A stretch of 64,000 nucleotides of DNA from the NCBI GenBank assembly GCA_947631625.1, contig CANRMA010000002.1, positions 1 through 64,000 on the forward strand. The letters are read 5' to 3'. The DNA is from an uncultured Lachnospiraceae bacterium (GTDB taxonomy: Bacteria; Bacillota; Clostridia; Lachnospirales; Lachnospiraceae). Both the position numbers and the translations under genes were made by a program. Positions 1-64,000 of the stretch are shown piece by piece; positions within the stretch are counted from its first letter, which is position 1; each line of letters opens with the position of its first letter. The notes beneath the pieces were generated by a model. That model was not told the DNA's origin. It ran no database searches and worked only from the letters and a program-made list of their open reading frames with translations.

Positions 1-432
1 TCGGAGATACAGATTTTTGAGGACAGGCAGCCAAACGGTCAATGGCTGAAATCCATAAAATTCAGGCTTCCCATTATTGAGGAAGATATGGAAGTGAGTT
101 TGGATGATGATGAGCATGTGGAGACGGTTGTCCATTTGTACCACCAAAAGTCTACCGAGTAATTTCATGTCGATTATGAGCCACAGAATAATGATTACTT
201 AGATAAGATGCCGGCTACGGCAATTTATCGAGAGATCAAACAATGGGTATGCGATAATTATAACGGTATGAAGGTATCTTCCTTATATGTGGCTCAGATC
301 AAGCAAAAATATGGGATCATTGAAAGAGAATGCTACAATAAGCGAAAGTTGGAGAATGCCAGAGTGCCTCAATGTCCGTCAGATAAGAGAACCGCCATTG
401 AAGCAGCCTTGAAACATTTTCATATGATATGA
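1..432 (+). pseudogene. RNA methyltransferase-like C-terminal fragment, interrupted by an in-frame stop
   Basis: One reading frame runs from the window edge to the stop at 430-432 and is broken only by a TAA at 160-162. The first part contains HVETVV, as near the end of Clostridial RumA/RlmD-type 23S rRNA uracil methyltransferases. The part after the stop (SSLYVAQIKQKYGIIEREC, then PQCPSDKR) resembles the C-terminal extension seen on such proteins. Both halves share a frame, so I read a single decayed gene rather than two. Only the tail is in the window, and the family assignment rests on memory of motifs. A separate gene from ATG 208 (74 aa) is the alternative. Confidence 0.5.
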
Positions 433-496
433 CTAATAAAAATTTTTGATATGATTAATAAAAATTTTTTTGATATGATTAATAAAAATTTTTTTT
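426..496. repeat. Three tandem AT-rich repeats
   Basis: Three head-to-tail copies (22, 24 and 25 bp) of a GATATGAYTAATAAAAATTTT unit differ mainly in T-run length. The first copy contains the stop codon of the preceding pseudogene and the array ends just before the toxin-antitoxin promoter. The poly-T ends could help termination, but there is no GC-rich stem. Confidence 0.85.
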
Positions 497-498
497 GC

Positions 499-560
499 TT
501 GACAGCGTTTTTTTATAAGTTATAATTTACTTAGTATACAAACTAAGTTTACTAAGTAAA
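499..560 (+). promoter_or_regulatory. Toxin-antitoxin promoter with nested palindromic operator
   Basis: TTGACA (499-504) and TATAAT (521-526) are separated by 16 bp, a near-consensus sigma-A promoter. Overlapping and downstream of the -10 lie two nested inverted repeats: TTTACTTAGTA (526-536) with TACTAAGTAAA (550-560), and ACTTAGT (529-535) with ACTAAGT (542-548). This fits an autoregulatory operator bound by the RelB/DinJ-type antitoxin encoded at 588. The operator role is inferred from position. Confidence 0.8.
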
Positions 561-587
561 TAGAACAATTAAGAAAGGATCAATTTT

Positions 588-845
588 ATGAAGTCTGATT
601 TAATCACCTGCTCGTTTGTTATGGACAGGAACGTTTACAATGCATTCAAAAGCATTGTCAGCAAGCAGGGACAGAACGTAAAAGGAAATATCGTGAGGTA
701 TATGCAAAGTGTTATCAAATATGATAATCCCAATGCTGACACTATTTTAGCTATTCAGGAAGTAGAAACCTTAAAAAAAGACCCAAACAAGAAGGTTTAC
801 GGTTCTTTCAGTGAAGTGTTGGAGGATTTAACAGACGATGAATAA
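588..845 (+). CDS. RelB/DinJ-family antitoxin
   Basis: An 85-aa protein. Its N-terminal half looks like a ribbon-helix-helix DNA-binding segment, and the acidic C-terminal tail (SFSEVLEDLTDDE) is typical of the toxin-neutralising region of RelB/DinJ antitoxins. An AAAGGA ribosome site lies about 8 bases upstream. It overlaps the next gene by 8 bases, the usual translational coupling of antitoxin and toxin. It is expected to bind the toxin and repress the operon through the palindromes at 526-560. Confidence 0.8.
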   Translation: MKSDLITCSFVMDRNVYNAFKSIVSKQGQNVKGNIVRYMQSVIKYDNPNADTILAIQEVETLKKDPNKKVYGSFSEVLEDLTDDE

Positions 846-1125
846 TGAATCAAAGTACGGTATCGTTCTTACTTCAATTTTTAAAAAGGATTTGAAATCA
901 GCTAAAAGGAGAGGGTACGATTTATCCTTGTTAAGCAACGTCGTTGATACGCTTGCAATGGGGCAGCCATTAGCTGAAAAGTACAAAGACCACGGCTTGC
1001 TTGGAAACTATAAAGGCTGCCGAGAATGTCATATCACACCTGACTGGCTTTTGATTTATGAAATAGCGAATAATGAACTCATTCTTTATCTAACCAGAAC
1101 AGGAACCCACAGCGATTTATTCTAA
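838..1125 (+). CDS. yafQ: YafQ-family mRNA interferase toxin
   Basis: A 95-aa RelE-superfamily toxin that should cleave mRNA on the ribosome. The catalytic set known for E. coli YafQ is visible: His52 (KDHGL), His65 and Asp69 (CHITPDW), and His91 near the end (TRTGTHSDLF). Length and the TGTHSDLF terminus match the family. It follows its antitoxin with an 8-base overlap. All key residues are kept, so it is probably active. Confidence 0.92.
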   Translation: MNNESKYGIVLTSIFKKDLKSAKRRGYDLSLLSNVVDTLAMGQPLAEKYKDHGLLGNYKGCRECHITPDWLLIYEIANNELILYLTRTGTHSDLF

Positions 1126-1148
1126 AATAATAGGGTATATAACTTTTT

Positions 1149-1183
1149 AGGTGGGTGGCGCATAATTGTCAACCACCTTTTTT
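1149..1183 (+). terminator. Rho-independent terminator after the toxin gene
   Basis: AGGTGG (1149-1154) pairs with CCACCT (1173-1178), followed by a run of T to 1183. It lies 24 bases past the toxin stop. Confidence 0.7.
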
Positions 1184-1185
1184 GT

Positions 1186-1365
1186 TACAGAAACCACCCG
1201 GAGTTTGCATATCCAAGATTTCTTGCCGGATATCAAAATCCCATAGGCGTAGCGGAGTGGAAAAACCAGATTGTCCGGGCCTTGCCTGAAGAATTAAAGA
1301 GCAGTTTGTCGTCTATCGAAGAAATAGAGAAAGAACCGGAATATATGAAGTTTCAAAAATTTTAA
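1186..1365 (+). pseudogene. Unidentified gene remnant
   Basis: An open frame without a plausible start encodes YRNHPEFAYPRFLAG and continues to KFQKF before a TAA at 1363-1365. It reads like the C-terminus of a real protein with its 5' part missing, lying between a terminator and the next gene. I do not recognise the family. The rest of the 1126-1454 gap holds the terminator and the ribosome site of the next gene. Confidence 0.35.
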
Positions 1366-1454
1366 AATTGGTCAAGCGGGATTTGCCGAATCCAACTTGA
1401 CTAATTTGCTTTTCCGCGCTATACTGTGGTTACCATAAAATGGGAGGTGGCGCG

Positions 1455-2885
1455 ATGTTTATCGGCAGAGAGCGGGAACTGGAGGTTTTGAACAAGCTAT
1501 ACGATTCAAACAAATTTGAATTCACGGTCATATACGGACGGCGGCGTGTGGGAAAAACGGCGCTGATCAATCAATTTATCCAAGGCAAAAACGCCATCTA
1601 TTTTATGGGCGTGGAGAGCAACGCCAAGCAAAATCTTGAAAACTTCAGCAAGAACATTTTAGAGTACCGCACAGGCATTGAAACGGACGGCTCCTTCCAC
1701 TCTTTTCAGGCGGCTTTGGAGTATGTGTTCAAGCTGTCCGAACAGGAGCGGCTCATCCTCGCCATCGACGAGTATCCCTATGTCGCCCGGTCGGAAAAAA
1801 GCCTTGCTTCCACGTTTCAGCTTCTTATTGACAAGTACAAGGATAACTCGAAGCTGATGCTGATTCTCTGCGGCTCGTCCATGTCCTATATGGAGGATCA
1901 AGTTCTTGCCTACAAAGCGCCGCTTTACGGCAGACGGACGGCGCAGATGAAGATCGTTCCCTTCGAATTTGAAGAGACTTGCCGATATTTTCAGAATTTC
2001 TCCGACGAAGACAAAGCGCTGCTTTATGGGATAGTCGGCGGGACGCCCCAGTATCTGCTGCAAATAAACGACAAGATGAGTGTCGAAGACAATATTAAGA
2101 ATACATTTTTGAACCCCACCTCTGCGCTGTTTGAGGAGCCGGAAAACCTGCTCAAGCAGGAGGTGCGGGAGCCTGCGCTCTATAATGCCATTATTACGGC
2201 AATTGCCACTGGTTCCACCCGGATGTCGGAGATTTCTGGCAAGGTCGGCGAGGAAACCAATGTGTGCTCCACCTATGTGAAAAACCTTGTTGCCCTCGGC
2301 ATTATTCGAAAAGAGACGCCCTACGGCGAAAAGGCGTCCCGGAAAGCAATTTACGCCATCGAAGACAACCTGTTCCGTTTCTGGTACCGCTTCGTACCGG
2401 AGAACAATTCCATTATTGCCCGTGGCGCCGCTGACCTTGCCTATCGGCGTATTGAGCCTTTTTTGACTGACTATATGGGCAAGGTGTTTGAGGAGATCTG
2501 CAAGCAATATCTTTGGGAACTGATGCTTACCGGGAAATGCCGGGTACAGTTCTCCTCCCTCGGCCGTTGGTGGGGCAACGACCCGAAAGAAAAGCGGCAG
2601 GCGGAAATCGATATTCTCGCCGAGCAGGACAAGGATACTGCCCTTTTCGGCGAGTGTAAATGGACGAACGAGAAGGTCGACCTCGGCGTGTTGGAAACAC
2701 TGGTCAAACGCAGTGAGCTGTTCCCGTATCAACACAAGAACTTCTATCTCTTTGCCAAGTCCGGATTCACCAAAGGTTGTGCTGACAAGGCGAAAGAGAT
2801 GGGGAATGTGACGTTGGTTAGATATGAGGATATTGTTAATATTGAGAAAGAGCCACGGAAGCAGATACATCGCGAAGAAATTTAG
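1455..2885 (+). CDS. DUF234-type AAA+ ATPase with C-terminal nuclease-like domain (copy 1)
   Basis: A 476-aa protein of the archaeal-type ATPase/DUF234 family common in anaerobes. Walker A is at residues 28-35 (GRRRVGKT), Walker B about 101-107 (LILAIDEY), and a sensor-like LILCGSS follows. A winged-helix region is followed by a C-terminal domain carrying EIDIL and GECKW, the D...ExK pattern of PD-(D/E)XK nuclease folds. ATG 1455 is preferred over 1440 because GGGAGGTGG sits just before it. Its DNA is more GC-rich than the second copy at 6996, so the two are distant paralogues. The cellular role of the family is not settled. Confidence 0.85.
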   Translation: MFIGRERELEVLNKLYDSNKFEFTVIYGRRRVGKTALINQFIQGKNAIYFMGVESNAKQNLENFSKNILEYRTGIETDGSFHSFQAALEYVFKLSEQERLILAIDEYPYVARSEKSLASTFQLLIDKYKDNSKLMLILCGSSMSYMEDQVLAYKAPLYGRRTAQMKIVPFEFEETCRYFQNFSDEDKALLYGIVGGTPQYLLQINDKMSVEDNIKNTFLNPTSALFEEPENLLKQEVREPALYNAIITAIATGSTRMSEISGKVGEETNVCSTYVKNLVALGIIRKETPYGEKASRKAIYAIEDNLFRFWYRFVPENNSIIARGAADLAYRRIEPFLTDYMGKVFEEICKQYLWELMLTGKCRVQFSSLGRWWGNDPKEKRQAEIDILAEQDKDTALFGECKWTNEKVDLGVLETLVKRSELFPYQHKNFYLFAKSGFTKGCADKAKEMGNVTLVRYEDIVNIEKEPRKQIHREEI

Positions 2886-2896
2886 GAGGTAACATA

Positions 2897-3659
2897 ATGG
2901 AAGATATTTATTGAAGCAATCAACCGGTTAATAGAGACTATCAATCAGAATTCTATTCCTGTTTGGATAACATATGTAGGAATATTTGCGCCGATCAGCA
3001 TTTCTGCTGCTGTTGCGATTTCATCGTGGTTTCAAAACAAGAAAAACAATAAGTTGCAAAAAGAAATAGAAGAGAGCAGTGAAAAATTTCAAAGCGCTAT
3101 AAATAAGCGTGAAGAATATATCCAGATGAGGGATAATTTACTAAAGATTTATGACGATTTTTGCTTGGCACAAGGTATTCTTGTGCGCATACGCAGAAGT
3201 GTACACATAATTTTCTCAAACTATGTAGCTGTCGATGGTTACACTGTGCCCTATCAGTTAGTAAGCGATGCTAATAATGTGGCAAATACGATATGTAAAG
3301 CACTTAATAGAGCAAAATTATTGCTGCCATGTGAAGATAAAGATCTTAGGAACACTTTGGAAGTTGTTTATTCAAAATTTAATGTTTTGTGCGAAAAAAT
3401 AAACTCCTATTATTACGAAGGTTACGGCCTATCAACATCCGAAAACGCATGGAATGTCATCTCTTCAAGTGGTATTGCAAGGTATGATTATTATACGCTC
3501 ATGAGAAATCCATCCCTTTATGACAGCTACTTGAAGTTGTGTGATACCGATGAAACCAAAGAGATTGAAATTCTAATAGAAGAATTACTCCCGCTTTTCA
3601 AATACGATAAATTTGACAAATTTTTCGAGCCTTATTTGCAAATGAGTTCAGTGGAATGA
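2897..3659 (+). pseudogene. Frameshifted gene for a membrane-anchored hypothetical protein
   Basis: AGGAGG (2884-2889) precedes ATG 2897, which opens MEDI and hits TGA at 2912. The +1 frame then reads onward without a stop to 3659: a hydrophobic segment (WITYVGIFAPISISAAVAI), a basic stop-transfer and a helical, lysine/glutamate-rich domain of about 190 residues. Adding one T near 2907 would join the frames as MEDIFIEAINRL. Without repair, translation could only start at TTG 3054. Family unknown; it may be a small membrane-tethered helical protein. A sequencing error is possible. Confidence 0.55.
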
Positions 3660-3669
3660 AACTTTGATA

Positions 3670-3777
3670 ATGTCAGCAATCAATGATTTAATTGCCGCGA
3701 ATTCGATGCAATTAAAAATGAGGCAGGTGATCCTGAGTGAAAATATTCAGGCCATGCAGGACTACGGCGTAATCTGA
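3670..3777 (+). CDS. Possible small protein, 35 aa
   Basis: ATG 3670 to TGA 3775-3777 encodes a 35-residue helical peptide rich in Met, Gln and Asn. It has no clear ribosome site and overlaps nothing else. The methionine-rich tail (MQLKMRQVILSENIQAMQ) resembles short helical caps seen beside repeat regions, but I cannot name it. It may not be expressed. Confidence 0.2.
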   Translation: MSAINDLIAANSMQLKMRQVILSENIQAMQDYGVI

Positions 3778-3868
3778 TTTGTGTTAAGACCGTATGCCTC
3801 TTGCGCAACCGGAAACCAAATACGAAATGCGTATCGCAGACATAAATATAAAGTAGGAGAAGATTTTT

Positions 3869-3988
3869 GTTATGCGTTGCGAAGGGCAAAATCCTCTGCG
3901 TTACGCGTTGCGAAGAGCAAAATTCTCTGCGTTATGCGTTGCGAAGGGCAAAATTCTGCGTTATGCGTTGCGAAGAGTAAAATTCTGT
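3869..3988. repeat. Tandem repeat array, four units of 31/31/29/29 bp
   Basis: Four consecutive copies of a unit beginning GTTATGCGTTGCGAAG and continuing RGCAAAAT, differing by a few substitutions and a 2-base TC deletion in units 3 and 4. The array sits between the frameshifted gene and the Nudix gene. Units are contiguous with no spacers, so this is not a CRISPR. Frames through it stay open but have no recognisable product. Confidence 0.9.
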
Positions 3989-4033
3989 GTTATGATGGCT
4001 ATGCCAAAAGTTGGTTAATAGGGGGATTTAAAA

Positions 4034-4495
4034 ATGTCATATATTATGGATCTGAGGAAAACGGTCGGGCACAGGCCGCTGCTTCAGGTAGGGGCAAGTG
4101 TTATCGTCGAAGATGAAGCAGGCAGGATCCTGCTGCAGAAGAGAAAGGACAATCATTGTTGGTGTTATGCCGGAGGCTCTGTAGAGTTGGATGAAAAAGT
4201 GGAGGCGGCCGCTAAGAGAGAGCTTCTTGAAGAAACAGGCCTGACAGCGGAGAAACTTGAGCTGTTCGGGATCTTTTCAGGAAAAGAGACTCATTACGTA
4301 TATCCGAACGGCGATGAAGTGTCTACCGTGGATATTGTATACATATGTAAAAATTACAGTGGAAGTTTAAAGCCTCAGGAGACGGAGGTAGAGGAGCTTG
4401 GATTTTTTGGTATTAACGAGCTGCCTGAAGAAATATCTCCGCCCATAAAGATAGTTATGGAAGAATGGGTACGAAGAAAGAGATGTGAAAAGTAA
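4034..4495 (+). CDS. Nudix hydrolase
   Basis: A 153-aa protein that should hydrolyse a nucleoside diphosphate linked to another moiety. The Nudix box spans residues 48-70: G, then E54, then RELLEETGL, matching GX5EX7REUXEEXGU. The remainder has the usual beta strands (ILLQKRKDNHCW before the box). AGGGGGA (4019-4025) lies 8 bases before ATG 4034. The gene stands alone with repeats on both sides. Substrate cannot be told from sequence. Confidence 0.92.
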   Translation: MSYIMDLRKTVGHRPLLQVGASVIVEDEAGRILLQKRKDNHCWCYAGGSVELDEKVEAAAKRELLEETGLTAEKLELFGIFSGKETHYVYPNGDEVSTVDIVYICKNYSGSLKPQETEVEELGFFGINELPEEISPPIKIVMEEWVRRKRCEK

Positions 4496-4620
4496 GTCGG
4501 AAAATAAAAATTAGGTCAGAAAATAAAAAGTAAGTCAGAGAATAAAAAGTAAGTAGGAAAATAAAAAGTAAGTCAGAAAAAAATATAAAGTCGGAAAGTA
4601 AAAAATTAAGTCAGAAAGTT
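4487..4620. repeat. Degenerate tandem repeats of about 22 bp
   Basis: Six or so imperfect copies of an AAGTAAGTCAGAAAATAAAA-like unit fill the gap between the Nudix and MATE genes. No promoter or terminator could be singled out inside it. Confidence 0.75.
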
Positions 4621-4632
4621 GTGAGATGAATT

Positions 4633-5973
4633 ATGAATAAAGATTTGACGGTCGGAGAACCGCAGAAGGTTTTGTGGGCGTTTTGCCTTCCGTTGTTTGG
4701 GAGCATTATTTTTCAGCAGTTATACAACATTGCGGACAGTTTTGTTGCGGGAAAGTTTGTCGGGGAAAATGCGCTTGCGGCGGTTGGAAATTCATACGAA
4801 ATTACGTTAATATTTATCGCTTTCGCGTTTGGGTGCAATATCGGCTGCTCTGTTATTGTTTCAAGGCATTTTGGCGCAAAAGATTACAGGCAGATGAAAA
4901 CCGCAGTGACCACTACGTTTATTGCGTCAGCGGTATTGTGCGCTTTGCTGATGATCGGCGGGCTTGTCTGTTCCGGAAAGCTTCTTGGGCTTATCAATAC
5001 GCCGGCGGAAATATTCGATGATTCCAAACTCTATCTTATCATTTACATATGGGGACTGCCGTTTTTATTTTTTTATAATATAGCGACAGGAATTTTTTCG
5101 GCGATGGGCGATTCAAAAACGCCGTTTATTTTTTTGGCGTTTTCATCAACCGCTAACATTCTTGTGGATATTTTGTTTGTAACGGCTTTTAAAATGGGCG
5201 TGGCCGGCGTGGCCTGGGCTACTTTTCTGTGCCAGGGGATAAGCTGCGTTCTGGCTGTCATAGTCATTTTTATCAGGCTAAAAAAGATTGAAACTGAAGG
5301 GAATTCGACTGTTTTTTCATGGAACGTGTTGGGGCAGGTGGCATTGATAGCCGTGCCGAGTATATTTCAGCAGAGTTTTATTTCCGTGGGAAATATAATA
5401 ATACAGAGCGTTATCAACAGCTTTGGGGCCAGTGTGATCGCCGGTTATGCGGCGGGAGTGAAGCTTAATAATCTGGTCATAACATCTTTTACGACGATTG
5501 GGAACGGAATATCCAATTATGCGTCGCAGAATATAGGCGCGGGAAAGCCTGAACGTGTGAAACAGGGATTTGGCGCGGGAATTAAACTGGTGTGGAGTAT
5601 AAGTCTGCCGTTGGCGCTTTTGTACATATTCGGAGGCAGATATCTTTTGTATCTGTTTATGGACGAACCGGCGGGGCTTGCGATAAATACGGGGATTATG
5701 TTTATGAGGATAGTGGCGCCTTTTTACTTTGTGGTATCGGCTAAACTTGTCGCAGACGGAATTTTGCGCGGCGCAGGCATGATGAAGCAGTTTATGTCGG
5801 CAACTTTTACCGATCTGATCTTAAGGGTCGTGCTTGCAGTCTTTTTATCAAAGACGGCGCTCGGCGTGACGGGAATATGGTGCGCATGGCCGATAGGGTG
5901 GAGTATTGCGACGGTTATGTCAGTTTTGTTTTATCACAGCGGAAAATTTGGGGCAAATGATAAGCAGCGATAA
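4633..5973 (+). CDS. MATE family efflux transporter
   Basis: A 446-aa polytopic membrane protein with about 12 hydrophobic segments. The N-terminus (LPLFGSIIFQQLYNIADSFV) and the internal repeat, with IPSIFQQSFISVG-type sequence near residue 240, are characteristic of NorM/DinF-like MATE exporters, which use Na+ or H+ gradients to expel cationic compounds. Length is typical. It is not close enough to the glycan genes to be taken as their flippase. Confidence 0.9.
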   Translation: MNKDLTVGEPQKVLWAFCLPLFGSIIFQQLYNIADSFVAGKFVGENALAAVGNSYEITLIFIAFAFGCNIGCSVIVSRHFGAKDYRQMKTAVTTTFIASAVLCALLMIGGLVCSGKLLGLINTPAEIFDDSKLYLIIYIWGLPFLFFYNIATGIFSAMGDSKTPFIFLAFSSTANILVDILFVTAFKMGVAGVAWATFLCQGISCVLAVIVIFIRLKKIETEGNSTVFSWNVLGQVALIAVPSIFQQSFISVGNIIIQSVINSFGASVIAGYAAGVKLNNLVITSFTTIGNGISNYASQNIGAGKPERVKQGFGAGIKLVWSISLPLALLYIFGGRYLLYLFMDEPAGLAINTGIMFMRIVAPFYFVVSAKLVADGILRGAGMMKQFMSATFTDLILRVVLAVFLSKTALGVTGIWCAWPIGWSIATVMSVLFYHSGKFGANDKQR

Positions 5974-6010
5974 ATATCGATAAGCAGCGGGGATTTTGAG
6001 GCAGAGCTTT

Positions 6011-6175
6011 GTGGGTATGGATCAATATGCAGATATGTCTGGGGGTATGGATCAATATGCAGGTGTGCCTGTGGGTATGGATCAGTATGCAGGTGTGTCT
6101 GTGGGTATGGATCAGTATGCAGGTGTGTCTGTGAATATAGATCAATATGCAGATGTGCCTGTGAATATGGATATT
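6011..6175. repeat. 30-bp tandem repeats, in frame with the next gene
   Basis: Five exact-length 30-bp units (6011-6160) plus half a unit. The unit reads GTGGGTATGGATCARTATGC followed by AGRTRTGYCT. Being a multiple of three, the array stays open in the frame of the downstream gene and would encode GMDQYAGV-type decapeptides. No ribosome site precedes it, and the downstream gene has its own site and ATG. Confidence 0.9.
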
Positions 6176-6220
6176 GACCAATGTAGTCAAAGCACAACCG
6201 AAATGTATAGGGGGAGAAAT

Positions 6221-6856
6221 ATGCAGACAAGAGATGAGGCGTTGGAATACGGGCTGTCATTTCCTGATACATATAAGGAAGCGCCTTTTCATGATGCAAA
6301 CTGGCAGCTTGTGCGGGTGAAAGGCAGCAAAAAGGCTTTTTTGTGGACTTATGAACGGGACGGATATGTAAATCTGAATGTAAAAGTCTCCCCTGAGTGG
6401 AGAGATTTGTGGAGAAGCGCTTATGAATCGGTAATTGCGGGATATCACCAGAATAAAGAGCATTGGAATACCATTATTTTGGACGGAACGATTCCTGACG
6501 ATGATATAAAGCGTATGATAGCGGACAGCTATGACCTTATAGCCGACAGTCCGACGAAGAGAATATATGAAGCGGTAAAAAAGATCCCGTCAGGTAAAGT
6601 CGCGACTTACGGGCTGATAGCCGAACTTGCGGGAGACAGGAAGATGGCAAGGGCAGTCGGGAATGCGCTTCATAAAAATCCTGATCCCGATAATATTCCA
6701 TGTTTCAGGGTGGTTAATTCCAAAGGTGAGTTGGCGGGAGGTTTTGCGTTTGGCGGCGCAGAGGTTCAGGCGAGGCTGCTTGAAGAGGATGGCGTGGAAG
6801 TGGTTGATGGGAAAGTGGATCTGGGGAAGTATTTGTATAGATGTGATGGAGAGTGA
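6221..6856 (+). CDS. YjbR/MmcQ-like domain fused to an alkylguanine transferase (MGMT) domain
   Basis: A 211-aa two-domain protein. Residues 1-105 (ALEYGLSFPDTYKEAPFHD) match the MmcQ/YjbR DNA-binding-like fold, and residues 110-210 match the C-terminal domain of O6-alkylguanine-DNA alkyltransferase. The acceptor motif is PCFR (160-163) instead of canonical PCHR: the acceptor Cys161 is kept but the neighbouring His is Phe. The fusion is familiar in Clostridia. It could repair alkylated bases or only sense them. ATG 6221 is chosen because GGGGGAGA lies just upstream; a longer in-frame version would include the repeats. Confidence 0.8.
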   Translation: MQTRDEALEYGLSFPDTYKEAPFHDANWQLVRVKGSKKAFLWTYERDGYVNLNVKVSPEWRDLWRSAYESVIAGYHQNKEHWNTIILDGTIPDDDIKRMIADSYDLIADSPTKRIYEAVKKIPSGKVATYGLIAELAGDRKMARAVGNALHKNPDPDNIPCFRVVNSKGELAGGFAFGGAEVQARLLEEDGVEVVDGKVDLGKYLYRCDGE

Positions 6857-6916
6857 GAAGGAGACGGAAAGTTTATAATTAAGTCATTTTAAATAAAATT
6901 TGTATTTAACCAAGTG

Positions 6917-6979
6917 TTGCTAATTCCCTTTAAATACGTTACAATTAATTCAAATCATGATTTACTAAATCGTGATTTG
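6917..6979 (+). promoter_or_regulatory. Promoter and palindromic operator-like site of ATPase copy 2
   Basis: TTGCTA (6917-6922), 17-bp spacer and TACAAT (6940-6945) form a promoter. Directly downstream CAAATCATGATTT (6951-6963) and AAATCGTGATTTG (6967-6979) form a 13-bp inverted repeat with one mismatch. The whole arrangement recurs at 36221-36283, so spacing and palindrome have been conserved, which suggests an operator. No regulator gene is adjacent; autoregulation by the ATPase is a guess. Confidence 0.7.
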
Positions 6980-6995
6980 AAAGGGGAAAACAGTT

Positions 6996-8453
6996 GTGTT
7001 TATTGGTAGAGAAGCGGAATTACAGTTTTTGGAAAACAAATATAATGAAAAGGCAGGCCAGCTGATAGTTTTTTATGGAAGAAGACGTATAGGAAAGACC
7101 GAAACTCTCAGACAGTTTTGCAAAGGGAAGCCTCATGTGTTTTTTTCATGTCAGGAATGTGCTGATAAAATGCAGTTAAAAAACTTTTCAGAGAAAATTT
7201 TAAGGGAAGAAATACCTGCAAGGCAGTATATTGAGCAGTTTGCTGATTGGGATAAGGCATTCAGCGCAGTCATGGATCTGCCATATGGTGATAAAAAGAA
7301 ACTGCTTATTATAGATGAGTTTCCTTATATGTGCAAGGGCAATTCTGCGATACCTTCAATATTGCAGAATTTATGGGATGAGAGATTAAGAGAAGCAAAT
7401 GTAATGATAATTCTTTGCGGAAGTGCGATGAGTTTTATCGAAAAAGAAGTCCTTGCAGAAAAGAATCCGCTATATGGCAGGGCAACCGGAATTTATAAAA
7501 TGAAAGAAATGGATTTTTATGATGCCATTAAGTTTTTTCCGGATTATAGTGACGAGGATAAAGTTTTACTTTATTCCGTGCTTGGGGGGATTCCGCATTA
7601 TCTGTGTCAATTTGACGCGGATATTTCGCTTGCGGAAAATATAAAGAAAAATATTCTTACAAAAGGCTGTGTATTATACAGCGAGGTTGAATTCCTTTTA
7701 AGGCAGGAGCTTCGTGAAACTACGTTGTATAACTCTTTGATAGAAGCTGTTGCACTGGGAAATACAAGACTTAATGATATAAGCCAGAAATCTCTTATGG
7801 ATGATACTTCCAAAACAAGCGTATATTTGCGCAATCTTATGGAATTAGGTATAATTGAACGTGAATTTTCCATAGATATCGGGATAAAAGAAAGGGCAAA
7901 TTTCAATCGTGGGATGTATAAATTAACGGATAATTTTTTCCGATTTTGGTATGCATTTGCATTTACTAATTATTCTGATCTGGAAAGCGGAGATATTGAG
8001 GGGGTTTATAAATATTCGGTAGAACCTTTATTGCATGAATTTGCTGCTCCGGTATTTGAGGATGTGTGCAGACAATATGTGCAGAGGCTTCAAAAAGCAA
8101 ACATGCTTCCTTTTCGCTATTCCAATATAGGCCGGTGGCATGGAAAGACTACCATACGGGATGCAAAACAAGATAATAAAGAAAGAGTCGCCGAAACAGA
8201 GCTTGATATAGTGGCGGTATCTAAAGATAAGAAAAAATATCTTATTGGTGAATGTAAATTTAAAGGCAGACCGTTTTCATATTCGGAATATCTGGATACG
8301 ATTGCTAAACTCACTCCGCAGAAGGAAGATAATTTGTTCTTTTATGCACTATTTTCAGAGTCAGGTTTTGACGATAAAATATATGAGATAAACGATCATG
8401 ATGAGACATTATTTTTGTATTCGTTGAGTGATGTTGTAAACGTCAATTTATAG
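6996..8453 (+). CDS. DUF234-type AAA+ ATPase with C-terminal nuclease-like domain (copy 2)
   Basis: A 485-aa protein with the same plan as the gene at 1455: Walker A GRRRIGKT (28-35), Walker B LLIIDEFPY (about 104-112), sensor LCGSAMSF, winged-helix region, and C-terminal ELDIVA plus GECKF, the D...ExK nuclease-like pair. GTG 6996 is the start, about 9 bases after AAAGGGGAAAA. The gene is AT-rich and abuts the glycan block. Its promoter, first codons and last 70 bases occur again at 36221-36384, where the middle is deleted. Confidence 0.85.
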   Translation: MFIGREAELQFLENKYNEKAGQLIVFYGRRRIGKTETLRQFCKGKPHVFFSCQECADKMQLKNFSEKILREEIPARQYIEQFADWDKAFSAVMDLPYGDKKKLLIIDEFPYMCKGNSAIPSILQNLWDERLREANVMIILCGSAMSFIEKEVLAEKNPLYGRATGIYKMKEMDFYDAIKFFPDYSDEDKVLLYSVLGGIPHYLCQFDADISLAENIKKNILTKGCVLYSEVEFLLRQELRETTLYNSLIEAVALGNTRLNDISQKSLMDDTSKTSVYLRNLMELGIIEREFSIDIGIKERANFNRGMYKLTDNFFRFWYAFAFTNYSDLESGDIEGVYKYSVEPLLHEFAAPVFEDVCRQYVQRLQKANMLPFRYSNIGRWHGKTTIRDAKQDNKERVAETELDIVAVSKDKKKYLIGECKFKGRPFSYSEYLDTIAKLTPQKEDNLFFYALFSESGFDDKIYEINDHDETLFLYSLSDVVNVNL

Positions 8454-9158
8454 TTAAAGTTGGTAAAATATTTGTATTTTAATTTAAGACTAAACATTTT
8501 CCTGCGGCAAGCCGATATAGAATTTAGCAGCAAGGATTGCGATAAATTTGCATGGATGCAGGAATAGTGTTGGAGAAGTTGATGCCTGTCAGGTGCGGAT
8601 TAGAGCGGTGGCGGGCATTTTTACTTGAAATAAAATATATGTAAATGTATAATATTGATTATAGCGTATAAGTTAGCTAATAATCATTAGTATATATGTC
8701 TTATTAAATATATTACTATATTGAATTGGTTTATATTTTTATAGAATATGGTTTATGCAAGTGGTATCTTATGATAGAGCATTTATTGGGAGTACGGAAG
8801 GAAATATAGTTGTAACTATAAGCCTGTTGGCGCCTTAATTTGAATGAACTGTCGGCTGTATACTGATATAAAGATTCCATTGCCTGTTGTAGTTTTGATT
8901 TGGTAGTTGATTATTTTAAAGTGATATTATACATAATCCTTATGATGATATTATCTTGTAATGAGTGTTCATCTGTGTGTTTATTGCAAAAACCATAAGA
9001 AATTTGCGGATAAGCTTATAAATATTTCGAATTTTGTACTGACGTAAGAGTTGCCGTACCATGATGTCACAATAAAAGAAATGGGCGTTTTGGCAAGAAT
9101 GTGTGGAATTAATTTAGGTAAGAAAAACAGTTTATTTTAATATTATAGGGATAAGCTT
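8454..9158. other. 705-bp non-coding stretch at the left edge of the glycan block
   Basis: I see no credible gene here. Short frames with stops suggest decayed coding DNA (for example before 9141, ending KEMGVLARMCGINLG), but no family is recognisable. One possible terminator lies at 8582-8622. The sequence is extremely AT-rich, so candidate promoters cannot be separated from background; the promoter of the 9159 operon must be in its 3' part. Confidence 0.5.
8582..8622 (+). terminator. Possible terminator after ATPase copy 2
   Basis: TGCCTGT (8584-8590) can pair with GCGGGCA (8611-8617), using two G-U pairs, and TTTTTA follows. The loop is large, so support is weak. Confidence 0.35.
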
Positions 9159-10136
9159 ATGAGAATTTTAGTAACAGGTTCTGACGGTTTCATAGGAAGT
9201 CATTTAGTAGAAGAATTAGTTAAAAAGGGATACAAAGTTAAGGCTTTTGTGTATTATAACTCCTTTAATACATGGGGGTGGCTTGACACGCTGTCACAAG
9301 ATATTATGGATAACGTTGAGATATTTCAAGGTGACATCCGTGATCCTAACGGAGTTGAAGAAGCAGTAAAAGGAGTGGATGCCATATTTCATCTGGCGGC
9401 ATTGATAGCGATTCCATTTAGTTATCATTCCCCGGATACTTATGTTGATACAAATATAAAAGGAACTCTGAATATATTGCAGGCTGCCAGAAAACAAAAT
9501 ATAAAAAGAGTTCTGATCACATCAACATCAGAGGTATATGGTACGGCACAGTATGTTCCAATAGATGAAAAGCATCCCTTTCAGGGGCAATCACCGTATT
9601 CAGCCACTAAAATAGGGGCGGACAGGTTGGCAGAAAGTTTTTATCGTTCCTTTGGCCTTCCGGTTACAATTGTAAGGCCTTTTAATACTTATGGACCGAG
9701 GCAATCTGCAAGAGCAGTTATACCTACGATAGTTACACAGCTCTTAAGCGGAAATGAGAAAATTAAACTTGGTTCCCTTACGCCTACAAGAGATTTTAAT
9801 TATGTGAAAGATACTGCAAATGGATTTATCGCAATATATGAGTCGGATAAAACGATAGGTGAAGAGATTAATATAGCAACTCAGAAAGAGATCTCAATCG
9901 GAGAATTGGCGGAAGAATTGATAAGGCAGATTAATCCTAAAGCCCAAATTGTGTGTGACGAACAGAGACTTAGACCAGAAAAAAGTGAAGTAAACAGGCT
10001 TTTAGGCTGTAATGAAAAAATTTTGCGCTTGACAGATTGGAAGCCGAGATACACGTTTGAAGAAGGTTTAAGTGAAACAATAGAATTCCTTAAAGAAAAT
10101 TTATATAAATATAAAACGGATATTTACAATTTATGA
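9159..10136 (+). CDS. legB: NAD-dependent nucleotide-sugar 4,6-dehydratase, LegB-like
   Basis: A 325-aa extended SDR enzyme. TGSDGFIG (6-13) binds NAD, TSTSE (121-125) carries the catalytic Ser/Thr-Asp/Glu region and YSATK (147-151) the Tyr-Lys pair. It resembles Campylobacter LegB (Cj1319), which makes the 4-keto-6-deoxy intermediate from GDP-GlcNAc in the legionaminic acid pathway. The nucleotidyltransferase and NeuD/B/C genes that follow support this. First gene of a long co-directional run. Substrate (GDP- or UDP-sugar) is inferred. Confidence 0.78.
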   Translation: MRILVTGSDGFIGSHLVEELVKKGYKVKAFVYYNSFNTWGWLDTLSQDIMDNVEIFQGDIRDPNGVEEAVKGVDAIFHLAALIAIPFSYHSPDTYVDTNIKGTLNILQAARKQNIKRVLITSTSEVYGTAQYVPIDEKHPFQGQSPYSATKIGADRLAESFYRSFGLPVTIVRPFNTYGPRQSARAVIPTIVTQLLSGNEKIKLGSLTPTRDFNYVKDTANGFIAIYESDKTIGEEINIATQKEISIGELAEELIRQINPKAQIVCDEQRLRPEKSEVNRLLGCNEKILRLTDWKPRYTFEEGLSETIEFLKENLYKYKTDIYNL

Positions 10137-10273
10137 TTAATGCGATTATAAATGCATGTAATTTTGATAAATTTTATTCAATATAAAACATATTTAGATA
10201 AAAAATTAATGTGATAATATTCAGAGATGCGGCGGAAACGTAAGATAATTAGGGGAGCAGGTATTAAAACAAT

Positions 10274-11356
10274 ATGGATGCACAATTAAGTGTATTAATC
10301 GATACTTCATTTAATATCATATCCGAAAATGAAAGCTTAAAGATTGCATTGGAGCAGTTGGACAAGGTTATTGTCAAGGTGTTGCTTGTAGTTAATGATG
10401 AAGAAGCTTTTGTTGCTGCGTTGACGGATGGCGATGTCAGAAGAGCGATCTTAGCAGGCGCCTCACTTAAAACACCGGTGTTTCAAGTAGCTAATTATAA
10501 TCCAAAGTATTTGGAAAATGATGATGTAAGTCAGGCAAAGAAGTATTTAGAAAAAATAGCCGCATTGCCAATATTAGATGAGAATGGGAAAATTATAAAG
10601 GTTTACATAAGAGGAATAAATCAACAGCAAAATATCAATGATAGTTTGAATATTCCCATAGTAATCATGGCAGGAGGATTGGGTACGAGATTATACCCTT
10701 ATACAAAAATTTTACCAAAACCACTAATTCCGGTCGCGGACGTTCCTATTGCTGAGAGGATTATACGGTCATTTCAGAAAATAGGCTGTGAAGAATTTTA
10801 TATGATAGTAAATTATAAAAAAAATATGATTAAAGCATATTTTAATGATGCAGATTGCAAGTATAGGCTTAATTTTTGTGATGAAGATAAACCTTTGGGA
10901 ACAGGAGGCGGTCTTAAGCTTCTCAGTGAAAAAATAGATAAAACCTTTGTTTTAACTAATTGTGATATTTTGATTTTGGATGACGTAAGGGAAATCGTAA
11001 AACATCATATAAAATCTAAAAACAAAGTAACAATGGTCTGTTCCTTAAAAAATTTTGAAATACCGTATGGTGTTGTAAATTTCTCAAACGGTGGGGAAAT
11101 AAGTTCCTTTGAAGAAAAGCCCAAAATGTCTTTTTTTACAAATACGGGGTATTACATACTTGAAAAGGAAGTCTTTAAATATATTGAACCTGATGAAGCT
11201 ATAGGTATGCCGGATATAATAGACAGAATGAAAGAAGCAGGAGAAAAAGTTGGAATATATCCGATCGGGGAGAATGCGTGGTTGGATATGGGGCAGTTTG
11301 ATACGATGGAAAGCATGGAAATAAAGTTAAGAGAGATAGGTCCCTATTTATCATAA
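10274..11356 (+). CDS. ptmE: CBS-domain sugar-phosphate nucleotidyltransferase, PtmE-like
   Basis: 360 aa. Residues 1-120 are a pair of CBS motifs (LTDGDVRRAIL; LPILDENGKI) and residues about 128-355 a nucleotidyltransferase with the signature MAGGLGTRLYPYTKILPKPL. This fusion is that of Campylobacter PtmE, the glucosamine-1-phosphate guanylyltransferase feeding GDP-sugars to legionaminic acid synthesis. The CBS pair may sense nucleotides. It starts 137 bases after the dehydratase; AGGGGAG lies somewhat far (about 15 bases) from ATG 10274. Confidence 0.78.
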   Translation: MDAQLSVLIDTSFNIISENESLKIALEQLDKVIVKVLLVVNDEEAFVAALTDGDVRRAILAGASLKTPVFQVANYNPKYLENDDVSQAKKYLEKIAALPILDENGKIIKVYIRGINQQQNINDSLNIPIVIMAGGLGTRLYPYTKILPKPLIPVADVPIAERIIRSFQKIGCEEFYMIVNYKKNMIKAYFNDADCKYRLNFCDEDKPLGTGGGLKLLSEKIDKTFVLTNCDILILDDVREIVKHHIKSKNKVTMVCSLKNFEIPYGVVNFSNGGEISSFEEKPKMSFFTNTGYYILEKEVFKYIEPDEAIGMPDIIDRMKEAGEKVGIYPIGENAWLDMGQFDTMESMEIKLREIGPYLS

Positions 11357-11374
11357 GTCTGGTGGAATTATATT

Positions 11375-12040
11375 ATGGAAAAAATAATTATCTTGGGTCA
11401 GGGCGGACATGCAAAAAGCCTTGTTGATATTATCGAACGTGAACAAAAATATAAGATAGCCGGATATATAGTGAATAATGTGAAGACAGAAAGCGGAAGT
11501 CGCTCAATAAATGATTTGGAGAAGAAGTCAGGTCATTGTCATGTGATTGGCTGTGATGATGATTTGGAAGAAATTTTTCATGGCGGCATTACCAGAGCTG
11601 CCATAGGAATTGGATATATGGGGAAGTCCGATTTGAGAGAAAAATTGTGGAAACGTTTGAAAGATATCGGATTTTCGTTACCTGTCATTTGCGACCCATC
11701 GGCAGTTATTTCAAATCATGCCCGAATAGAAGAGGGCTGTTTTATTGGTAAAGGAGCAATTATAAATTCAGGCGCTTCAATAGGTAAAATGTGCATTATT
11801 AACAGCGGAGCGATTGTTGAGCATGATTGTGTGGTTGAGGACTTTTCACATATATCGGTTGGAAGCGTATTGTGCGGCGGAGTTAAAGTGGGAAAGGCTG
11901 CTTTTATTGGAGCAAATGCAACAGTGATCCAATATAGAAGTATTGGCAGCAATTGTATTATAGGAGCCGGTATGGTAGTAAGAAAAGATATTGAAAATAC
12001 TGAAAATAAAATAAGAGACAGAGTGCAAATTAATGGGTAG
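11375..12040 (+). CDS. NeuD/PglD-family sugar O- or N-acyltransferase
   Basis: 221 aa. An N-terminal Rossmann-like part (IIILGQGGHAKSLVDII, as in PglD) is followed by a left-handed beta-helix of hexapeptide repeats (IGKGAIINSGASIGKMCI). In nonulosonic pathways such enzymes acetylate the 4-amino group of the sugar (LegH) or the final sialic acid (NeuD). It overlaps the synthase gene by 8 bases. Which amine or hydroxyl it modifies cannot be told; with no LegC in the window its exact step is open. Confidence 0.8.
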   Translation: MEKIIILGQGGHAKSLVDIIEREQKYKIAGYIVNNVKTESGSRSINDLEKKSGHCHVIGCDDDLEEIFHGGITRAAIGIGYMGKSDLREKLWKRLKDIGFSLPVICDPSAVISNHARIEEGCFIGKGAIINSGASIGKMCIINSGAIVEHDCVVEDFSHISVGSVLCGGVKVGKAAFIGANATVIQYRSIGSNCIIGAGMVVRKDIENTENKIRDRVQING

Positions 12041-13031
12041 AGTATTTGTTATAGCAGAGGCAGGAGTTAATCATAACGGAGATATTAATATAGCTAAAGA
12101 ACTTGTAGAAAAAGCAGCATCGGCAGGCGCAGATGCGGTTAAATTTCAGACTTTTAAGACGGAAAATCTTGTATGTAGAGATGCTAAGAAGGCAGCATAT
12201 CAATTGGGAACAACAGATAATTCTGAATCACAGTACGAAATGTTAAAAAAATTAGAATTGACCCCAATAATGCATACAGAATTAATATCATATTGTAATA
12301 AAAAAAATATTATGTTTTTGTCTACTCCTTTTGACATAGAAAGCTTGAATTATCTGGTTCAATGTGGAATTGAGATAATCAAGATACCATCGGGTGAGAT
12401 AACTAATTATCCATATTTAAGAGAGATTGGAAGAACGGGCAAGCCTGTAATATTGTCGTCGGGAATGAGTAGATTGGATGAGGTTGATGATGCCATAAAA
12501 GTATTAAGAGATTTTGGCAGTAAAAAAATAACAGTGCTTCACTGTAATACAGAATATCCAACGCCTTATGAAGATGTAAATTTAAGGGCAATGCTGTCTT
12601 TAAAAGATGAATTGGGGGTAGAGGTCGGATATTCTGACCATACACAGGGTATAGAAGTTCCTATTGCGGCTGTTGGGTTGGGGGCGTCAGTAATAGAGAA
12701 GCATTTTACATTAGACAAAAATATGGAAGGTCCGGATCATAAAGCAAGTCTTGAACCAAGTGAATTAAGCGAAATGGTCAAACAGATAAGAAATATTGAG
12801 AAAGCATTAGGAAACGGCATAAAGCGACCTTCAGAATCTGAAAAGAAAAATATGGATATTGTCAGAAAAAGTATTGTTGCAAATTGTTTCATTAAACAAG
12901 GTGATATATATTCTGAGGATAATATTACAACCAAGAGACCCGGTAATGGAATTTCCCCTATGAGGTGGAATGATGTTATCGGTAAAAAGGCAATAAGAAA
13001 CTTTGAACCAGACGAGTTGATTGAATTATGA
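12033..13031 (+). CDS. legI: Nonulosonic (legionaminic/sialic) acid synthase, NeuB family
   Basis: 332 aa. A TIM-barrel NeuB domain (VFVIAEAGVNHNGDINIAKEL at the N-terminus, IKIPSGEI and GYSDHTQG further in) is followed by a C-terminal SAF/antifreeze-like domain (residues about 270-332). It condenses a 6-carbon N-acyl sugar with phosphoenolpyruvate to a 9-carbon keto acid. Length is normal. Its start lies inside the end of the acyltransferase gene and its stop overlaps the next start (ATGA), so translation is coupled. Confidence 0.92.
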   Translation: MGRVFVIAEAGVNHNGDINIAKELVEKAASAGADAVKFQTFKTENLVCRDAKKAAYQLGTTDNSESQYEMLKKLELTPIMHTELISYCNKKNIMFLSTPFDIESLNYLVQCGIEIIKIPSGEITNYPYLREIGRTGKPVILSSGMSRLDEVDDAIKVLRDFGSKKITVLHCNTEYPTPYEDVNLRAMLSLKDELGVEVGYSDHTQGIEVPIAAVGLGASVIEKHFTLDKNMEGPDHKASLEPSELSEMVKQIRNIEKALGNGIKRPSESEKKNMDIVRKSIVANCFIKQGDIYSEDNITTKRPGNGISPMRWNDVIGKKAIRNFEPDELIEL

Positions 13032-14197
13032 AAAAGATATGTATAGTAACCGGAACAAGGGCAGAATACGGATTATTAAAGCCTGTTATTGAAAAAGTAC
13101 ATTTGTCGAAAATTTTGGAATTGCAGTTAGTAGTTACAGGGACGCATTTGTCAAGTGAATTTGGATTAACGTATCATGAAATAGAAAACGATGGTTACCC
13201 GATAAATGCTAAGATTGAGATGCTTCTTAGTTCAGATACGTCTGTGGGAATTACTAAATCAATGGGAGTAGCATTGATCGGTTTTGCAGATTATTTTGAT
13301 ACAAACAAACCTGACATAGTTGTCATATTAGGCGATCGTTATGAAATGCTTGTTGCGGCATCAGCAGCTATGATTGCAAGAATTCCGATTGCTCATATAC
13401 ATGGTGGAGAAAAGACAGAAGGACTTATAGATGAGGCTATACGGCATTCCATAACTAAAATGAGTCATTTGCACTTTACTGCGACGGAAGAATATAGAAA
13501 AAGGGTAATACAACTTGGTGAACAGCCTGATACAGTATATAATGTGGGTTCATTAGGTGTTGAAAATATTAAGACAGTTCAGTTAATGAAAAAAGATGAA
13601 TTAGAATCTGAATTGGATTTTCAATTTACTGATAGTACAATACTTGTTACTTTTCATCCTGTAACTCTGGAAAATTTAACTGCTGAAAATCAGTTTAAAA
13701 ATATTTTGGATGTGATTGATCATCATAAGGATCTTTCAGTGATATTTACGAAAGCTAATGCAGATACGGATGGAAGAATTATAAATAAAATGATAGATGA
13801 GTTTGCAACACTTAATAACGAAAGATGCAAGGCATATACTTCACTTGGACAGCGCAGATATCTGAGCGCGTTGCAGTTTTGTTCCGTTGTTATGGGTAAT
13901 TCATCCAGTGGAATTGTAGAAGTGCCATCTTTTTGTATTCCTACAATAGATATTGGAGACAGGCAAAAAGGAAGAATAGCCGCAGAATCTGTAATACATT
14001 GTGGTAGTAGTGTACAGGAAATTGAATGTGCATTAAATATAGCATTTTCAAAAGAGTTTGATAATAAAGCGCATAATACAAAAAATCCATATGAGGGAGA
14101 ACATACATCGGATAAAATAGTTGAAATTATAGCCAACGCATTGAATATAGGAATTGATTTAAAAAAGAATTTTTATGATATAAGCGTGGAAATATGA
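13028..14197 (+). CDS. legG: Hydrolysing UDP/GDP-HexNAc 2-epimerase, NeuC family (copy 1)
   Basis: 389 aa, GT-B fold epimerase starting TGTRAEYGLLKPVIEKV, with GDRYEML, HIHGGEKTEG and GNSSSGIVEVPS motifs expected for NeuC/LegG. It releases the nucleotide and inverts C2 to give the substrate of the NeuB synthase. Overlaps its neighbours on both sides by 4 bases. It is very similar to the gene at 15762, including stretches of about 100 identical bases, but has no G-tract where that copy has eight Gs. Confidence 0.9.
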   Translation: MKKICIVTGTRAEYGLLKPVIEKVHLSKILELQLVVTGTHLSSEFGLTYHEIENDGYPINAKIEMLLSSDTSVGITKSMGVALIGFADYFDTNKPDIVVILGDRYEMLVAASAAMIARIPIAHIHGGEKTEGLIDEAIRHSITKMSHLHFTATEEYRKRVIQLGEQPDTVYNVGSLGVENIKTVQLMKKDELESELDFQFTDSTILVTFHPVTLENLTAENQFKNILDVIDHHKDLSVIFTKANADTDGRIINKMIDEFATLNNERCKAYTSLGQRRYLSALQFCSVVMGNSSSGIVEVPSFCIPTIDIGDRQKGRIAAESVIHCGSSVQEIECALNIAFSKEFDNKAHNTKNPYEGEHTSDKIVEIIANALNIGIDLKKNFYDISVEI

Positions 14198-15078
14198 GAA
14201 TTTTTTTTATAGGATGCGTAAAGTCATCAGAATTATTTTTGAAAAAATTAATAGAGATTGATGCCGAAATTGTAGGCGTTATAACTAAAGAAGAATCTAA
14301 ATTTAATTCGGATTTTGTAAATTTAGGTTATATTTGTAAAAAATATGGAATTGATTATAGATTTGTAAAAAGCGTTAATGAAGATTCCGTGAAAAAATAT
14401 ATAAAAAGTAAGAATGTTGATTTGATCCTTTGTTTGGGATGGTCACAACTTTTGGATTCAGAAGTTCTAGCAATACCGAAGTTAGGATGTATTGGATTTC
14501 ATCCTGCAGAGCTTCCGTATAATAGAGGAAGACATCCTCTCATATGGGCGCTTACATTAGGACTTTCAAGAACTGCATCAACACTGTTTTTAATGGATGC
14601 GTCTGCTGATACCGGGAAAATAGTTTCACAAAAATATGTCAGTATAGATTATTTGGATGATGCCTCTTCTCTTTATGATAAATTAATGCATATTGCAGTT
14701 GTTCAGCTTGTTGAAGTACTTGAAGATTTTGATAATAATACTCTTAAATTGATTGAGCAATCACCTAATATTGGTAATTCCTGGAGAAAGCGTGGAAAAG
14801 ATGACGGTAGGATAGATTGGCGAATGTCAAGTAATAGCATATACAATTTAGTAAGAGCACTTACTAAGCCATATGTCGGAGCTCATTTTGTTTTTGAAGG
14901 AAAAGATTACAAGGTATGGAAAGTTAAAGAAATTAAGCAGAGTGGTTACGAAAATATTGAGCCGGGTAAGGTGATAAAAGTAAGTTCATGCAGCAATTTT
15001 ACAATTAAGGCCGGAGACAATCTTATTGAAGTATTGGATTGTGATGAAATAAATATTAAGGTTGGCGCTTATCTTTAG
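14194..15078 (+). CDS. Formyltransferase-family protein, probable sugar N-formyltransferase
   Basis: 294 aa, methionyl-tRNA formyltransferase fold. The core reads CIGFHPAELPYNRGRHPLIWAL, interrupted here for length at residue 119, then MDASADTG. His103 and Asp139 match the catalytic His and Asp, but the usual Asn two residues before the His is Gly101. A C-terminal domain follows (WRKRGKDDGRIDWR). It sits beside a deacetylase, suggesting exchange of an N-acetyl for an N-formyl group using 10-formyl-tetrahydrofolate. The missing Asn makes true formyl transfer uncertain. Confidence 0.7.
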   Translation: MRIFFIGCVKSSELFLKKLIEIDAEIVGVITKEESKFNSDFVNLGYICKKYGIDYRFVKSVNEDSVKKYIKSKNVDLILCLGWSQLLDSEVLAIPKLGCIGFHPAELPYNRGRHPLIWALTLGLSRTASTLFLMDASADTGKIVSQKYVSIDYLDDASSLYDKLMHIAVVQLVEVLEDFDNNTLKLIEQSPNIGNSWRKRGKDDGRIDWRMSSNSIYNLVRALTKPYVGAHFVFEGKDYKVWKVKEIKQSGYENIEPGKVIKVSSCSNFTIKAGDNLIEVLDCDEINIKVGAYL

Positions 15079-15092
15079 AAATGAGGTAATGA

Positions 15093-15749
15093 ATGAAAAT
15101 ATTAGTAGTATCTCCTCATCCGGATGATGAAACATTGGGAGCAGGTGGAACGATTTTAAGAGCGAAAGATGAAGGAAATGAAGTAAGTTGGCTAAATATT
15201 ACTTCAATACCCCTGAATGGGAAATATGCTCAGGACATTATATATAAACGTGAAATTCAGCTAAGGGAAATTGAAAAGTTTTATGATTTCTCCAAAGTAT
15301 ATCATTTGAATATGCCAACGACAGAACTTAATAATATTGATTCAGTTAAGGCAATTGATGATATTAGTAATGTAATAAGCGAGGTAAGGCCGGAAGTATT
15401 AATTCTTCCTGATTATAATGATGTTCATTCAGATCACAAAAGAGTGTTTGAGTGGTGTTATTCTTGCTCTAAGGTATTTAGATATCCATATATTAAGAAA
15501 ATTATGACTATGGAAATTGTATCAGAGACTGATTTTAGTGGTATGAATACCTTTTTCCCTAACTATTTTGTGAATATTACAGATTATATTGAAAGTAAAA
15601 TTGCAGCATTAAGAATATATGAAACTGAAATAGCTCCTCCACCATTTCCGAGAAGTGAAGAGAACATAAGAGCGCTAGCTACAGTGAGAGGATCGATGGC
15701 AGGGGTTCGTTATGCAGAAGCATTTCATATAATTAAATATATTAAGTGA
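15093..15749 (+). CDS. PIG-L/LmbE-family N-deacetylase
   Basis: 218 aa. The N-terminal SPHPDDETLGAGGT and the later HSDHKRVF supply the metal-binding His/Asp/His set of PIG-L zinc deacetylases, which remove N-acetyl groups from sugars. A GAGGTAATGA ribosome region precedes ATG 15093. Placed directly after the formyltransferase and before the second NeuC, it probably prepares a free amine on a nonulosonic precursor. Confidence 0.85.
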   Translation: MKILVVSPHPDDETLGAGGTILRAKDEGNEVSWLNITSIPLNGKYAQDIIYKREIQLREIEKFYDFSKVYHLNMPTTELNNIDSVKAIDDISNVISEVRPEVLILPDYNDVHSDHKRVFEWCYSCSKVFRYPYIKKIMTMEIVSETDFSGMNTFFPNYFVNITDYIESKIAALRIYETEIAPPPFPRSEENIRALATVRGSMAGVRYAEAFHIIKYIK

Positions 15750-15761
15750 TAGGATTAAATA

Positions 15762-16925
15762 ATGAAAAAAGTATGTGTAGTTACAGGAACTAGATCTGAA
15801 TATGGTCTACTAAAACCGTTAATTGATAAAATTTATAGATCAGAGCAGTTTGATCTGCAATTATTTGTGACAGGCGCGCATTTGTCTAGTGAATTTGGAT
15901 TAACATACCAAGAAATAGAGAAGGATCAGTATCCGGTTTGTAAAAAAATAGAAATGCTGCTTAGTTCGGATACTACAGTTGGAATTACTAAATCGGGGGG
16001 GGTACAACTGATAAGTTTTGCAGATGCATATGAAGAATGCAAACCTGACATAGTTGTCATATTAGGCGATCGTTATGAAATGCTTGTTGCGGCATCAGCA
16101 GCTATGATTGCAAGAATTCCGATTGCGCATATACATGGTGGAGAAAAGACTGAGGGTGCAATCGATGAAGCAATAAGGCATTCTATTACTAAGATGAGTC
16201 ATTTGCATTTTGCGGCGACAGAGGAATATAGGAAGAGGATAATACAACTTGGTGAGCAGCCTGATGCAGTATACAATGTTGGTTCATTAGGTGTAGAAAA
16301 TATCAAAACAGTACAGTTAATGAAAAAAGATGAATTAGAATGTAAATTGGATTTTCAATTTACAGATAATACAATACTTGTTACTTTTCATCCTGTAACT
16401 CTGGAAAACTTAACTGCTGAAAAGCAGTTTAAAAATATTTTGGATGTGATTGACCGCCATAAGGAGCTTTCAGTGATATTTACGAAAGCTAATGCAGATA
16501 CGGATGGAAGAATTATAAATAAAATGATAGATGAGTTTGTAGCGCTTAATAACGAAAGGTGCAAGGCATATACTTCGCTTGGACAGCAAAGATATCTTAG
16601 CGCGTTACAGTTTTGTTCCGTTGTTATGGGTAATTCATCCAGTGGAATTATAGAAGTACCATCCTTTGGTATTCCTACAATAAATGTTGGGGACAGACAA
16701 AAAGGAAGAGCGTGTGCAAAATCTGTAATACACTGTGGAAATAGTAGCAATGAGATTGATAATGCATTGAATATAGCTTTGTCTAAAGAATTTCGAAATA
16801 AGCTTGCTGATGTTAAAAATCCATATGAAAAGACAGGAACTTCTGATGCGATTATAGAAATGATTTGGTATGCGCTTGAACGTGGAATTGAAATGAAGAA
16901 AAAATTTTATGATATTAGTTTTTAG
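15762..16925 (+). CDS. Hydrolysing HexNAc 2-epimerase, NeuC family (copy 2), with G8 tract
   Basis: 387 aa, close paralogue of the gene at 13028: same TGTRSEYGLLKPL start, GDRYEML, HIHGGEKTEG and GNSSSGIIEVPS motifs. Differences cluster in the first 85 and last 60 residues, so it may act on a different sugar. A run of eight G (15995-16002) encodes part of KSGGVQ, where copy 1 has KSMGVA; the tract is in frame here. It probably supplies a second nonulosonic acid, or the deacetylated/formylated variant. Confidence 0.88.
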   Translation: MKKVCVVTGTRSEYGLLKPLIDKIYRSEQFDLQLFVTGAHLSSEFGLTYQEIEKDQYPVCKKIEMLLSSDTTVGITKSGGVQLISFADAYEECKPDIVVILGDRYEMLVAASAAMIARIPIAHIHGGEKTEGAIDEAIRHSITKMSHLHFAATEEYRKRIIQLGEQPDAVYNVGSLGVENIKTVQLMKKDELECKLDFQFTDNTILVTFHPVTLENLTAEKQFKNILDVIDRHKELSVIFTKANADTDGRIINKMIDEFVALNNERCKAYTSLGQQRYLSALQFCSVVMGNSSSGIIEVPSFGIPTINVGDRQKGRACAKSVIHCGNSSNEIDNALNIALSKEFRNKLADVKNPYEKTGTSDAIIEMIWYALERGIEMKKKFYDISF

Positions 16926-16957
16926 GCATTTAGTTAAATATGACAAGGATATTAGAA

Positions 16958-17929
16958 ATGAATATAGTGGTAATAGGCTTAGGTTCTATGGGAAGACGTA
17001 GAATACGACTTATGAAGGGCATGAAATTAGAACTTAATATTGTTGGAGTGGATAGTAATATAGAAAGATGTGAAAATGTAAAGACTGATTTTAATATAGA
17101 ATGTTGTGCATCTTTAGAAACAGCAGAAATGATAATGAAGTTTGATTGTGCCTTTATATGTACATCTCCCTTGGCTCATGCAGATTTGATCAATTTGTGC
17201 TTGTCACATGGATATCATGTTTTTACGGAGATTAATTTAGTTGCAGATAAGTACAAACAAAATGTGGAGCTTGCTAATGAAAGAGGATTAACTTTATTTC
17301 TTTCTTCTACGCCTTTATACAAGTCAGAAATACAATTTATAGATAAAAGACTAAAGGAAAACGGGAAGTCCTGTATATATCAATATCATGTGGGTCAATA
17401 TTTACCGGACTGGCATCCGTGGGACAACCTTAAGGACTTTTTTGTTAGTAATAAGACAACAAACGGGTGCAGAGAACTCTTAGCTATTGAACTGCCGTGG
17501 GTACAGAAAGTTTTTGGCAGAATTAAAAAAGTAACAGTTATAAAAAAGCATATGCTTTCTTTAGGATTAGAATTTCCCGATACATATGTGATGCAATTAG
17601 AACATGAATCCGGAAACATAGGCAGTTTCCTTGTAGATATAGTAAGTAGACAGGCAGTCAGACAATTAGAAGTTATAAATGAAAATATTTATATAAAGTG
17701 GAATGGCACCCCGGATTCATTATATGAAAAAGATATCGGAACAGGATTATTAGTGCAGGTGCAGAAAGACAAGTATGATCATGAACAGGGCTATGCAGAA
17801 TTTATTAATGAATATGCTTATTTTAAGGAAATAGAAGAATTTTTTGAAGTTATAAAAGGGAAAATGTCAATATATGATTTTGAAATGGATATGGAGACTT
17901 TGAAAATAATAGATGAGATTGAAGGGTGA
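16958..17929 (+). CDS. Gfo/Idh/MocA-family oxidoreductase (1)
   Basis: 323 aa. An N-terminal NAD(P)-binding Rossmann fold starts VVIGLGSMGRRR, and HVFTEINL stands where the family has its EKP motif: the catalytic Lys-containing EKP is not conserved here. Such enzymes oxidise or reduce sugar hydroxyls and occur in many nonulosonic clusters. ATG 16958 is preferred over 16940 because AAGGAT lies 8 bases before it. The substrate is unknown; loss of EKP could mean a changed reaction. Confidence 0.72.
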   Translation: MNIVVIGLGSMGRRRIRLMKGMKLELNIVGVDSNIERCENVKTDFNIECCASLETAEMIMKFDCAFICTSPLAHADLINLCLSHGYHVFTEINLVADKYKQNVELANERGLTLFLSSTPLYKSEIQFIDKRLKENGKSCIYQYHVGQYLPDWHPWDNLKDFFVSNKTTNGCRELLAIELPWVQKVFGRIKKVTVIKKHMLSLGLEFPDTYVMQLEHESGNIGSFLVDIVSRQAVRQLEVINENIYIKWNGTPDSLYEKDIGTGLLVQVQKDKYDHEQGYAEFINEYAYFKEIEEFFEVIKGKMSIYDFEMDMETLKIIDEIEG

Positions 17930-17938
17930 TGTTTTAAT

Positions 17939-18877
17939 TTGAAGGTTTGTATGATTGGTCTGGGATCTATAGGTAAAAGGCATATTGAAAATCTTGTTAA
18001 GGTACTTAAAGAAAGCAGTATTACATACCATATAGATGCTTTACGGAGTAATCATACTGAATTGGATAATGTGTGTGCAAAACATATAATGCATCAATAC
18101 TATGACATAAATGAAATTCCGAATGATTATGACGTTATTTTTATAACAAATCCAACATCTCTTCATTATGAGACAATAAAAAATGTATTGGAAAAAACAA
18201 AACATATTTTTATTGAGAAGCCTGTTTTTGATAAAGTGGGCTACAATATTAGCTCATTACATTGGAAGCCGGGAAACATATATTATGTGGCATGTCCGTT
18301 AAGGCATAAGCGTATTTTAAAATATGTAAAAGAAGAAATTGTAAATAAAGAAAATATTATTTCAGCGCGAATTATCTCAACTTCATATTTGCCCTCATGG
18401 AGAAGGAATGTGGATTACAGAGAAGTTTATTCAGCTAAAAGGTCATTGGGCGGAGGAGTCAGTTTAGATTTAATTCATGAGTGGGATTATGCAATTGATT
18501 TATTTGGAATTCCTGACAAAGTATATCATATGAGTGCGCATATGTCAAAATTAGAAATAGACAGTGATGATGTATCTGTATATATGGCAAAATATAAAAA
18601 CATGTTTCTTGAAATTCATTTGGATTATATAGGTCATAAAACTGAAAGACAGATACAATTGTTTACTGATAATAAAAGAATAGATGCTGATTTGATAAAA
18701 AATATGATTTATGAATACGAAGGTAATAAACTTATTGGTACTTATGACTTTGGCAGGGATGATTTTTACATAAATGAAATGGAATATTTTATAGATTGTA
18801 TTAATGGTAAATGTATAAATATAAATACAGTAGAAAATGCATATAAAACTTTGAAAATTGCTTTGACAGAAGAGTGA
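17939..18877 (+). CDS. Gfo/Idh/MocA-family oxidoreductase (2)
   Basis: 312 aa with TTG start. Rossmann motif MIGLGSIGKRHIENL (5-19), FITNPTSLHYET for the nucleotide loop and FIEKPVF, the standard EKP with its catalytic lysine. Ten bases after the previous oxidoreductase. It should use NAD(P) on a sugar or nucleotide-sugar hydroxyl or ketone. Together with its neighbour it may form a two-subunit or two-step oxidation; both lie just before the CMP-sugar synthetase. Confidence 0.78.
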   Translation: MKVCMIGLGSIGKRHIENLVKVLKESSITYHIDALRSNHTELDNVCAKHIMHQYYDINEIPNDYDVIFITNPTSLHYETIKNVLEKTKHIFIEKPVFDKVGYNISSLHWKPGNIYYVACPLRHKRILKYVKEEIVNKENIISARIISTSYLPSWRRNVDYREVYSAKRSLGGGVSLDLIHEWDYAIDLFGIPDKVYHMSAHMSKLEIDSDDVSVYMAKYKNMFLEIHLDYIGHKTERQIQLFTDNKRIDADLIKNMIYEYEGNKLIGTYDFGRDDFYINEMEYFIDCINGKCININTVENAYKTLKIALTEE

Positions 18878-18956
18878 TATTGATGTGTAGACAAGTCTTT
18901 TATATGTGGAATGTGTACACAATATCATAGGTTGATGAAAGGGTATGGTTTATGGC

Positions 18957-19697
18957 ATGAACATATTGTTTACAGTGTGTGCAAGAGCAGGCTCTAAAGG
19001 AGTGGCAGGTAAAAATGTTAGGGAATTCTGCCAAAAACCAATTGTATATTATACTCTTAACGTTTATGAAAAATATTCTGCTAAACATAAAAATGAGTAT
19101 TCTGAAATAGAACTTGCCGTAAATACGGACAGCCAATTGTTATTAGACCAAATTGACAGCAAAGGGGTAAAATATATTTACATAGACAGAAAAAAAGAAC
19201 TTGCAGGAGATAGTATTGCTAAAGGCGATGTAATAAAAGATACACTGCTTGAAACTGAAAAAAGAACAAATAAAAATTATGATATAGTAGTAGATTTGGA
19301 TTTAACTTCACCGTTACGTAATGTATCCGATGTAGAAGGAACTATAAGCCAGATTATTCAAAATGAAGGGTGTAATTTTTCATATAGTGTAGTTGAAGCG
19401 CGGAGAAGTCCATATTTTAATATGGTTTGTAAAAAGGAAAATGGTTTTTTTGAGAGAGTTATTTCATCTAATTATACGGCCAGACAGCAGGTGCCGGAAT
19501 GTTTTGATATGAATGCATCTATTTATGCTTATGCCAGAGATTATTTGATGGATATGAGTATTGAAAATCGTTTTGCAAAGATATGGAAGATGAAAGATAC
19601 CGCTGTATTGGACATTGATAGTGAAGCTGATTTTGAACTTATGGAAATCATAGCGGAATATTATTGGAAACAGGGGAAATATCTGGATATTATTTAA
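18957..19697 (+). CDS. legF: CMP-nonulosonic acid synthetase, NeuA/LegF family
   Basis: 246 aa. The start MNILFTVCARAGSKGVAGKN is the CTP-binding signature of CMP-sialate/legionaminate synthetases; DLDLTSPLRNVSD and the terminal DIDSEADFELME also match. It activates the keto acid with CTP for transfer. ATG 18957 fits family length better than 18945, though AAAGGG is about 13 bases upstream. It closes the nonulosonic module. The 79 bases before it have no other feature. Confidence 0.9.
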   Translation: MNILFTVCARAGSKGVAGKNVREFCQKPIVYYTLNVYEKYSAKHKNEYSEIELAVNTDSQLLLDQIDSKGVKYIYIDRKKELAGDSIAKGDVIKDTLLETEKRTNKNYDIVVDLDLTSPLRNVSDVEGTISQIIQNEGCNFSYSVVEARRSPYFNMVCKKENGFFERVISSNYTARQQVPECFDMNASIYAYARDYLMDMSIENRFAKIWKMKDTAVLDIDSEADFELMEIIAEYYWKQGKYLDII

Positions 19698-19836
19698 GAG
19701 AGTTATATGTTTTATATTGTGTAGACATTAAGTGAAAATAAATGAGATAAATAATGATGAGGTTAAAGAAAAAATTATGCAAATGTAGAAATTTATTATG
19801 CCATTATATTAATAATATCCAAGTGGAGGTAGGACA

Positions 19837-20868
19837 ATGAGTGCATTAAAAGAAAAATATAATGAATATTTTAATTATGATGTTTCTCTTACACCTAAGT
19901 TTCCGAAAGTATTACTTTTGGAAGTAACAAATTTATGTAATCATAGTTGTGTGTTTTGTACCCACTGTAAGATGACGAGACGCAAAGGATTTATAAATGA
20001 AGAATTGGCCTATAGGCTTCTGGAAGAGGCATATAATGAAGGTTCCAGAGAAGTGGGGTTTTATATGATGGGTGAACCATTGCTTGATAAAAACTTAGAA
20101 AAGTATATTAAATATGCAAAAGATTTAGGTTATTCATATACTTTCATTACCACAAATGGTCTTTTATTTAATTATAATAGGATGGTCTCTATAATAGAAT
20201 CAGGATTGGACAGTATTAAGTTTAGCTTTAATGGCGGGGATAGGGAACATTATTTGTTTGCACATGGATCAGATTGTTATGAAGAGGTAAAGAATAATAT
20301 AATTACCCTGTCTAATTATAGAAAAGAGAATGGTTGTAATATTAAGATTTATATGAGTTGTATATTGACAAGATATACAAAAAATGATGGTAAAAAAATA
20401 ATCAAAACATTTTCGCCATTTGTTGATGATATTTTTATTAATGAATGTATTAAAACAGGGGGGGCAAATGCAGAAATAGAAGATACTGTATGTATAGAAG
20501 GAAAAGCAATGAGTAAATCGATACAGGATGGTATTTGTTTCTTTCCATTTAATAGGGTGCATGTTACATATGAGGGCTATTTAACATTATGCTGTCAAGA
20601 TTTAGAGAATTATTTAATTATTGAAGATTTGAACAAGATGTCTTTAAAGGAAGCATGGAATTCGGAGAGATTTCAAAGAATACGTAAGAGACATATTGAT
20701 GGGAATTTGGAAGGAACGTTATGTTATAACTGCCTTAACAATGCTAATGAGTCTGTTAAGCCGTTAGCTGAAGAATATGCTGGTTATTTGTCTGAAAATT
20801 CAGAGGTGAGAAGACAAATTATTCAATCAAGGATTGAGAAATTGTTAGATTCAGTTTCAAATGCATAG
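19837..20868 (+). CDS. Radical SAM/SPASM protein (1)
   Basis: 343 aa. The cluster motif is C34-x3-C38-x2-C41 (CNHSCVFC), followed by GEPLLDKNL. C-terminal cysteines in LCCQD and LCYNCLNN fit a SPASM or twitch domain holding an auxiliary Fe-S cluster. GGAGGTAGG lies just before ATG 19837. A run of seven G (20458-20464) encodes TGGAN in frame. Proteins of this type in glycan clusters modify sugars or peptides by radical chemistry; the substrate is unknown. The 139-bp gap upstream shows no feature. Confidence 0.82.
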   Translation: MSALKEKYNEYFNYDVSLTPKFPKVLLLEVTNLCNHSCVFCTHCKMTRRKGFINEELAYRLLEEAYNEGSREVGFYMMGEPLLDKNLEKYIKYAKDLGYSYTFITTNGLLFNYNRMVSIIESGLDSIKFSFNGGDREHYLFAHGSDCYEEVKNNIITLSNYRKENGCNIKIYMSCILTRYTKNDGKKIIKTFSPFVDDIFINECIKTGGANAEIEDTVCIEGKAMSKSIQDGICFFPFNRVHVTYEGYLTLCCQDLENYLIIEDLNKMSLKEAWNSERFQRIRKRHIDGNLEGTLCYNCLNNANESVKPLAEEYAGYLSENSEVRRQIIQSRIEKLLDSVSNA

Positions 20869-20899
20869 TTAGCCTATAATATTTTGAAGGAGCAATAAT

Positions 20900-21964
20900 A
20901 TGGAAAAAGAGTTATTATTAAGTATTTGTATTCCAACATATAACAGAGCGGATATTGTTGAAGATAGCGTTAATAGATTTCTTAATATTTTTAAAAAATG
21001 TGATTGGATTGAAATTGTCGTTAATGATAATTGCTCTACAGATGGAACTATGGAAAGATTGTCTTCTATAAAAGATGATAAGTTGCATTTATATCGGAAT
21101 GAGTCTAACATTAGATATCTTAATTTGATAGAATGCCACAAAAAGGCCAGAGGAAAGTTTACCCTGCTTATTGCTGACGAAGATGAACTTATCGTAGACA
21201 ACTTAGATGAAATTAAAGAACAGTTGAGAAGTTGTAATGATGTAGGAGTATTTTTAATGAATACTTTATATGAAAACGGTAAAATGTATAGATACAGACC
21301 GTTTCATGTGTTTAGAAAAAATACGGAAGAGACTTATTTGAAAGTATATAATCAATTGGCGTATACTTCCGGCATTATATATAATCGAGAAATATTATTA
21401 AAAATGTTAAAAAGATATGAAAACAATTTTATTAAAATCGATGCATATTCAGTATTTCCACATACTATGATGGGTGTATGTTGTGTTATGGATGGTGATT
21501 ATGCACCTTTACGTGGTATAAGAGTAGTTCGTGTTGATAAGGATGCATATAAGGATAAAAGAGATTTGATAATAGGGGGAAAATATGCTGATGGAATTGA
21601 CGGAAGAATGGTTATAGCTAAAGGGTGGATTGATTTATTTAATTTGTTAGAAATTGATAATGTAAAAAAAGGCAGATTAATGAATGAGCCCTTATTTGTT
21701 TGGCTGAATTTTTTTAAGAGATTTTACAAGGAAATTCAGGAATATAAAGGTAGTATATATATGGAAATGTTTCCTGAATTATATACAGAATATAGAAAAT
21801 ATGATTATGAAAAATGGAAAAGTGTTCTTTATAATGGATATTGCCAATTAACCGGATTGATACATAAATATAAAGCCGATGACAATGAAAAAGACATCGA
21901 TATTTATGAAAGTGCTTATAAAGAAGTATCAGAGTGGTTGGAAGAACAGCAAAAAATAAATTAA
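20900..21964 (+). CDS. Family 2 glycosyltransferase
   Basis: 354 aa GT-A enzyme. LSICIPTYNRADIVEDSV opens the nucleotide-binding domain, VVNDNCSTDGT gives the first acidic motif and LLIADEDELI stands in place of the DxD region. It should transfer a sugar from a nucleotide donor to the growing glycan or a protein. The C-terminal 130 residues are helical and charged. Placed between the nonulosonic and CDP-sugar modules; donor unknown. Confidence 0.85.
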   Translation: MEKELLLSICIPTYNRADIVEDSVNRFLNIFKKCDWIEIVVNDNCSTDGTMERLSSIKDDKLHLYRNESNIRYLNLIECHKKARGKFTLLIADEDELIVDNLDEIKEQLRSCNDVGVFLMNTLYENGKMYRYRPFHVFRKNTEETYLKVYNQLAYTSGIIYNREILLKMLKRYENNFIKIDAYSVFPHTMMGVCCVMDGDYAPLRGIRVVRVDKDAYKDKRDLIIGGKYADGIDGRMVIAKGWIDLFNLLEIDNVKKGRLMNEPLFVWLNFFKRFYKEIQEYKGSIYMEMFPELYTEYRKYDYEKWKSVLYNGYCQLTGLIHKYKADDNEKDIDIYESAYKEVSEWLEEQQKIN

Positions 21965-21980
21965 GGATAATAGAGAAAGT

Positions 21981-23327
21981 ATGTATAATAAAAAGGATGA
22001 ATTACATAAACAAATTTTGTCTATGGTAAGGGAATATTATTATTTAACACAAGAAGAAAATAAGAAATTTGAGCCGGGAGATCGCATTTCATATTCAGGA
22101 AGAGTATATGATTGGGAAGAAATGGTAAATCTGATAGATTCAGGTTTAGAATTTTGGTTGACATCCGGACATTATGTTAAGGAATTTGAAGCCGGATTAA
22201 GCAATTTTTTAGGGGTAAAATATTGTTCACTTGTCAATTCTGGTTCTTCAGCTAATTTATGTGCATTTATGGCATTGACATCTCATAAATTAGGAAATCG
22301 TAGAGTCAAGGCAGGAGATGAGGTAATAACTGTCGCTGCGGCATTTCCTACTACAATAGCACCTATTATACAGGCAGGAGCCATTCCGGTTTTTATTGAT
22401 GTGACGTTGCCGGAATATAATATAGACGTAAGTAAATTGGAAGATGCTTTAAGCGATAAAACAAAAGCTATATTTTTAGCACATACCTTGGGCAATCCAA
22501 TTGACATTCAGGTTATAAAAGATTTTTGTGATGAGCATAATTTATGGTTGATAGAAGATAATTGTGATGCGCTTGGGTCAAAATATTTGTACAATGGGGA
22601 ATGGCATATGACAGGGACTATAGGGGATTTGTCTACTTGCAGTTTTTATCCTCCTCATCACATTACGTTAGGAGAAGGAGGCGCTGTATGTACTAATAAT
22701 ACGGAACTTTATAGGATTGTAAATTCTTTTAGAGACTGGGGACGAGATTGTTGGTGTGCATCTGGAGTAGATGACACTTGCAAACAGCGGTATACTCAGC
22801 AATTTGGACAACTTCCTTTTGGGTATGATCATAAATATGTATATTCTCATTTTGGATATAATTTAAAAGTGACGGATATGCAGGCGTCAGTGGGTTGTGC
22901 ACAATTAAAAAAATTGCCACAGTTTATTAAGGCAAGAAAAGATAACTGGAGTTATCTTCGTGAGAAATTAGATGATTTAAAGGATATATTATTAATGCCT
23001 GAAAAGGCGGAAAATGCGGATCCAAGTTGGTTTGGATTTTTGATGACAGTCAAAGAAAATGTTGGTTTTACAAGACATGATATTGTTCAATATCTTGAAA
23101 ATGAAAATATTCAAACCAGATTATTATTCTCAGGAAATATTATCAGACATCCTTGTTTTGATGAACTGAGAGAAAAAAAATCTGGTTATAGAGTGGTTGG
23201 AGACTTACATAATACAGATATAATTACTGAACGAACATTTTGGATAGGTGTTTATCCTGGAATGACAAAAGAGAAACTTGATTATATGATAAGCAAAATT
23301 TATCAATATGTGAGGAAATGCCAATGA
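21981..23327 (+). CDS. rfbH: CDP-6-deoxy-4-hexulose-3-dehydrase (E1), RfbH
   Basis: 448 aa, DegT/DnrJ-like PMP enzyme. The PLP-binding lysine is replaced by histidine in SFYPPHHITLGEGG (221-234), the hallmark of RfbH/AscC (E1), which dehydrates instead of transaminating. The [2Fe-2S] ligands of that family are visible: C195, C257, C259 and C267 (CWC-x7-C). With an E3 reductase it removes the C3 hydroxyl of CDP-4-keto-6-deoxyglucose. No E3 (AscD-like) gene is in the window, so the reductase is encoded elsewhere. The next start overlaps its stop. Confidence 0.95.
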   Translation: MYNKKDELHKQILSMVREYYYLTQEENKKFEPGDRISYSGRVYDWEEMVNLIDSGLEFWLTSGHYVKEFEAGLSNFLGVKYCSLVNSGSSANLCAFMALTSHKLGNRRVKAGDEVITVAAAFPTTIAPIIQAGAIPVFIDVTLPEYNIDVSKLEDALSDKTKAIFLAHTLGNPIDIQVIKDFCDEHNLWLIEDNCDALGSKYLYNGEWHMTGTIGDLSTCSFYPPHHITLGEGGAVCTNNTELYRIVNSFRDWGRDCWCASGVDDTCKQRYTQQFGQLPFGYDHKYVYSHFGYNLKVTDMQASVGCAQLKKLPQFIKARKDNWSYLREKLDDLKDILLMPEKAENADPSWFGFLMTVKENVGFTRHDIVQYLENENIQTRLLFSGNIIRHPCFDELREKKSGYRVVGDLHNTDIITERTFWIGVYPGMTKEKLDYMISKIYQYVRKCQ

Positions 23328-24106
23328 AAGTAGTAATTCTGGCCGGGGGTAAAGGAACTAGAATAAGCGAGGAGTCTGTGGTAAGGCCAAAACCGATGGT
23401 AGAAATAGGTGGAATGCCAATTTTATGGCATATTATGAAATTATATTCTTTCTATGGATTTAATGATTTCATAATTTGTTGTGGGTATAAGGGGCATGTT
23501 ATCAAAGAGTATTTTTCCGATTATTTTTTACATATGTCAGATATTACATTTGATTTTTCATGTGGTAATAAGGTTATTTTACACAACAATACCGTTGAAC
23601 CATGGAAAGTAACTTTAGTAGATACAGGTGAAGATTCTATGACTGGATACAGAATTAATAAAATAAAACCATATATACCTGTGGGTGAAGATTTTATGTT
23701 AACATATGGAGATGGTGTATCCGATGTGAATATAAATAATTTAATAGACTTTCATAAACAACATAATAAAGTTGCAACTCTTACGGCTATTCAGCCCGCA
23801 GGAAAGTTTGGAGTACTTGAAGTAGACGATAACGGAGTAGTTGATAAATTTATTGAAAAACCGCGGGGAGATGGTGGTTGGATTAATGCGGGATATATGG
23901 TTTTAAGTTATGATATTTTTGAATATTTGTCAGATGATGAGAATTTAATTTTTGAAAAAGCTCCGTTGGAACAATTGGCTGAAAAGGAGATGTTATGTGC
24001 GTATAAACATTATGGATTTTGGCATTGCATGGATACAATTAGAGATAAAGAAATTCTTAATATGATGTGGAAAACCAGAAATGCTGCTTGGAAATTGTGG
24101 GAGTAA
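23324..24106 (+). CDS. rfbF: Glucose-1-phosphate cytidylyltransferase
   Basis: 260 aa. MKVVILAGGKGTRISEES, VRPKPMVEIGG and LTYGDGVSDVN are the signature parts of RfbF, which makes CDP-glucose from glucose-1-phosphate and CTP. Length matches the family. ATG 23324 overlaps the stop of rfbH as ATGA and has GAGGAA 8 bases upstream, so it is preferred over 23318. First step of the CDP-sugar branch. Confidence 0.95.
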   Translation: MKVVILAGGKGTRISEESVVRPKPMVEIGGMPILWHIMKLYSFYGFNDFIICCGYKGHVIKEYFSDYFLHMSDITFDFSCGNKVILHNNTVEPWKVTLVDTGEDSMTGYRINKIKPYIPVGEDFMLTYGDGVSDVNINNLIDFHKQHNKVATLTAIQPAGKFGVLEVDDNGVVDKFIEKPRGDGGWINAGYMVLSYDIFEYLSDDENLIFEKAPLEQLAEKEMLCAYKHYGFWHCMDTIRDKEILNMMWKTRNAAWKLWE

Positions 24107-24124
24107 ATATAATGGAGGATATGT

Positions 24125-25054
24125 ATGAAAACGGTTATAGTATCCGGAATTGAAACTTTTATAGGCAAAGCTTTGGTTAACAAGTTAATAAATAATGATA
24201 TTTTTGTTTATGCTTTGTGTGATAATTCAGGATTAGAGAGTAATATTTGGGGTACTGACAAGTTGAATGAAAAGTTACATATATTGTCCTCAGATGTTGA
24301 TAATTTAGAAGAAATTGTAGTGAATGTACAAGACAGGATTGATGTATTTTATCATATGGGATGGAAAGGACTTAGTGGAAAGGCTTTATATGATCCATTA
24401 ATTCAGATAGACAACTGTAAAATATTGATTAATTACATGAAATTGGCAATTAATGTGGGATGTAAGAAATTTATAGGTCTGGGAAGTATTTCTCAATATG
24501 AAAATATATATGGAGAAAGGAGAGTTTTAGGCGATAGAGAGAGATATTATCGTTCATGTAAAGACTTTTGTGATAAGGTAGGAAGGGAATATGGAAATGA
24601 ATTAGGTATACAGTTTATTTGGCCTATTTGTACTAATGTGTATGGAGAAGGTGAAAACAGTGCTGAACGATTCATTTATAATATTATAAGGGTTATGAAG
24701 TCAAATGGCGTAATGGATGTAAGTGAAGGTAGGCAATTATATGATTTTGTATATATCGATGATGTGATTTCGGCATTATATTTATTAGGTATGACAGGCA
24801 AAAAAAATAGAAACTATGTTATAGGCAGCGGAAAGGCTAAATCTCTTAGAGAGTGGATTGAGCAAATACCGACGATTTTGGATAGTAGTGGAAAGTTTAA
24901 TTTTGGAAAGAGATTATATAACGGAGCATTTTTAGGTGAGGAGTGTTTCGATATAAGAGAGTTAGTAGAAGACACCGGTTGGACGCCGATAGTGGAATTT
25001 AAAGAAGGAGTTATTCGTACGGCAGATTGGATTAAGAAAATAAATAATGAATAA
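24125..25054 (+). CDS. SDR-family nucleotide-sugar epimerase/reductase with altered glycine motif
   Basis: 309 aa extended SDR, close paralogue of the next gene. The catalytic part is normal (GLGSISQYE; YRSCK as YxxxK) but the NAD motif reads SGIETFIG (7-14), lacking the central glycine found in the neighbour (SGASGFVG). By position after RfbF/RfbH it resembles CDP-abequose/paratose-type synthases or the YerF-type reductase of the yersiniose pathway. The motif change may mean weak cofactor binding or an incipient pseudogene. Confidence 0.72.
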   Translation: MKTVIVSGIETFIGKALVNKLINNDIFVYALCDNSGLESNIWGTDKLNEKLHILSSDVDNLEEIVVNVQDRIDVFYHMGWKGLSGKALYDPLIQIDNCKILINYMKLAINVGCKKFIGLGSISQYENIYGERRVLGDRERYYRSCKDFCDKVGREYGNELGIQFIWPICTNVYGEGENSAERFIYNIIRVMKSNGVMDVSEGRQLYDFVYIDDVISALYLLGMTGKKNRNYVIGSGKAKSLREWIEQIPTILDSSGKFNFGKRLYNGAFLGEECFDIRELVEDTGWTPIVEFKEGVIRTADWIKKINNE

Positions 25055-25072
25055 GGTCAGGAGATCTGTAAA

Positions 25073-26002
25073 ATGAAATCAGCTATTGTCTCAGGCGCGT
25101 CAGGATTTGTTGGGAAAAGATTGATAGAAATATTATTAAAAAATGATATTAATGTTTTAGCGTTATATAGGAATATAAGTAGAGAAATATATTCAAATCC
25201 TCAGTATGGGAAAAAGCTTAAATGTATATCAATAGATGATCTTGAGCATATTGAAGATATAGAGAATAATATTCATGAAAAGATAGATGTATTTTATCAT
25301 TTTGCATGGAAAGGCATAAAAGGCGCAGAGTTATATGATCCGATCACACAAATTGAAAATAGCAGTATTTTAATTAAATGTATGCAGCTTGCCGCAAATT
25401 TGGGATGTAAAAAATTTGTTGGTGCGGGCAGTATTTCACAGTATGAGAATATTTACAAACAAAATGTATATGTTCTAGAGGATAGGAGCAGATATTACAG
25501 ATCATGTAAAAATCTTTGCGAAAAGCTTGGATTAGAATATGCACAAGAATTAGGATTAGAATTTATATGGCCGATTATTACTAACATGTATGGACCTGGT
25601 GAAAGAAATACTGAACGTTTAATTTACAATATTATAAATAATTTAATTAATAATAAAGTAATGGATGTTAGTGAAGGCAGACAGTTATATGATTTTGTAT
25701 ATATAGATGACGCTGCTATGGCGTTTTATTTAATAGGTATGAAAGGTAAAGCAAATAGAAATTATGTTATAGGTAGTGGAAATGTGAAACCACTTCGAGA
25801 GTGGCTTGAGCAAATTCCTGCCATTTTAGGCGGTTATGGGGAAATCAATTTTAGTAAATTACCATATAAAGGCGCATTTTTGCCTGAGGAATGTTTTGAT
25901 ATTACAAATTTAGTAGATGATGTGGGATATATTCCCAAAGTTTCTTTTAAAGAAGGAATTATGTGTACAGCTGAGTATATGGAGAAAATAAATTATGAAT
26001 AG
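25073..26002 (+). CDS. SDR-family nucleotide-sugar reductase/epimerase
   Basis: 309 aa extended SDR with intact SGASGFVG (7-14), GAGSISQYE serine motif and YRSCK catalytic pair. VMDVSEGRQLYDFVYIDD is shared with its neighbour at 24125; the pair is a tandem duplication. It probably reduces or epimerises the 4-keto group of the CDP-3,6-dideoxyhexose or its branched derivative. Overlaps the following gene by 8 bases. Stereochemistry cannot be predicted. Confidence 0.78.
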   Translation: MKSAIVSGASGFVGKRLIEILLKNDINVLALYRNISREIYSNPQYGKKLKCISIDDLEHIEDIENNIHEKIDVFYHFAWKGIKGAELYDPITQIENSSILIKCMQLAANLGCKKFVGAGSISQYENIYKQNVYVLEDRSRYYRSCKNLCEKLGLEYAQELGLEFIWPIITNMYGPGERNTERLIYNIINNLINNKVMDVSEGRQLYDFVYIDDAAMAFYLIGMKGKANRNYVIGSGNVKPLREWLEQIPAILGGYGEINFSKLPYKGAFLPEECFDITNLVDDVGYIPKVSFKEGIMCTAEYMEKINYE

Positions 26003-27032
26003 CATAGTTAATGAAGATATAAAAAGCATTGTATTATCAGAATGTAACTGGGATATGTTTCGTGGATGTAATATTTTGATTACAGGTGCAACTGGTTTGA
26101 TTGCACACTATATGGTGCTTGCTTTATTAATGAGGAATGATTTATTTGATGATAAGATAAAAGTTATTGCTTTATGCCGGAATAGGAACAAAGCAGAGGC
26201 TTTATATAAAGAAAATTTTAAAAGAAATGATCTGACTTTCTTATTTCAAGATGTGACTGAAGATATAGTGTATGATGAAGCGATAGACTATATAATACAT
26301 GCAGCAAGTCCTGCTAATACATATATGCATGTTAATGACCCGTATGGAACAGTTTCTGCTAATGTAAATGGATTTCAAAATATATTGGAGAAATCTCGAA
26401 AAGATAAAGTAAGGAAAATTATGTTGTTTAGTTCTTATATGGTGTACGGTCCGCAAGCATCATCACATCCTTTATCTGAAAATGATGCCTGTGTAGTAAA
26501 TATTGGAAAAGCTGTAGATGTTTATTCTATAAGTAAACTTTTATGTGAAGCAATGGCAAAATCATCAGGAAAGAGCGTTGATATAGTCAGACCTTCATTG
26601 ATATATGGACCAGGCATAACAGCATCTTCAAAGCGACATTTTTCGGATTTTATATTAAAATGTATAAATAATGAGCCAATTAAGTTAATGAGCTCGGGAA
26701 AGATGCTTCGTAATTATTTGTATGTTTCTGATGCTGTTAAAGCTTTTTTTCAAGTATTGTTATCAGATAGAGAAGCAGATACTTATAATGTAGTGTCTGA
26801 TTCTACAATAAGTGTGTTACAGTTGGCACAGATTATGGCAAAACAAAGTAATTTAGATATTATTTTTGATATAGAAAATCAGAAGGATTATCATAATGCA
26901 ACATATAATATGGTTAGCGCAGATAACAGTAAAATTAAACAGTTGGGATGGACACAGAAAATCGCAATTGAAGAAGGTGTTCAAAGAACAATAAATTGGG
27001 CAAGAAACGAAAAATTTTTTGTAAAATGGTAA
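25995..27032 (+). CDS. NAD-dependent epimerase/dehydratase (SDR)
   Basis: 345 aa extended SDR with an N-terminal 30-residue extension before the cofactor motif ITGATGLIAHYM (so TGATGLIA, last Gly replaced by Ala), FSSYMVYG serine motif and YSISK catalytic pair. Its tandem paralogue at 27060 is about half identical by eye. A third relative is at 46699. Function is probably epimerisation or reduction of a CDP- or other nucleotide-sugar. Confidence 0.78.
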   Translation: MNSIVNEDIKSIVLSECNWDMFRGCNILITGATGLIAHYMVLALLMRNDLFDDKIKVIALCRNRNKAEALYKENFKRNDLTFLFQDVTEDIVYDEAIDYIIHAASPANTYMHVNDPYGTVSANVNGFQNILEKSRKDKVRKIMLFSSYMVYGPQASSHPLSENDACVVNIGKAVDVYSISKLLCEAMAKSSGKSVDIVRPSLIYGPGITASSKRHFSDFILKCINNEPIKLMSSGKMLRNYLYVSDAVKAFFQVLLSDREADTYNVVSDSTISVLQLAQIMAKQSNLDIIFDIENQKDYHNATYNMVSADNSKIKQLGWTQKIAIEEGVQRTINWARNEKFFVKW

Positions 27033-27059
27033 AAGATTGTTTTAACAAAGGAGATTATA

Positions 27060-28101
27060 TTGAACAATATAGTTAGAGAAGATATTGAAAATATTATTAA
27101 TATGAAACTTGAATGGGGCAAGTTAAAGGGTAAGAATGTTTTGGTTACCGGTGCAACGGGATATTTGGCCCATTATATGATACTTACTATGCTTATGAGA
27201 AATGAGATGTTTGACAATCAAATAGGTGTTATTGCATTGTGCAGGAGCAGGGAAAAGGCAAAAGCATTATATAAAGATAAATTTAATAGAGATGATATAA
27301 CCTTTTTATTTCAAGACGTAACTGAAGATATAAATTATCCGGAGAAAATAGATTTTTTTATACATATGGCAAGTCCTGCTAATCCAAATGCGTTTACAGT
27401 TAGCCCTTGGGATGTGGTTTCTGCTAACATAAATGGTTTTGGAAAAGTGTTAGAGCGGGCGAAGAAGGATATGTCAGAAAGAATAATGTTGTTTAGTTCT
27501 AATGCAGTGTATGGAATGTGGTCGTTAGAGAACCCGCCTAAAGAAACGGATGATTGTGTGGTTCAACTTGATAACAGCAGAGACATATATGCTATTAGTA
27601 AGTTAGTATGTGAAACTATGGCAAAAGAAGAACAAGAATATTTAGATATTGTAATTGTAAGACCTTCTGTAATATATGGCCCGGGTGCTGTAGCATCGCA
27701 AAAAAAGCATTTTACGGATTTTGTAATGAACTGTATCAATAGAGAGCCAATTAGGTTATTGAGTGAAGGAAAAGTATATCGCAATATTTTATATATTTTA
27801 GATGCTGTTGCAGGCTTTTTCTATGTTTTATTAAAGGGGGGGGGCAGATACTTACAATGTTGCTGCTGATACAAGCATTAGTGTTTTACAATTAGCTAAA
27901 ATAATAGCCAAACAAAGAAATTTGGAAATTAAGTTTGATTTAAAAAAACAGGAAACTTATCATAAAGATGCTTATAGTGTAGTAAATGCGGATAACAGTC
28001 ATTTAAAGCAATTGGGTTGGAAACCGACTGTTCCTGTAGAAGAAGGCTTGCGTAGAATGATTGAATGGGCAGAAAATGATGATTATTTTAAAAACTGGTA
28101 A
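27060..28101 (+). pseudogene. NAD-dependent epimerase/dehydratase, OFF by a G9 tract
   Basis: Paralogue of the preceding SDR (TGATGYLA motif, FSSNAVYG, YAISK). TTG 27060 is the start, after AAAGGAG. The frame closes at 27869 because of nine G at 27836-27844; removing one G continues as LLKGGADTYNVAAD, aligned with ADTYNVVSD of the neighbour, and on to TAA 28099-28101 for a full-length protein of about 346 aa. All downstream sequence is intact, so this looks like a reversible OFF state or a homopolymer miscount, not decay. Confidence 0.85.
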
Positions 28102-28103
28102 AA

Positions 28104-29198
28104 ATGAAAAAAATAGATGAACTCAAAGGATTTTATAAACATAAAAAAATATTAATTACAGGTAATACAGGCTTTAAGGGTACTTGGATGACTTTAGTGT
28201 TAGAAATGATGGAAGCTGATATATATGGTTTTGCATTACCTAGTGGGAACCCATATGTTTCAGATACCTTTTATCAAAATATAAATCCTGATATAGCTGG
28301 TATTTTTTATGGTGACATATCGGATTATAAATGTTTAAAAAAGGTTGTTGATTTATCTTGCCCTGATATAATTTTTCATTTAGCGTCTCATTCATCTTTA
28401 AATCATAGTATGGATTTGCCTCATTGGATATTGCAGACAAATTTAATGGGAGCGCTTAATGTTTTAGAGGCAGCAAGAAATCAAACAAGTGTTAAAGCTG
28501 TAGTAGTAGTAACAAGCGATAAAGTATATAGAAATATGGACATGGATACAAAATATTCTGAGGAAAGTCCATTGGGAGGAAATGATCCATATTCTACAAG
28601 TAAAATATGTCAGGAATTATTAGCAAAGTGTTATTATCATAATTTTAATAATTATAATTTGGCAACAGCTCGTGCAAGTAATGTATTGGGACCGGGAGAT
28701 TATAATATTACCAGACTGTTTCCATATTTGGTAGACTGCTTAAGTCATGGGGAAGTACCTCAAATACGCAATCCGTATTCCATTAGATCATGGCAGTCGG
28801 TATTGGATGTTATAATAGGATATTTAATGTTGGGAAAATATTTGTATGAACATGACATCAATCATGACATTAAAAATGATATATCATATAATTTTGGACC
28901 TAATGAAGATGGATTTGTTACAGTCGCAGAGATGGTAAATATGGTATGTAAAGAGTTTGGATTGGAAAGGTATTTGGTGAATGACCTTCCGGGTCATATA
29001 CAGCATGAGGCAAAAATTTTAAAATTAAACAGTGATAAAGCGTATAAGGTATTGGGATGGAAACCCCTTAATACGCTTTATGAAAGTGTACATCAGAGTA
29101 TTGAGATGATAAAACAAGAGCAAGAAGGAATGGATTTACGACTTATTACAGGTAGTTATGTTAAAGAATATATAGAAAAATGGGAGAATTGTGAATGA
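28104..29198 (+). CDS. rfbG: CDP-glucose 4,6-dehydratase
   Basis: 364 aa extended SDR. TGNTGFKGTW (19-28) is the characteristic NAD motif of RfbG; VTSDKVY and YSTSK (163-167) form the active site. It converts CDP-glucose to CDP-4-keto-6-deoxyglucose, the substrate of RfbH. It starts 2 bases after the repaired end of the SDR gene, so a frameshift there could reduce its coupled translation. Stop overlaps the next ATG by 4 bases. Confidence 0.94.
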   Translation: MKKIDELKGFYKHKKILITGNTGFKGTWMTLVLEMMEADIYGFALPSGNPYVSDTFYQNINPDIAGIFYGDISDYKCLKKVVDLSCPDIIFHLASHSSLNHSMDLPHWILQTNLMGALNVLEAARNQTSVKAVVVVTSDKVYRNMDMDTKYSEESPLGGNDPYSTSKICQELLAKCYYHNFNNYNLATARASNVLGPGDYNITRLFPYLVDCLSHGEVPQIRNPYSIRSWQSVLDVIIGYLMLGKYLYEHDINHDIKNDISYNFGPNEDGFVTVAEMVNMVCKEFGLERYLVNDLPGHIQHEAKILKLNSDKAYKVLGWKPLNTLYESVHQSIEMIKQEQEGMDLRLITGSYVKEYIEKWENCE

Positions 29199-30931
29199 CG
29201 GTATCGGAATACATTTTTGAATTTTTGTACAAAAAAGGATGTAAAACTGTTTTTTTGGTATCAGGAAGTTCAGCTATGTGGCTGACAGACGCATTATGCA
29301 GAAATGATGATTTAAAAGCAATCTGCTGTCATCATGAGCAGGCGGCAGCTATGTCCGCAGACGGATATGGGAGAATTCATGGAGATGTCCCAGGTTGCTG
29401 TCTTGTAACAATAGGACCAGGCGCTACTAATGCAATTACGGGAGTTGCACAGGCATATCTTGATTCTTCGCCAATGTTTGTTATTTCAGGACAGGCTAAT
29501 TCTCGTTTATTAGATTATGAAATAAAAACAGGAATTCGTCAGCATGGCACACAAAGTTTAAATTTGGAGCCGATTGTAACACCAATCACTAAATATTTTG
29601 CCGCGGTAATGGATCCTGCAGATATAAGAATACATATGGAAAAAGCATATCATTATGCAATAACGGGACGTAAGGGGCCGGTATGGATCGATGTGCCTGT
29701 TGACATTCAGAATAAGCAGGTGCCGGAAGAGATGGATGGATATAATATTTTACAAGAAAGTAATGCGTATGATGTTGATTATCAAAATATAGCCAAAATT
29801 GTGTTGGAAGCTAAGAAGCCTCTTATATTGGCAGGATATGGAGTGAGATGTAGTCAGGCAGTTGAAGAACTTAAAGAGTTGAGCAGAAAAATACAGGCGC
29901 CGATAGTAACTTCAAGAGGAGGAATTGACGTTATTACGTCCGATAGCGAATGGTTTGTAGGAAGGCCGGGCGCTTATGGAGATAGGGCATCACATTTTGC
30001 GATTCAGCAATGCGATTTGCTTTTGATAATGGGTAGCAGACTCTCAGTTTCTACAATAGGATATTATCCACGGAAACTTGCGCAAAATGCTGTTAAAATA
30101 ATGGTAGATATTGATGAAAAAGAACTTTCAAAAGAAGATGTGCCTATAGACTATAAATATAATATTGATATAAAAGAATTTATTACGACTTTGTTGGATA
30201 ATATTACTGAAACTGTTTCGGAAGAGCGGCGAATTTGGAAAATGCACTGTTTTGATATGCGTATGAAGTATCCGAATGTAAAACCTGAGTACAAAAAAGA
30301 GATGCCGCTTAATGAGTATTGGGTTACAAAGAAATTGTCAGATTTAGTAAGCGGACAGGCTAATATTATTGTTGATACAGGAAGTGTGTGCAATATAGTG
30401 TCTCAAAGTTGGCGACTTAAAGAAGGACAGAGATATCTTATATCCGGGGGATTGTCATGCATGGGGTTTTGGGCAACAGCAATGGGAGCATATCAGGATA
30501 AACGTCAATTAATTGCTATAACCGGAGATGGCAGTGCGCAGATGAATATACAGGAGCTTGCAACTATTGATTATAATAATATCCCCTTAAAACTTTTTGT
30601 TTACAATAACAATGGTTATATGTTGATAAGGCATAATCAGCATAATTATATGAATGACCGTTTTTTAGGTGTTGGTCCGGATAGTGGGCTGAAAACACCG
30701 GATTTTTGCAAGGTTGCAGAGGCTTACGGAGTTAAAGCTGTAAGGATAGAAAGTGAAGAAGAAATGGATGAAAAAATGCAGGAGGTGCTAAGTGCAAATG
30801 AACCGGTACTGTGTGAGATTATCGTTCAGGAGTTTGCGCCTATTGAACCTAGAATTGCGTCTAAAGTTATGCCGGATGGGTCTTTAAAAGCTGCAGAATT
30901 TGATGATTTATATCCATTTTTAGAACAGTAA
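29195..30931 (+). CDS. Thiamine-diphosphate-dependent carboligase, acetolactate-synthase-like (YerE-like)
   Basis: 578 aa with the three-domain plan of the family: N-terminal Pyr domain with activating Glu48 (HHEQAA), middle domain, and C-terminal PP domain with GDGSAQMN (from 444) and the NN after it. Located next to RfbF/G/H, it resembles YerE of Yersinia, which adds a two-carbon unit from pyruvate to C4 of a CDP-3,6-dideoxy-4-ketosugar to give yersiniose. A plain acetolactate synthase is unlikely here. The donor and acceptor are inferred from context. Confidence 0.8.
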   Translation: MTVSEYIFEFLYKKGCKTVFLVSGSSAMWLTDALCRNDDLKAICCHHEQAAAMSADGYGRIHGDVPGCCLVTIGPGATNAITGVAQAYLDSSPMFVISGQANSRLLDYEIKTGIRQHGTQSLNLEPIVTPITKYFAAVMDPADIRIHMEKAYHYAITGRKGPVWIDVPVDIQNKQVPEEMDGYNILQESNAYDVDYQNIAKIVLEAKKPLILAGYGVRCSQAVEELKELSRKIQAPIVTSRGGIDVITSDSEWFVGRPGAYGDRASHFAIQQCDLLLIMGSRLSVSTIGYYPRKLAQNAVKIMVDIDEKELSKEDVPIDYKYNIDIKEFITTLLDNITETVSEERRIWKMHCFDMRMKYPNVKPEYKKEMPLNEYWVTKKLSDLVSGQANIIVDTGSVCNIVSQSWRLKEGQRYLISGGLSCMGFWATAMGAYQDKRQLIAITGDGSAQMNIQELATIDYNNIPLKLFVYNNNGYMLIRHNQHNYMNDRFLGVGPDSGLKTPDFCKVAEAYGVKAVRIESEEEMDEKMQEVLSANEPVLCEIIVQEFAPIEPRIASKVMPDGSLKAAEFDDLYPFLEQ

Positions 30932-30988
30932 ATTGCGATTAAAACAGTTGATAATAAATAATTGTCATTATTAAAGAAGGAAAAAATT

Positions 30989-32089
30989 ATGATTATAAGA
31001 GCAAAAACGAAAAATTTATTTTCCGGTAGGAAATTAACCGAAAGGCAAGAAAAGAATAGTAAAAAGAATATTGAAGAATTAGAATCAGGGAAGATTGTGT
31101 TACAGTCATATCCGAGAAGGTTGGTATTTGAATTAACTAATGCATGTAATTTAAATTGTATCATGTGTGGACGAAATGCGGCTGATTTTAAACCGACAGT
31201 TTTTGACATGGATGTTTTTCGGAGTTTTGAACCTTTAATGGATATTGTTGAAGAAGTTACATTAATGGGTTGGGGGGAGCCTACCATACATCCGAATTTT
31301 ATTGAAATGCTTCAAATAATTAATAAACATAGTGCCAGAAAATATTTTTGTACTAATGGTATGAATCTTAAAAAGATCAAAGATGCAATTTTTGATTATA
31401 ATGTTGATGTTTTTGCTGTAAGTCTCGATGGGGCTACAGATGAAACCAATGGACGCATTAGGCGGGGATCAAAAATAGATGTTATTAAGGATGATCTGAA
31501 AGAAATTGTAAGCATAAAGAAGGAGAGAGGACTGCGATATCCGTGGATTAATTTTGTGTTTTGCGCGATGCGTTCTAATTTGCATGAACTTCCGGATTTA
31601 GTACGTCTGGCGGCGGATATAGGCATAGAAGAAGTTAAAGTAGTATATTTAACAGTGTTTGGGAATGATTTAATGAATGAAAGTTTATGGGGACATGAGT
31701 CGGAGGTCAGCGAGGTTTTTGATGAGGCTGTAAGAGTCGGAGAAGAATTAGGTATTATTTTAAAACTTCCCCATATTTCCGGAAAAGATGAAGCTGGTAA
31801 TAAATTGCATAAGGATTGTTTTGTGGCATGGAGAGATTTCTTTTTGGGCTCTGACGGTTATGTTAGACCATGTATGTCAACACCGATACAATTTTTTCAA
31901 TATCAAAAAGATATTAATTTTATGGAATTGTGGAATGCGCCGCAGTATCAAAGGTATCGCGAGTTTGTAAATAATCATGATAAAATGGATTTGCCTTGTA
32001 AAAGATGTTATCAGTCATCTCATTGTAATTGGAATCGAAAAGAGTCTTTTATACAGATTGGAGAAAAATTTTCTCCTGAGTGGGATTAA
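30989..32089 (+). CDS. Radical SAM/SPASM protein (2)
   Basis: 366 aa. CNLNCIMC carries the Fe-S/SAM cysteines (C-x3-C-x2-C), followed by GWGEPTIHPNF. C-terminal cysteines in RPCMS and CKRCYQSSHC fit SPASM-type auxiliary clusters. ATG 30989 has AGAAGG 8 bases upstream and is preferred over TTG 30962. It opens the carrier-protein module (adenylation, methyltransferase, ACP). It may modify the tethered acid or a sugar; no close function can be named. Confidence 0.82.
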   Translation: MIIRAKTKNLFSGRKLTERQEKNSKKNIEELESGKIVLQSYPRRLVFELTNACNLNCIMCGRNAADFKPTVFDMDVFRSFEPLMDIVEEVTLMGWGEPTIHPNFIEMLQIINKHSARKYFCTNGMNLKKIKDAIFDYNVDVFAVSLDGATDETNGRIRRGSKIDVIKDDLKEIVSIKKERGLRYPWINFVFCAMRSNLHELPDLVRLAADIGIEEVKVVYLTVFGNDLMNESLWGHESEVSEVFDEAVRVGEELGIILKLPHISGKDEAGNKLHKDCFVAWRDFFLGSDGYVRPCMSTPIQFFQYQKDINFMELWNAPQYQRYREFVNNHDKMDLPCKRCYQSSHCNWNRKESFIQIGEKFSPEWD

Positions 32090-32119
32090 AAAATGTAATA
32101 AGAAGAAAGGCTAACATAA

Positions 32120-33625
32120 ATGTTAAATACCGTTTTAGATTATTTAATTCAAAGCTATAAATCATACCCGGATAAGCCCGCGCTAATATATTCAGAACGG
32201 GAAATGACATATGGGCAACTATATTTATCGGCAGTAAATACTGCCGGATGGATTAACGAAAATATAGGATGTGTCAGGCAGCCGGTTATAGTAATGATGA
32301 AAAATTCTGATAAGGCGGTGGCGGCTTTTCTGGGAGTTGCGCTGAGTGGAAATATCTATGTGCCCATAGATTCTGATATGCCGGAGGACAGGCTCAGGGT
32401 TATCATTGATATTTTAAATCCTCGGTGCGTTATTAATTGTGAAGATGATATCATATCAGATATGTTTGAATGTCCTGTTATTTCTTATGATGAAATACAG
32501 AATCATGACTTTGTACAGGAAAATGTTTTAAAACTTAAAGAAAGTATTATTGATACAGATCCGTTGTATATCCTGTTTACATCAGGTTCCACCGGGGTTC
32601 CCAAAGGTGTGGTGGTCAGCCATAGAGCGGTCATTGATTTTACGGAAGAAGCATCCGAAAAAATGGAGTTTAGCAAAAATGAAATCTTTTTAAACCAGGC
32701 TCCATTTTATTTTGATGCTTCAGTGCCGGATATATTCTGTACAATAAGAAACGGGGCAACATTACATATAGTGGATAAGAGTCTGTTCGCTTTTCCAATT
32801 AAAATTGTTGACTATATTAGTCAAAATAATATAAACGCTATATATTGGGTACCGTCTGCATTGGTAACTGTAGCCAATATGAAAGTATTAGGAAAGCGTG
32901 ATATTTCCTGCCTCAAAAAGATTATGTTCTGCGGAGAGGTCATGCCTGCAAAACAGTTAAATATGTGGATGAAGGCAGTACCGGAAGCCAAATATGTTAA
33001 TTATTACGGGCCATGTGAAGCGACGTATGCATGCAGCTATTATATTATAGACAGACATTTTGAGGATGATGAACCCCTGCCTATAGGGAAGGCAGCAAAA
33101 AATACAGCATTGATGATAATTAATGACAATAAAGAGGTTTTAAGTTCGAGGGGGGGGCTAATTGGAGAAATATATATCCGCGGTTCAGGACTTGCCTTGG
33201 GATACTACAATAACCCTGAAAAAACAAAAGAAAATTTTGTTCAGAATCCTCTTAATTCATTATATCCGGAAACAGTATATAAAACCGGGGATCTGGCGCA
33301 CTATGATGAGGAAGGGAATATAATTTATGACGGAAGATGTGATTATCAGATAAAGCATATGGGCTATCGTATCGAATTGGGTGAAATTGAGACCTGTGTA
33401 GGAGCCATTGAAAAAGTGAACCAGACAGCCTGTATTTATATTAAGTCAAAAGAAATGATAATCTGCTATTATAGCGGAATGGTTTCAGAGAATGAAATTG
33501 TTGATGTATTAAAGAGAAAGCTGCCGTTTTATATGATTCCTAAAAAGATTATTAAGATGGATTCGCTTCCAATGAATATGAATGGAAAGATTGACAGGAA
33601 AAAATTAGAAAGTAACTGGAGTTAA
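32120..33625 (+). CDS. Amino-acid/acyl adenylation enzyme (DltA/NRPS A-domain type), with G8 tract
   Basis: 501 aa stand-alone adenylation enzyme. Core motifs in order: FTSGSTGVPKGV (A3), NYYGPCEAT (A5), KTGDLAHYDEEGNI (A7), MGYRIELGEIE (A8) and MNGKIDRKKL with the catalytic A10 lysine. It should activate a carboxylic acid, probably an amino acid, with ATP and load the carrier protein at 34697. Eight G at 33150-33157 encode SRGGL and are in frame. Similar A-domains drive D-alanylation and glycan acylation. The substrate cannot be read off. Confidence 0.88.
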   Translation: MLNTVLDYLIQSYKSYPDKPALIYSEREMTYGQLYLSAVNTAGWINENIGCVRQPVIVMMKNSDKAVAAFLGVALSGNIYVPIDSDMPEDRLRVIIDILNPRCVINCEDDIISDMFECPVISYDEIQNHDFVQENVLKLKESIIDTDPLYILFTSGSTGVPKGVVVSHRAVIDFTEEASEKMEFSKNEIFLNQAPFYFDASVPDIFCTIRNGATLHIVDKSLFAFPIKIVDYISQNNINAIYWVPSALVTVANMKVLGKRDISCLKKIMFCGEVMPAKQLNMWMKAVPEAKYVNYYGPCEATYACSYYIIDRHFEDDEPLPIGKAAKNTALMIINDNKEVLSSRGGLIGEIYIRGSGLALGYYNNPEKTKENFVQNPLNSLYPETVYKTGDLAHYDEEGNIIYDGRCDYQIKHMGYRIELGEIETCVGAIEKVNQTACIYIKSKEMIICYYSGMVSENEIVDVLKRKLPFYMIPKKIIKMDSLPMNMNGKIDRKKLESNWS

Positions 33626-33628
33626 AAT

Positions 33629-34667
33629 ATGAAAAATATAGACACAATTTATCTGACTGAGAGAAATGATGTCAATAGTGATGGAAGCATGATTTGTTTT
33701 GATCCGTCTTATGTAAAATACGGGAAAGAATCATGGAATTCTTTAACAAAACTTATTAAAGAAAATGATATTAATACTGTTATGGGGAGTAAAAATGATA
33801 TTAATATCATAAGCAGACTGCTTTGGGAATGCGGCAGCTTGGAACGATATGTACTAACTGATGCAGATGAAGGGTTTCAGATCGAAAGTATAAACGACAG
33901 GCGGACTAAACTTCGTTGGGATATGGTAGCGAATAAGGCAAAAGAAGATGACAGCATAGAACAATCCGGATGGGTGAGCAGTTTTACGGGTGAAGTATTT
34001 TCCGAAAAAGAAATGGACGAGTTTACGGAAAATATATACTTTAAACTAAGGAATTTTTGTAATAAATCGTCCAAAGTACTGGAGATAGGTATCGCTTCGG
34101 GGCTGACAGGATTTAAGATAGCGCCGTTAGTAAATACATATATAGGGGTAGATTTATCCGAGGCAACGCTCACTCGTACAGGTAAGGCATTGGAAAAACG
34201 TGGAATAAGTAATGTGAAACTGGTCGCGGGGGGGGGCGATTCAGGTAGATGAACTGGGATTTAACGATATAGATATCATAATAATAAACAGTGTTGCACA
34301 GTATTTTCCGGGATATAATTATTTTATTGAAGTAATAAGAAGATGCGTTAAATGTCTCTCAACTAACGGGATAATATTTGCCGGGGACATTATGGATCTC
34401 GATAAAAAAAATGAATTTATGAATGTGCTTAGTCGAAGCGGAGGAAAATCAAGTATAGAAGATCTCTGGTATCCTAAGAAATTTATAAACGAAGTTCCTG
34501 CATACATATCAGAGATATATAAAACAGAAATAAGTGAAAAAGAGAAATATACAATTAAAAACGAGATGAATCAGTTTAGGTATGATGTTATTTATTATGT
34601 AGATAAGAATACAAGTAATAGCATAGCAAAGACAAAGTTGGAATTTGGGAGAAATTATGTAAACTAA
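33629..34667 (+). pseudogene. SAM-dependent methyltransferase, OFF by a G9 tract
   Basis: The first frame (to 34252) contains VLEIGIASGLTGFKIAP, motif I of class I methyltransferases, and VGVDLSEATL-like motif II. Nine G at 34228-34236 shift it to a stop. Removing one G continues as VAGGAIQVDELGFNDID and then INSVAQYFPGYNYF, through to TAA at 34665-34667, about 345 aa. NSVAQYFPG is typical of methyltransferase domains found in NRPS modules. It lies between the adenylation and carrier genes, so it may methylate a carrier-bound residue. Phase-variable or a miscount. Confidence 0.82.
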
Positions 34668-34696
34668 AAGAAGTTTACATAATACAAGCGAAAGGC

Positions 34697-34939
34697 ATGG
34701 ATATAAAAATGAAGACGGAACTCGAAAACATATTAATGGAGTGTGGAATTGAAAAGGATGATTTAAACTGTCAGGATTTTATTAAAGCCGGGGTAATGGA
34801 TTCTATGATGGTGGCAGATATTGTAATTGCCATAGAAGATAGATTCTGTATAGAGATTGATGGGGAAGATATAGTGCCGGAATGGTTTGTTAATATTTTA
34901 ACAATAGAAGAGTTGGTAAATAAATATAAGAATATATAA
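34697..34939 (+). CDS. Acyl/peptidyl carrier protein
   Basis: 80 aa. AGVMDSMMVADIV places Ser36 in the DS(M/L) phosphopantetheine site; the acidic four-helix pattern and length are typical. It should carry the acid activated by the enzyme at 32120. It follows the methyltransferase by 29 bases and precedes a possible acyltransferase. A free-standing carrier with its own adenylation enzyme is the DltA-DltC arrangement. Confidence 0.88.
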   Translation: MDIKMKTELENILMECGIEKDDLNCQDFIKAGVMDSMMVADIVIAIEDRFCIEIDGEDIVPEWFVNILTIEELVNKYKNI

Positions 34940-34970
34940 ACGAAATAATATAAAATAAAAAGGTAAAACT

Positions 34971-36194
34971 ATGTTAGACTTATTGGCAAAGGTTGGCAAT
35001 AGAAGAATAATACTGTGGGGAACTGGCAATACGGGTAATGCGTTTTATGAAAAATATAGAAATGATCTTGATATATATGCGTGTACTTGTAATGAAAAGG
35101 AATTTAAATCCATCGCCGGTTTAAAAACCATACAATGGGATGAGATTGACAGGCAGATTGATTTTATTATTGTCTGCAGTATATATTATGAAGAAATAAG
35201 AAGACAGTTGATGGTAAGAGGTTTTGAGGTAAATGTTGATTTTATAAAATTTGATATATTTGAAGAACTTTATGAAGGTTTCAGGGAAAACAAAAAGTTA
35301 ATATTAGCGATAGGCCAATGCGAAATACGTGAAATGATTACAGCGTTAAAACGCCTTAAAAACTTTAAGAAATATTATTCAATGATATATTATAATGAGC
35401 GTGGTATTTGTGAGCATGGAGATTTGTTTGACTGGACCCTGTTAAAAGAGTTTATGAATATTATAGGTATGGCTGACTATATTATGCTGCCTTCTGCAAT
35501 AAGCCCTCAGGCAAAGTATGATTTTCAGTATATAAAAAGTTTTATAGGTGATAAGTGTAGTGTTATCACAATATCTTTATTTAATTTTGACAGTTATTGG
35601 CCTCAGGATATAGCAAGGGAACGGTCCGTAAACAAATATTACATGATGCAAAAAAATATGAAATTACCTGCATATGTGGAAAGAGATCAGGTAATAGAAA
35701 AATTAGTTGATGAAAATTATTCTGTGAAGAAGATTATGGAATTAATTTCCAAAGAAGATTATTTTAAAAAAGAAGACGTAATGATGAATCATCAAAATTC
35801 ACTAAAACGATTCAGGCTGACGGACAGATTATCAGATGTTAAAATTGGTGATTTTATTGAAAGTAATTATAATTTAGTAAAATTATATTGTGACAGAGGT
35901 CATTTTAATCAGAATTTACTTAGAGAATATGTACGAAGAATTTTGAACTATTTAGGTGCCAATGAAAGCTTGGTTGAATTACAGAATATGGATTTTGAGG
36001 ATATGTTTATGAGAATAAATGAACTTCCTATTTATCCAAGTACGGCTGCCATTCTAAACCTTGAGTGGATAAACAGAGGTACTCTTTACAGACAACATTT
36101 GTACAGTGGCATCAGAACTGTGACATTTGAAGAATATATGGAAACATTTATAGAGTATTGTTTTGCAGTGAAGAAGACATTACAATTTTGTTAG
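34971..36194 (+). CDS. N-terminal Rossmann module plus WcbI-like domain
   Basis: 407 aa. Residues 1-100 are the small nucleotide-binding module (IILWGTGNTGNAFYEKY) that recurs in block B. From about residue 110 the sequence LAIGQCEIREM, later FNFDSYWPQ and DRGHFNQNLLREY, resembles WcbI-type polysaccharide enzymes, which bind CoA and are thought to acylate sugars. Placed after the carrier protein, it is the best candidate to move the acyl group to the glycan. The WcbI assignment is tentative. Confidence 0.55.
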   Translation: MLDLLAKVGNRRIILWGTGNTGNAFYEKYRNDLDIYACTCNEKEFKSIAGLKTIQWDEIDRQIDFIIVCSIYYEEIRRQLMVRGFEVNVDFIKFDIFEELYEGFRENKKLILAIGQCEIREMITALKRLKNFKKYYSMIYYNERGICEHGDLFDWTLLKEFMNIIGMADYIMLPSAISPQAKYDFQYIKSFIGDKCSVITISLFNFDSYWPQDIARERSVNKYYMMQKNMKLPAYVERDQVIEKLVDENYSVKKIMELISKEDYFKKEDVMMNHQNSLKRFRLTDRLSDVKIGDFIESNYNLVKLYCDRGHFNQNLLREYVRRILNYLGANESLVELQNMDFEDMFMRINELPIYPSTAAILNLEWINRGTLYRQHLYSGIRTVTFEEYMETFIEYCFAVKKTLQFC

Positions 36195-36220
36195 AAAATA
36201 CTTATAATTTGAACAAAATA

Positions 36221-36384
36221 TTGTCAATTCCCTTTTGATACGTTACAATTATTGCAAATCATGATTTTCTAAATTGTGATTTGAAAGGGGAAATCATTGT
36301 CTTTATTTAAACGATCATGATGAGACATTATTTTTGTATTCGTTGAGTGATGTTGTAAACGTCAATTTATAGTTAAAAGTGGTA
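36221..36384 (+). pseudogene. Internally deleted copy of the DUF234 ATPase gene
   Basis: The promoter (TTGTCA 36221-36226, 17-bp spacer, TACAAT 36244-36249), the palindrome (36255-36267 with 36271-36283) and the ribosome site match 6917-6990 at about 87 percent. Then TTTATT, equal to the first codons of the ATPase gene, joins directly to TAAACGATCATGATGAG, and about 70 bases (from 36308) are identical to 8389-8458, the end of that gene. Some 1.38 kb of coding sequence is missing. It marks the right edge of the AT-rich block. The rest of the 36195-36425 gap holds only the next ribosome site. Confidence 0.88.
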
Positions 36385-36425
36385 AATCTAACATGCAGTA
36401 AAAAATCAAAGAAGGATATCAAACC

Positions 36426-38987
36426 ATGCGTAACTTTCAAAAGCAGCAGCTTTTAGATATTATATCAAGTTTACACATACTTCATCAGGAAATCAAAGAC
36501 AGGTTGGTTAAGAGAGAATATCCCACTGTGCAAAATGCTCTTTCCGACGCTCAGGAAGCGGCTATACAGATGGGTGAAGCTATTGAGATGCTTGAAGGGG
36601 AAGGAACGGAAGCAGTATCATATCTGGAGAAATACTGTGAGAAGTTATACCATGCGAGTATTCAGATGGAAGAGTCCGCGCCACAGAAGATATATAAAAC
36701 ATTGGAAAGTATTTTGATCAAAGCGGAAAATGCAGTGAATCATATCAAAGTGCGGAAAGAAGTAGTGTTTTTTCCATATAAAGCCAGTATGTGGGATTCT
36801 CTTGAGAGCGTATATATTGCTGCAAAAGAGGATAAGGACTGTGATGCATATGTTGTCCCTATTCCTTATTATGACAAAAATCCGGACGGAAGTCTTGCAG
36901 CAATGTATTATGAAGGAAATGAGTATCCAAAGAATATAGAAATAACGGATTACAGAACTTATGATCCGGAAGAACGAAGACCTGACGCAATCTTCATACA
37001 TAATCCTTATGATGATTGGAACCATGTTACCAGTGTACCGGATAGGTATTTTAGCAAAAATCTTAAGAATTACACAGACTGTCTGGTATATATACCTTAT
37101 TTCATATTAAAAGACATTGAACCGGATGATGCAGCGGCAATAGAAGGAATGAAACATTTCTGTTTTGTTCCGGGAACTATTTATGCAGACAAAGTAATAG
37201 TTCAGTCTGAAAATATGCGCCGTATATACATTAACGAGTATTTAAAAGAGGCAAAGTCTCTGGGACTTCCTGCAGACAGGGAAGACTTGGAAAATAGGAT
37301 ACTTGGTATTGGTTCGCCTAAACTTGATAAGGTACGGAATGTGTCAAAAGAAGACCTGGATATTCCGGGCGAATGGCTTAAAGTTATAAGAAAATCAGAC
37401 GGAACCCGGAAAAAGATCGTATTTTATAATACCAGTATTAATGCTCTGCTCAGGCATGATGAAGAGATGCTTGCCAAAATGGAAAGCGTTTTTAATGTAT
37501 TTAAGAAGTATCAGGATGAAATCGCGTTGTTATGGAGACCTCATCCGTTGATACCCAATACGATTAAATCTATGCGCCCGCAATTATGGATAGAATATCA
37601 GAAGATAGTAGAAAATTATAAAAAAGAAGGTTGGGGAATTTATGATGACAGCGCAGATATGGATAGAGCTGTATTAATTTCTGATGCGTATTATGGGGAT
37701 GGAAGCAGTATAGTGCAGGTATATGCCCAAACGGGCAAACCTATACTTATGCAGAATGTGGAATGTGTTGATGATGATAAAGAGGATAAAAATGCTTTGG
37801 AGAAAAAAATGATATTGAGCCGAGCATTTTATTATGGATGCGTTATTGAAGATGACACTGTTTATTTTTCATTGGCTAATTACAATGCGGTATGCAGAGC
37901 GAAATATATGCAAAACCATTTGGAAATCCTTGATGTATTTCCAAATGTAAAGGCTGATGCGCGCAGGCCGTACCCGGGAATATATAAGCATGAAAACAGA
38001 CTGATATTTTTTCCTACAATAAATGAGAAAAATGAAATTATGGTTTACAACATTGCAGATCGCACATTTACAGGTATAAAAAATAATAAAGATTTAGACT
38101 GCAATAATGTTGCAAGACAGATATTTGAATATGATAAAAACATATATTTTATTTCTACATTGACAGGTGAAATAAATCGTATCAACATGGATGAACTGTC
38201 AATTGATAATGTCGTTCCCGCGGTGTGTTCGGGGAAAACAGTGATTGTCGGAGAAGTAACTGTATACAAAGATGATATGATATTTTACCCTGTTAATAGT
38301 AAAAAAATCTTATGCAGTTTTAGTTTACATAATGAAGAATTTAAATATTACGAGTATCCTGAAAACGTGTCATACATTGCAACATTATGTTTTAATAATG
38401 ATGAATTGTGGATAACCGGAACTGACAGAAAGTTATATGTATGGAAAGCAGGCGCAGAAACGGCAGATCCCTGTTCTGAATTTCCTTCGGATTTACAGCT
38501 TTTTTATAACGATGACAAGAATGCAACCCCATATTTTTTTAGTAGTTTTGTTTATAAAGATTGTTTATGGTTATTTCCGGATTATTGCGATAAGATTTTA
38601 AATTACAATTTAGTATCGGGACAGTTTAGTATATTAGAAATAAGTGGCGAAGAGGAAAAAGCAGGAAAAGAAAAGGGACGCTTTTTCATGCATAAATATG
38701 CTTTTGTGAAAAAGTTTGATGATAAGGCGTATTTTTTGTCAGCCAAGACCCGTATATTGTATGAATTGTGTTTAGAGACAAATGAAATAAGTAAGCATTC
38801 TTTTAATTCAGAGGGTAAATATAAAGACGAGATTTATCCGAAATCCATAGAAGGAGCAGTAATGGAAAGATACGATATAATAAATCTTGAGGAATATTTG
38901 ATATATGTGTTAAAAAAAGATAGAAAAATTTGTTTTGAGAAAAAAGATATTGTTGGAAAGAAGATATATGAAAGTATAGTCATTTAA
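36426..38987 (+). CDS. CDP-glycerol glycerophosphotransferase-like protein with C-terminal beta-propeller-like region
   Basis: 853 aa. Residues 1-105 are helical and probably coiled coil. Residues about 108-450 have a GT-B fold resembling TagB/TagF-type glycerophosphotransferases (VVFFPYKASMWDSLES, LLWRPHPLIP, ISDAYYGDGSSIV). Residues about 460-853 form repeated blades of short strands (RLIFFPTINEKNEIMVYNI; DMIFYPVNSKKILCSF), like a Kelch/WD-type propeller. GAAGGATATC precedes ATG 36426. It may transfer a glycerol-phosphate-like group while the propeller binds glycan. Function is inferred from fold. Confidence 0.65.
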   Translation: MRNFQKQQLLDIISSLHILHQEIKDRLVKREYPTVQNALSDAQEAAIQMGEAIEMLEGEGTEAVSYLEKYCEKLYHASIQMEESAPQKIYKTLESILIKAENAVNHIKVRKEVVFFPYKASMWDSLESVYIAAKEDKDCDAYVVPIPYYDKNPDGSLAAMYYEGNEYPKNIEITDYRTYDPEERRPDAIFIHNPYDDWNHVTSVPDRYFSKNLKNYTDCLVYIPYFILKDIEPDDAAAIEGMKHFCFVPGTIYADKVIVQSENMRRIYINEYLKEAKSLGLPADREDLENRILGIGSPKLDKVRNVSKEDLDIPGEWLKVIRKSDGTRKKIVFYNTSINALLRHDEEMLAKMESVFNVFKKYQDEIALLWRPHPLIPNTIKSMRPQLWIEYQKIVENYKKEGWGIYDDSADMDRAVLISDAYYGDGSSIVQVYAQTGKPILMQNVECVDDDKEDKNALEKKMILSRAFYYGCVIEDDTVYFSLANYNAVCRAKYMQNHLEILDVFPNVKADARRPYPGIYKHENRLIFFPTINEKNEIMVYNIADRTFTGIKNNKDLDCNNVARQIFEYDKNIYFISTLTGEINRINMDELSIDNVVPAVCSGKTVIVGEVTVYKDDMIFYPVNSKKILCSFSLHNEEFKYYEYPENVSYIATLCFNNDELWITGTDRKLYVWKAGAETADPCSEFPSDLQLFYNDDKNATPYFFSSFVYKDCLWLFPDYCDKILNYNLVSGQFSILEISGEEEKAGKEKGRFFMHKYAFVKKFDDKAYFLSAKTRILYELCLETNEISKHSFNSEGKYKDEIYPKSIEGAVMERYDIINLEEYLIYVLKKDRKICFEKKDIVGKKIYESIVI

Positions 38988-39033
38988 ACCCAATGTTAAC
39001 TTTGTTAAACATTACGAAAGGACAATATGTAAT

Positions 39034-40479
39034 ATGAATGTGGAAGAGTTTTTTGATTCTTTTTTACAATTTGAAGATGAATGTGGAATGTTTGATATAA
39101 GCATTGGTAATGTAAAAATCTGGCATCTTATACGCCGGCATTTATATTATGATCTTGCTGATGTATTTGGTGTTGTTTTGTCTTCACTGACAGGCGCATC
39201 AACGGGCGGGTATGGAGAAATTAATAAAACATGGAAAGATGTTTTGAGGGAAAAGGTAGTTTGTAATCAATTTTTAGCACACAGGAGAGATGTTCTTATC
39301 ATCCCTCAGGGACGAAAATATAGAGATAAAGGTGATTGTTATAGTTGCTATATTACAGGACGGCTTGAACGTGCCATGAAGAGGTCACATTACCTGTTGG
39401 ACGGTAAAAGCGTTGGGGGAGTATATCTTAAATGGAGAAGCAGAAATATATTGTATTTAAAGTGGGATGTGTTCTTGGAAATAAATAGAAAAAAGAAGTA
39501 TTATCAAGCCGGCAAACAGGAAGTGGAAGAAAAGATCATTGAACCTATTGAAAATTTTTATAATATCAGACTGGACTTAAAATGCAAGAGAAAGTGGTTA
39601 GCGTTAATAAATAATATATTAAGAGACAGAGATGGTTATATAAGTTATTTTGATTTTATGTTGAAAAGGATAAAGCCTAAGATTATCATACTGGCTTGTG
39701 CATATGATACATATAAAATGATTTTATGTGAAGTTGCCCAAAAAAGAAATATCCCGGTCATAGAATTGCAGCATGGGGCAATAGGAACATTGCATATAGC
39801 GTATAATTTTTTGAATAAAAGAAGACTGCCCAATTTTCCCTCTTATATTTTTACCTTCGGTCAGTTGGACAAGATAACTCCGAGATACCCTATTGATAAT
39901 GAGAGAATTATTCCGGTAGGTTATCCTGAACTGGAGAATAATTATAAGAAGTACTGCAGAGCGAATCAAAAGAAAGTAAACGGTAAAAAACAAATTCTTT
40001 TCGTATCTCAGGGCTTAACTGAGATAGCAAGATATGCAGAAAAAATTACCAATATGTTAGATATCAACCAATATAGGATCATATTTAAGCTGCATCCCAA
40101 AGAATATGGCAATTGGAAGCAGATTTATGGGAAATATTTACATAATCCTAATATTGAAGTGGTGGGAGATTATAATAAAACAATTTATAGTTATTTGGGC
40201 GAAGCGGATTGGGTAATAGGTAATTGTTCAACTACTTTGTATGAGGCAACTATGTTCAATACGAAGATAGCGATTATAAAGGACGCACAGTATTTGAATA
40301 TGAAGCCCTTATATGAAAATGGCCTTTGTCTGTTGGTTAATTCACCTGAAGAGTTAGCGGATAATATTATATCCGATGTTTTCAGAGCGAATACCGATCA
40401 AACTGTAAAGGTATTTGAAATGAACAGTATATCTAATATGTTGAAACAGATAGATAAAATAATTGAGAAAGATATATAA
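39034..40479 (+). CDS. GT-B capsule/glycan synthesis transferase-like protein
   Basis: 481 aa. The centre has IELQHGAIG and FTFGQLDK, the C-terminal half has FKLHPKEYGNW and GNCSTTLYEATMFNTKIAI, a pattern shared by capsule-polysaccharide and CDP-glycerol/Kdo-type GT-B transferases. The N-terminal 190 residues are family-specific. AAAGGACAA precedes ATG 39034. It could use a CMP- or CDP-activated donor made in block A, which fits the pathways present, but the donor is not evident from sequence. Confidence 0.65.
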   Translation: MNVEEFFDSFLQFEDECGMFDISIGNVKIWHLIRRHLYYDLADVFGVVLSSLTGASTGGYGEINKTWKDVLREKVVCNQFLAHRRDVLIIPQGRKYRDKGDCYSCYITGRLERAMKRSHYLLDGKSVGGVYLKWRSRNILYLKWDVFLEINRKKKYYQAGKQEVEEKIIEPIENFYNIRLDLKCKRKWLALINNILRDRDGYISYFDFMLKRIKPKIIILACAYDTYKMILCEVAQKRNIPVIELQHGAIGTLHIAYNFLNKRRLPNFPSYIFTFGQLDKITPRYPIDNERIIPVGYPELENNYKKYCRANQKKVNGKKQILFVSQGLTEIARYAEKITNMLDINQYRIIFKLHPKEYGNWKQIYGKYLHNPNIEVVGDYNKTIYSYLGEADWVIGNCSTTLYEATMFNTKIAIIKDAQYLNMKPLYENGLCLLVNSPEELADNIISDVFRANTDQTVKVFEMNSISNMLKQIDKIIEKDI

Positions 40480-40505
40480 AAGAATATTATAAAGAGGTAA
40501 ATATT

Positions 40506-41846
40506 ATGCCGGCAATATCTATTATCATGCCACTATATAATGCTTCAAAATATTTGGAAGACAGTATATTGAGCATACAGCGCCAGGTTTTTAAAGATTT
40601 TGAACTTATCTGTATTGACGACGGATCGTCAGACGACACATTGAAAATATTGAAGAGATTTCAAGAAAAAGACAAGCGCATAAGAATTTATGTAAATGAA
40701 GAGCGGCGTGGAGCAGCATATTCGAGGAATAGAGGTATGCATTATGCAAATGGGATGTATCTGTCTTTTCTGGACGGAGACGACATATTTGACGAAGCAA
40801 TGTTGGAAAAAGCTTATCAGGCAATGGAACAGCATCCAATCGACATAGTTATTTTCGAATATAAACATGTTGCAAGTGAATATATTAACCACAAACAGTT
40901 TATTTCACACAGCAGGGAATATATTGACAGATATTGCAGGCAACCGTTTAGTATCAAAGAACTTATGCCGGAAGAATTTATAAAGATTTCATCCAGTCCA
41001 TGTAACAAATTGTTACGAAGAAAGTTTATAGAGGATAATGAACTTGAATTTCAAACATTGTCATGCGCAAATGATATGTATTTTGTATGTATGGCGGTAA
41101 TGTTGGCATGTAAAATAATTTTTTTGGATGACAACAGGGTAATGGTGTATGCAAGAGACCATTTTGAACCTACGCGTATTTCATATAAAAGAGATCCTAT
41201 GTGTACATATATGGCATTGGAAAAAATTCAAAAAGAGTTAATTGAAAGAAATAAATTTGGTGAATTGTATAATTATTTTTATTACAGGGCCTATTTTAAT
41301 TTAAAGAATACATTTTTGATAAATACGGAAGAAAACGATAAAAAGGCGTTTTATGATTTTTTAAAAAAAGAGGGTATAGACAGGCTTAGAAATTCAGGCG
41401 GAGAGTACTATAAAAAAGTGGATGAATATATGCGTACGCGCTTAGAATGCTTTGAAAATATGGATTATGCTTCTAAGTGGTATGATTCAAATGATACTCT
41501 GAAAATTAATTTGTATAGAAACAAAAAGCGCATATTAGATTTGTTTATTATGTGTAAAACGAATGGCATGAATATAGGTATATGGGGAGCAGGATATTAT
41601 GGAGAAGCATTCTTAAATTATATACAGCAAATCGGACTGTCTGTATATGCAGTAATAGATAAGTCTAAGGATAAGCAGGGATATGAATTGCTCGGATATA
41701 AAATATGCTCGCCGGAGGATGTATGTGATGACGTACAACTTATTATTGTAACAGGTATATCTATATATGAGGAAGTATTAAAAGAATTAGATGGAAGAGA
41801 TATTGAAGTTATTAGCCTATGTAAATTTTTGAATATGATTGTGTAA
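40506..41846 (+). CDS. Family 2 glycosyltransferase with C-terminal Rossmann module
   Basis: 446 aa. Residues 1-230 are a GT2 GT-A domain (ISIIMPLYNASKYLEDSI, CIDDGSSDDTL, LDGDDIFDEAML with DxD). Residues about 350-446 are the recurring small Rossmann module (IGIWGAGYYGEAFLNYI, then VIDKSKDKQG). The gene at 42368 is a close paralogue with identical layout. GAGGTAA lies before ATG 40506. It should add a sugar to the glycan; the role of the module is unknown. Confidence 0.85.
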   Translation: MPAISIIMPLYNASKYLEDSILSIQRQVFKDFELICIDDGSSDDTLKILKRFQEKDKRIRIYVNEERRGAAYSRNRGMHYANGMYLSFLDGDDIFDEAMLEKAYQAMEQHPIDIVIFEYKHVASEYINHKQFISHSREYIDRYCRQPFSIKELMPEEFIKISSSPCNKLLRRKFIEDNELEFQTLSCANDMYFVCMAVMLACKIIFLDDNRVMVYARDHFEPTRISYKRDPMCTYMALEKIQKELIERNKFGELYNYFYYRAYFNLKNTFLINTEENDKKAFYDFLKKEGIDRLRNSGGEYYKKVDEYMRTRLECFENMDYASKWYDSNDTLKINLYRNKKRILDLFIMCKTNGMNIGIWGAGYYGEAFLNYIQQIGLSVYAVIDKSKDKQGYELLGYKICSPEDVCDDVQLIIVTGISIYEEVLKELDGRDIEVISLCKFLNMIV

Positions 41847-41875
41847 CTAAGTATTTTATTTTGGAGGGAATTGAA

Positions 41876-42352
41876 ATGAAAAAAGGAATTGTATCGGTTA
41901 TATCTACAATTGTAGGAGCAGCCGCCGGAGCAGGAGCGGCAGGCACAATCAAAGATAAGGAAGTAAAGAAATGGAAAGATTATTCCAATAAGCATCTGGC
42001 ATTGTACAAAATGATGTGTAAATGGGTGGAGGTTAAACAGGATGGCAAGAACCTTTCTGTTTATTTTGAAAATAACGGATATAAGAAAATTGCCATATAT
42101 GGAATGAGTTTTGCGGGTGAGGTTTTGTTGGAAGAATTGGGCGGAACAGGCATAGAGGTCGCTTACGGGATAGACCGGAATGCGGACAGGCTCTTTGCAG
42201 ATATTGATATCGTATCAGCGGATGATGATCTGGAGCCTGTGGATGTTATTGTTGTCACACCAATAACGTTTTTTGATGAAATAGAGGAAAATCTGAGTGA
42301 GAAGGTAAGCTGCCCGGTAATTTCTTTGGAGGATATTTTGGATGAGGTTTAA
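41876..42352 (+). CDS. Stand-alone Rossmann-module protein with hydrophobic N-terminus
   Basis: 158 aa. The N-terminus (GIVSVISTIVGAAAGAGAAG) is a small-residue-rich membrane or signal-anchor segment. Residues about 55-158 are the same nucleotide-binding module as in the neighbours (IAIYGMSFAGEVLLEEL, YGIDRNAD). TTGGAGGGAA precedes ATG 41876; TTG 41861 is a less likely start. It has no catalytic domain of its own, so it may be a partner or scaffold for the two flanking glycosyltransferases. Confidence 0.6.
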   Translation: MKKGIVSVISTIVGAAAGAGAAGTIKDKEVKKWKDYSNKHLALYKMMCKWVEVKQDGKNLSVYFENNGYKKIAIYGMSFAGEVLLEELGGTGIEVAYGIDRNADRLFADIDIVSADDDLEPVDVIVVTPITFFDEIEENLSEKVSCPVISLEDILDEV

Positions 42353-42367
42353 GAGGAGGATAGTTTT

Positions 42368-43705
42368 ATGCCGGCCATATCAATTATTATGCCTTTATAT
42401 AATGCAGAAAAATACCTTAAGGAAAGCTTAATAAGTATACAAAATCAGGTGTTTACTGATTATGAATTAATTTGTATAAATGATGCTTCTACAGACTCAA
42501 CGCTTGAAATAGTAAACGAATTTAAACGTAGGGACAAACGGATTAAAGTGCATTCGAATACTGAACGCAGCGGGGCTGCCATATCAAGAAATTATGGTAT
42601 TCATGCAGCTTGTGGCAAATATCTTTCTTTTTTGGATGGAGATGATATTTTCGACGAAATGTTGTTGGAGAATGCATATCGCTGTGCAGAAGCAACAGAT
42701 GCGGATATTGTAATGTTCGATGCTAAGCATGTGCCGTCAGATTCTATCTATAATAAGCTGAAAGTAGTACATAGTGATGAATTTGTAAATAAATATTGTA
42801 AAAGGGTATTTTCCATACAAGAGGATGAACCATATGAAGTTATGAAGTGGTTAGATGCTCCATGGAACAAACTATATAAAAGTGATTTGGTTAAAAAAAA
42901 TAGCATTGAATTTCAGAATTTACCATGTTTCAATGATGTTTGCTTTGTCAGTCTGTGTATTATGACCGCTCAAAGAGTTATTTTTAAGGATACACCCAAT
43001 ATTATGGTGTACGTCCGGGATCATTTTGTCCCTACAAGGATATCATTTGACAGAGATCCTATGTGTGGTTACTATGCTATGTTTGAGTTGTGTGATCAAT
43101 TGTTGAAAAGAAATCGTTTTGATAAGCTATATGAACATTATTATGTCAGACTTTTTTATGTATTGACGGTTATAGTTTCAAATACTAAAAACGAGCAGCG
43201 TAGATTAGAATTTTATAATTTTCTGAAAAGAGAAGGAATACGTAATATAAGATCAATATCAGAAAGTTATTACTTAGATATGAATGAACATACCCGTAAA
43301 CTTCTTGAGCAATTTGAAGTTAAAAATTATGAAACAGGATGGTATTTGAAATCTTTTAAGTTTGAAATTTATTTATATTATCAGGCTGATGCTGTTTTTA
43401 AGATGTTTAATGATTTTAACAATAGTAATAATAAAATTGGTGTATGGGGAGCAGGAAAAAACGGAGAAGTTTTTTTGGAATTTTGTTATCAATATAATCT
43501 AAAAGTAGACGCAGTAATTGATATATCAGAAGAAAAGCAAGGAAATGTAATTAGTACATATATGGTAGTATCACCGGAAGAATGTTTGGATAGTATTCAA
43601 GTTATATTGGTCACACCGAACTCAATATGTGAGAAGGTTAAAGAAACCGTAGGAGAAAGAAATATAAAGATAATTGATTTACCCAAGTTTCTTAATATTA
43701 TTTGA
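42368..43705 (+). CDS. Family 2 glycosyltransferase with C-terminal Rossmann module (paralogue)
   Basis: 445 aa, paralogue of the gene at 40506: ISIIMPLYNAEKYLKESL, CINDASTDSTL, LDGDDIFDEMLL, then a module with IGVWGAGKNGEVFLEF and VIDISEEKQG. AAGAGGA precedes ATG 42368. The shared ends and diverged middle suggest duplication followed by change in acceptor or donor specificity. Confidence 0.85.
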   Translation: MPAISIIMPLYNAEKYLKESLISIQNQVFTDYELICINDASTDSTLEIVNEFKRRDKRIKVHSNTERSGAAISRNYGIHAACGKYLSFLDGDDIFDEMLLENAYRCAEATDADIVMFDAKHVPSDSIYNKLKVVHSDEFVNKYCKRVFSIQEDEPYEVMKWLDAPWNKLYKSDLVKKNSIEFQNLPCFNDVCFVSLCIMTAQRVIFKDTPNIMVYVRDHFVPTRISFDRDPMCGYYAMFELCDQLLKRNRFDKLYEHYYVRLFYVLTVIVSNTKNEQRRLEFYNFLKREGIRNIRSISESYYLDMNEHTRKLLEQFEVKNYETGWYLKSFKFEIYLYYQADAVFKMFNDFNNSNNKIGVWGAGKNGEVFLEFCYQYNLKVDAVIDISEEKQGNVISTYMVVSPEECLDSIQVILVTPNSICEKVKETVGERNIKIIDLPKFLNII

Positions 43706-43728
43706 GTTTGGGGAGTAGAGGATAAAAT

Positions 43729-44748
43729 ATGAGAGTAGTCTTATGGGGAGCAGGGCAGACTGCAGAATTGTATTGGCGGGAAATCAAAGAAAATTCGGGT
43801 GTCTTCAAGGATGATTACGTAGCATTTACAGATAATAATTCTGATTTATGGAATAAGGATTTTCATGGAATAAAAATCATAGCGCCTCAGGATATCCAAA
43901 AAGCAGATGCAGACTGTATTGTTATATTAAGTATATACGTTAATGATATACGCAATCAATTGAGTAAAGAATTAAATATAACGGAAGATATGATAAATAC
44001 TTTTGATGAGTATAAACGTAAGTGCCATTGTGAATGGGTTTATAGTAAAAAATATGGCGCTTTAAAGGATAAAAATGTAAACTCTGTTTTTAATTTAGAC
44101 AATCTTGCGGTATATACTGCAATTATGGGAAATTATGACGAATTAAAAGAGCCGCTTTTTGTATCAGACGAAATAAAGTATATTTGTTATACTAATAATC
44201 CAAAATTGAAATCAAATATATGGGAGATACGTTATGTAGAAAATACATATAAGAATAATACTTATATGGCGCGTCATATTAAAATTAATCCGCATAAGTT
44301 TTTAAGTGAATTTGATACGAGTGTATGGATTGACGGAAATTTTTTAATTCTGGACGATATAAGAAAATACATAAAAAAATATCAGTATAAGTCTAAAATT
44401 TTGTGTTTTCCACATTATACACGTGAATGCATCTGTGATGAGGTAGCAGCGTGTATAAATTTAAAAAAAGGAAACAAAAAAGATATGCTGTTTCAGGTAG
44501 TTGATTATCTTAAAGAAGGTTATCCCATAAATAATGGCTTATTTGAAACAGGCTGCATGATCCGTGCGCATAATGATGCAGAAGTAAAAGAATTGATGGA
44601 AGATTGGGAAAAGGAGATATTGAAGTATTCTATCCGTGATCAGCTGAGCTTTCCCTTTATATGTTGGAAAAATCAATTTGAACCTGATATTTGCGATGTA
44701 AATATATATCAAAATAATTGGTTAAAGTATTATAAACATAATTTTTAA
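43729..44748 (+). CDS. Rossmann module fused to a DUF616 glycosyltransferase-like domain
   Basis: 339 aa. Residues 1-95 are the recurring module (VVLWGAGQTAELYWREI). Residues about 120-335 match DUF616 (TOD1/MUCI70-like): AVYTAIMGNYDELKEP, WIDGNFLI as the acidic motif, and NNGLFETGCMIRAHND. The family is thought to be glycosyltransferases. Here the module is N-terminal, whereas in the two preceding genes it is C-terminal. Donor unknown. Confidence 0.78.
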   Translation: MRVVLWGAGQTAELYWREIKENSGVFKDDYVAFTDNNSDLWNKDFHGIKIIAPQDIQKADADCIVILSIYVNDIRNQLSKELNITEDMINTFDEYKRKCHCEWVYSKKYGALKDKNVNSVFNLDNLAVYTAIMGNYDELKEPLFVSDEIKYICYTNNPKLKSNIWEIRYVENTYKNNTYMARHIKINPHKFLSEFDTSVWIDGNFLILDDIRKYIKKYQYKSKILCFPHYTRECICDEVAACINLKKGNKKDMLFQVVDYLKEGYPINNGLFETGCMIRAHNDAEVKELMEDWEKEILKYSIRDQLSFPFICWKNQFEPDICDVNIYQNNWLKYYKHNF

Positions 44749-44783
44749 ATTCATTTTGTGTTTGGAGAATGTAAGAAAGATAT

Positions 44784-45926
44784 ATGAATCGTTTATGCAT
44801 ATACGTAACCTACAATAGAGAAAAAGAAATAAAAGAGTATATGGGATATATGATAAAGTCGCTTCGGCAATATACCACAACTATTTATGTAGTATGCAAT
44901 TATTCTGAAATACTGAGCGGAGAGAAATATATTAAGCCCTATGTGGATGGTATTTTTTACAGAGAGAATGTCGGCTTTGATGCAGGCGCATATAAGGATA
45001 TGCTCTGTACGATCCTTGGTTGGGGTGAAGTTTATAAGTATGATGAATTGATCCTTATGAATGATTCATTTGTGGGACCATTTTATGACTGGGGCAGTTA
45101 TTTTAACTTGATGAAAGATTCAGGGTGTGATTTCTGGGGGATGACGAGAAATTTCGGGGGAGAATATGAATCATTCATAGGAAAGTATGATACGCATGTG
45201 CAGAGTTATTTTCTTATGCTTTATGACAGTGTATTAAAAAGCAGTCAGTTTAGGGCATATTGGGAAGAATTGTCGTACCCTAAAACATATGAAGAAACGA
45301 TTTTTTATTTTGAGCATAAACTGAATAATCTTTTGAAAAGTGAAGGATTTTTGCCGATGACGCTTACTGATGCATGGGGATTAACTTTTAAATATAATGA
45401 AAATCCGTACCGTTTATATTCATTGGAATTGATAAGGGATTATAAGCTGCCGGTTTTAAAGAAAAAGAGTTTACAGATAGCTAATACAGGTTTTGAAAAT
45501 GCATTGGAGGCTGTTGAATTTTTACTGTCAAACAGATTATATCCCGCAAACTGGCTATGGGATCTGATAGATGGACAGTTTTACATAGAAAACTATGTTT
45601 CCGAAGGTATAAACTGTCTGGAATATTTTTGTACAAAGTATAAAAAAATATATATATACGGCGCCGGCGTATGCGGCAGAAATCTTGCACTTTATTTTGA
45701 TAAAAAGGGTTGGAGATATGATGGGTTTATTGTATCCGATACACACGGACAGTCGGTGGAGTGCTGCGCATTTAAAGATGCCTTGATTGATGAGGATACA
45801 GGAATTATAGTATCTGTTATTCATAAGAAAGCATCGGAAGAAATTGTTAGGGTAGTGGGGGAAAAATGCAAAAACGAACAAATATTTGTTATATATAACT
45901 GCAGATCACTAAGTATGCCGGATTAA
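44784..45926 (+). CDS. Rhamnan synthesis RgpF-family glycosyltransferase with C-terminal Rossmann module
   Basis: 380 aa. Residues 1-240 match RgpF-type proteins: CIYVTYNREKEIKEYM, RENVGFDAGAYKDML, LMNDSFVGPF and FWGMTRNF. Residues about 285-380 form the recurring module (KIYIYGAGVCGRNLALYF, then FIVSDTHGQS). RgpF proteins take part in rhamnose-glucose polysaccharide assembly, probably as glycosyltransferases. AGAATGTAAGAAAG precedes ATG 44784. Confidence 0.82.
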   Translation: MNRLCIYVTYNREKEIKEYMGYMIKSLRQYTTTIYVVCNYSEILSGEKYIKPYVDGIFYRENVGFDAGAYKDMLCTILGWGEVYKYDELILMNDSFVGPFYDWGSYFNLMKDSGCDFWGMTRNFGGEYESFIGKYDTHVQSYFLMLYDSVLKSSQFRAYWEELSYPKTYEETIFYFEHKLNNLLKSEGFLPMTLTDAWGLTFKYNENPYRLYSLELIRDYKLPVLKKKSLQIANTGFENALEAVEFLLSNRLYPANWLWDLIDGQFYIENYVSEGINCLEYFCTKYKKIYIYGAGVCGRNLALYFDKKGWRYDGFIVSDTHGQSVECCAFKDALIDEDTGIIVSVIHKKASEEIVRVVGEKCKNEQIFVIYNCRSLSMPD

Positions 45927-45954
45927 TTAAATAATAGTAAAGGCAGGAATTCAT

Positions 45955-46668
45955 ATGAATATAGCAATGATAATAGCCGGAGGCACCGGAAACAGGATGC
46001 ATCAGGACATACCAAAACAGTTTCTTACTGTAAACGAAAAACCGATAATTATCTATACCTTGGAGATTTTTCAGAAACATCCTGCAGTTGACGAGATTAT
46101 TGTAGTGTGTCTTGAGGGATGGGAGCAGATTCTATGGGCTTATATAAGGCAGTTTAATATTTATAAGGTAAAAATGATCGTTAAGGGCGGAGCCTGCGGG
46201 CAGGAATCGATTTATAGAGGACTTATTGCGCTTGAAAAGGAACATAGTGTGGATGACATAGTACTTATACATGATGCTATAAGGCCTATGGTTTCAGAAG
46301 AGATAATTTCTGATTGTATAAATAAGACGGTAGAAAAAGGCTGTGCGATAGCATCAATTCCCTGTGCAGAAGCAATGCTTGTGACTAAGGATCAGGAAAG
46401 TTCTAATAGCATTTTTAACAGGGATGAACTTAAGCGGACACAGACACCGCAAGGTTTTGGCATAGGCAAGTTGCTTGATGTACATAGGAAAGCTCTTGAG
46501 AAAGGAATCACTAATTCAGTGGCGTCTTGTACTTTAATGATTGAGATGGGTGAAGAAATATATTTTTCTAAAGGTTCGGAGAAAAATCTTAAGCTTACAA
46601 CAGTTGAAGATATTGATATTTTTAAAGCTCTTTTGTTGGCTCAAAGGGCGGAGTGGTTAAAAGACTAG
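45955..46668 (+). CDS. IspD/TarI-like cytidylyltransferase (1)
   Basis: 237 aa. IAMIIAGGTGNRMHQDIPKQF is the CTP-binding signature of IspD/TarI enzymes; LIHDAIRPMV and RTQTPQGF are also family motifs. In a glycan operon next to an SDR and LicD it more likely makes a CDP-polyol (CDP-ribitol-like) or CDP-sugar than the isoprenoid intermediate. A second homologue lies at 52531. GGCAGGAATTC precedes ATG 45955. Confidence 0.82.
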   Translation: MNIAMIIAGGTGNRMHQDIPKQFLTVNEKPIIIYTLEIFQKHPAVDEIIVVCLEGWEQILWAYIRQFNIYKVKMIVKGGACGQESIYRGLIALEKEHSVDDIVLIHDAIRPMVSEEIISDCINKTVEKGCAIASIPCAEAMLVTKDQESSNSIFNRDELKRTQTPQGFGIGKLLDVHRKALEKGITNSVASCTLMIEMGEEIYFSKGSEKNLKLTTVEDIDIFKALLLAQRAEWLKD

Positions 46669-46698
46669 AGCCTGATGATATAAGAAAGGTTGGCGGTC

Positions 46699-47703
46699 AT
46701 GCGGTATTTGGAAAATAAATTGTATCGCGAAGATATAATTAATACGATTGAGAATACCAAAGGTTTTGAATATTTTGACGGAAAGAGGATTTTGATCCTG
46801 GGAGCGTCGGGCCTTATAGGCTCTTTTATAACAGATTGCTTTATATATGCGTCAACTGTTAAAAATATGGATATTCATATAATGGCATTTGGCAGAAACA
46901 TAGAGCACCTGAATGGGCGGTTTGGAAATGAAACGGACAGGCTCCGGTTCATACAAGGTGATGTAACCAAGCTTGATGACGCTATACATGCGGATATTGT
47001 GATTCATGCCGCCGCTTATTCATATCCGCGTGCTTTTAGGGAAAAACCGGTGGAGACCATGCTTGCGAATATGTTGGGAACTTATCGTGTAATGGAGCTT
47101 GCACGTAACAATCCTGGTTGCCGCGTATTATATATTTCTACCGGAGAAGTGCAGGAAGAAGTGGATCATTTGTCTGTAAGGGCTTGTTACCCGGTCAGCA
47201 AGAAAGCGGGAGAGACTTTGTGCCTTTCATATATACAGGAGTATAAGACGGATGTCATGATCGTCAGGCCGTGCCATACGTTTGGAGCTAATGTAACGGA
47301 CGATGATAACAGGGCGACGGCGCAGTTTATAGGGTGTGCTGCAAGGAACCAAGATATTGTTATGAAAAGCTCCGGAGAGCAGGTACGTTCATTTGCGTAT
47401 GTAGCCGATTGCGTGTCAGGTTCGCTTAGTGTGCTTATTCATGGTAAGAGCGGACAGGTATATGGAATTTCATCCGGTGAGACCTGTTCGGTAAGACAGT
47501 TCGCCGAGAAATGCGCTGCATTGACGCAGAAGCAGGTTAAATTTGAACAGGCGGATGACATAGCCAAGGCTGAGGCTTCGCCTATTAAACAGCAGCTCAT
47601 TGATAATTCCATGTTAAGATTACTGGGGTGGTCACCTGAGTTTTCAATAGAGAAGGGAATAAAAAAGTCCATAGAGATTCAAAGGTCTTTAGGGCGGCGA
47701 TAG
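46699..47703 (+). CDS. NAD-dependent epimerase/dehydratase (SDR)
   Basis: 334 aa. ILGASGLIGSFI supplies the NAD motif, YISTGEVQ the serine and YPVSK the Tyr-Lys pair. It shares the N-terminal extension seen in the SDRs at 25995 and 27060. AAAGG lies about 11 bases before ATG 46699; TTG 46690 is the alternative start. Between a cytidylyltransferase and LicD, it may reduce a keto group on the polyol or sugar to be activated. Confidence 0.75.
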   Translation: MRYLENKLYREDIINTIENTKGFEYFDGKRILILGASGLIGSFITDCFIYASTVKNMDIHIMAFGRNIEHLNGRFGNETDRLRFIQGDVTKLDDAIHADIVIHAAAYSYPRAFREKPVETMLANMLGTYRVMELARNNPGCRVLYISTGEVQEEVDHLSVRACYPVSKKAGETLCLSYIQEYKTDVMIVRPCHTFGANVTDDDNRATAQFIGCAARNQDIVMKSSGEQVRSFAYVADCVSGSLSVLIHGKSGQVYGISSGETCSVRQFAEKCAALTQKQVKFEQADDIAKAEASPIKQQLIDNSMLRLLGWSPEFSIEKGIKKSIEIQRSLGRR

Positions 47704-47711
47704 AGGATGAT

Positions 47712-48917
47712 ATGAAAAGATACTATATAAAAAGTATGATCGGAGAAATTGCAAAGGGTATAGACAGGTTAATCTCAAAAGGGGTAATACAAAATGACAC
47801 AGGTGTCATTTTGTATGGCCTGGATCGTTATGCTTTTGCAATGAGGACGATTTTATCAAATAAAGGATACAATAACATCGATTGTTATATTTCTGATGAC
47901 GAAGCTGATGTTATTAAGAAAAAGCAGGAAATTGAAAATTTCAGATGTCGTTTCCTTAATCTGGCAACCGGTCTAATAAAGGCAGAGACTATCAATGAAA
48001 GGCTGTGTCCGTTTGATGATAAGGCGGTAATATTAGTCTCTTCTGCTTCATATGAAGCGGAAAAGAAAAAATTAGAAGGGTTTGGATATAAAGAGGATGA
48101 ACATTTTTATAAGGTTTATGATTTTAAGGACGAAGAACTAGAGCGCTTATTTGAAGGAAAGACTCTAATGAATATAAGTGAGATTAAGGATGTAGAAAAG
48201 GATATACTTGCACGTATTGATGAGGTATGCGTAAAGAATGGTTTGCGTTATTGGGTATGCGGCGGGACTTTGTTGGGAACGATAAGGCATAAGGGATTTA
48301 TACCATGGGATGACGACATAGATATTTTCCTGCCGTGGAAGGACTATCTGAAATTTATTGAGCTTATGGAACAGGATAAAAGGTATGTTTTGCTTGGACT
48401 GGGGAGAGAAGAAACTGCTGATTTTAGTGATATTTTTGCAAAGGTTGCAGATAACAGGACGCTTATTTGTGAGGATATAGGAACTGTCCGTAAAGTAAAC
48501 CCATTGGCTGTAGACGTATTTCCGTTGATAGGTTTGCCGTATGATGATAATGAACGTCATATGTTTTTTGCAGATTATAAGGAGCTGAACCGCTCTATAT
48601 GGCAGGACTTCTATGCAGCAAACGGTGATATCCGCATTTTTGGCAAATGGCATAAAAGACAGCGCAGCTTCCTTGAAAAGTATGATTTTGACAGCTCGGA
48701 ATATGTTGGAGTGCTCGGAACTGCTTACGGTGAGCGCGACTGTGCCGGAAGGGCTGTGTATGAGTCAACTATAAGGCTTCCGTTTGAGGACATTGAAGTA
48801 AATGTGCCTACAGGATATAAGGAATATCTGGATAATCTCTATGGCAAAGATTGGGGCATACTTCCGGATGAAAGTAAGAGAAAGACGCACCACAATGTCC
48901 TGGCATATTGGATGTAA
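47712..48917 (+). CDS. LicD-family phosphotransferase with N-terminal Rossmann-like module
   Basis: 401 aa. Residues 1-135 are a module beginning GVILYGLDRYAFAM and ending before the LicD domain. Residues about 150-400 are LicD: CGGTLLGTIRHKGFIPWDDD with its DDDID metal site near residue 200, then VDVFPLIG. LicD proteins move phosphocholine, or related phospho-groups from CDP donors, onto glycans. The CDP-forming enzymes on either side fit this. It starts 8 bases after the SDR stop. Confidence 0.85.
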   Translation: MKRYYIKSMIGEIAKGIDRLISKGVIQNDTGVILYGLDRYAFAMRTILSNKGYNNIDCYISDDEADVIKKKQEIENFRCRFLNLATGLIKAETINERLCPFDDKAVILVSSASYEAEKKKLEGFGYKEDEHFYKVYDFKDEELERLFEGKTLMNISEIKDVEKDILARIDEVCVKNGLRYWVCGGTLLGTIRHKGFIPWDDDIDIFLPWKDYLKFIELMEQDKRYVLLGLGREETADFSDIFAKVADNRTLICEDIGTVRKVNPLAVDVFPLIGLPYDDNERHMFFADYKELNRSIWQDFYAANGDIRIFGKWHKRQRSFLEKYDFDSSEYVGVLGTAYGERDCAGRAVYESTIRLPFEDIEVNVPTGYKEYLDNLYGKDWGILPDESKRKTHHNVLAYWM

Positions 48918-48966
48918 AACGAATTAAAAGGAAGTATCCGGTCTGCTTCCGGGAGGAAGGTACATA

Positions 48967-50106
48967 ATGAGTCAGGAGATAATGTTTTACGGCGCAAAAG
49001 CCCTCGCATATGGAATGTATAAAGCCATAGAGCGGCTTTATCCGGAAGTGGCATGCAAGGGGTTTGTCGTAAGATCACTTGGCGGTAATATGCCGTATGT
49101 GGAAGGTAATAAAGTATGGCGCTTAGAGGAGTTGTATGAAACGCTCACGCCGGGGGAGAGAAATGACAGGCTTATACTTATAGCTACTCCGGAAAATTTG
49201 CATAAAGAGATTGTCAGGGACTTAGGAAGGTATGGTTTTAACAACTATATCTGTATGAATTCCCACAGGGAAGCAAAATTAATGCAAAAGTATTTTGAAA
49301 CGATAGGTGAGTTCCCTTCAATTCATGGATTAAGATGCGGGGAAACGCCGGTTAAGGCCAAAGTGCTCATGTCGAAATTTTACAGGGATACACCATTGGT
49401 AAACAGATATGACAAACCGGAATGGGTGAAGGCTATTCAGGTCGGAGCCGGGCTTACGGATGCGCGTATATCAGAGCTTATGGATAACACAGGTGACAAC
49501 ATCTCATTAAAAAACGTAAATTATTGTGAGCTTACTGCTTTATACTGGCTGTGGAAGAATGAACTTTGCAAAGCGCCTTGCAGCATAAATGAGACCGGAG
49601 AGGTTTGCGGCAGTGAAAATGAACCGGAATTCCCGGCATATGATTACTACGGCTTATATCATTATCGAAGGATTCTTGATATAAACGAAGAAGACCTGTA
49701 TAAGATTAAGGAAAATGACATTGATGTCATATTGCAGTTTCCGACGCTGCATTATCCGGATATAGATGAACATCATCGAAGGTATATAAATGAAAGTGAC
49801 TGGGAAGCAATGTTTAAGGCGTTAAGTGAGTTGCAGCCTGAGTATGCGAGGGTATTTCCGGATATTTTCAGGCAGCAGTACTTTTATAATTATAACCTTA
49901 TCTTTGCAAAGAAAGATGTGCTTGCCGGGTATTGTGCATGGCTGTTCCCGATTCTGGAGCGCACCGAGGAATTAAGCAATCCCAAAGGTTTTGAAAGAGC
50001 CGACCGTTACATAGGATATTTAGGTGAAAATCTGATGACATTATATTTTTTACATAATAAAGACAGGCTTAATATATATCATACAGGGAGACTGATGCTG
50101 ATTTAG
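48967..50106 (+). CDS. Rossmann module fused to a DUF4422 glycosyltransferase domain
   Basis: 379 aa. Residues 1-100 (IMFYGAKALAYGMYKAI, later GFVVRSLGGN) are a divergent copy of the recurring module. Residues about 125-375 match DUF4422, a capsule-type glycosyltransferase domain: CELTALYWLWKN, YYGLYHYRRILDI and HYPDIDEHH. GGGAGGAAGG lies just before ATG 48967. Donor not predicted. Confidence 0.82.
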   Translation: MSQEIMFYGAKALAYGMYKAIERLYPEVACKGFVVRSLGGNMPYVEGNKVWRLEELYETLTPGERNDRLILIATPENLHKEIVRDLGRYGFNNYICMNSHREAKLMQKYFETIGEFPSIHGLRCGETPVKAKVLMSKFYRDTPLVNRYDKPEWVKAIQVGAGLTDARISELMDNTGDNISLKNVNYCELTALYWLWKNELCKAPCSINETGEVCGSENEPEFPAYDYYGLYHYRRILDINEEDLYKIKENDIDVILQFPTLHYPDIDEHHRRYINESDWEAMFKALSELQPEYARVFPDIFRQQYFYNYNLIFAKKDVLAGYCAWLFPILERTEELSNPKGFERADRYIGYLGENLMTLYFLHNKDRLNIYHTGRLMLI

Positions 50107-50115
50107 TGGAGAATG

Positions 50116-50140
50116 ACGCCGTTAGGGTGGAGTCCGGCGT
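50116..50140 (+). other. Small intergenic hairpin
   Basis: ACGCCG (50116-50121) pairs with CGGCGT (50135-50140) in the gap before the GT4 gene. There is no T-run, so it is not a standard terminator; it may stabilise or punctuate the transcript. Confidence 0.45.
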
Positions 50141-50163
50141 TGCTTTGGGAAAGGATACACATT

Positions 50164-51585
50164 ATGAAATTTCTTCTTTTCGGAACAGGCGATTGCTATG
50201 AGCGGTATAAAAAATGGTTTGATATAAATGATATCGTGGCGCTCCTTGATAATTCACGGGAAAAACAGGATACATATATCGACGGCATAATAGTCATGTC
50301 GCCGGAAAAAGGCATTAAACAGGTTTATGATGAGATTGTCATAATGAGTTTTTACGTAAAAGAAATGCGGCAGCAGTTAATAGGGCTTGGAGTTGATGAA
50401 AATAAGATAAATCATTTTTATGATTTACATAAGCTGATCCGACATAAAGGAATGAAAAGGCCTGTTCAATATTACCAAGGTGGTGAAGAGATAATAAATC
50501 CGGAAAATATCAGTGGCAGGCGCATTCTGTTGTTGTCAAGGGACATGATGTTGGGAGGTCCGGCCATAGCCCTTTTTTATGCAGCTAAAACGCTTGCGGA
50601 GCATGGACATGCAATAGTTTTTGCCTCTATGGAAGACGGCCCTTTAAGGGAAAAGCTGCTTGAACTTGGAATTCCTGTTGTAGTGGATGAGAATCTGCAG
50701 ATAGAAACTATGGAAGAAACAGGGTGGACGGCCGCTTTTTCGCTCTTTTTATGCAATACGATCAATTTCTATATTTTTCTTTCCAAACGCGACGTAAATA
50801 TTCCGGTCATATGGTGGCTTCACGATTCCTCATTCTTTTATGACGGGGTTGATAAAGATATTCTGCGAAGCATTGACAGGCGAAATCTGAAGGTGTATTC
50901 GGTAGGTCCCGTTCCTGAAGCGGCAATTAAAGAATTTATGCCCGATTTAAGCGTAGGGAGGTTGCTTTATGGAGTGGAAGATGCGCTTAAGTCTGTACGG
51001 TTCGGTCAAAACGATACATCCGTGGCAGCGAACGCGTTGCACTCTCCGGTGGCGCGTTTCGTGACGATAGGATATATTGAGCGACGTAAAGGTCAGGATA
51101 TTCTGATAAATGCGATACAGGCGCTGCCGGATGATATAAGGCAACAGGCAGTATTTTATATGGTAGGGCAGAATACGTCTGTTATGGCAAAATGTATTAA
51201 AAAGATAATAAAAAATATACCGCAGGTTATAATGACCGGAACCGTGGGCAGGGAAGAAATAAATAATATTTTGGAAAGCGCGGATGTCATGATTTGTCCA
51301 TCAAGAGAAGACCCCATGCCTACCGTGGCTGCGGAAGCGATGATGCATTCACTGCCATGTATAATATCCGATGCGGCAGGGACAGCGGATTATATAAAGG
51401 ACGGTGTAAATGGTTTTATTTTTCAGAGCGAAAATGTAAGCGGACTCGCAGGCAAAATCAAATGGTGCATGGAAAACAGAGATGAATTGCCAAAGGTAGG
51501 TATAAAATCAAGATATATATATGATAATTATTTTTCAATGGAAGCATTTGAGAAGGCTATAACGGATATTATGGATGGAATATAA
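50164..51585 (+). CDS. Rossmann module fused to a family 4 glycosyltransferase
   Basis: 473 aa. Residues 1-100 (FLLFGTGDCYERYKKWF, VALLDNSREKQ) are the recurring module. From about 130 a GT-B GT4 domain follows: LLSRDMMLGGPAIALF, GYIERRKGQDILINAI, then CPSREDPMPTVAAEAM as the EX7E-type nucleotide-sugar site. ATG 50164 is chosen over 50113 because AAAGGA lies 11 bases upstream and it matches the module start. Last glycosyltransferase of the run. Confidence 0.88.
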   Translation: MKFLLFGTGDCYERYKKWFDINDIVALLDNSREKQDTYIDGIIVMSPEKGIKQVYDEIVIMSFYVKEMRQQLIGLGVDENKINHFYDLHKLIRHKGMKRPVQYYQGGEEIINPENISGRRILLLSRDMMLGGPAIALFYAAKTLAEHGHAIVFASMEDGPLREKLLELGIPVVVDENLQIETMEETGWTAAFSLFLCNTINFYIFLSKRDVNIPVIWWLHDSSFFYDGVDKDILRSIDRRNLKVYSVGPVPEAAIKEFMPDLSVGRLLYGVEDALKSVRFGQNDTSVAANALHSPVARFVTIGYIERRKGQDILINAIQALPDDIRQQAVFYMVGQNTSVMAKCIKKIIKNIPQVIMTGTVGREEINNILESADVMICPSREDPMPTVAAEAMMHSLPCIISDAAGTADYIKDGVNGFIFQSENVSGLAGKIKWCMENRDELPKVGIKSRYIYDNYFSMEAFEKAITDIMDGI

Positions 51586-51793
51586 CATAAACTTCGGATC
51601 GTGTGAAAAGGTTTTGCAATAATCAGATGCGGCAGTTATTACAAAGTGGTAAATATCTCATATAAATTCTGTAATTTTGTAATTTTGTAATTGTTGGACT
51701 ATCAAAACACAAAATATTTATGTTGAAAAAGAAATTGTTGTATAGTAAACTGTGAAAGAAGGAAACAGATATGAATTGAGAGGAAGATAAATA
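51586..51793. other. Intergenic region with short TGTAATTTT repeats
   Basis: 208 bp between the GT4 gene and the epimerase gene. A nonamer TGTAATTTT is repeated two to three times at about 51670-51691. The downstream sequence TTGAAAAAGAAATTG with TATAGT (around 51740) could be a promoter for the next genes. No terminator seen. Confidence 0.4.
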
Positions 51794-52456
51794 ATGAATT
51801 TTGAATTGACAGCCTCCATGATGTGCGCCAACTATGGTAATCTGGAGAAAGAAGTAAAAGACCTTGAGGCAGGCGGGATAGATTCTTTTCATATAGACAT
51901 AATGGACGGCCGCTATGTACCAAATTACGCGATGTCGTTAAATGATATGCGTTATATCGCCTCTGCCACGGATAAACCAATGGATGTCCATCTTATGATA
52001 GAGCATCCGAACAATACAATATCATTATTTCTTGAAAATCTTAGAAAAGGCGATACGATCTATATCCATCCGGAGGCTGAGTATCACCCTTCAACAACTC
52101 TGCAGAAAGTCATAAATGCGGGCATGATACCGGGGATAGCGATAAATCCCGGAACAAGCGTGGAAACGATAATGGAAATGCTAAGAATCGTTAAAAAAGT
52201 GCTCGTAATGTCTGTCAATCCGGGTAACGCAGGGCAGATGTATCTGCCTTATGTCGGTAAAAAAATAACCAAACTGCTTTCCATAAAAGAAGACATGGAT
52301 TTTGAAATATACTGGGACGGCGCCTGCAGCGCAGACAAGATACTTGAATATGCGCCTAAGGGAGTAAAAGGTTTTGTGCTTGGGACAACCCTGTTGTTTG
52401 GTAAAGCGCAGCCGTACGGAGAGACTTTGGATAACATCCGTAAGCTTAAGTTCTAG
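51794..52456 (+). CDS. Ribulose-phosphate 3-epimerase-family protein
   Basis: 220 aa TIM barrel. FHIDIMDGRYVPNY and DVHLMIEHP carry the metal-binding His/Asp residues, and SVNPGNAGQ the phosphate loop; the last catalytic Asp is in YWDGACSADK where typical Rpe has VDGG. The altered end suggests a specialised substrate. It precedes an IspD-like gene, so it may supply a pentulose phosphate for CDP-ribitol-like synthesis, or be a paralogue of housekeeping Rpe. Confidence 0.75.
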   Translation: MNFELTASMMCANYGNLEKEVKDLEAGGIDSFHIDIMDGRYVPNYAMSLNDMRYIASATDKPMDVHLMIEHPNNTISLFLENLRKGDTIYIHPEAEYHPSTTLQKVINAGMIPGIAINPGTSVETIMEMLRIVKKVLVMSVNPGNAGQMYLPYVGKKITKLLSIKEDMDFEIYWDGACSADKILEYAPKGVKGFVLGTTLLFGKAQPYGETLDNIRKLKF

Positions 52457-52530
52457 GAATAAGGTCCGGGAAGCATGCGCAGGTTCAGTTTGTCCGGTTA
52501 AATATACAGAAAAAGGGGCAGTGTCAGGAG

Positions 52531-53322
52531 ATGAATACAGCGCTGATTTTATCGGGCGGAACGGGTACAAGGCTTGGAGCCGATATTCCGAAACAATATA
52601 TAAAAATAAACGAAAAACCGATAATTTATTACTGCATGGAACGTATATTTGAAAGCGATTACATAGATGCGGTACAGATCGTTGCGGACAATGTATGGAG
52701 AGATTTTATTTTAGGAAGCGCGGAATGTACGCAATGCATGAAAAACTCCACAAAGACAGTGTCGGATAATGCCACGGAAAATTCTGCTGAAGGATTTAAA
52801 GAAAAGTTTAAAGAGAAATTCAAAGGCTTTTCCGATCCGGGAAAGAACAGGCAGCTTTCCATACTGAACGGGCTTGAGGATATCAGGGCATATGCGGACG
52901 ATACGTCTTATATATTCATACATGATGCGGCAAGGCCTTTGCTTAAACCGGAGTTTATAAGGGATTGTTTTGAGGCCGTAAAAGGGCATGACGGAGCGCT
53001 TCCGGTACTGCCGATGAAAGATACGGTATATTTAAGCATCGATGGCGGGAGCACTGTGGCGTCGCTTTTGGACAGGAGTACAGTTTATGCAGGTCAGGCT
53101 CCTGAAATTTTTATTTTAGGTAAATATTATGAGGCCAACAGGAGGCTCTTGCCCGATGAGATAATGCGGATAAACGGCTCAACCGAGCCGGCGGTCATGG
53201 CAGGTATGGATATAGCGATGATGGCAGGCGATGAAAATAATTTTAAGATAACGACAAAGGCTGATCTTGAGCGGTTTGAGCAGATCATCATTCAAAAGGA
53301 GAGATCCGCGGATGACATGTAA
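52531..53322 (+). CDS. IspD/TarI-like cytidylyltransferase (2)
   Basis: 263 aa. ALILSGGTGTRLGADIPKQY and FIHDAARPLLKP are family motifs. It carries a lysine-rich insertion (about residues 68-105) containing FKEKFKEKFKGF, absent from the copy at 45955. CAGGAG lies 5 bases before ATG 52531. With the epimerase upstream it probably activates a polyol phosphate with CTP. A housekeeping IspD role cannot be excluded. Confidence 0.8.
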   Translation: MNTALILSGGTGTRLGADIPKQYIKINEKPIIYYCMERIFESDYIDAVQIVADNVWRDFILGSAECTQCMKNSTKTVSDNATENSAEGFKEKFKEKFKGFSDPGKNRQLSILNGLEDIRAYADDTSYIFIHDAARPLLKPEFIRDCFEAVKGHDGALPVLPMKDTVYLSIDGGSTVASLLDRSTVYAGQAPEIFILGKYYEANRRLLPDEIMRINGSTEPAVMAGMDIAMMAGDENNFKITTKADLERFEQIIIQKERSADDM

Positions 53323-53355
53323 GGAATTCGCAGGCTGCAGGAATGGGGGATTATC

Positions 53356-54000
53356 ATGACAGAGCGTTATAAGGGCGCGATATTTGATATGGACGGGCTT
53401 TTGTTTGATACGGAAAAGGTATTCCAACAGACTTGGCATGAGCTTGCAGAAGAGCATAATGTTACGTTGGATGAGGATTTCGCCAAAACGATCTGCGGAA
53501 CGGTGGGGGATCGGCTTTATAAAATAATAGAGCATTATTATCATGTATCCGATTGCGCCGCGCTTGCGCAGGAATGTGTGGAAAGGGTTAAGAAAAAGCT
53601 TGCAGTGAGCGTTCCGGTAAAAGAAGGCGCATACGAAATACTGGATTATTTTAAACGTAAAAACATAAAGCTTGCGATAGCGAGCAGCAGCGTAATAGAG
53701 CAGATAGAGTCCAATCTTGAGATAGCGGATATGCGGCGGTATTTTGACGTGCTTGTGAGCGGAACGCAGGTGAGACGGGGTAAACCGGAGCCTGACATAT
53801 TTCTGTATGCGGCAGAGCAGATAGGCTGCGATCCCAGGGAGTGCTATGTTTTTGAGGACAGTGTAAACGGGATAAAAGCAGGGTATGCTGCGGGCTGCAC
53901 TACGATAATGGTACCCGATCTTGTTGAAGCGACGTCCGAAGTCCTGCCGTATTGTTCGATGGTATGGAAAAGTCTGGCTGAATTTGTGCATTATTTGTGA
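53356..54000 (+). CDS. HAD-family phosphatase, beta-phosphoglucomutase-like
   Basis: 214 aa. FDMDGLLFDTEKVF gives the nucleophile Asp motif, IASSS the Ser/Thr motif, GKPEPDIF the lysine and FEDSVNGIKAG the acidic motif, with a four-helix cap between. It dephosphorylates or isomerises a small sugar phosphate. GGGGGATTATC precedes ATG 53356. It starts 34 bases after the cytidylyltransferase, so it may belong to that operon. Confidence 0.85.
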   Translation: MTERYKGAIFDMDGLLFDTEKVFQQTWHELAEEHNVTLDEDFAKTICGTVGDRLYKIIEHYYHVSDCAALAQECVERVKKKLAVSVPVKEGAYEILDYFKRKNIKLAIASSSVIEQIESNLEIADMRRYFDVLVSGTQVRRGKPEPDIFLYAAEQIGCDPRECYVFEDSVNGIKAGYAAGCTTIMVPDLVEATSEVLPYCSMVWKSLAEFVHYL

Positions 54001-54111
54001 ACTTGAATATAAGGCTTTATTTTTTTGATAAATTGTGATAAATTATTTTGGTAGGGTTTTGATTGAGTAATTATACGGATCAATAATAAGAAAGAGGGAA
54101 GGATACTTAAA

Positions 54112-55263
54112 ATGGCTAAAAATAAACCAAACAAAGTTGATACGAAAAATATGAGCAAAAGCAAGGCAAAGCGCGAGGCTCAGAGAAAGCAGAATGAAAA
54201 AATGCGTCGTCAGCGCTTTATTTCAAAGCTTGCCGGAATAGTGATATCCGCAGCCGTTATTTTACTTATTGCCGCTGCGATCGGCAAACAGCTTTATATA
54301 CTGGCTATCAGGACAACTCCCGGCAGTGATTACAGCGCAGAACTTAACGAGGACGGTAAAATAAACGATGTTGATCCGGCTAACGCTATCGCGCTTGCCG
54401 ATTATGAGAATATTTCGGTGCCTGAAGACGAAGTTGCGGCTACGGATGAAGAAGTGGAAGAAGAGATTAATTCAGTCCTTGAAGGTTATAAAGAACTTAG
54501 TACGGATACGGAAGACGCCATTGTTGATGGTGATGAAGTAAATATTGATTATGTCGGGACCATTGACGGAGAAGAGTTTGAAGGCGGAAGCAGCGACGGG
54601 GCAGGTTATGATCTTACGATCGGTTCCGGCTCATTCATAGATGATTTTGAGCAGCAGCTGATAGGACATAAGGTTGGTGAAGAGGTGACGGTTGAAGTTA
54701 CTTTCCCTGACGATTATCAGTCAGCCGACGTGGCGGGTAAAGATGCGAGTTTTGCCGTAACCATCAATGGAATACAGAAGCTTCCTGAACTTACGGATGA
54801 ATTTGTGGCGGAGAACCTTGCCGAGAGCGAAGATGTCTCAACCGCAGAGGAATACCGTTCCAAGATAGAGAATAATTTCCGTGACGAACATCTTGAGGAA
54901 TACCTCACCAATTATATAATGGATAATACCACCGTGAATACTTATCCTAAGAAATACCTGAAAAATATCAAGTCGATCCTTAAGTATACGGATGGAATGG
55001 GCGATGATATCGAAGATGAGATAGAGTATGAAAAGGAACTTACCGAACGTGCAAAGACGACAGTAAAGGAAGCGCTTGTATATCAGGCTATCTTTGAAAA
55101 AGCCGGACTTACGTTGGATATGGACGCATATATCGCAGAACTTACCGAGACGAACGGTGAAGATTATGTTAATAATATGAAGACAACCTATGGCGAAAGC
55201 TACATGGCACAGGCAAGAATGAAAGAACTGGTTATCGATTATCTCAAGGAAAAGTATAAATAA
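54112..55263 (+). CDS. Membrane-anchored FKBP-type peptidyl-prolyl isomerase, trigger-factor-like
   Basis: 383 aa. A basic cytoplasmic N-terminus (KSKAKREAQRKQNEKMRRQR) is followed by one transmembrane segment (IVISAAVILLIAAAI) and an extracytoplasmic part. Residues about 140-225 are an FKBP domain (VNIDYVGTIDGEEFEGGS, GSGSFIDDFEQQL), and the rest is a trigger-factor C-terminal-like helical domain. It should fold exported proteins outside the membrane. AAAGAGGGAAGG precedes ATG 54112. Confidence 0.85.
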   Translation: MAKNKPNKVDTKNMSKSKAKREAQRKQNEKMRRQRFISKLAGIVISAAVILLIAAAIGKQLYILAIRTTPGSDYSAELNEDGKINDVDPANAIALADYENISVPEDEVAATDEEVEEEINSVLEGYKELSTDTEDAIVDGDEVNIDYVGTIDGEEFEGGSSDGAGYDLTIGSGSFIDDFEQQLIGHKVGEEVTVEVTFPDDYQSADVAGKDASFAVTINGIQKLPELTDEFVAENLAESEDVSTAEEYRSKIENNFRDEHLEEYLTNYIMDNTTVNTYPKKYLKNIKSILKYTDGMGDDIEDEIEYEKELTERAKTTVKEALVYQAIFEKAGLTLDMDAYIAELTETNGEDYVNNMKTTYGESYMAQARMKELVIDYLKEKYK

Positions 55264-55300
55264 ACGAAAAACCGTATATCGGATATGATATTATAAAATA

Positions 55301-55335
55301 TGGGATGCCACGGCAGTTGCGGGCATCCCATTATT
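55301..55335. terminator. Hairpin terminator between convergent genes
   Basis: TGGGATGCC (55301-55309) pairs with GGCATCCCA (55322-55330), with TTATTTAT after it on the + strand and A-rich sequence before it. It lies between two genes that end towards each other and could serve both. Confidence 0.8.
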
Positions 55336-55388
55336 TATATTGCAGTCGGTTGAAAAATGAAGTCTGAAGCTTCCGGGTTTCGCAATTA

Positions 55389-56567
55389 TTACCAAAGCTT
55401 AAACAACCGTATAACGCGCTTCGCCAACTTATAAAAGGGCGTTTCAAGCTCTCCGGCGGCCTTCTTTAATTCCTGGCGTATTTGTATGTGCTGCGGGCAG
55501 TGGCTTTCACATTTGCCGCACTGTATACACTGTGAAGCGCTGCCGGTATCTTTTCGCAGGGCGGTACACTGAAGATAATCCTGTCGGCCGGAACGCTTGC
55601 CTTCGGAATACATTGCGTTATAGCAGCGGAAAGTGCCGGGTATGTCTACGCCTTTTGGGCAGGGCATACAGTAACCGCAGCCTGTGCAGCCTACTTTTAC
55701 GCTCTTGGCTATCTCTTTTTTTACAAGCTCTATAAGTTCTTTATCGGAAGCGCTCATGCAGCCCGGATGTGATGCGGAAGCGGTCTCCAGGTTCTGTCTG
55801 ACCATTTCCACGGAATTCATGCCTGAAAGCACACAGGTGACCTCAGGCTGATCATAGAGCCATTTAAAGGCTATGTCTGCGGCTGTACGGTGTTCGGAAT
55901 CTTTTGCAAACAGCTCCTTGGCGGATTCCGGAAGCAGATCCACAAGCCTTCCTCCGCGCAGCGGTTCCATTATGATCACCGGAAGGCCTTTTGCATTGGC
56001 GTACTTAAGCCCTGATACGCCTGCCTGTGAGTTTTCATCCATATAGTTGTACTGTATCTGACAGAAATCCCAGTCATAGACATCCACAAGCTGTTTGAAC
56101 ATGTCGGAACTGCCGTGGTAGGAGAAACCGATATTGCGTATTTTCCCTGACGAAATTTTTTCGTCTATCCATTCGGTTATCCCCATATTTTTTAATTTAT
56201 TCCAGACGGAAACGTCGCTCAGCATGTGCATAAGGTAAAAGTCTATGTAATCCGTCTGAAGCCGCCTTAATTCTTCGTTAAAAGTTTTTTCCACACCGTC
56301 AATGGATTTGATAAGATAATGAGGCAGTTTGGTCGCTATGTATACCTTGTCGCGTACATTGTTGCGTTTGAGGATCTCGCCTATGGCCGCTTCGCTCCCC
56401 GGATATATGTAAGCCGTATCAAAATAATTGACGCCGCCCTCAATGGCTGTCATAACTTCCTTTTCGGCCTTGTCTATATCTATATTTCCGCCTTTTTTGG
56501 TAAAACGCATACAGCCGTAACCAAGGATAGAAATGTCGTTGCCTTTTTTGTCCTTACGATATTGCAT
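55389..56567 (-). CDS. Aldo/keto reductase with C-terminal 4Fe-4S ferredoxin domain
   Basis: 392 aa. An AKR TIM barrel (ILGYGCMRF, NYFDTAYIYPGSEAAIG with the catalytic Tyr, YIATKLPHY with the Lys) is followed from about residue 285 by cysteine clusters CTGCGYCMPCPKGVDIP and CIQCGKCESHCPQH. This ferredoxin-linked AKR family is common in anaerobes and reduces an unidentified carbonyl. The upstream region on its side holds tandem repeats. Confidence 0.92.
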   Translation of the reverse strand: MQYRKDKKGNDISILGYGCMRFTKKGGNIDIDKAEKEVMTAIEGGVNYFDTAYIYPGSEAAIGEILKRNNVRDKVYIATKLPHYLIKSIDGVEKTFNEELRRLQTDYIDFYLMHMLSDVSVWNKLKNMGITEWIDEKISSGKIRNIGFSYHGSSDMFKQLVDVYDWDFCQIQYNYMDENSQAGVSGLKYANAKGLPVIIMEPLRGGRLVDLLPESAKELFAKDSEHRTAADIAFKWLYDQPEVTCVLSGMNSVEMVRQNLETASASHPGCMSASDKELIELVKKEIAKSVKVGCTGCGYCMPCPKGVDIPGTFRCYNAMYSEGKRSGRQDYLQCTALRKDTGSASQCIQCGKCESHCPQHIQIRQELKKAAGELETPFYKLAKRVIRLFKLW

Positions 56568-56996
56568 ATAAATTCTCCATTCTATGTAAGATATAGATTT
56601 AACTATATATTATTATATTATCAGGACGATACAATGTCAAATAGCATATGTTATTATATTGTTTAGCGCTACACAATAATATATCAAACATCAGCCGAAT
56701 GTATTGTCGGATGCTTTGAGCGGTCTATCGCACTATTTTGAGCGGTCTATCGCACTATTTTGGGCGGTCTATCGTATTATTTTGAGCGGTCAATCGTATT
56801 ATTTTGAACTATCTATCGCATTGCTTTGAGCGGTATATCGTATTATTTCGAGTGGTCTATCGTATATTTTGAGCAGTCTATAACAGTGCTTTGAGCGGTC
56901 ATTGCTACTGTCGGGCAAAAGTTGTATAATAAACTTCATATCATACATACATTGGAGCGGCATAATATTGCGCCGCGCAGGAATGGGAGGATCAGC
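56568..56996. other. Intergenic region between divergent genes, with repeat array
   Basis: About 430 bp. The first part is AT-rich and should hold the leftward promoter of the reductase gene. The 22-bp repeat array follows at 56718-56901. On the right GTTGTATAATAAAC (TATAAT near 56925) could be the -10 of the HAD gene. No further gene seen. Confidence 0.5.
56718..56901. repeat. 22-bp tandem repeats, eight units plus a partial
   Basis: Contiguous copies of GAGCGGTCTATCGCACTATTTT, given here in two parts as GAGCGGTCTATC and GCACTATTTT, with scattered substitutions and one 21-bp unit. The first three units are the most alike and later ones more diverged, as in arrays growing from one end. No spacers and no cas genes, so not a CRISPR. 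Confidence 0.9.
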
Positions 56997-57599
56997 ATGA
57001 TAAATACAATAATCTTTGACATAGGTAACGTGCTTGCGGACTTTACATGGAAAGAACACTTTGAGCGGTTGGGATATACGGGGCAGCTTTTTGAGCGTAT
57101 AGCTAAAGCGACCGTACTGAGCGAGGACTGGAATGAGTGCGACAGGGGAGTGCTGAGCGATGAGGAGATATTAAAACGGTTCGCGGCGAAAGATCCTGAA
57201 ATCGGCGCCGATATCCGCCGCTGTTTTATCAATAAAAAAGGAATGGTATCGAGAAATGATTATGCAATTGAGTGGATAGAGGAGTTAAAACAAAGAGGGT
57301 ATAAGGTTTTATATCTTTCTAATTTTTCCGGTTCGGCAGCGGTCGAGTGTTCAGAGGCGTTGGATTTTATACCGCATATGGACGGCGGCATCATGTCCTG
57401 TAATGAAAAAGTCATAAAACCTATGCCGCAGATATATAAACTGCTGATAGACAGATATGATCTTGAGCCGGAAAAGTGTGTCTTTATAGACGATACAGAA
57501 AAAAACCTGACAGGCGCGTCAGGTTTTGGAATACATACTGTTTTGTTCAAAAATCTAAAGCAGGCTAAGGAAGATCTTGAAAAACTGCTTTCAGAATAA
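56997..57599 (+). CDS. HAD-family hydrolase
   Basis: 200 aa. IIFDIGNVLADFTW holds the nucleophile Asp variant (DIGNVL) of the YihX/epoxide-hydrolase-like HAD subfamily; LSNFSG, KPMPQIYK and FIDDTEKN complete the four motifs. GGGAGG lies 7 bases before ATG 56997, which is preferred to an upstream in-frame ATG. It should dephosphorylate a sugar phosphate such as glucose-1-phosphate. Confidence 0.88.
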   Translation: MINTIIFDIGNVLADFTWKEHFERLGYTGQLFERIAKATVLSEDWNECDRGVLSDEEILKRFAAKDPEIGADIRRCFINKKGMVSRNDYAIEWIEELKQRGYKVLYLSNFSGSAAVECSEALDFIPHMDGGIMSCNEKVIKPMPQIYKLLIDRYDLEPEKCVFIDDTEKNLTGASGFGIHTVLFKNLKQAKEDLEKLLSE

Positions 57600-57634
57600 A
57601 ATTTATTATGATATTTATATGATGCGTTGTATTG

Positions 57635-57665
57635 TCAGAAAAGGAATAAAGCCTGTTTTTTCTGA
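57635..57665. terminator. Possible bidirectional terminator
   Basis: TCAGAAAA (57635-57642) and TTTTCTGA (57658-57665) form an inverted repeat with A- and T-rich flanks between two genes that converge. Confidence 0.5.
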
Positions 57666-57753
57666 ATTCTGAATATACTGACATTGATTATTGACGACCT
57701 GCCGTGTCTTCGTCTATTTTAATCATTTCAACTTCGGTATGCAAAATGTCATT

Positions 57754-58035
57754 TTATTCAATATCGTTTTTGCCAACGTCATTACAATCAACGTCATTCT
57801 GACCAATATCATTCTGCCTTGTAATACTGTCCCGCCGTTCTTTAACTTTTTCATACAGGCCTATGTATACCCATAGCAAAATCGGCAGTCCGATGGTAGC
57901 CGTCAGGCACGTCGCAAACAACCTGCCTGAATCCGAAAAATCCAGGCAGGCAACAATTAACGTAACTAAGTACATACATACCAGTATTATCACACATATT
58001 AAAGCCGCGATCTGTTTGGGTGTTCTTTTTTTCAT
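57754..58035 (-). CDS. Small two-helix membrane protein with repetitive tail
   Basis: 93 aa. Two hydrophobic segments (AALICVIILVCMYLVTLIV; LPILLWVYIGLYEKV) follow a basic start. The last 20 residues are a degenerate NDIGQNDVDCNDVGKNDIE-like repeat arising from short DNA repeats at 57754-57815. It begins 3 bases after the end of the aquaporin-like gene, so the two share a transcript. Family not recognised. Confidence 0.6.
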   Translation of the reverse strand: MKKRTPKQIAALICVIILVCMYLVTLIVACLDFSDSGRLFATCLTATIGLPILLWVYIGLYEKVKERRDSITRQNDIGQNDVDCNDVGKNDIE

Positions 58036-58038
58036 AAT

Positions 58039-58773
58039 TTATATAGCGCCTTTGATCAAAGTAGTAGCTATAACTGCCAGAATACCGCCTATGGACGAAC
58101 CGAGCAGATTAACTATAAGCTGATAATTCCAGTCAACTTTTTCATCACCCTTATTGGGGATAGGCAGAATTGCAAACCATATACTGCTGAATACCGAACG
58201 CATTGCATTCATGCTGAAACCGGTGCTGTTAAGCGAAAGTGAAAGCAGCGCTACCGCGCCAAAACCTACAAGACCTACAACAAGAGCTTCGTTCGAAGCC
58301 TGTAAACTTGTAACGCCTGCGATACCCATAAATACAAGGAAAAGGAATACGAAAGTTGCAAGTATCTCCTGTACAAAGTTGAGCGCAACATGTTTTTCTA
58401 CCGGATATGCGGAGAAAATGCCGCGTTTAGGCGCGTCGCCCGATGCCTTGAAGGAATCCCAGAAGAATATCATGCATACAAGCACTGCTGCGCCGGCTGC
58501 AAGAAATTCCATAAGGAGATAAATAAGAGCGTCAACTATTCCCACGCTGCCCAAAATAATGTTGCCGAAAACAACGCCGGGATTTAAGTATGCGGGACCG
58601 CCCATTATGGCAGCGACGGCAAGGCCGAAGCCGACGGCAAGGCTCCATGCAAACACCAGTTCGATGTAGTTTAAGGTTGACACCAGGGTCTTTTTTAAAG
58701 ATACGTTACACATATAAGCGTAACCGCCAAGCAAAAAGATAAAGCTTCCTATAAATTCAGATAAATAAGCCAT
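58039..58773 (-). CDS. MIP/aquaporin-family channel with altered NPA motifs
   Basis: 244 aa, about six membrane segments. The two NPA boxes of the family are changed: the first reads NPG (AYLNPGVVFG) and the second NAM (GFSMNAMRSVF), although the conserved Arg is kept. The overall pattern (YLSEFIGSFIFLLGG start, internal duplication) still fits MIP channels. GGAGG lies just before the ATG at 58773, so this start is preferred to 58788. The permeant may not be water or glycerol. Confidence 0.75.
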   Translation of the reverse strand: MAYLSEFIGSFIFLLGGYAYMCNVSLKKTLVSTLNYIELVFAWSLAVGFGLAVAAIMGGPAYLNPGVVFGNIILGSVGIVDALIYLLMEFLAAGAAVLVCMIFFWDSFKASGDAPKRGIFSAYPVEKHVALNFVQEILATFVFLFLVFMGIAGVTSLQASNEALVVGLVGFGAVALLSLSLNSTGFSMNAMRSVFSSIWFAILPIPNKGDEKVDWNYQLIVNLLGSSIGGILAVIATTLIKGAI

Positions 58774-58878
58774 ATGTATATCCTCCATGCAGATATTTAA
58801 TTTTTTAACGTAAATAAGTAATTAATGATAAATATGCAAATTAATAGTAAAGATAATAAAGTAATAAATCGCGTTTGC

Positions 58879-59655
58879 TTACTGCACGTTCAGGTCATTG
58901 ATCGTGACGGTAAGTCTGGAAAGTCTGGAATCGATTTCTTTGCTGGTTTCAGCCATGCCGCCCGCCAGTTTCTGAACTTCGGCGGCAACGACAGCGAATC
59001 CTTTTCCGCTTTCGCCTGCGCGCGCAGCTTCGATGGATGCGTTTAAGGCGAGCATGTTCTGTCTCTTACTGAAAGCGGCTATCTGTGACGTGCTTACGTT
59101 GGCAGCTTCGATTTCTTCCGCCGCCTGCGCGATGCCGGTCTTTAACTTATCCAGTATCTTTCCGTTCTGTTTGGACTGATAACTGGAACGTACGTACATA
59201 TTTATAACGTCGCCAAGAAGATTGGCGGAGGCTTCGATCTGTTCCCTTGTTTTGATGGTAACCTTGTGTAAAGCTTCAATATATGTATCTTCGTTGATAT
59301 CAAGCTCTCTTGCGACTTTGCGGAATTTTTCCTCATCGGGCTCTTCCGGAAGGACCTGGCCGCCGATAACGCTGCCAAGTACGGTGCCGTCGTCAAGCGT
59401 GATGGGGATGCCGAAGTCTACAAGTCCTGCATGACATGAATATACGCCGTTTCCTTCCTGATCGCATTTTTCACATCTGCGGCAGCCTTCTTTGCTTCCT
59501 CTTGTCAGTTTGATGCAGAAGTCCGTAAAATTGTAACAATCGCTTATGTACTTTCCGTCAGCGCCGACTGCGACCGTTGCAAGTCCGGTACTCTTTGCCC
59601 AGTTGTCCATGATGCTTTCAAATTTTTGCATATCACAGAATTCGTCGATTCTCAT
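58879..59655 (-). CDS. PocR-domain sensor with a short methyl-accepting chemotaxis signalling domain
   Basis: 258 aa. Residues 1-170 are a PocR ligand-binding domain with cysteines in [20 protein letters not shown], likely binding a small organic ligand or metal. Residues about 175-258 contain the receptor tip [20 protein letters not shown]. No membrane segment or HAMP is seen, so it is a cytoplasmic receptor; the signalling hairpin is shorter than in usual MCPs. It suggests a motile host. Confidence 0.88.
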
Positions 59656-60084
59656 AATTGTTTTTCCTTTCTATGTATAAATTTTAAAAATAAGGACTTT
59701 TTTATGCAAAATATATTATAATATAAAAAATAAGTTAATATATTTTATGCAATTTTCATTTTATCATTATATTGAAAAAAAGTAAATATATAAAAGTGAA
59801 TATATGAAAGCAATATTAGAAAACCCCCGCCTGTACAAAACTTAAGGCGGGGGTTTTCGTTTTAGGGGAGGATAAGTATTTCCTTATCTTTTGACTAATA
59901 TCATTGTTGCCATGTTTTTGAAAAATATTCAAAAAATGCAAAAAAAATTTATAAAGGCCTGAAAGTCAGAAAGCAGGCTTTAAATTATTTACTTTTTAAA
60001 AAAAATGTTATATACTAACGGAGTATCGTATTAAAATTAAGATACCTTATAGATCAATACTGGATAAAAGGTGGTAATTGTAAG
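59656..60084. other. Intergenic region with bidirectional terminator and promoter
   Basis: About 430 bp. Left part should carry the leftward promoter of the sensor gene. A strong terminator sits at 59818-59860. From 59930 the sequence is A/T-rich; GGTGGTAATTG before 60085 is the ribosome site of the next gene. No gene seen. Confidence 0.5.
59819..59859. terminator. GC-rich bidirectional terminator hairpin
   Basis: AAACCCCCGCC (59821-59831) and GGCGGGGGTTTT (59846-59857) form a perfect stem with A-run before and T-run after. As its neighbours both read away from it, it may belong to a lost or antisense transcript. Confidence 0.85.
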
Positions 60085-60591
60085 ATGGCTTTGTTAAAAA
60101 AATGGCGCGATATGGCATATTCGGAAACTGCCAACAAAGGTGACCTGCAGAGATTGTGGTCCGATTATTTTATGAAAGAAAAGGAAATATATGCCACGCT
60201 TCTCAAAAATCCCGATGAAGTGGTGGAAGGAACGGTTAAGGAGCTTGCCGAGAAATATAATGTTGACATTATGACTATGACAGGTTTTCTGGACGGTATA
60301 AACGACAGCTTGAAGAATGCCAATCCAATCGAGGAGATGGAAGAAGATACACATGTAAACCTGGGCTTTGACAAACCGCTTCTTTATAAGAATATGGTAG
60401 CGGCGGACGCCGACTGGTTATATAATCTCGAAGAGTGGAACGATATATTTGACGAGGATACTAAGAAAAGCTTATATAAGGAGCAGAAAGAGTCTACGAC
60501 CATACACAAGGCTCCGAAGATATATCCGAACGATCCCTGCCCGTGCGGAAGCGGCAAGAAATATAAGAAATGCTGTGGCAGAAATGCCTAG
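60085..60591 (+). CDS. SEC-C motif protein
   Basis: 168 aa. The C-terminus PNDPCPCGSGKKYKKCCGRN is the zinc-binding SEC-C motif also found at the end of SecA. The N-terminal 140 residues are helical and acidic with KWRDMAYSE at the start and LDGINDSLK in the middle, as in a Lachnospiraceae family. Function is unknown; it could bind nucleic acid or the translocation machinery. It overlaps the next gene by 8 bases. Confidence 0.85.
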   Translation: MALLKKWRDMAYSETANKGDLQRLWSDYFMKEKEIYATLLKNPDEVVEGTVKELAEKYNVDIMTMTGFLDGINDSLKNANPIEEMEEDTHVNLGFDKPLLYKNMVAADADWLYNLEEWNDIFDEDTKKSLYKEQKESTTIHKAPKIYPNDPCPCGSGKKYKKCCGRNA

Positions 60592-61051
60592 GAAGATGCC
60601 GCCTGACTGTACAAGACCTGAATATGCGAAGCAGCTTTTTATGCAGGGATTTAATTGTGCACAATCGGTTTTTGCGGCTTACGCCGATATTTTTGACATA
60701 GATTTTGAAACCGCGCTTAAGATGTCGGGCGCGCTTGGCGGCGGAGTCGGCAGAATGCGCGAGGTCTGCGGCACCGTGCTTTCGATGTCTCTTATTGCGG
60801 GATTAAAAGAGGGTAACGCCGATCCCGATAATGAAGAGGCCAAGGCGCATATTTATGAACTGGTCCGCCGCATGAGCGGCATGTTTAAAGAAAGACAGGG
60901 TACGATAATCTGCAGGGAGATCTTAGGCATGGAAGGTATGGAGGAAAGCCCCGCACCGACGCCGAGGACTCCGGATTTTTATAAAAAAAGGCCCTGCGCC
61001 GGAATCGTGGAGTGCGCGGCCCAGATTATAGATGAAGTTTTATTTTCGTAA
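60584..61051 (+). CDS. C_GCAxxG_C_C family redox-type protein
   Basis: 155 aa from ATG 60584 (60596 is an alternative). Conserved cysteines fit the C_GCAxxG_C_C family: FNCAQSVF, GALGGGVGRMREVCG, IICREIL and CAGIVECAAQII. Members are small proteins with a metal or Fe-S site of unknown function, often near electron-transfer genes. Its start lies within the end of the SEC-C gene, so they are co-translated. Confidence 0.85.
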   Translation: MPRKMPPDCTRPEYAKQLFMQGFNCAQSVFAAYADIFDIDFETALKMSGALGGGVGRMREVCGTVLSMSLIAGLKEGNADPDNEEAKAHIYELVRRMSGMFKERQGTIICREILGMEGMEESPAPTPRTPDFYKKRPCAGIVECAAQIIDEVLFS

Positions 61052-61069
61052 TCGTCTGAATGATTGTAA

Positions 61070-61213
61070 CAGGCGATTGCGAAACTTATTCTTATAACAT
61101 AGAATTTAGTAAAAATATACAAATAAGGGGTGACTCTGCGTTCCGCAATGGAACCCCGTTTTGTATATTTTTGATAAATTCGGAAGCATTAGATAATATT
61201 TAGCAATCGCCTG
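61070..61213 (+). promoter_or_regulatory. Structured leader upstream of thrS
   Basis: CAGGCGATTGC (61070-61080) and GCAATCGCCTG (61203-61213) are perfect 11-bp complements enclosing a second strong hairpin: ATATACAAA...AAGGGG (about 61116-61132) with CCCCGTTTTGTATAT (about 61155-61169), then TTTTT. The inner hairpin looks like a terminator. The outer stem could change its formation. I see no T-box consensus (GGUGGNACCGCG). Either a terminator plus chance repeat, or a leader controlling thrS. Confidence 0.6.
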
Positions 61214-61245
61214 AAACTATTGTAAGTATGAAAGGGGTAATAATA

Positions 61246-63210
61246 ATGAAAATTACGTTAAAAGACGGTTCCGTTAAGGAATATGCGCAGCCGATGAGTA
61301 TTTATGATATTGCGGCCGATATATCCGAAGGGCTTGCAAGAGTGGCCTGCGCCGGTGAAGTTGACGGAAAGGTGGAAGATCTGCGAACCGTTATTGATAA
61401 GGATTGCAGTCTCAATATTGTTACCGCAAATGATGAAGCGGGACTGCGCGTGATAAGGCATACCGCGTCGCATGTGCTTGCGGAGGCTGTAAAAAGGCTT
61501 TTCCCGTCGGCAAAGGTGACTATCGGACCGGCTATTGACGAAGGTTTTTATTATGATTTTGATGCGGAGCCTTTTTCAAGGGAAGATTTGGACAACATTG
61601 AAGCCGAAATGAAGAAGATAATCAAGGAAGGCCACAAAATAGAGCGGTTTACCCTGTCCAGAGAAGAAGCTGTCCGGTTTATGGAGGAAAAGGGTGAGCC
61701 TTATAAGGTGGAGCTTATAAACGATCTTCCTGAGGACGCCGAGATATCCTTTTATGATCAGGGCGGTTTTGTGGATCTGTGCGCGGGACCGCATCTTATG
61801 AGCGCTAAATCCATTAAGGCGTATAAGCTCACATCTTCTTCTATGGCATATTGGAGAGGAGATTCCAACAAGGCTAAACTTCAGAGAATTTATGGAACCG
61901 CTTTTAATAAAAAAGAAGAACTGGAGGCTTATCTTGAGCATCTGGAGGATATAAAGAGACGCGACCATAATAAACTCGGTCGTGAAATGGAGCTTTTTAC
62001 AACTGTGGACGTGATCGGTCAGGGCCTTCCACTGCTGCTTCCTAAAGGCGCGAGAATGATTCAGAAGATGCAGCGTTGGATAGAAGATTTGGAGGATAAA
62101 GAGTGGGGCTATGTCAGAACCAAGACTCCGCTTATGGCCAAGAGCGATCTGTATAAGATCTCAGGCCACTGGGATCACTATACCGACGGTATGTTTGTGC
62201 TCGGAGACGAAAGCAAGGATAAAGAAGTGCTGGCGCTTCGTCCTATGACCTGTCCTTTCCAGTATTACTGCTATAAAAATTCCCAGCATTCATATCGTGA
62301 TCTGCCGATTCGTTACGGTGAGACTTCGACACTTTTCAGAAACGAAGATTCGGGTGAGATGCATGGGCTTACCAGAGTGCGCCAGTTTACGATTTCGGAA
62401 GGACATTTGATAGTAAGACCCGATCAGATGGTACAGGAGTTTAAAGACTGTCTGGCTCATGCCAAATACTGTCTGACGGTGCTTGGAGTGGAGGAGGATG
62501 TTACTTATCACCTGTCCAAGTGGGATCCGGAAAACCGTGAAAAATATATCGGCGAACCGGAAGTGTGGAACGAGACTGAGCGGCATATAAGGGAAATACT
62601 TACGGAGCTTAATATTCCGTTTGTGGAAGATATAGGCGAGGCGGCGTTCTATGGGCCCAAAGTCGATATTAACGCTAAGAATGTGTACGGCAAAGAAGAC
62701 ACCATGATAACCATTCAGTGGGATGCGCTTCTGGCCGAGCAGTTCGATATGTATTATATAGACCGGAACGGCGAAAAGGTCCGTCCTTATATAATCCACA
62801 GAACTTCGATGGGCTGCTATGAGAGGACGTTGGCATGGCTTATTGAAAAATACGCCGGAAAATTCCCGACCTGGCTGTGTCCCGAGCAGGTACGTATACT
62901 TCCTATTTCCGAGAAATATGAAGAGTATGCGCAGAAGCTCAAAAAAGAGCTTGTAAAGAATGACATTGACGTAACCGTGGACGACCGTTCCGAGAAGATC
63001 GGCTTCAAGATTCGTGAAGCCAGACTGGATAAAGTTCCGTACATGTTGGTTGTAGGACAGAAGGAAGAAGAAGACGGTACGGTTTCCGTAAGAAGCCGTT
63101 TCGCGGGAGACGAAGGCGTAAAGCCGCTTGACGAATTTATCGCGCAGATCTGCGAGGAGATAAGGACCAAGGCGATTCGCAGGGAAGAAGCGCAGGGAGA
63201 AAATAAGTAA
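61246..63210 (+). CDS. thrS: Threonyl-tRNA synthetase
   Basis: 654 aa. Domains: TGS (about 1-62), editing domain with HTASHVLAEAV and HxxxH (about 65-225), class II catalytic core (RPMTCPFQYYCY; RNEDSGEMHGLTR; motif 3 in IHRTSMGCYERTL) and C-terminal anticodon-binding domain (VRILPISEKYEEYAQ). It charges tRNA-Thr. ATG 61246 is chosen because AAAGGGG lies 8 bases upstream and TGS starts at once. Typical housekeeping gene. Confidence 0.97.
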   Translation: MKITLKDGSVKEYAQPMSIYDIAADISEGLARVACAGEVDGKVEDLRTVIDKDCSLNIVTANDEAGLRVIRHTASHVLAEAVKRLFPSAKVTIGPAIDEGFYYDFDAEPFSREDLDNIEAEMKKIIKEGHKIERFTLSREEAVRFMEEKGEPYKVELINDLPEDAEISFYDQGGFVDLCAGPHLMSAKSIKAYKLTSSSMAYWRGDSNKAKLQRIYGTAFNKKEELEAYLEHLEDIKRRDHNKLGREMELFTTVDVIGQGLPLLLPKGARMIQKMQRWIEDLEDKEWGYVRTKTPLMAKSDLYKISGHWDHYTDGMFVLGDESKDKEVLALRPMTCPFQYYCYKNSQHSYRDLPIRYGETSTLFRNEDSGEMHGLTRVRQFTISEGHLIVRPDQMVQEFKDCLAHAKYCLTVLGVEEDVTYHLSKWDPENREKYIGEPEVWNETERHIREILTELNIPFVEDIGEAAFYGPKVDINAKNVYGKEDTMITIQWDALLAEQFDMYYIDRNGEKVRPYIIHRTSMGCYERTLAWLIEKYAGKFPTWLCPEQVRILPISEKYEEYAQKLKKELVKNDIDVTVDDRSEKIGFKIREARLDKVPYMLVVGQKEEEDGTVSVRSRFAGDEGVKPLDEFIAQICEEIRTKAIRREEAQGENK

Positions 63211-63384
63211 AGCGGTAAGAATAAATAAAGCTTAAAAAAATAAATCATAGAAAATAAATAAATCAGTGAGAATAAATAATATAGTAAGAAATAAATAAAG
63301 CATTAAGAAAAGCAGTAAATTGGTAAGAAAAGAAGTAAAACAATTAGAAATAAAAGATAAACGTGCAATAAGAGAAAAATAAAA
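63211..63384. repeat. Degenerate AAATAAATAAA-type repeats
   Basis: About 170 bp of imperfect repeats such as GTAAGAAATAAATAAAG between thrS and the next gene, similar in style to the array at 4487-4620. No terminator found. Confidence 0.6.
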
Positions 63385-64000
63385 ATGGGCAAAGATTTAA
63401 GATCAAGCAAAAAAGTCTGCAAAGCTGCGGTCGGCTGTTTTTTTATGATACTGAGCATATTAATGCTTGTAAACAGTCTGCGGCTGTGCTTTAGCGGCGA
63501 TATCTGGTATGATGAATTATTCACCGTGGGAATGGCCGAACATTCCTACGGTGAATTAATTAATTTTACGGCGAGGGATGTACATCCGCCGCTTTATTAT
63601 TTTATAGTTAAATTTTGTCTCGACTTATGTAAACTGGTTTTTCCCGCGGCTGACAGCGTAGTGGTCATAAAGGCGGTATCTGTTCTGCCATATTTTATAA
63701 TGCTACTGTGTTCCTTTACATTTGTCAGAAAAAGATTTGGAATGTTTGTATCCGGCCTGTTTATGTTCTGCATACTTGCCATGCCGCAGCTTAGCGCCTT
63801 TACGGTGGAAATGAGGATGTATGGTTGGGCTATGCTGTTTGTGAATGCGACGTTTTTCTACGCACATGAGGTCACTTGTGAGCGAAAGAATAATATTAAG
63901 AATTACGTCGCAATCATCCTGTCCGGGTTGGCGGCAGCGTATACACAGTATTTTGCGTGTGTGGCTGTAATCATGGTGTATATTTATATGCTGATATGGT
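63385..64000 (+). CDS. GT-C membrane glycosyltransferase, partial at the window edge
   Basis: The first 205 residues of an open frame that continues past 64000. A hydrophobic start (AAVGCFFMILSILMLVNSL) is followed by DIWYDELFTVGMAEHSYGEL and ARDVHPPLYYFIVKF, the early loop with acidic residues of PMT/ArnT-like (GT39/GT83) enzymes that take sugar from a polyprenyl donor. Further membrane spans follow. It may glycosylate lipids or proteins outside the membrane. It was identified by translating the 3' end directly. Confidence 0.78.
   Translation, partial: MGKDLRSSKKVCKAAVGCFFMILSILMLVNSLRLCFSGDIWYDELFTVGMAEHSYGELINFTARDVHPPLYYFIVKFCLDLCKLVFPAADSVVVIKAVSVLPYFIMLLCSFTFVRKRFGMFVSGLFMFCILAMPQLSAFTVEMRMYGWAMLFVNATFFYAHEVTCERKNNIKNYVAIILSGLAAAYTQYFACVAVIMVYIYMLIW

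Follow-up and report, generated by a model that had tools for sequence, protein, structure and literature searches.

The poly-G on/off switches described so far come mostly from pathogens, Campylobacter among them, and in promoters of the Neisseria porA type a poly-G run lies between the -35 and -10 hexamers. The G tracts described here, from a genome of the Lachnospiraceae and its relatives, can be compared with several such systems. According to the sections of the Campylobacter work used here, each strain of C. jejuni carries 18-39 phase-variable genes, and two other Campylobacter species carry more than 50 (PMC8355987). As in those sections, G tracts are both intragenic and intergenic and involve flagellar and surface-glycan genes; tract length is also alike, mostly G9-G10 in C. 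jejuni and mostly G9 in one relative of our bacterium (G072), as is repertoire size, with 28 runs of at least eight Gs (G8+) here and up to 95 in the genus (PMC8355987). Unlike in Campylobacter as treated there, the phylum is a different one and the targets include pectate lyases and solute-binding lipoproteins (PMC8355987).

In the gut commensal Bifidobacterium breve, a pilus is under the control of a G-tract ON/OFF switch, with slippage followed by maximum depth sequencing (PMC9187656). From the parts of that study used here, the likeness lies in gut commensal life and in a surface protein whose signal and body are separated by a G tract; the difference is that B. breve belongs to the Actinobacteria and that the strain examined has two pilus clusters, against dozens of tracts here (PMC9187656). 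We infer the commensal status of the present genus. Invertible-promoter phase variation in Clostridioides difficile and gut commensals is likewise stochastic switching in gut bacteria, but in the excerpts used it depends on site-specific recombination rather than slippage (PMC11868660).

In the original prediction, multi-locus poly-G variation was not known to have been described in gut Clostridia. For Lachnospiraceae this holds, in that no earlier description was among the matches listed in the open-access literature, but a G-tract switch in a gut commensal had been published for B. breve, as seen in the parts used (PMC9187656). The mechanism is known, and the lineage and scale are apparently new. 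The results are best read as a genus-wide, multi-locus repertoire of poly-G phase variation in probably commensal Lachnospiraceae.

The glycan island and its tracts

The window, a stretch of 64,000 nucleotides (64 kb) analysed as a whole, holds five G tracts, all on the coding (+) strand and all at the positions predicted for them (Table 1). Two further G6 runs lie at 7584 and 31272, and no C run of six or more is present on the + strand of the 64 kb window.

Table 1. Genes and G tracts of the glycan island
Feature	Position	Strand	Evidence
Nonulosonic-acid (NulO) genes: LegB-type dehydratase, nucleotidyltransferase with CBS, NeuD/PglD acetyltransferase, NeuB-family synthase, NeuC-family 2-epimerase	9159..14197	+	Pfam; NCBIfam
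Second NeuC-family 2-epimerase, G8 tract in frame	15762..16925	+	Pfam, NCBIfam
G8 tract in second NeuC-family epimerase gene	15995..16002	+	run scan
Radical SAM/SPASM enzyme, G7 tract 20458-20464 in frame (weak candidate)	19837..20868	+	Pfam, run scan
CDP-sugar branch: RfbH-type dehydratase, glucose-1-phosphate cytidylyltransferase, three NAD-dependent epimerase/dehydratases	21981..27032	+	Pfam; NCBIfam NF011936 RfbH, TIGR02623 over cut-off
NAD-dependent epimerase/dehydratase, two frames meeting at G9 tract; out of frame in assembly	27060..28098	+	Pfam
G9 tract, frame junction of NAD-dependent epimerase/dehydratase	27836..27844	+	run scan, ORFs
ThDP-dependent enzyme, acetolactate synthase-like	29195..30931	+	Pfam; NCBIfam: none over cut-off among best 25 of 51 models
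AMP-binding adenylate-forming ligase, G8 tract in frame	32120..33625	+	Pfam
G8 tract in AMP-ligase gene	33150..33157	+	run scan
Methyltransferase-like gene, two frames meeting at G9 tract; out of frame in assembly	33629..34664	+	Pfam
G9 tract, frame junction of methyltransferase-like gene	34228..34236	+	run scan, ORFs
WcbI, 853-residue protein without Pfam match, polysialyltransferase-like, family 2 and family 1 glycosyltransferases, RgpF, IspD-like cytidylyltransferase, epimerase, LicD, DUF4422	34971..51585	+	Pfam

The tract-bearing genes were expected to be glycan genes, and Pfam and NCBIfam assign them to NulO, CDP-sugar, AMP-ligase and methyltransferase functions. The models TIGR04180 (LegB), TIGR03570 (NeuD), TIGR03569 (NeuB) and TIGR03568 (NeuC) are passed within 9159..14197, such that the legionaminic-acid pathway parts LegB, LegH/NeuD, LegG/NeuC and LegI/NeuB are all found in the island. 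The LegC aminotransferase model was passed by none of the ten island proteins scanned with NCBIfam; the sole DegT-type protein among 40 window proteins is RfbH, at 720.7 bits, and scores 173.4 with LegC against a cut-off of 420. Judged by these models, the NulO genes do not make up the full legionaminic pathway of the textbooks. The NeuB model, which the synthase passes, does not fix the exact NulO. The ThDP-dependent enzyme may have a role in a yersiniose-type branched sugar. No G run of seven or more occurs in the remaining glycan region (34971..51585).

The reading frame changes at the tract in both G9 genes, and the other three tract genes (G8, G7, G8) are in frame. The upstream piece of the interrupted epimerase/dehydratase aligns with positions 1-237 of GDP_Man_Dehyd and 1-227 of Epimerase, and the downstream piece, in the other frame, weakly matches GDP_Man_Dehyd 281-332 (E 0.0038, under the curated cut-off). 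In the methyltransferase-like gene, the match of the upstream piece is to the first half of the Methyltransf_25 model (1-53 of 97) and falls under the curated cut-off. Pfam finds nothing in the downstream piece, and the next frame is open to the end of the gene.

The second NeuC-family epimerase is 81% identical to the adjoining tract-free paralogue (13028-14197). At the aligned place of the tract, the tract-free paralogue reads TCAATGGGAGTA and the tract gene reads TCGGGGGGGGTA; given that the lengths are equal, the tract differs by substitutions and the frame is kept. A paralogue this close could mask switching of the second epimerase. At the aligned place the G8 tract is absent from all four relatives, which were found by motif among 30 loci, and although a run of at least eight is present in 3 of 29 other NeuC loci, none lies at that place in the four compared. 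No G or C run of at least eight is present in the four relative loci of the AMP ligase, each of about 21.5 kb. Conservation of the window tracts was thus not found in the relatives compared for these two genes.

Run lengths in the window, genome and genus

Base composition had been predicted to be unable to account for the tracts. Simulation of 200 sequences of 64 kb per Markov order (orders 1-4, trained with runs masked) gives means of 2.06, 0.64, 1.03 and 0.42 G7+ runs per window (maxima 7, 4, 5 and 2) against five observed, and of 0.52, 0.19, 0.18 and 0.09 G8+ runs (maxima 5, 2, 2 and 2) against four observed. Synonymous-codon shuffling of 36 ORFs (n = 300) gives a mean of 0.5 and a maximum of 4 against five observed. 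By these measures the window alone is moderately improbable, and the excess that decides the matter is genome-wide. The tract at 20458 is a weak case, because a G7 run falls in the mere tail of the chance distribution.

The whole genome, which is 81% complete in 30 contigs, has 113 G6, 6 G7, 18 G8, 8 G9 and 2 G10 runs, a two-humped distribution beyond what base composition can produce; the tracts are more numerous and longer than composition predicts. The window contributes 5 of the 34 G7+ runs, and so the view that the island is specially governed by such tracts was not upheld.

Comparison was extended to 77 genomes of the genus, one per species. At least 20 G8+ runs occur in 39 of the 77, and G8+ runs outnumber G6 runs in eight. 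G072 has 12 G6 runs against 70 G8+ runs (7 G8, 53 G9, 9 G10 and 1 G11), whereas G041 has 145 G6 and 2 G8+. Across the genus the two counts are barely related (Spearman 0.21, p 0.07), and two family genomes chosen for zero G8+ runs have 273 and 131 G6 runs. Base composition as the cause of G8+ runs was rejected by these comparisons. High G8+ counts elsewhere in the family are not all of the contingency-locus kind: G370 (121 G8+, 1979 G6) appears to owe its count to composition, and in G221 (214 G8+, 183 G6), which belongs to another genus, ten inspected runs are mostly in enzymes and transporters.

Genes that carry the tracts

G8+ runs occur, among other places, in genes for giant secreted proteins, pectate lyases, proteins with BspA repeats, flagellin, an acyltransferase, a binding lipoprotein and glycan enzymes, and also in promoters. 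With host classes assigned by hand, and control hosts judged in 3 kb stretches, 11 of the 28 G8+ runs are located within or ahead of genes for secreted or flagellin-type proteins longer than 1000 residues, against none of 20 sampled G6 sites (Fisher p 0.001). The control comprises the 20 sites scanned with Pfam among 23 inspected of 113, sampled from the first 100 listed; three of its hosts (asparagine synthase, DUF6937/6938 and phosphoglucomutase) extend past the stretch end. Because the mixed control hosts also include envelope and motility genes (MurJ/MatE flippase, WecG, FlgG, PilM), clear enrichment at G8+ runs is confined to the giant-protein class. The predicted enrichment in surface genes therefore stands for giant secreted and flagellin-type proteins, but not clearly for other envelope classes. 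Non-surface hosts include a response regulator, an ABC ATPase, a radical-SAM-like protein and an HNH-domain protein behind a promoter tract. A YegP-like identity for the protein behind the tract at C1:55289 was rejected, given that Pfam finds the HNH domain.

Position of the tracts and predicted effect on expression

Frame breaks are found at 4 of 21 coding G/C runs of at least eight and at 2 of 102 A/T runs of at least seven (p 0.008). Sequencing through long G runs is difficult and the genome is probably metagenome-assembled, so that the out-of-frame tracts could be sequencing or assembly errors at homopolymers. Such errors alter length by one and do not create long G runs or their excess over G7; moreover, of the 102 coding A/T runs at these loci 100 keep the frame, and the same pattern is seen in other genomes, which makes error a very unlikely source.

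A pattern search for promoter-spacer tracts, as in promoters of the porA type, gave 37 matches, spread over 25 of the 77 genomes, and the reversed pattern gave 3. One promoter-spacer tract is at C11:46620. In G072, 11 of 70 tracts lie in predicted spacers against a shuffle mean of 0.64, and the nine best spacers are of 16 or 19. The original genome has four promoter-like matches, of which two, inside coding sequence, are probably due to chance. The tracts lie in ORFs, promoter spacers and leaders, where a change of one base would alter expression. One G8 tract is antisense within an ORF (C4:143160), and some upstream tracts have no clear role.

Alternatively, the runs could be real without being switches, serving as poly-glycine linkers, reflecting a preference for GGG codons or forming structural elements such as hairpins. 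Several tracts do lie in flexible linkers shortly after signal peptides or lipoboxes, the tract before a prepilin peptidase is one arm of a hairpin in this genome and in relatives, and may be structural, and seven of the ten inspected G8-G9 runs of G221 keep the frame of genes for enzymes or transporter components. Nonetheless, among the glycine codons of window ORFs GGG is the least used, by a narrow margin (113 of 781), promoter-spacer tracts code for nothing, frame breaks are located at tracts and lengths vary between homologues, and this alternative is for these reasons highly unlikely.

Length differences between homologous loci

Homologous pairs were compared for 207 tracts, excluding those with less than 40 bases of flank. 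One locus is G9 in one species and G8 in another, with 400 of 400 flanking bases identical. Between G045 and G046, tract length differs in two of eight homologous pairs and is equal in six; 32 of the 33 G046 tracts entered the comparison, the tract on C89 being left out. Four tandem paralogues in G072 have tracts of G9, G8, G9 and G9, and 14, 650, 13 and 492 codons are read from the same start. Length polymorphism is thus found among relatives, at few loci, between species and outside the five window tracts.

Long homopolymers can also cause transcriptional or ribosomal slippage, in which case one DNA length would give a fixed mixture of frames. The downstream frame is open in both out-of-frame window genes, as action on RNA would have it, but promoter-spacer tracts and DNA length differences at otherwise identical loci would be left unexplained, and we regard this mode as extremely improbable. 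The prediction that the tracts are contingency loci is supported by the genome-wide excess, tract positions, frame breaks and homologue length differences. The tracts are very probably poly-G contingency loci, at which slippage would give stochastic expression of envelope, secreted and degradative subsets.

Proposed mechanism and its implications

In the proposed mechanism, the polymerase would slip at eight or more Gs, and single bases would be gained or lost. An intragenic slip would shift the reading frame, and an upstream slip would alter the -35/-10 spacing or the leader. Expression of envelope glycan enzymes, giant secreted proteins, flagellin, binding proteins and polysaccharide-degrading enzymes would then be stochastic, each cell making some of them. 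The one glycan island would be acted on by at least four tracts of this kind, two of them being out of frame in the assembled genome. By the original prediction, independent switching there would give 16 or more surface forms. We infer that length change is frequent and reversible within a population and that surface glycans change in consequence.

The chances are about even for the broader claim, that a gut commensal genus of Clostridia carries up to 95 G8+ tracts per genome alongside a mismatch-repair gene and switches glycans, giant adhesins, flagellin, polysaccharide-degrading enzymes and solute-binding proteins. If so, the nutrition targets would mean that bet-hedging concerns nutrition in addition to evasion of the immune system or of phages. 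Within this one genus some species have dozens of G8+ tracts and others almost none, and the two groups could be set against each other in their host range, exposure to phages and diet. Where annotation of such gut bacteria draws on a single genome, switched-off surface genes may be mislabelled as pseudogenes.

Mismatch repair

In the sections used, C. jejuni is described as without functional mismatch repair (PMC8355987), whereas a full-length MutS1 gene is present here. Judged from the presence of that gene, the Campylobacter-type absence of functional mismatch repair does not apply, and full-length MutS1 should lower the slippage rate. The gene (TIGR01070 over cut-off) is found in 74 of 77 genus genomes, including the original one; the three below cut-off (G021, G053 and G064) are 66-68% complete. 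Loss of mismatch repair as the cause of the tracts is unsupported, given that every one of the nine genomes in the block with the highest counts (G065-G073) has MutS1 over cut-off.

Poly-G tracts of the glycan island

All five G tracts named in the original prediction are present, and each lies on the coding strand inside a gene of the glycan island (Table). The upstream part of the gene at 27836 fits the beginning of a Pfam profile for sugar dehydratases/epimerases, and the downstream part, in a different frame, weakly fits the end of the same profile. In the gene at 34228, the upstream part fits the first half of a methyltransferase profile, under the curated cut-off, and a Pfam search with the downstream part gave no match. 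The tract at 15995 differs from the neighbouring paralogue (81% identical) by substitutions at the same length, with GGG GGG versus ATG GGA. The G7 tract is a weak candidate for a switch.

Table. Positions of G tracts in the window and elsewhere in the same genome
Position	Tract	Strand of the Gs	Setting
15995	G8	coding	in frame
20458	G7	coding	in frame
27836	G9	coding	reading frame switches at tract
33150	G8	coding	in frame
34228	G9	coding	reading frame switches at tract
near 14992 (locus L038)	G8	GC-skew-positive, not coding	antisense within long ORF
C11:46620	G9		TTGACA-19-TATAAT, ahead of giant secreted protein
C1:55289	G8		TTGATT-18-TATAAT

The island carries one gene set for nonulosonic acid, from the LegB, NeuD, NeuB and NeuC families, and another for CDP-hexose, made up of a cytidylyltransferase, RfbH, epimerases and a ThDP enzyme. 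It also has an AMP-ligase with a methyltransferase, a formyltransferase, a deacetylase and oxidoreductases. No LegC was found among the island proteins scanned. The downstream part holds glycosyltransferases, RgpF, LicD and an IspD-like protein. This content fits an envelope polysaccharide, and the product could also be a flagellar glycan. Near, not within, a NeuC-family gene, two relatives share G10 at homologous sites (loci L095 and L096).

Slippage as the proposed mechanism

Judged from sequence, slippage at the G tracts is probably the best explanation of their pattern. A slipping tract would shift the reading frame or change promoter spacing, and either change could give ON/OFF or graded expression. 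Three features of the island count against slippage, namely that one tract is a weak G7, that the paralogue of one switched gene may make it redundant and that the island tracts are not conserved in the relatives compared. Campylobacter is described as lacking mismatch repair in a review (PMC8355987), whereas MutS1 is present here; the same review reports that tracts of C. jejuni are mainly G9 and G10, from opposed insertion and deletion biases. A G tract switches the pilus of the gut commensal Bifidobacterium breve, according to PMC9187656, so poly-G switching in commensals as such is already known. Multi-locus poly-G variation in Lachnospiraceae is not described among the matches listed from the open-access literature, a scope that includes passages of PMC11868660, PMC13317340, PMC2831843, PMC4060949, PMC8355987 and PMC9187656 and that leaves subscription papers and bioRxiv preprints outside.

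Excess over chance and frame breaks

The claim that base composition cannot explain the tracts holds for the whole genome, but the window alone gives only a moderate excess. The window has five runs of at least G7 (simulated means 0.4-2.1) and four of at least G8 (0.09-0.5), and a few low-order simulations equal these counts. Across the genome there are 113 G6, 6 G7, 18 G8, 8 G9 and 2 G10 runs. The counts rise again past G7, where a tail set by composition would go on dropping, and it is therefore the genome-wide counts that decide. In 33 of the 34 runs of at least G7, the strand that carries the Gs is the one whose local GC skew is positive.

By a strict rule applied to the loci examined in this genome, 4/21 coding G/C runs of at least 8 sit at a frame break, as compared to 2/102 A/T runs of at least 7 and 0/9 G6 runs, so noise at homopolymers in general does not account for the breaks.

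Genes that carry tracts

Four of the 28 runs of at least G8 (G8+) in the genome fall in the window. Hosts elsewhere are two pectate-lyase proteins, a GDSL esterase, a subtilase, an RCC1-repeat protein, an acyltransferase, a solute-binding lipoprotein, a response regulator, an ABC ATPase and four proteins without a Pfam match, as well as two BspA-type repeat proteins and a radical-SAM-like protein (Pfam under cut-off), all three out of frame. A transglutaminase-like surface gene (L033) has two tracts, G9 in the leader and G8 within the coding region. Tracts also lie upstream of genes for a giant secreted protein, a chemoreceptor, a prepilin peptidase and an HNH-domain protein. Another is 9 bases ahead of the start codon of a gene (L036) whose product has a flagellin N-terminal domain and, at 1645 residues, is far longer than is usual for flagellins.

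Enrichment in surface genes is clear for one class: with host classes set by hand, secreted or flagellin-type proteins of more than 1000 residues account for 11/28 G8+ runs and 0/20 G6 controls (p 0.001). The control hosts, taken from 3 kb stretches, are varied, with pyruvate kinase, asparagine synthase, phosphoglucomutase, CheR and an ABC transporter among them; three ORFs that overran the stretch end are by Pfam asparagine synthase, DUF6937/6938 and phosphoglucomutase. Enrichment in surface genes at large is less clear, given that non-surface hosts exist and that the controls include a MurJ/MatE-type flippase, WecG, FlgG, PilM and a family 5 glycosidase; both the non-surface hosts and the envelope genes among the controls count against slippage.

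Length differences between relatives

Three genomes with 400/400 identical flanking bases have G9, G8 and G8 ahead of the prepilin-peptidase gene. Among 30 loci at this site, eight have G8 to G12 and 22 have no run longer than G5. The poly-G is predicted to form a strong hairpin with a C-rich arm (L178, and L194, L196, L197, L200, L203, L205 and L207 of relatives), and some relatives without poly-G have other hairpins close to the site. Because the tract is a hairpin arm, its length differences show instability rather than function, and this possible structural role counts against slippage as the general explanation.

Between genomes G045 and G046, six of eight homologous tract pairs are of equal length. 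The unequal pairs are G10 versus G11 and, in a lipoprotein of solute-binding type by sequence, G11 versus G9; in each genome the signal peptide of this lipoprotein is in another frame than its body.

Spread and promoter spacers

At least one G8+ run is found in 351/397 genomes of the family; by our own count from the tabulated values, 22 genomes have at least 20, three of them in the window's genus. Genome G221, from another genus (1.6 Mb, 68% complete; L278, L279), has 214 such runs. Seven of ten inspected are in frame; their hosts are enzymes or transporter parts, among them RecJ, nicotinate phosphoribosyltransferase, DUF711 and a PLP enzyme that we take to be TrpB. These in-frame enzyme runs count against slippage, and the G221 runs are a phenomenon distinct from the poly-G tracts of the window's genus.

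In the window's genus, G8+ runs occur in 76/77 genomes; 39 genomes have at least 20, and in eight these runs outnumber G6 runs. Some members have nearly none (G042, 0; G041, 2). Two tracts of the window's own genome sit between clear -35 and -10 hexamers (Table), a pattern that occurs 37 times in 25/77 genomes of the genus, versus three times for the reversed pattern.

Genome G072 has 70 G8+ runs (53 of them G9) versus 12 G6 runs. Eleven of the 70 fit the promoter pattern, as compared to a mean of 0.64 and at most 4 in 1000 shuffles. In the nine best of the eleven the spacer is either 16 or 19 bases long, and in the two weakest it is 17. A crude open-frame rule places 25 tracts in frame and 11 out, and leaves 34 unlabelled. 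Four tandem paralogues (L155, L156), WG-repeat proteins as judged from one scanned copy, share an identical short leader and have G9, G8, G9 and G9 about ten codons in; as assembled they are open for 14, 650, 13 and 492 codons, respectively. Two further loci of this genome (L148, L149) have near-identical downstream regions (97%, 199 bases) after G9 plus one C and G8 plus two Cs.
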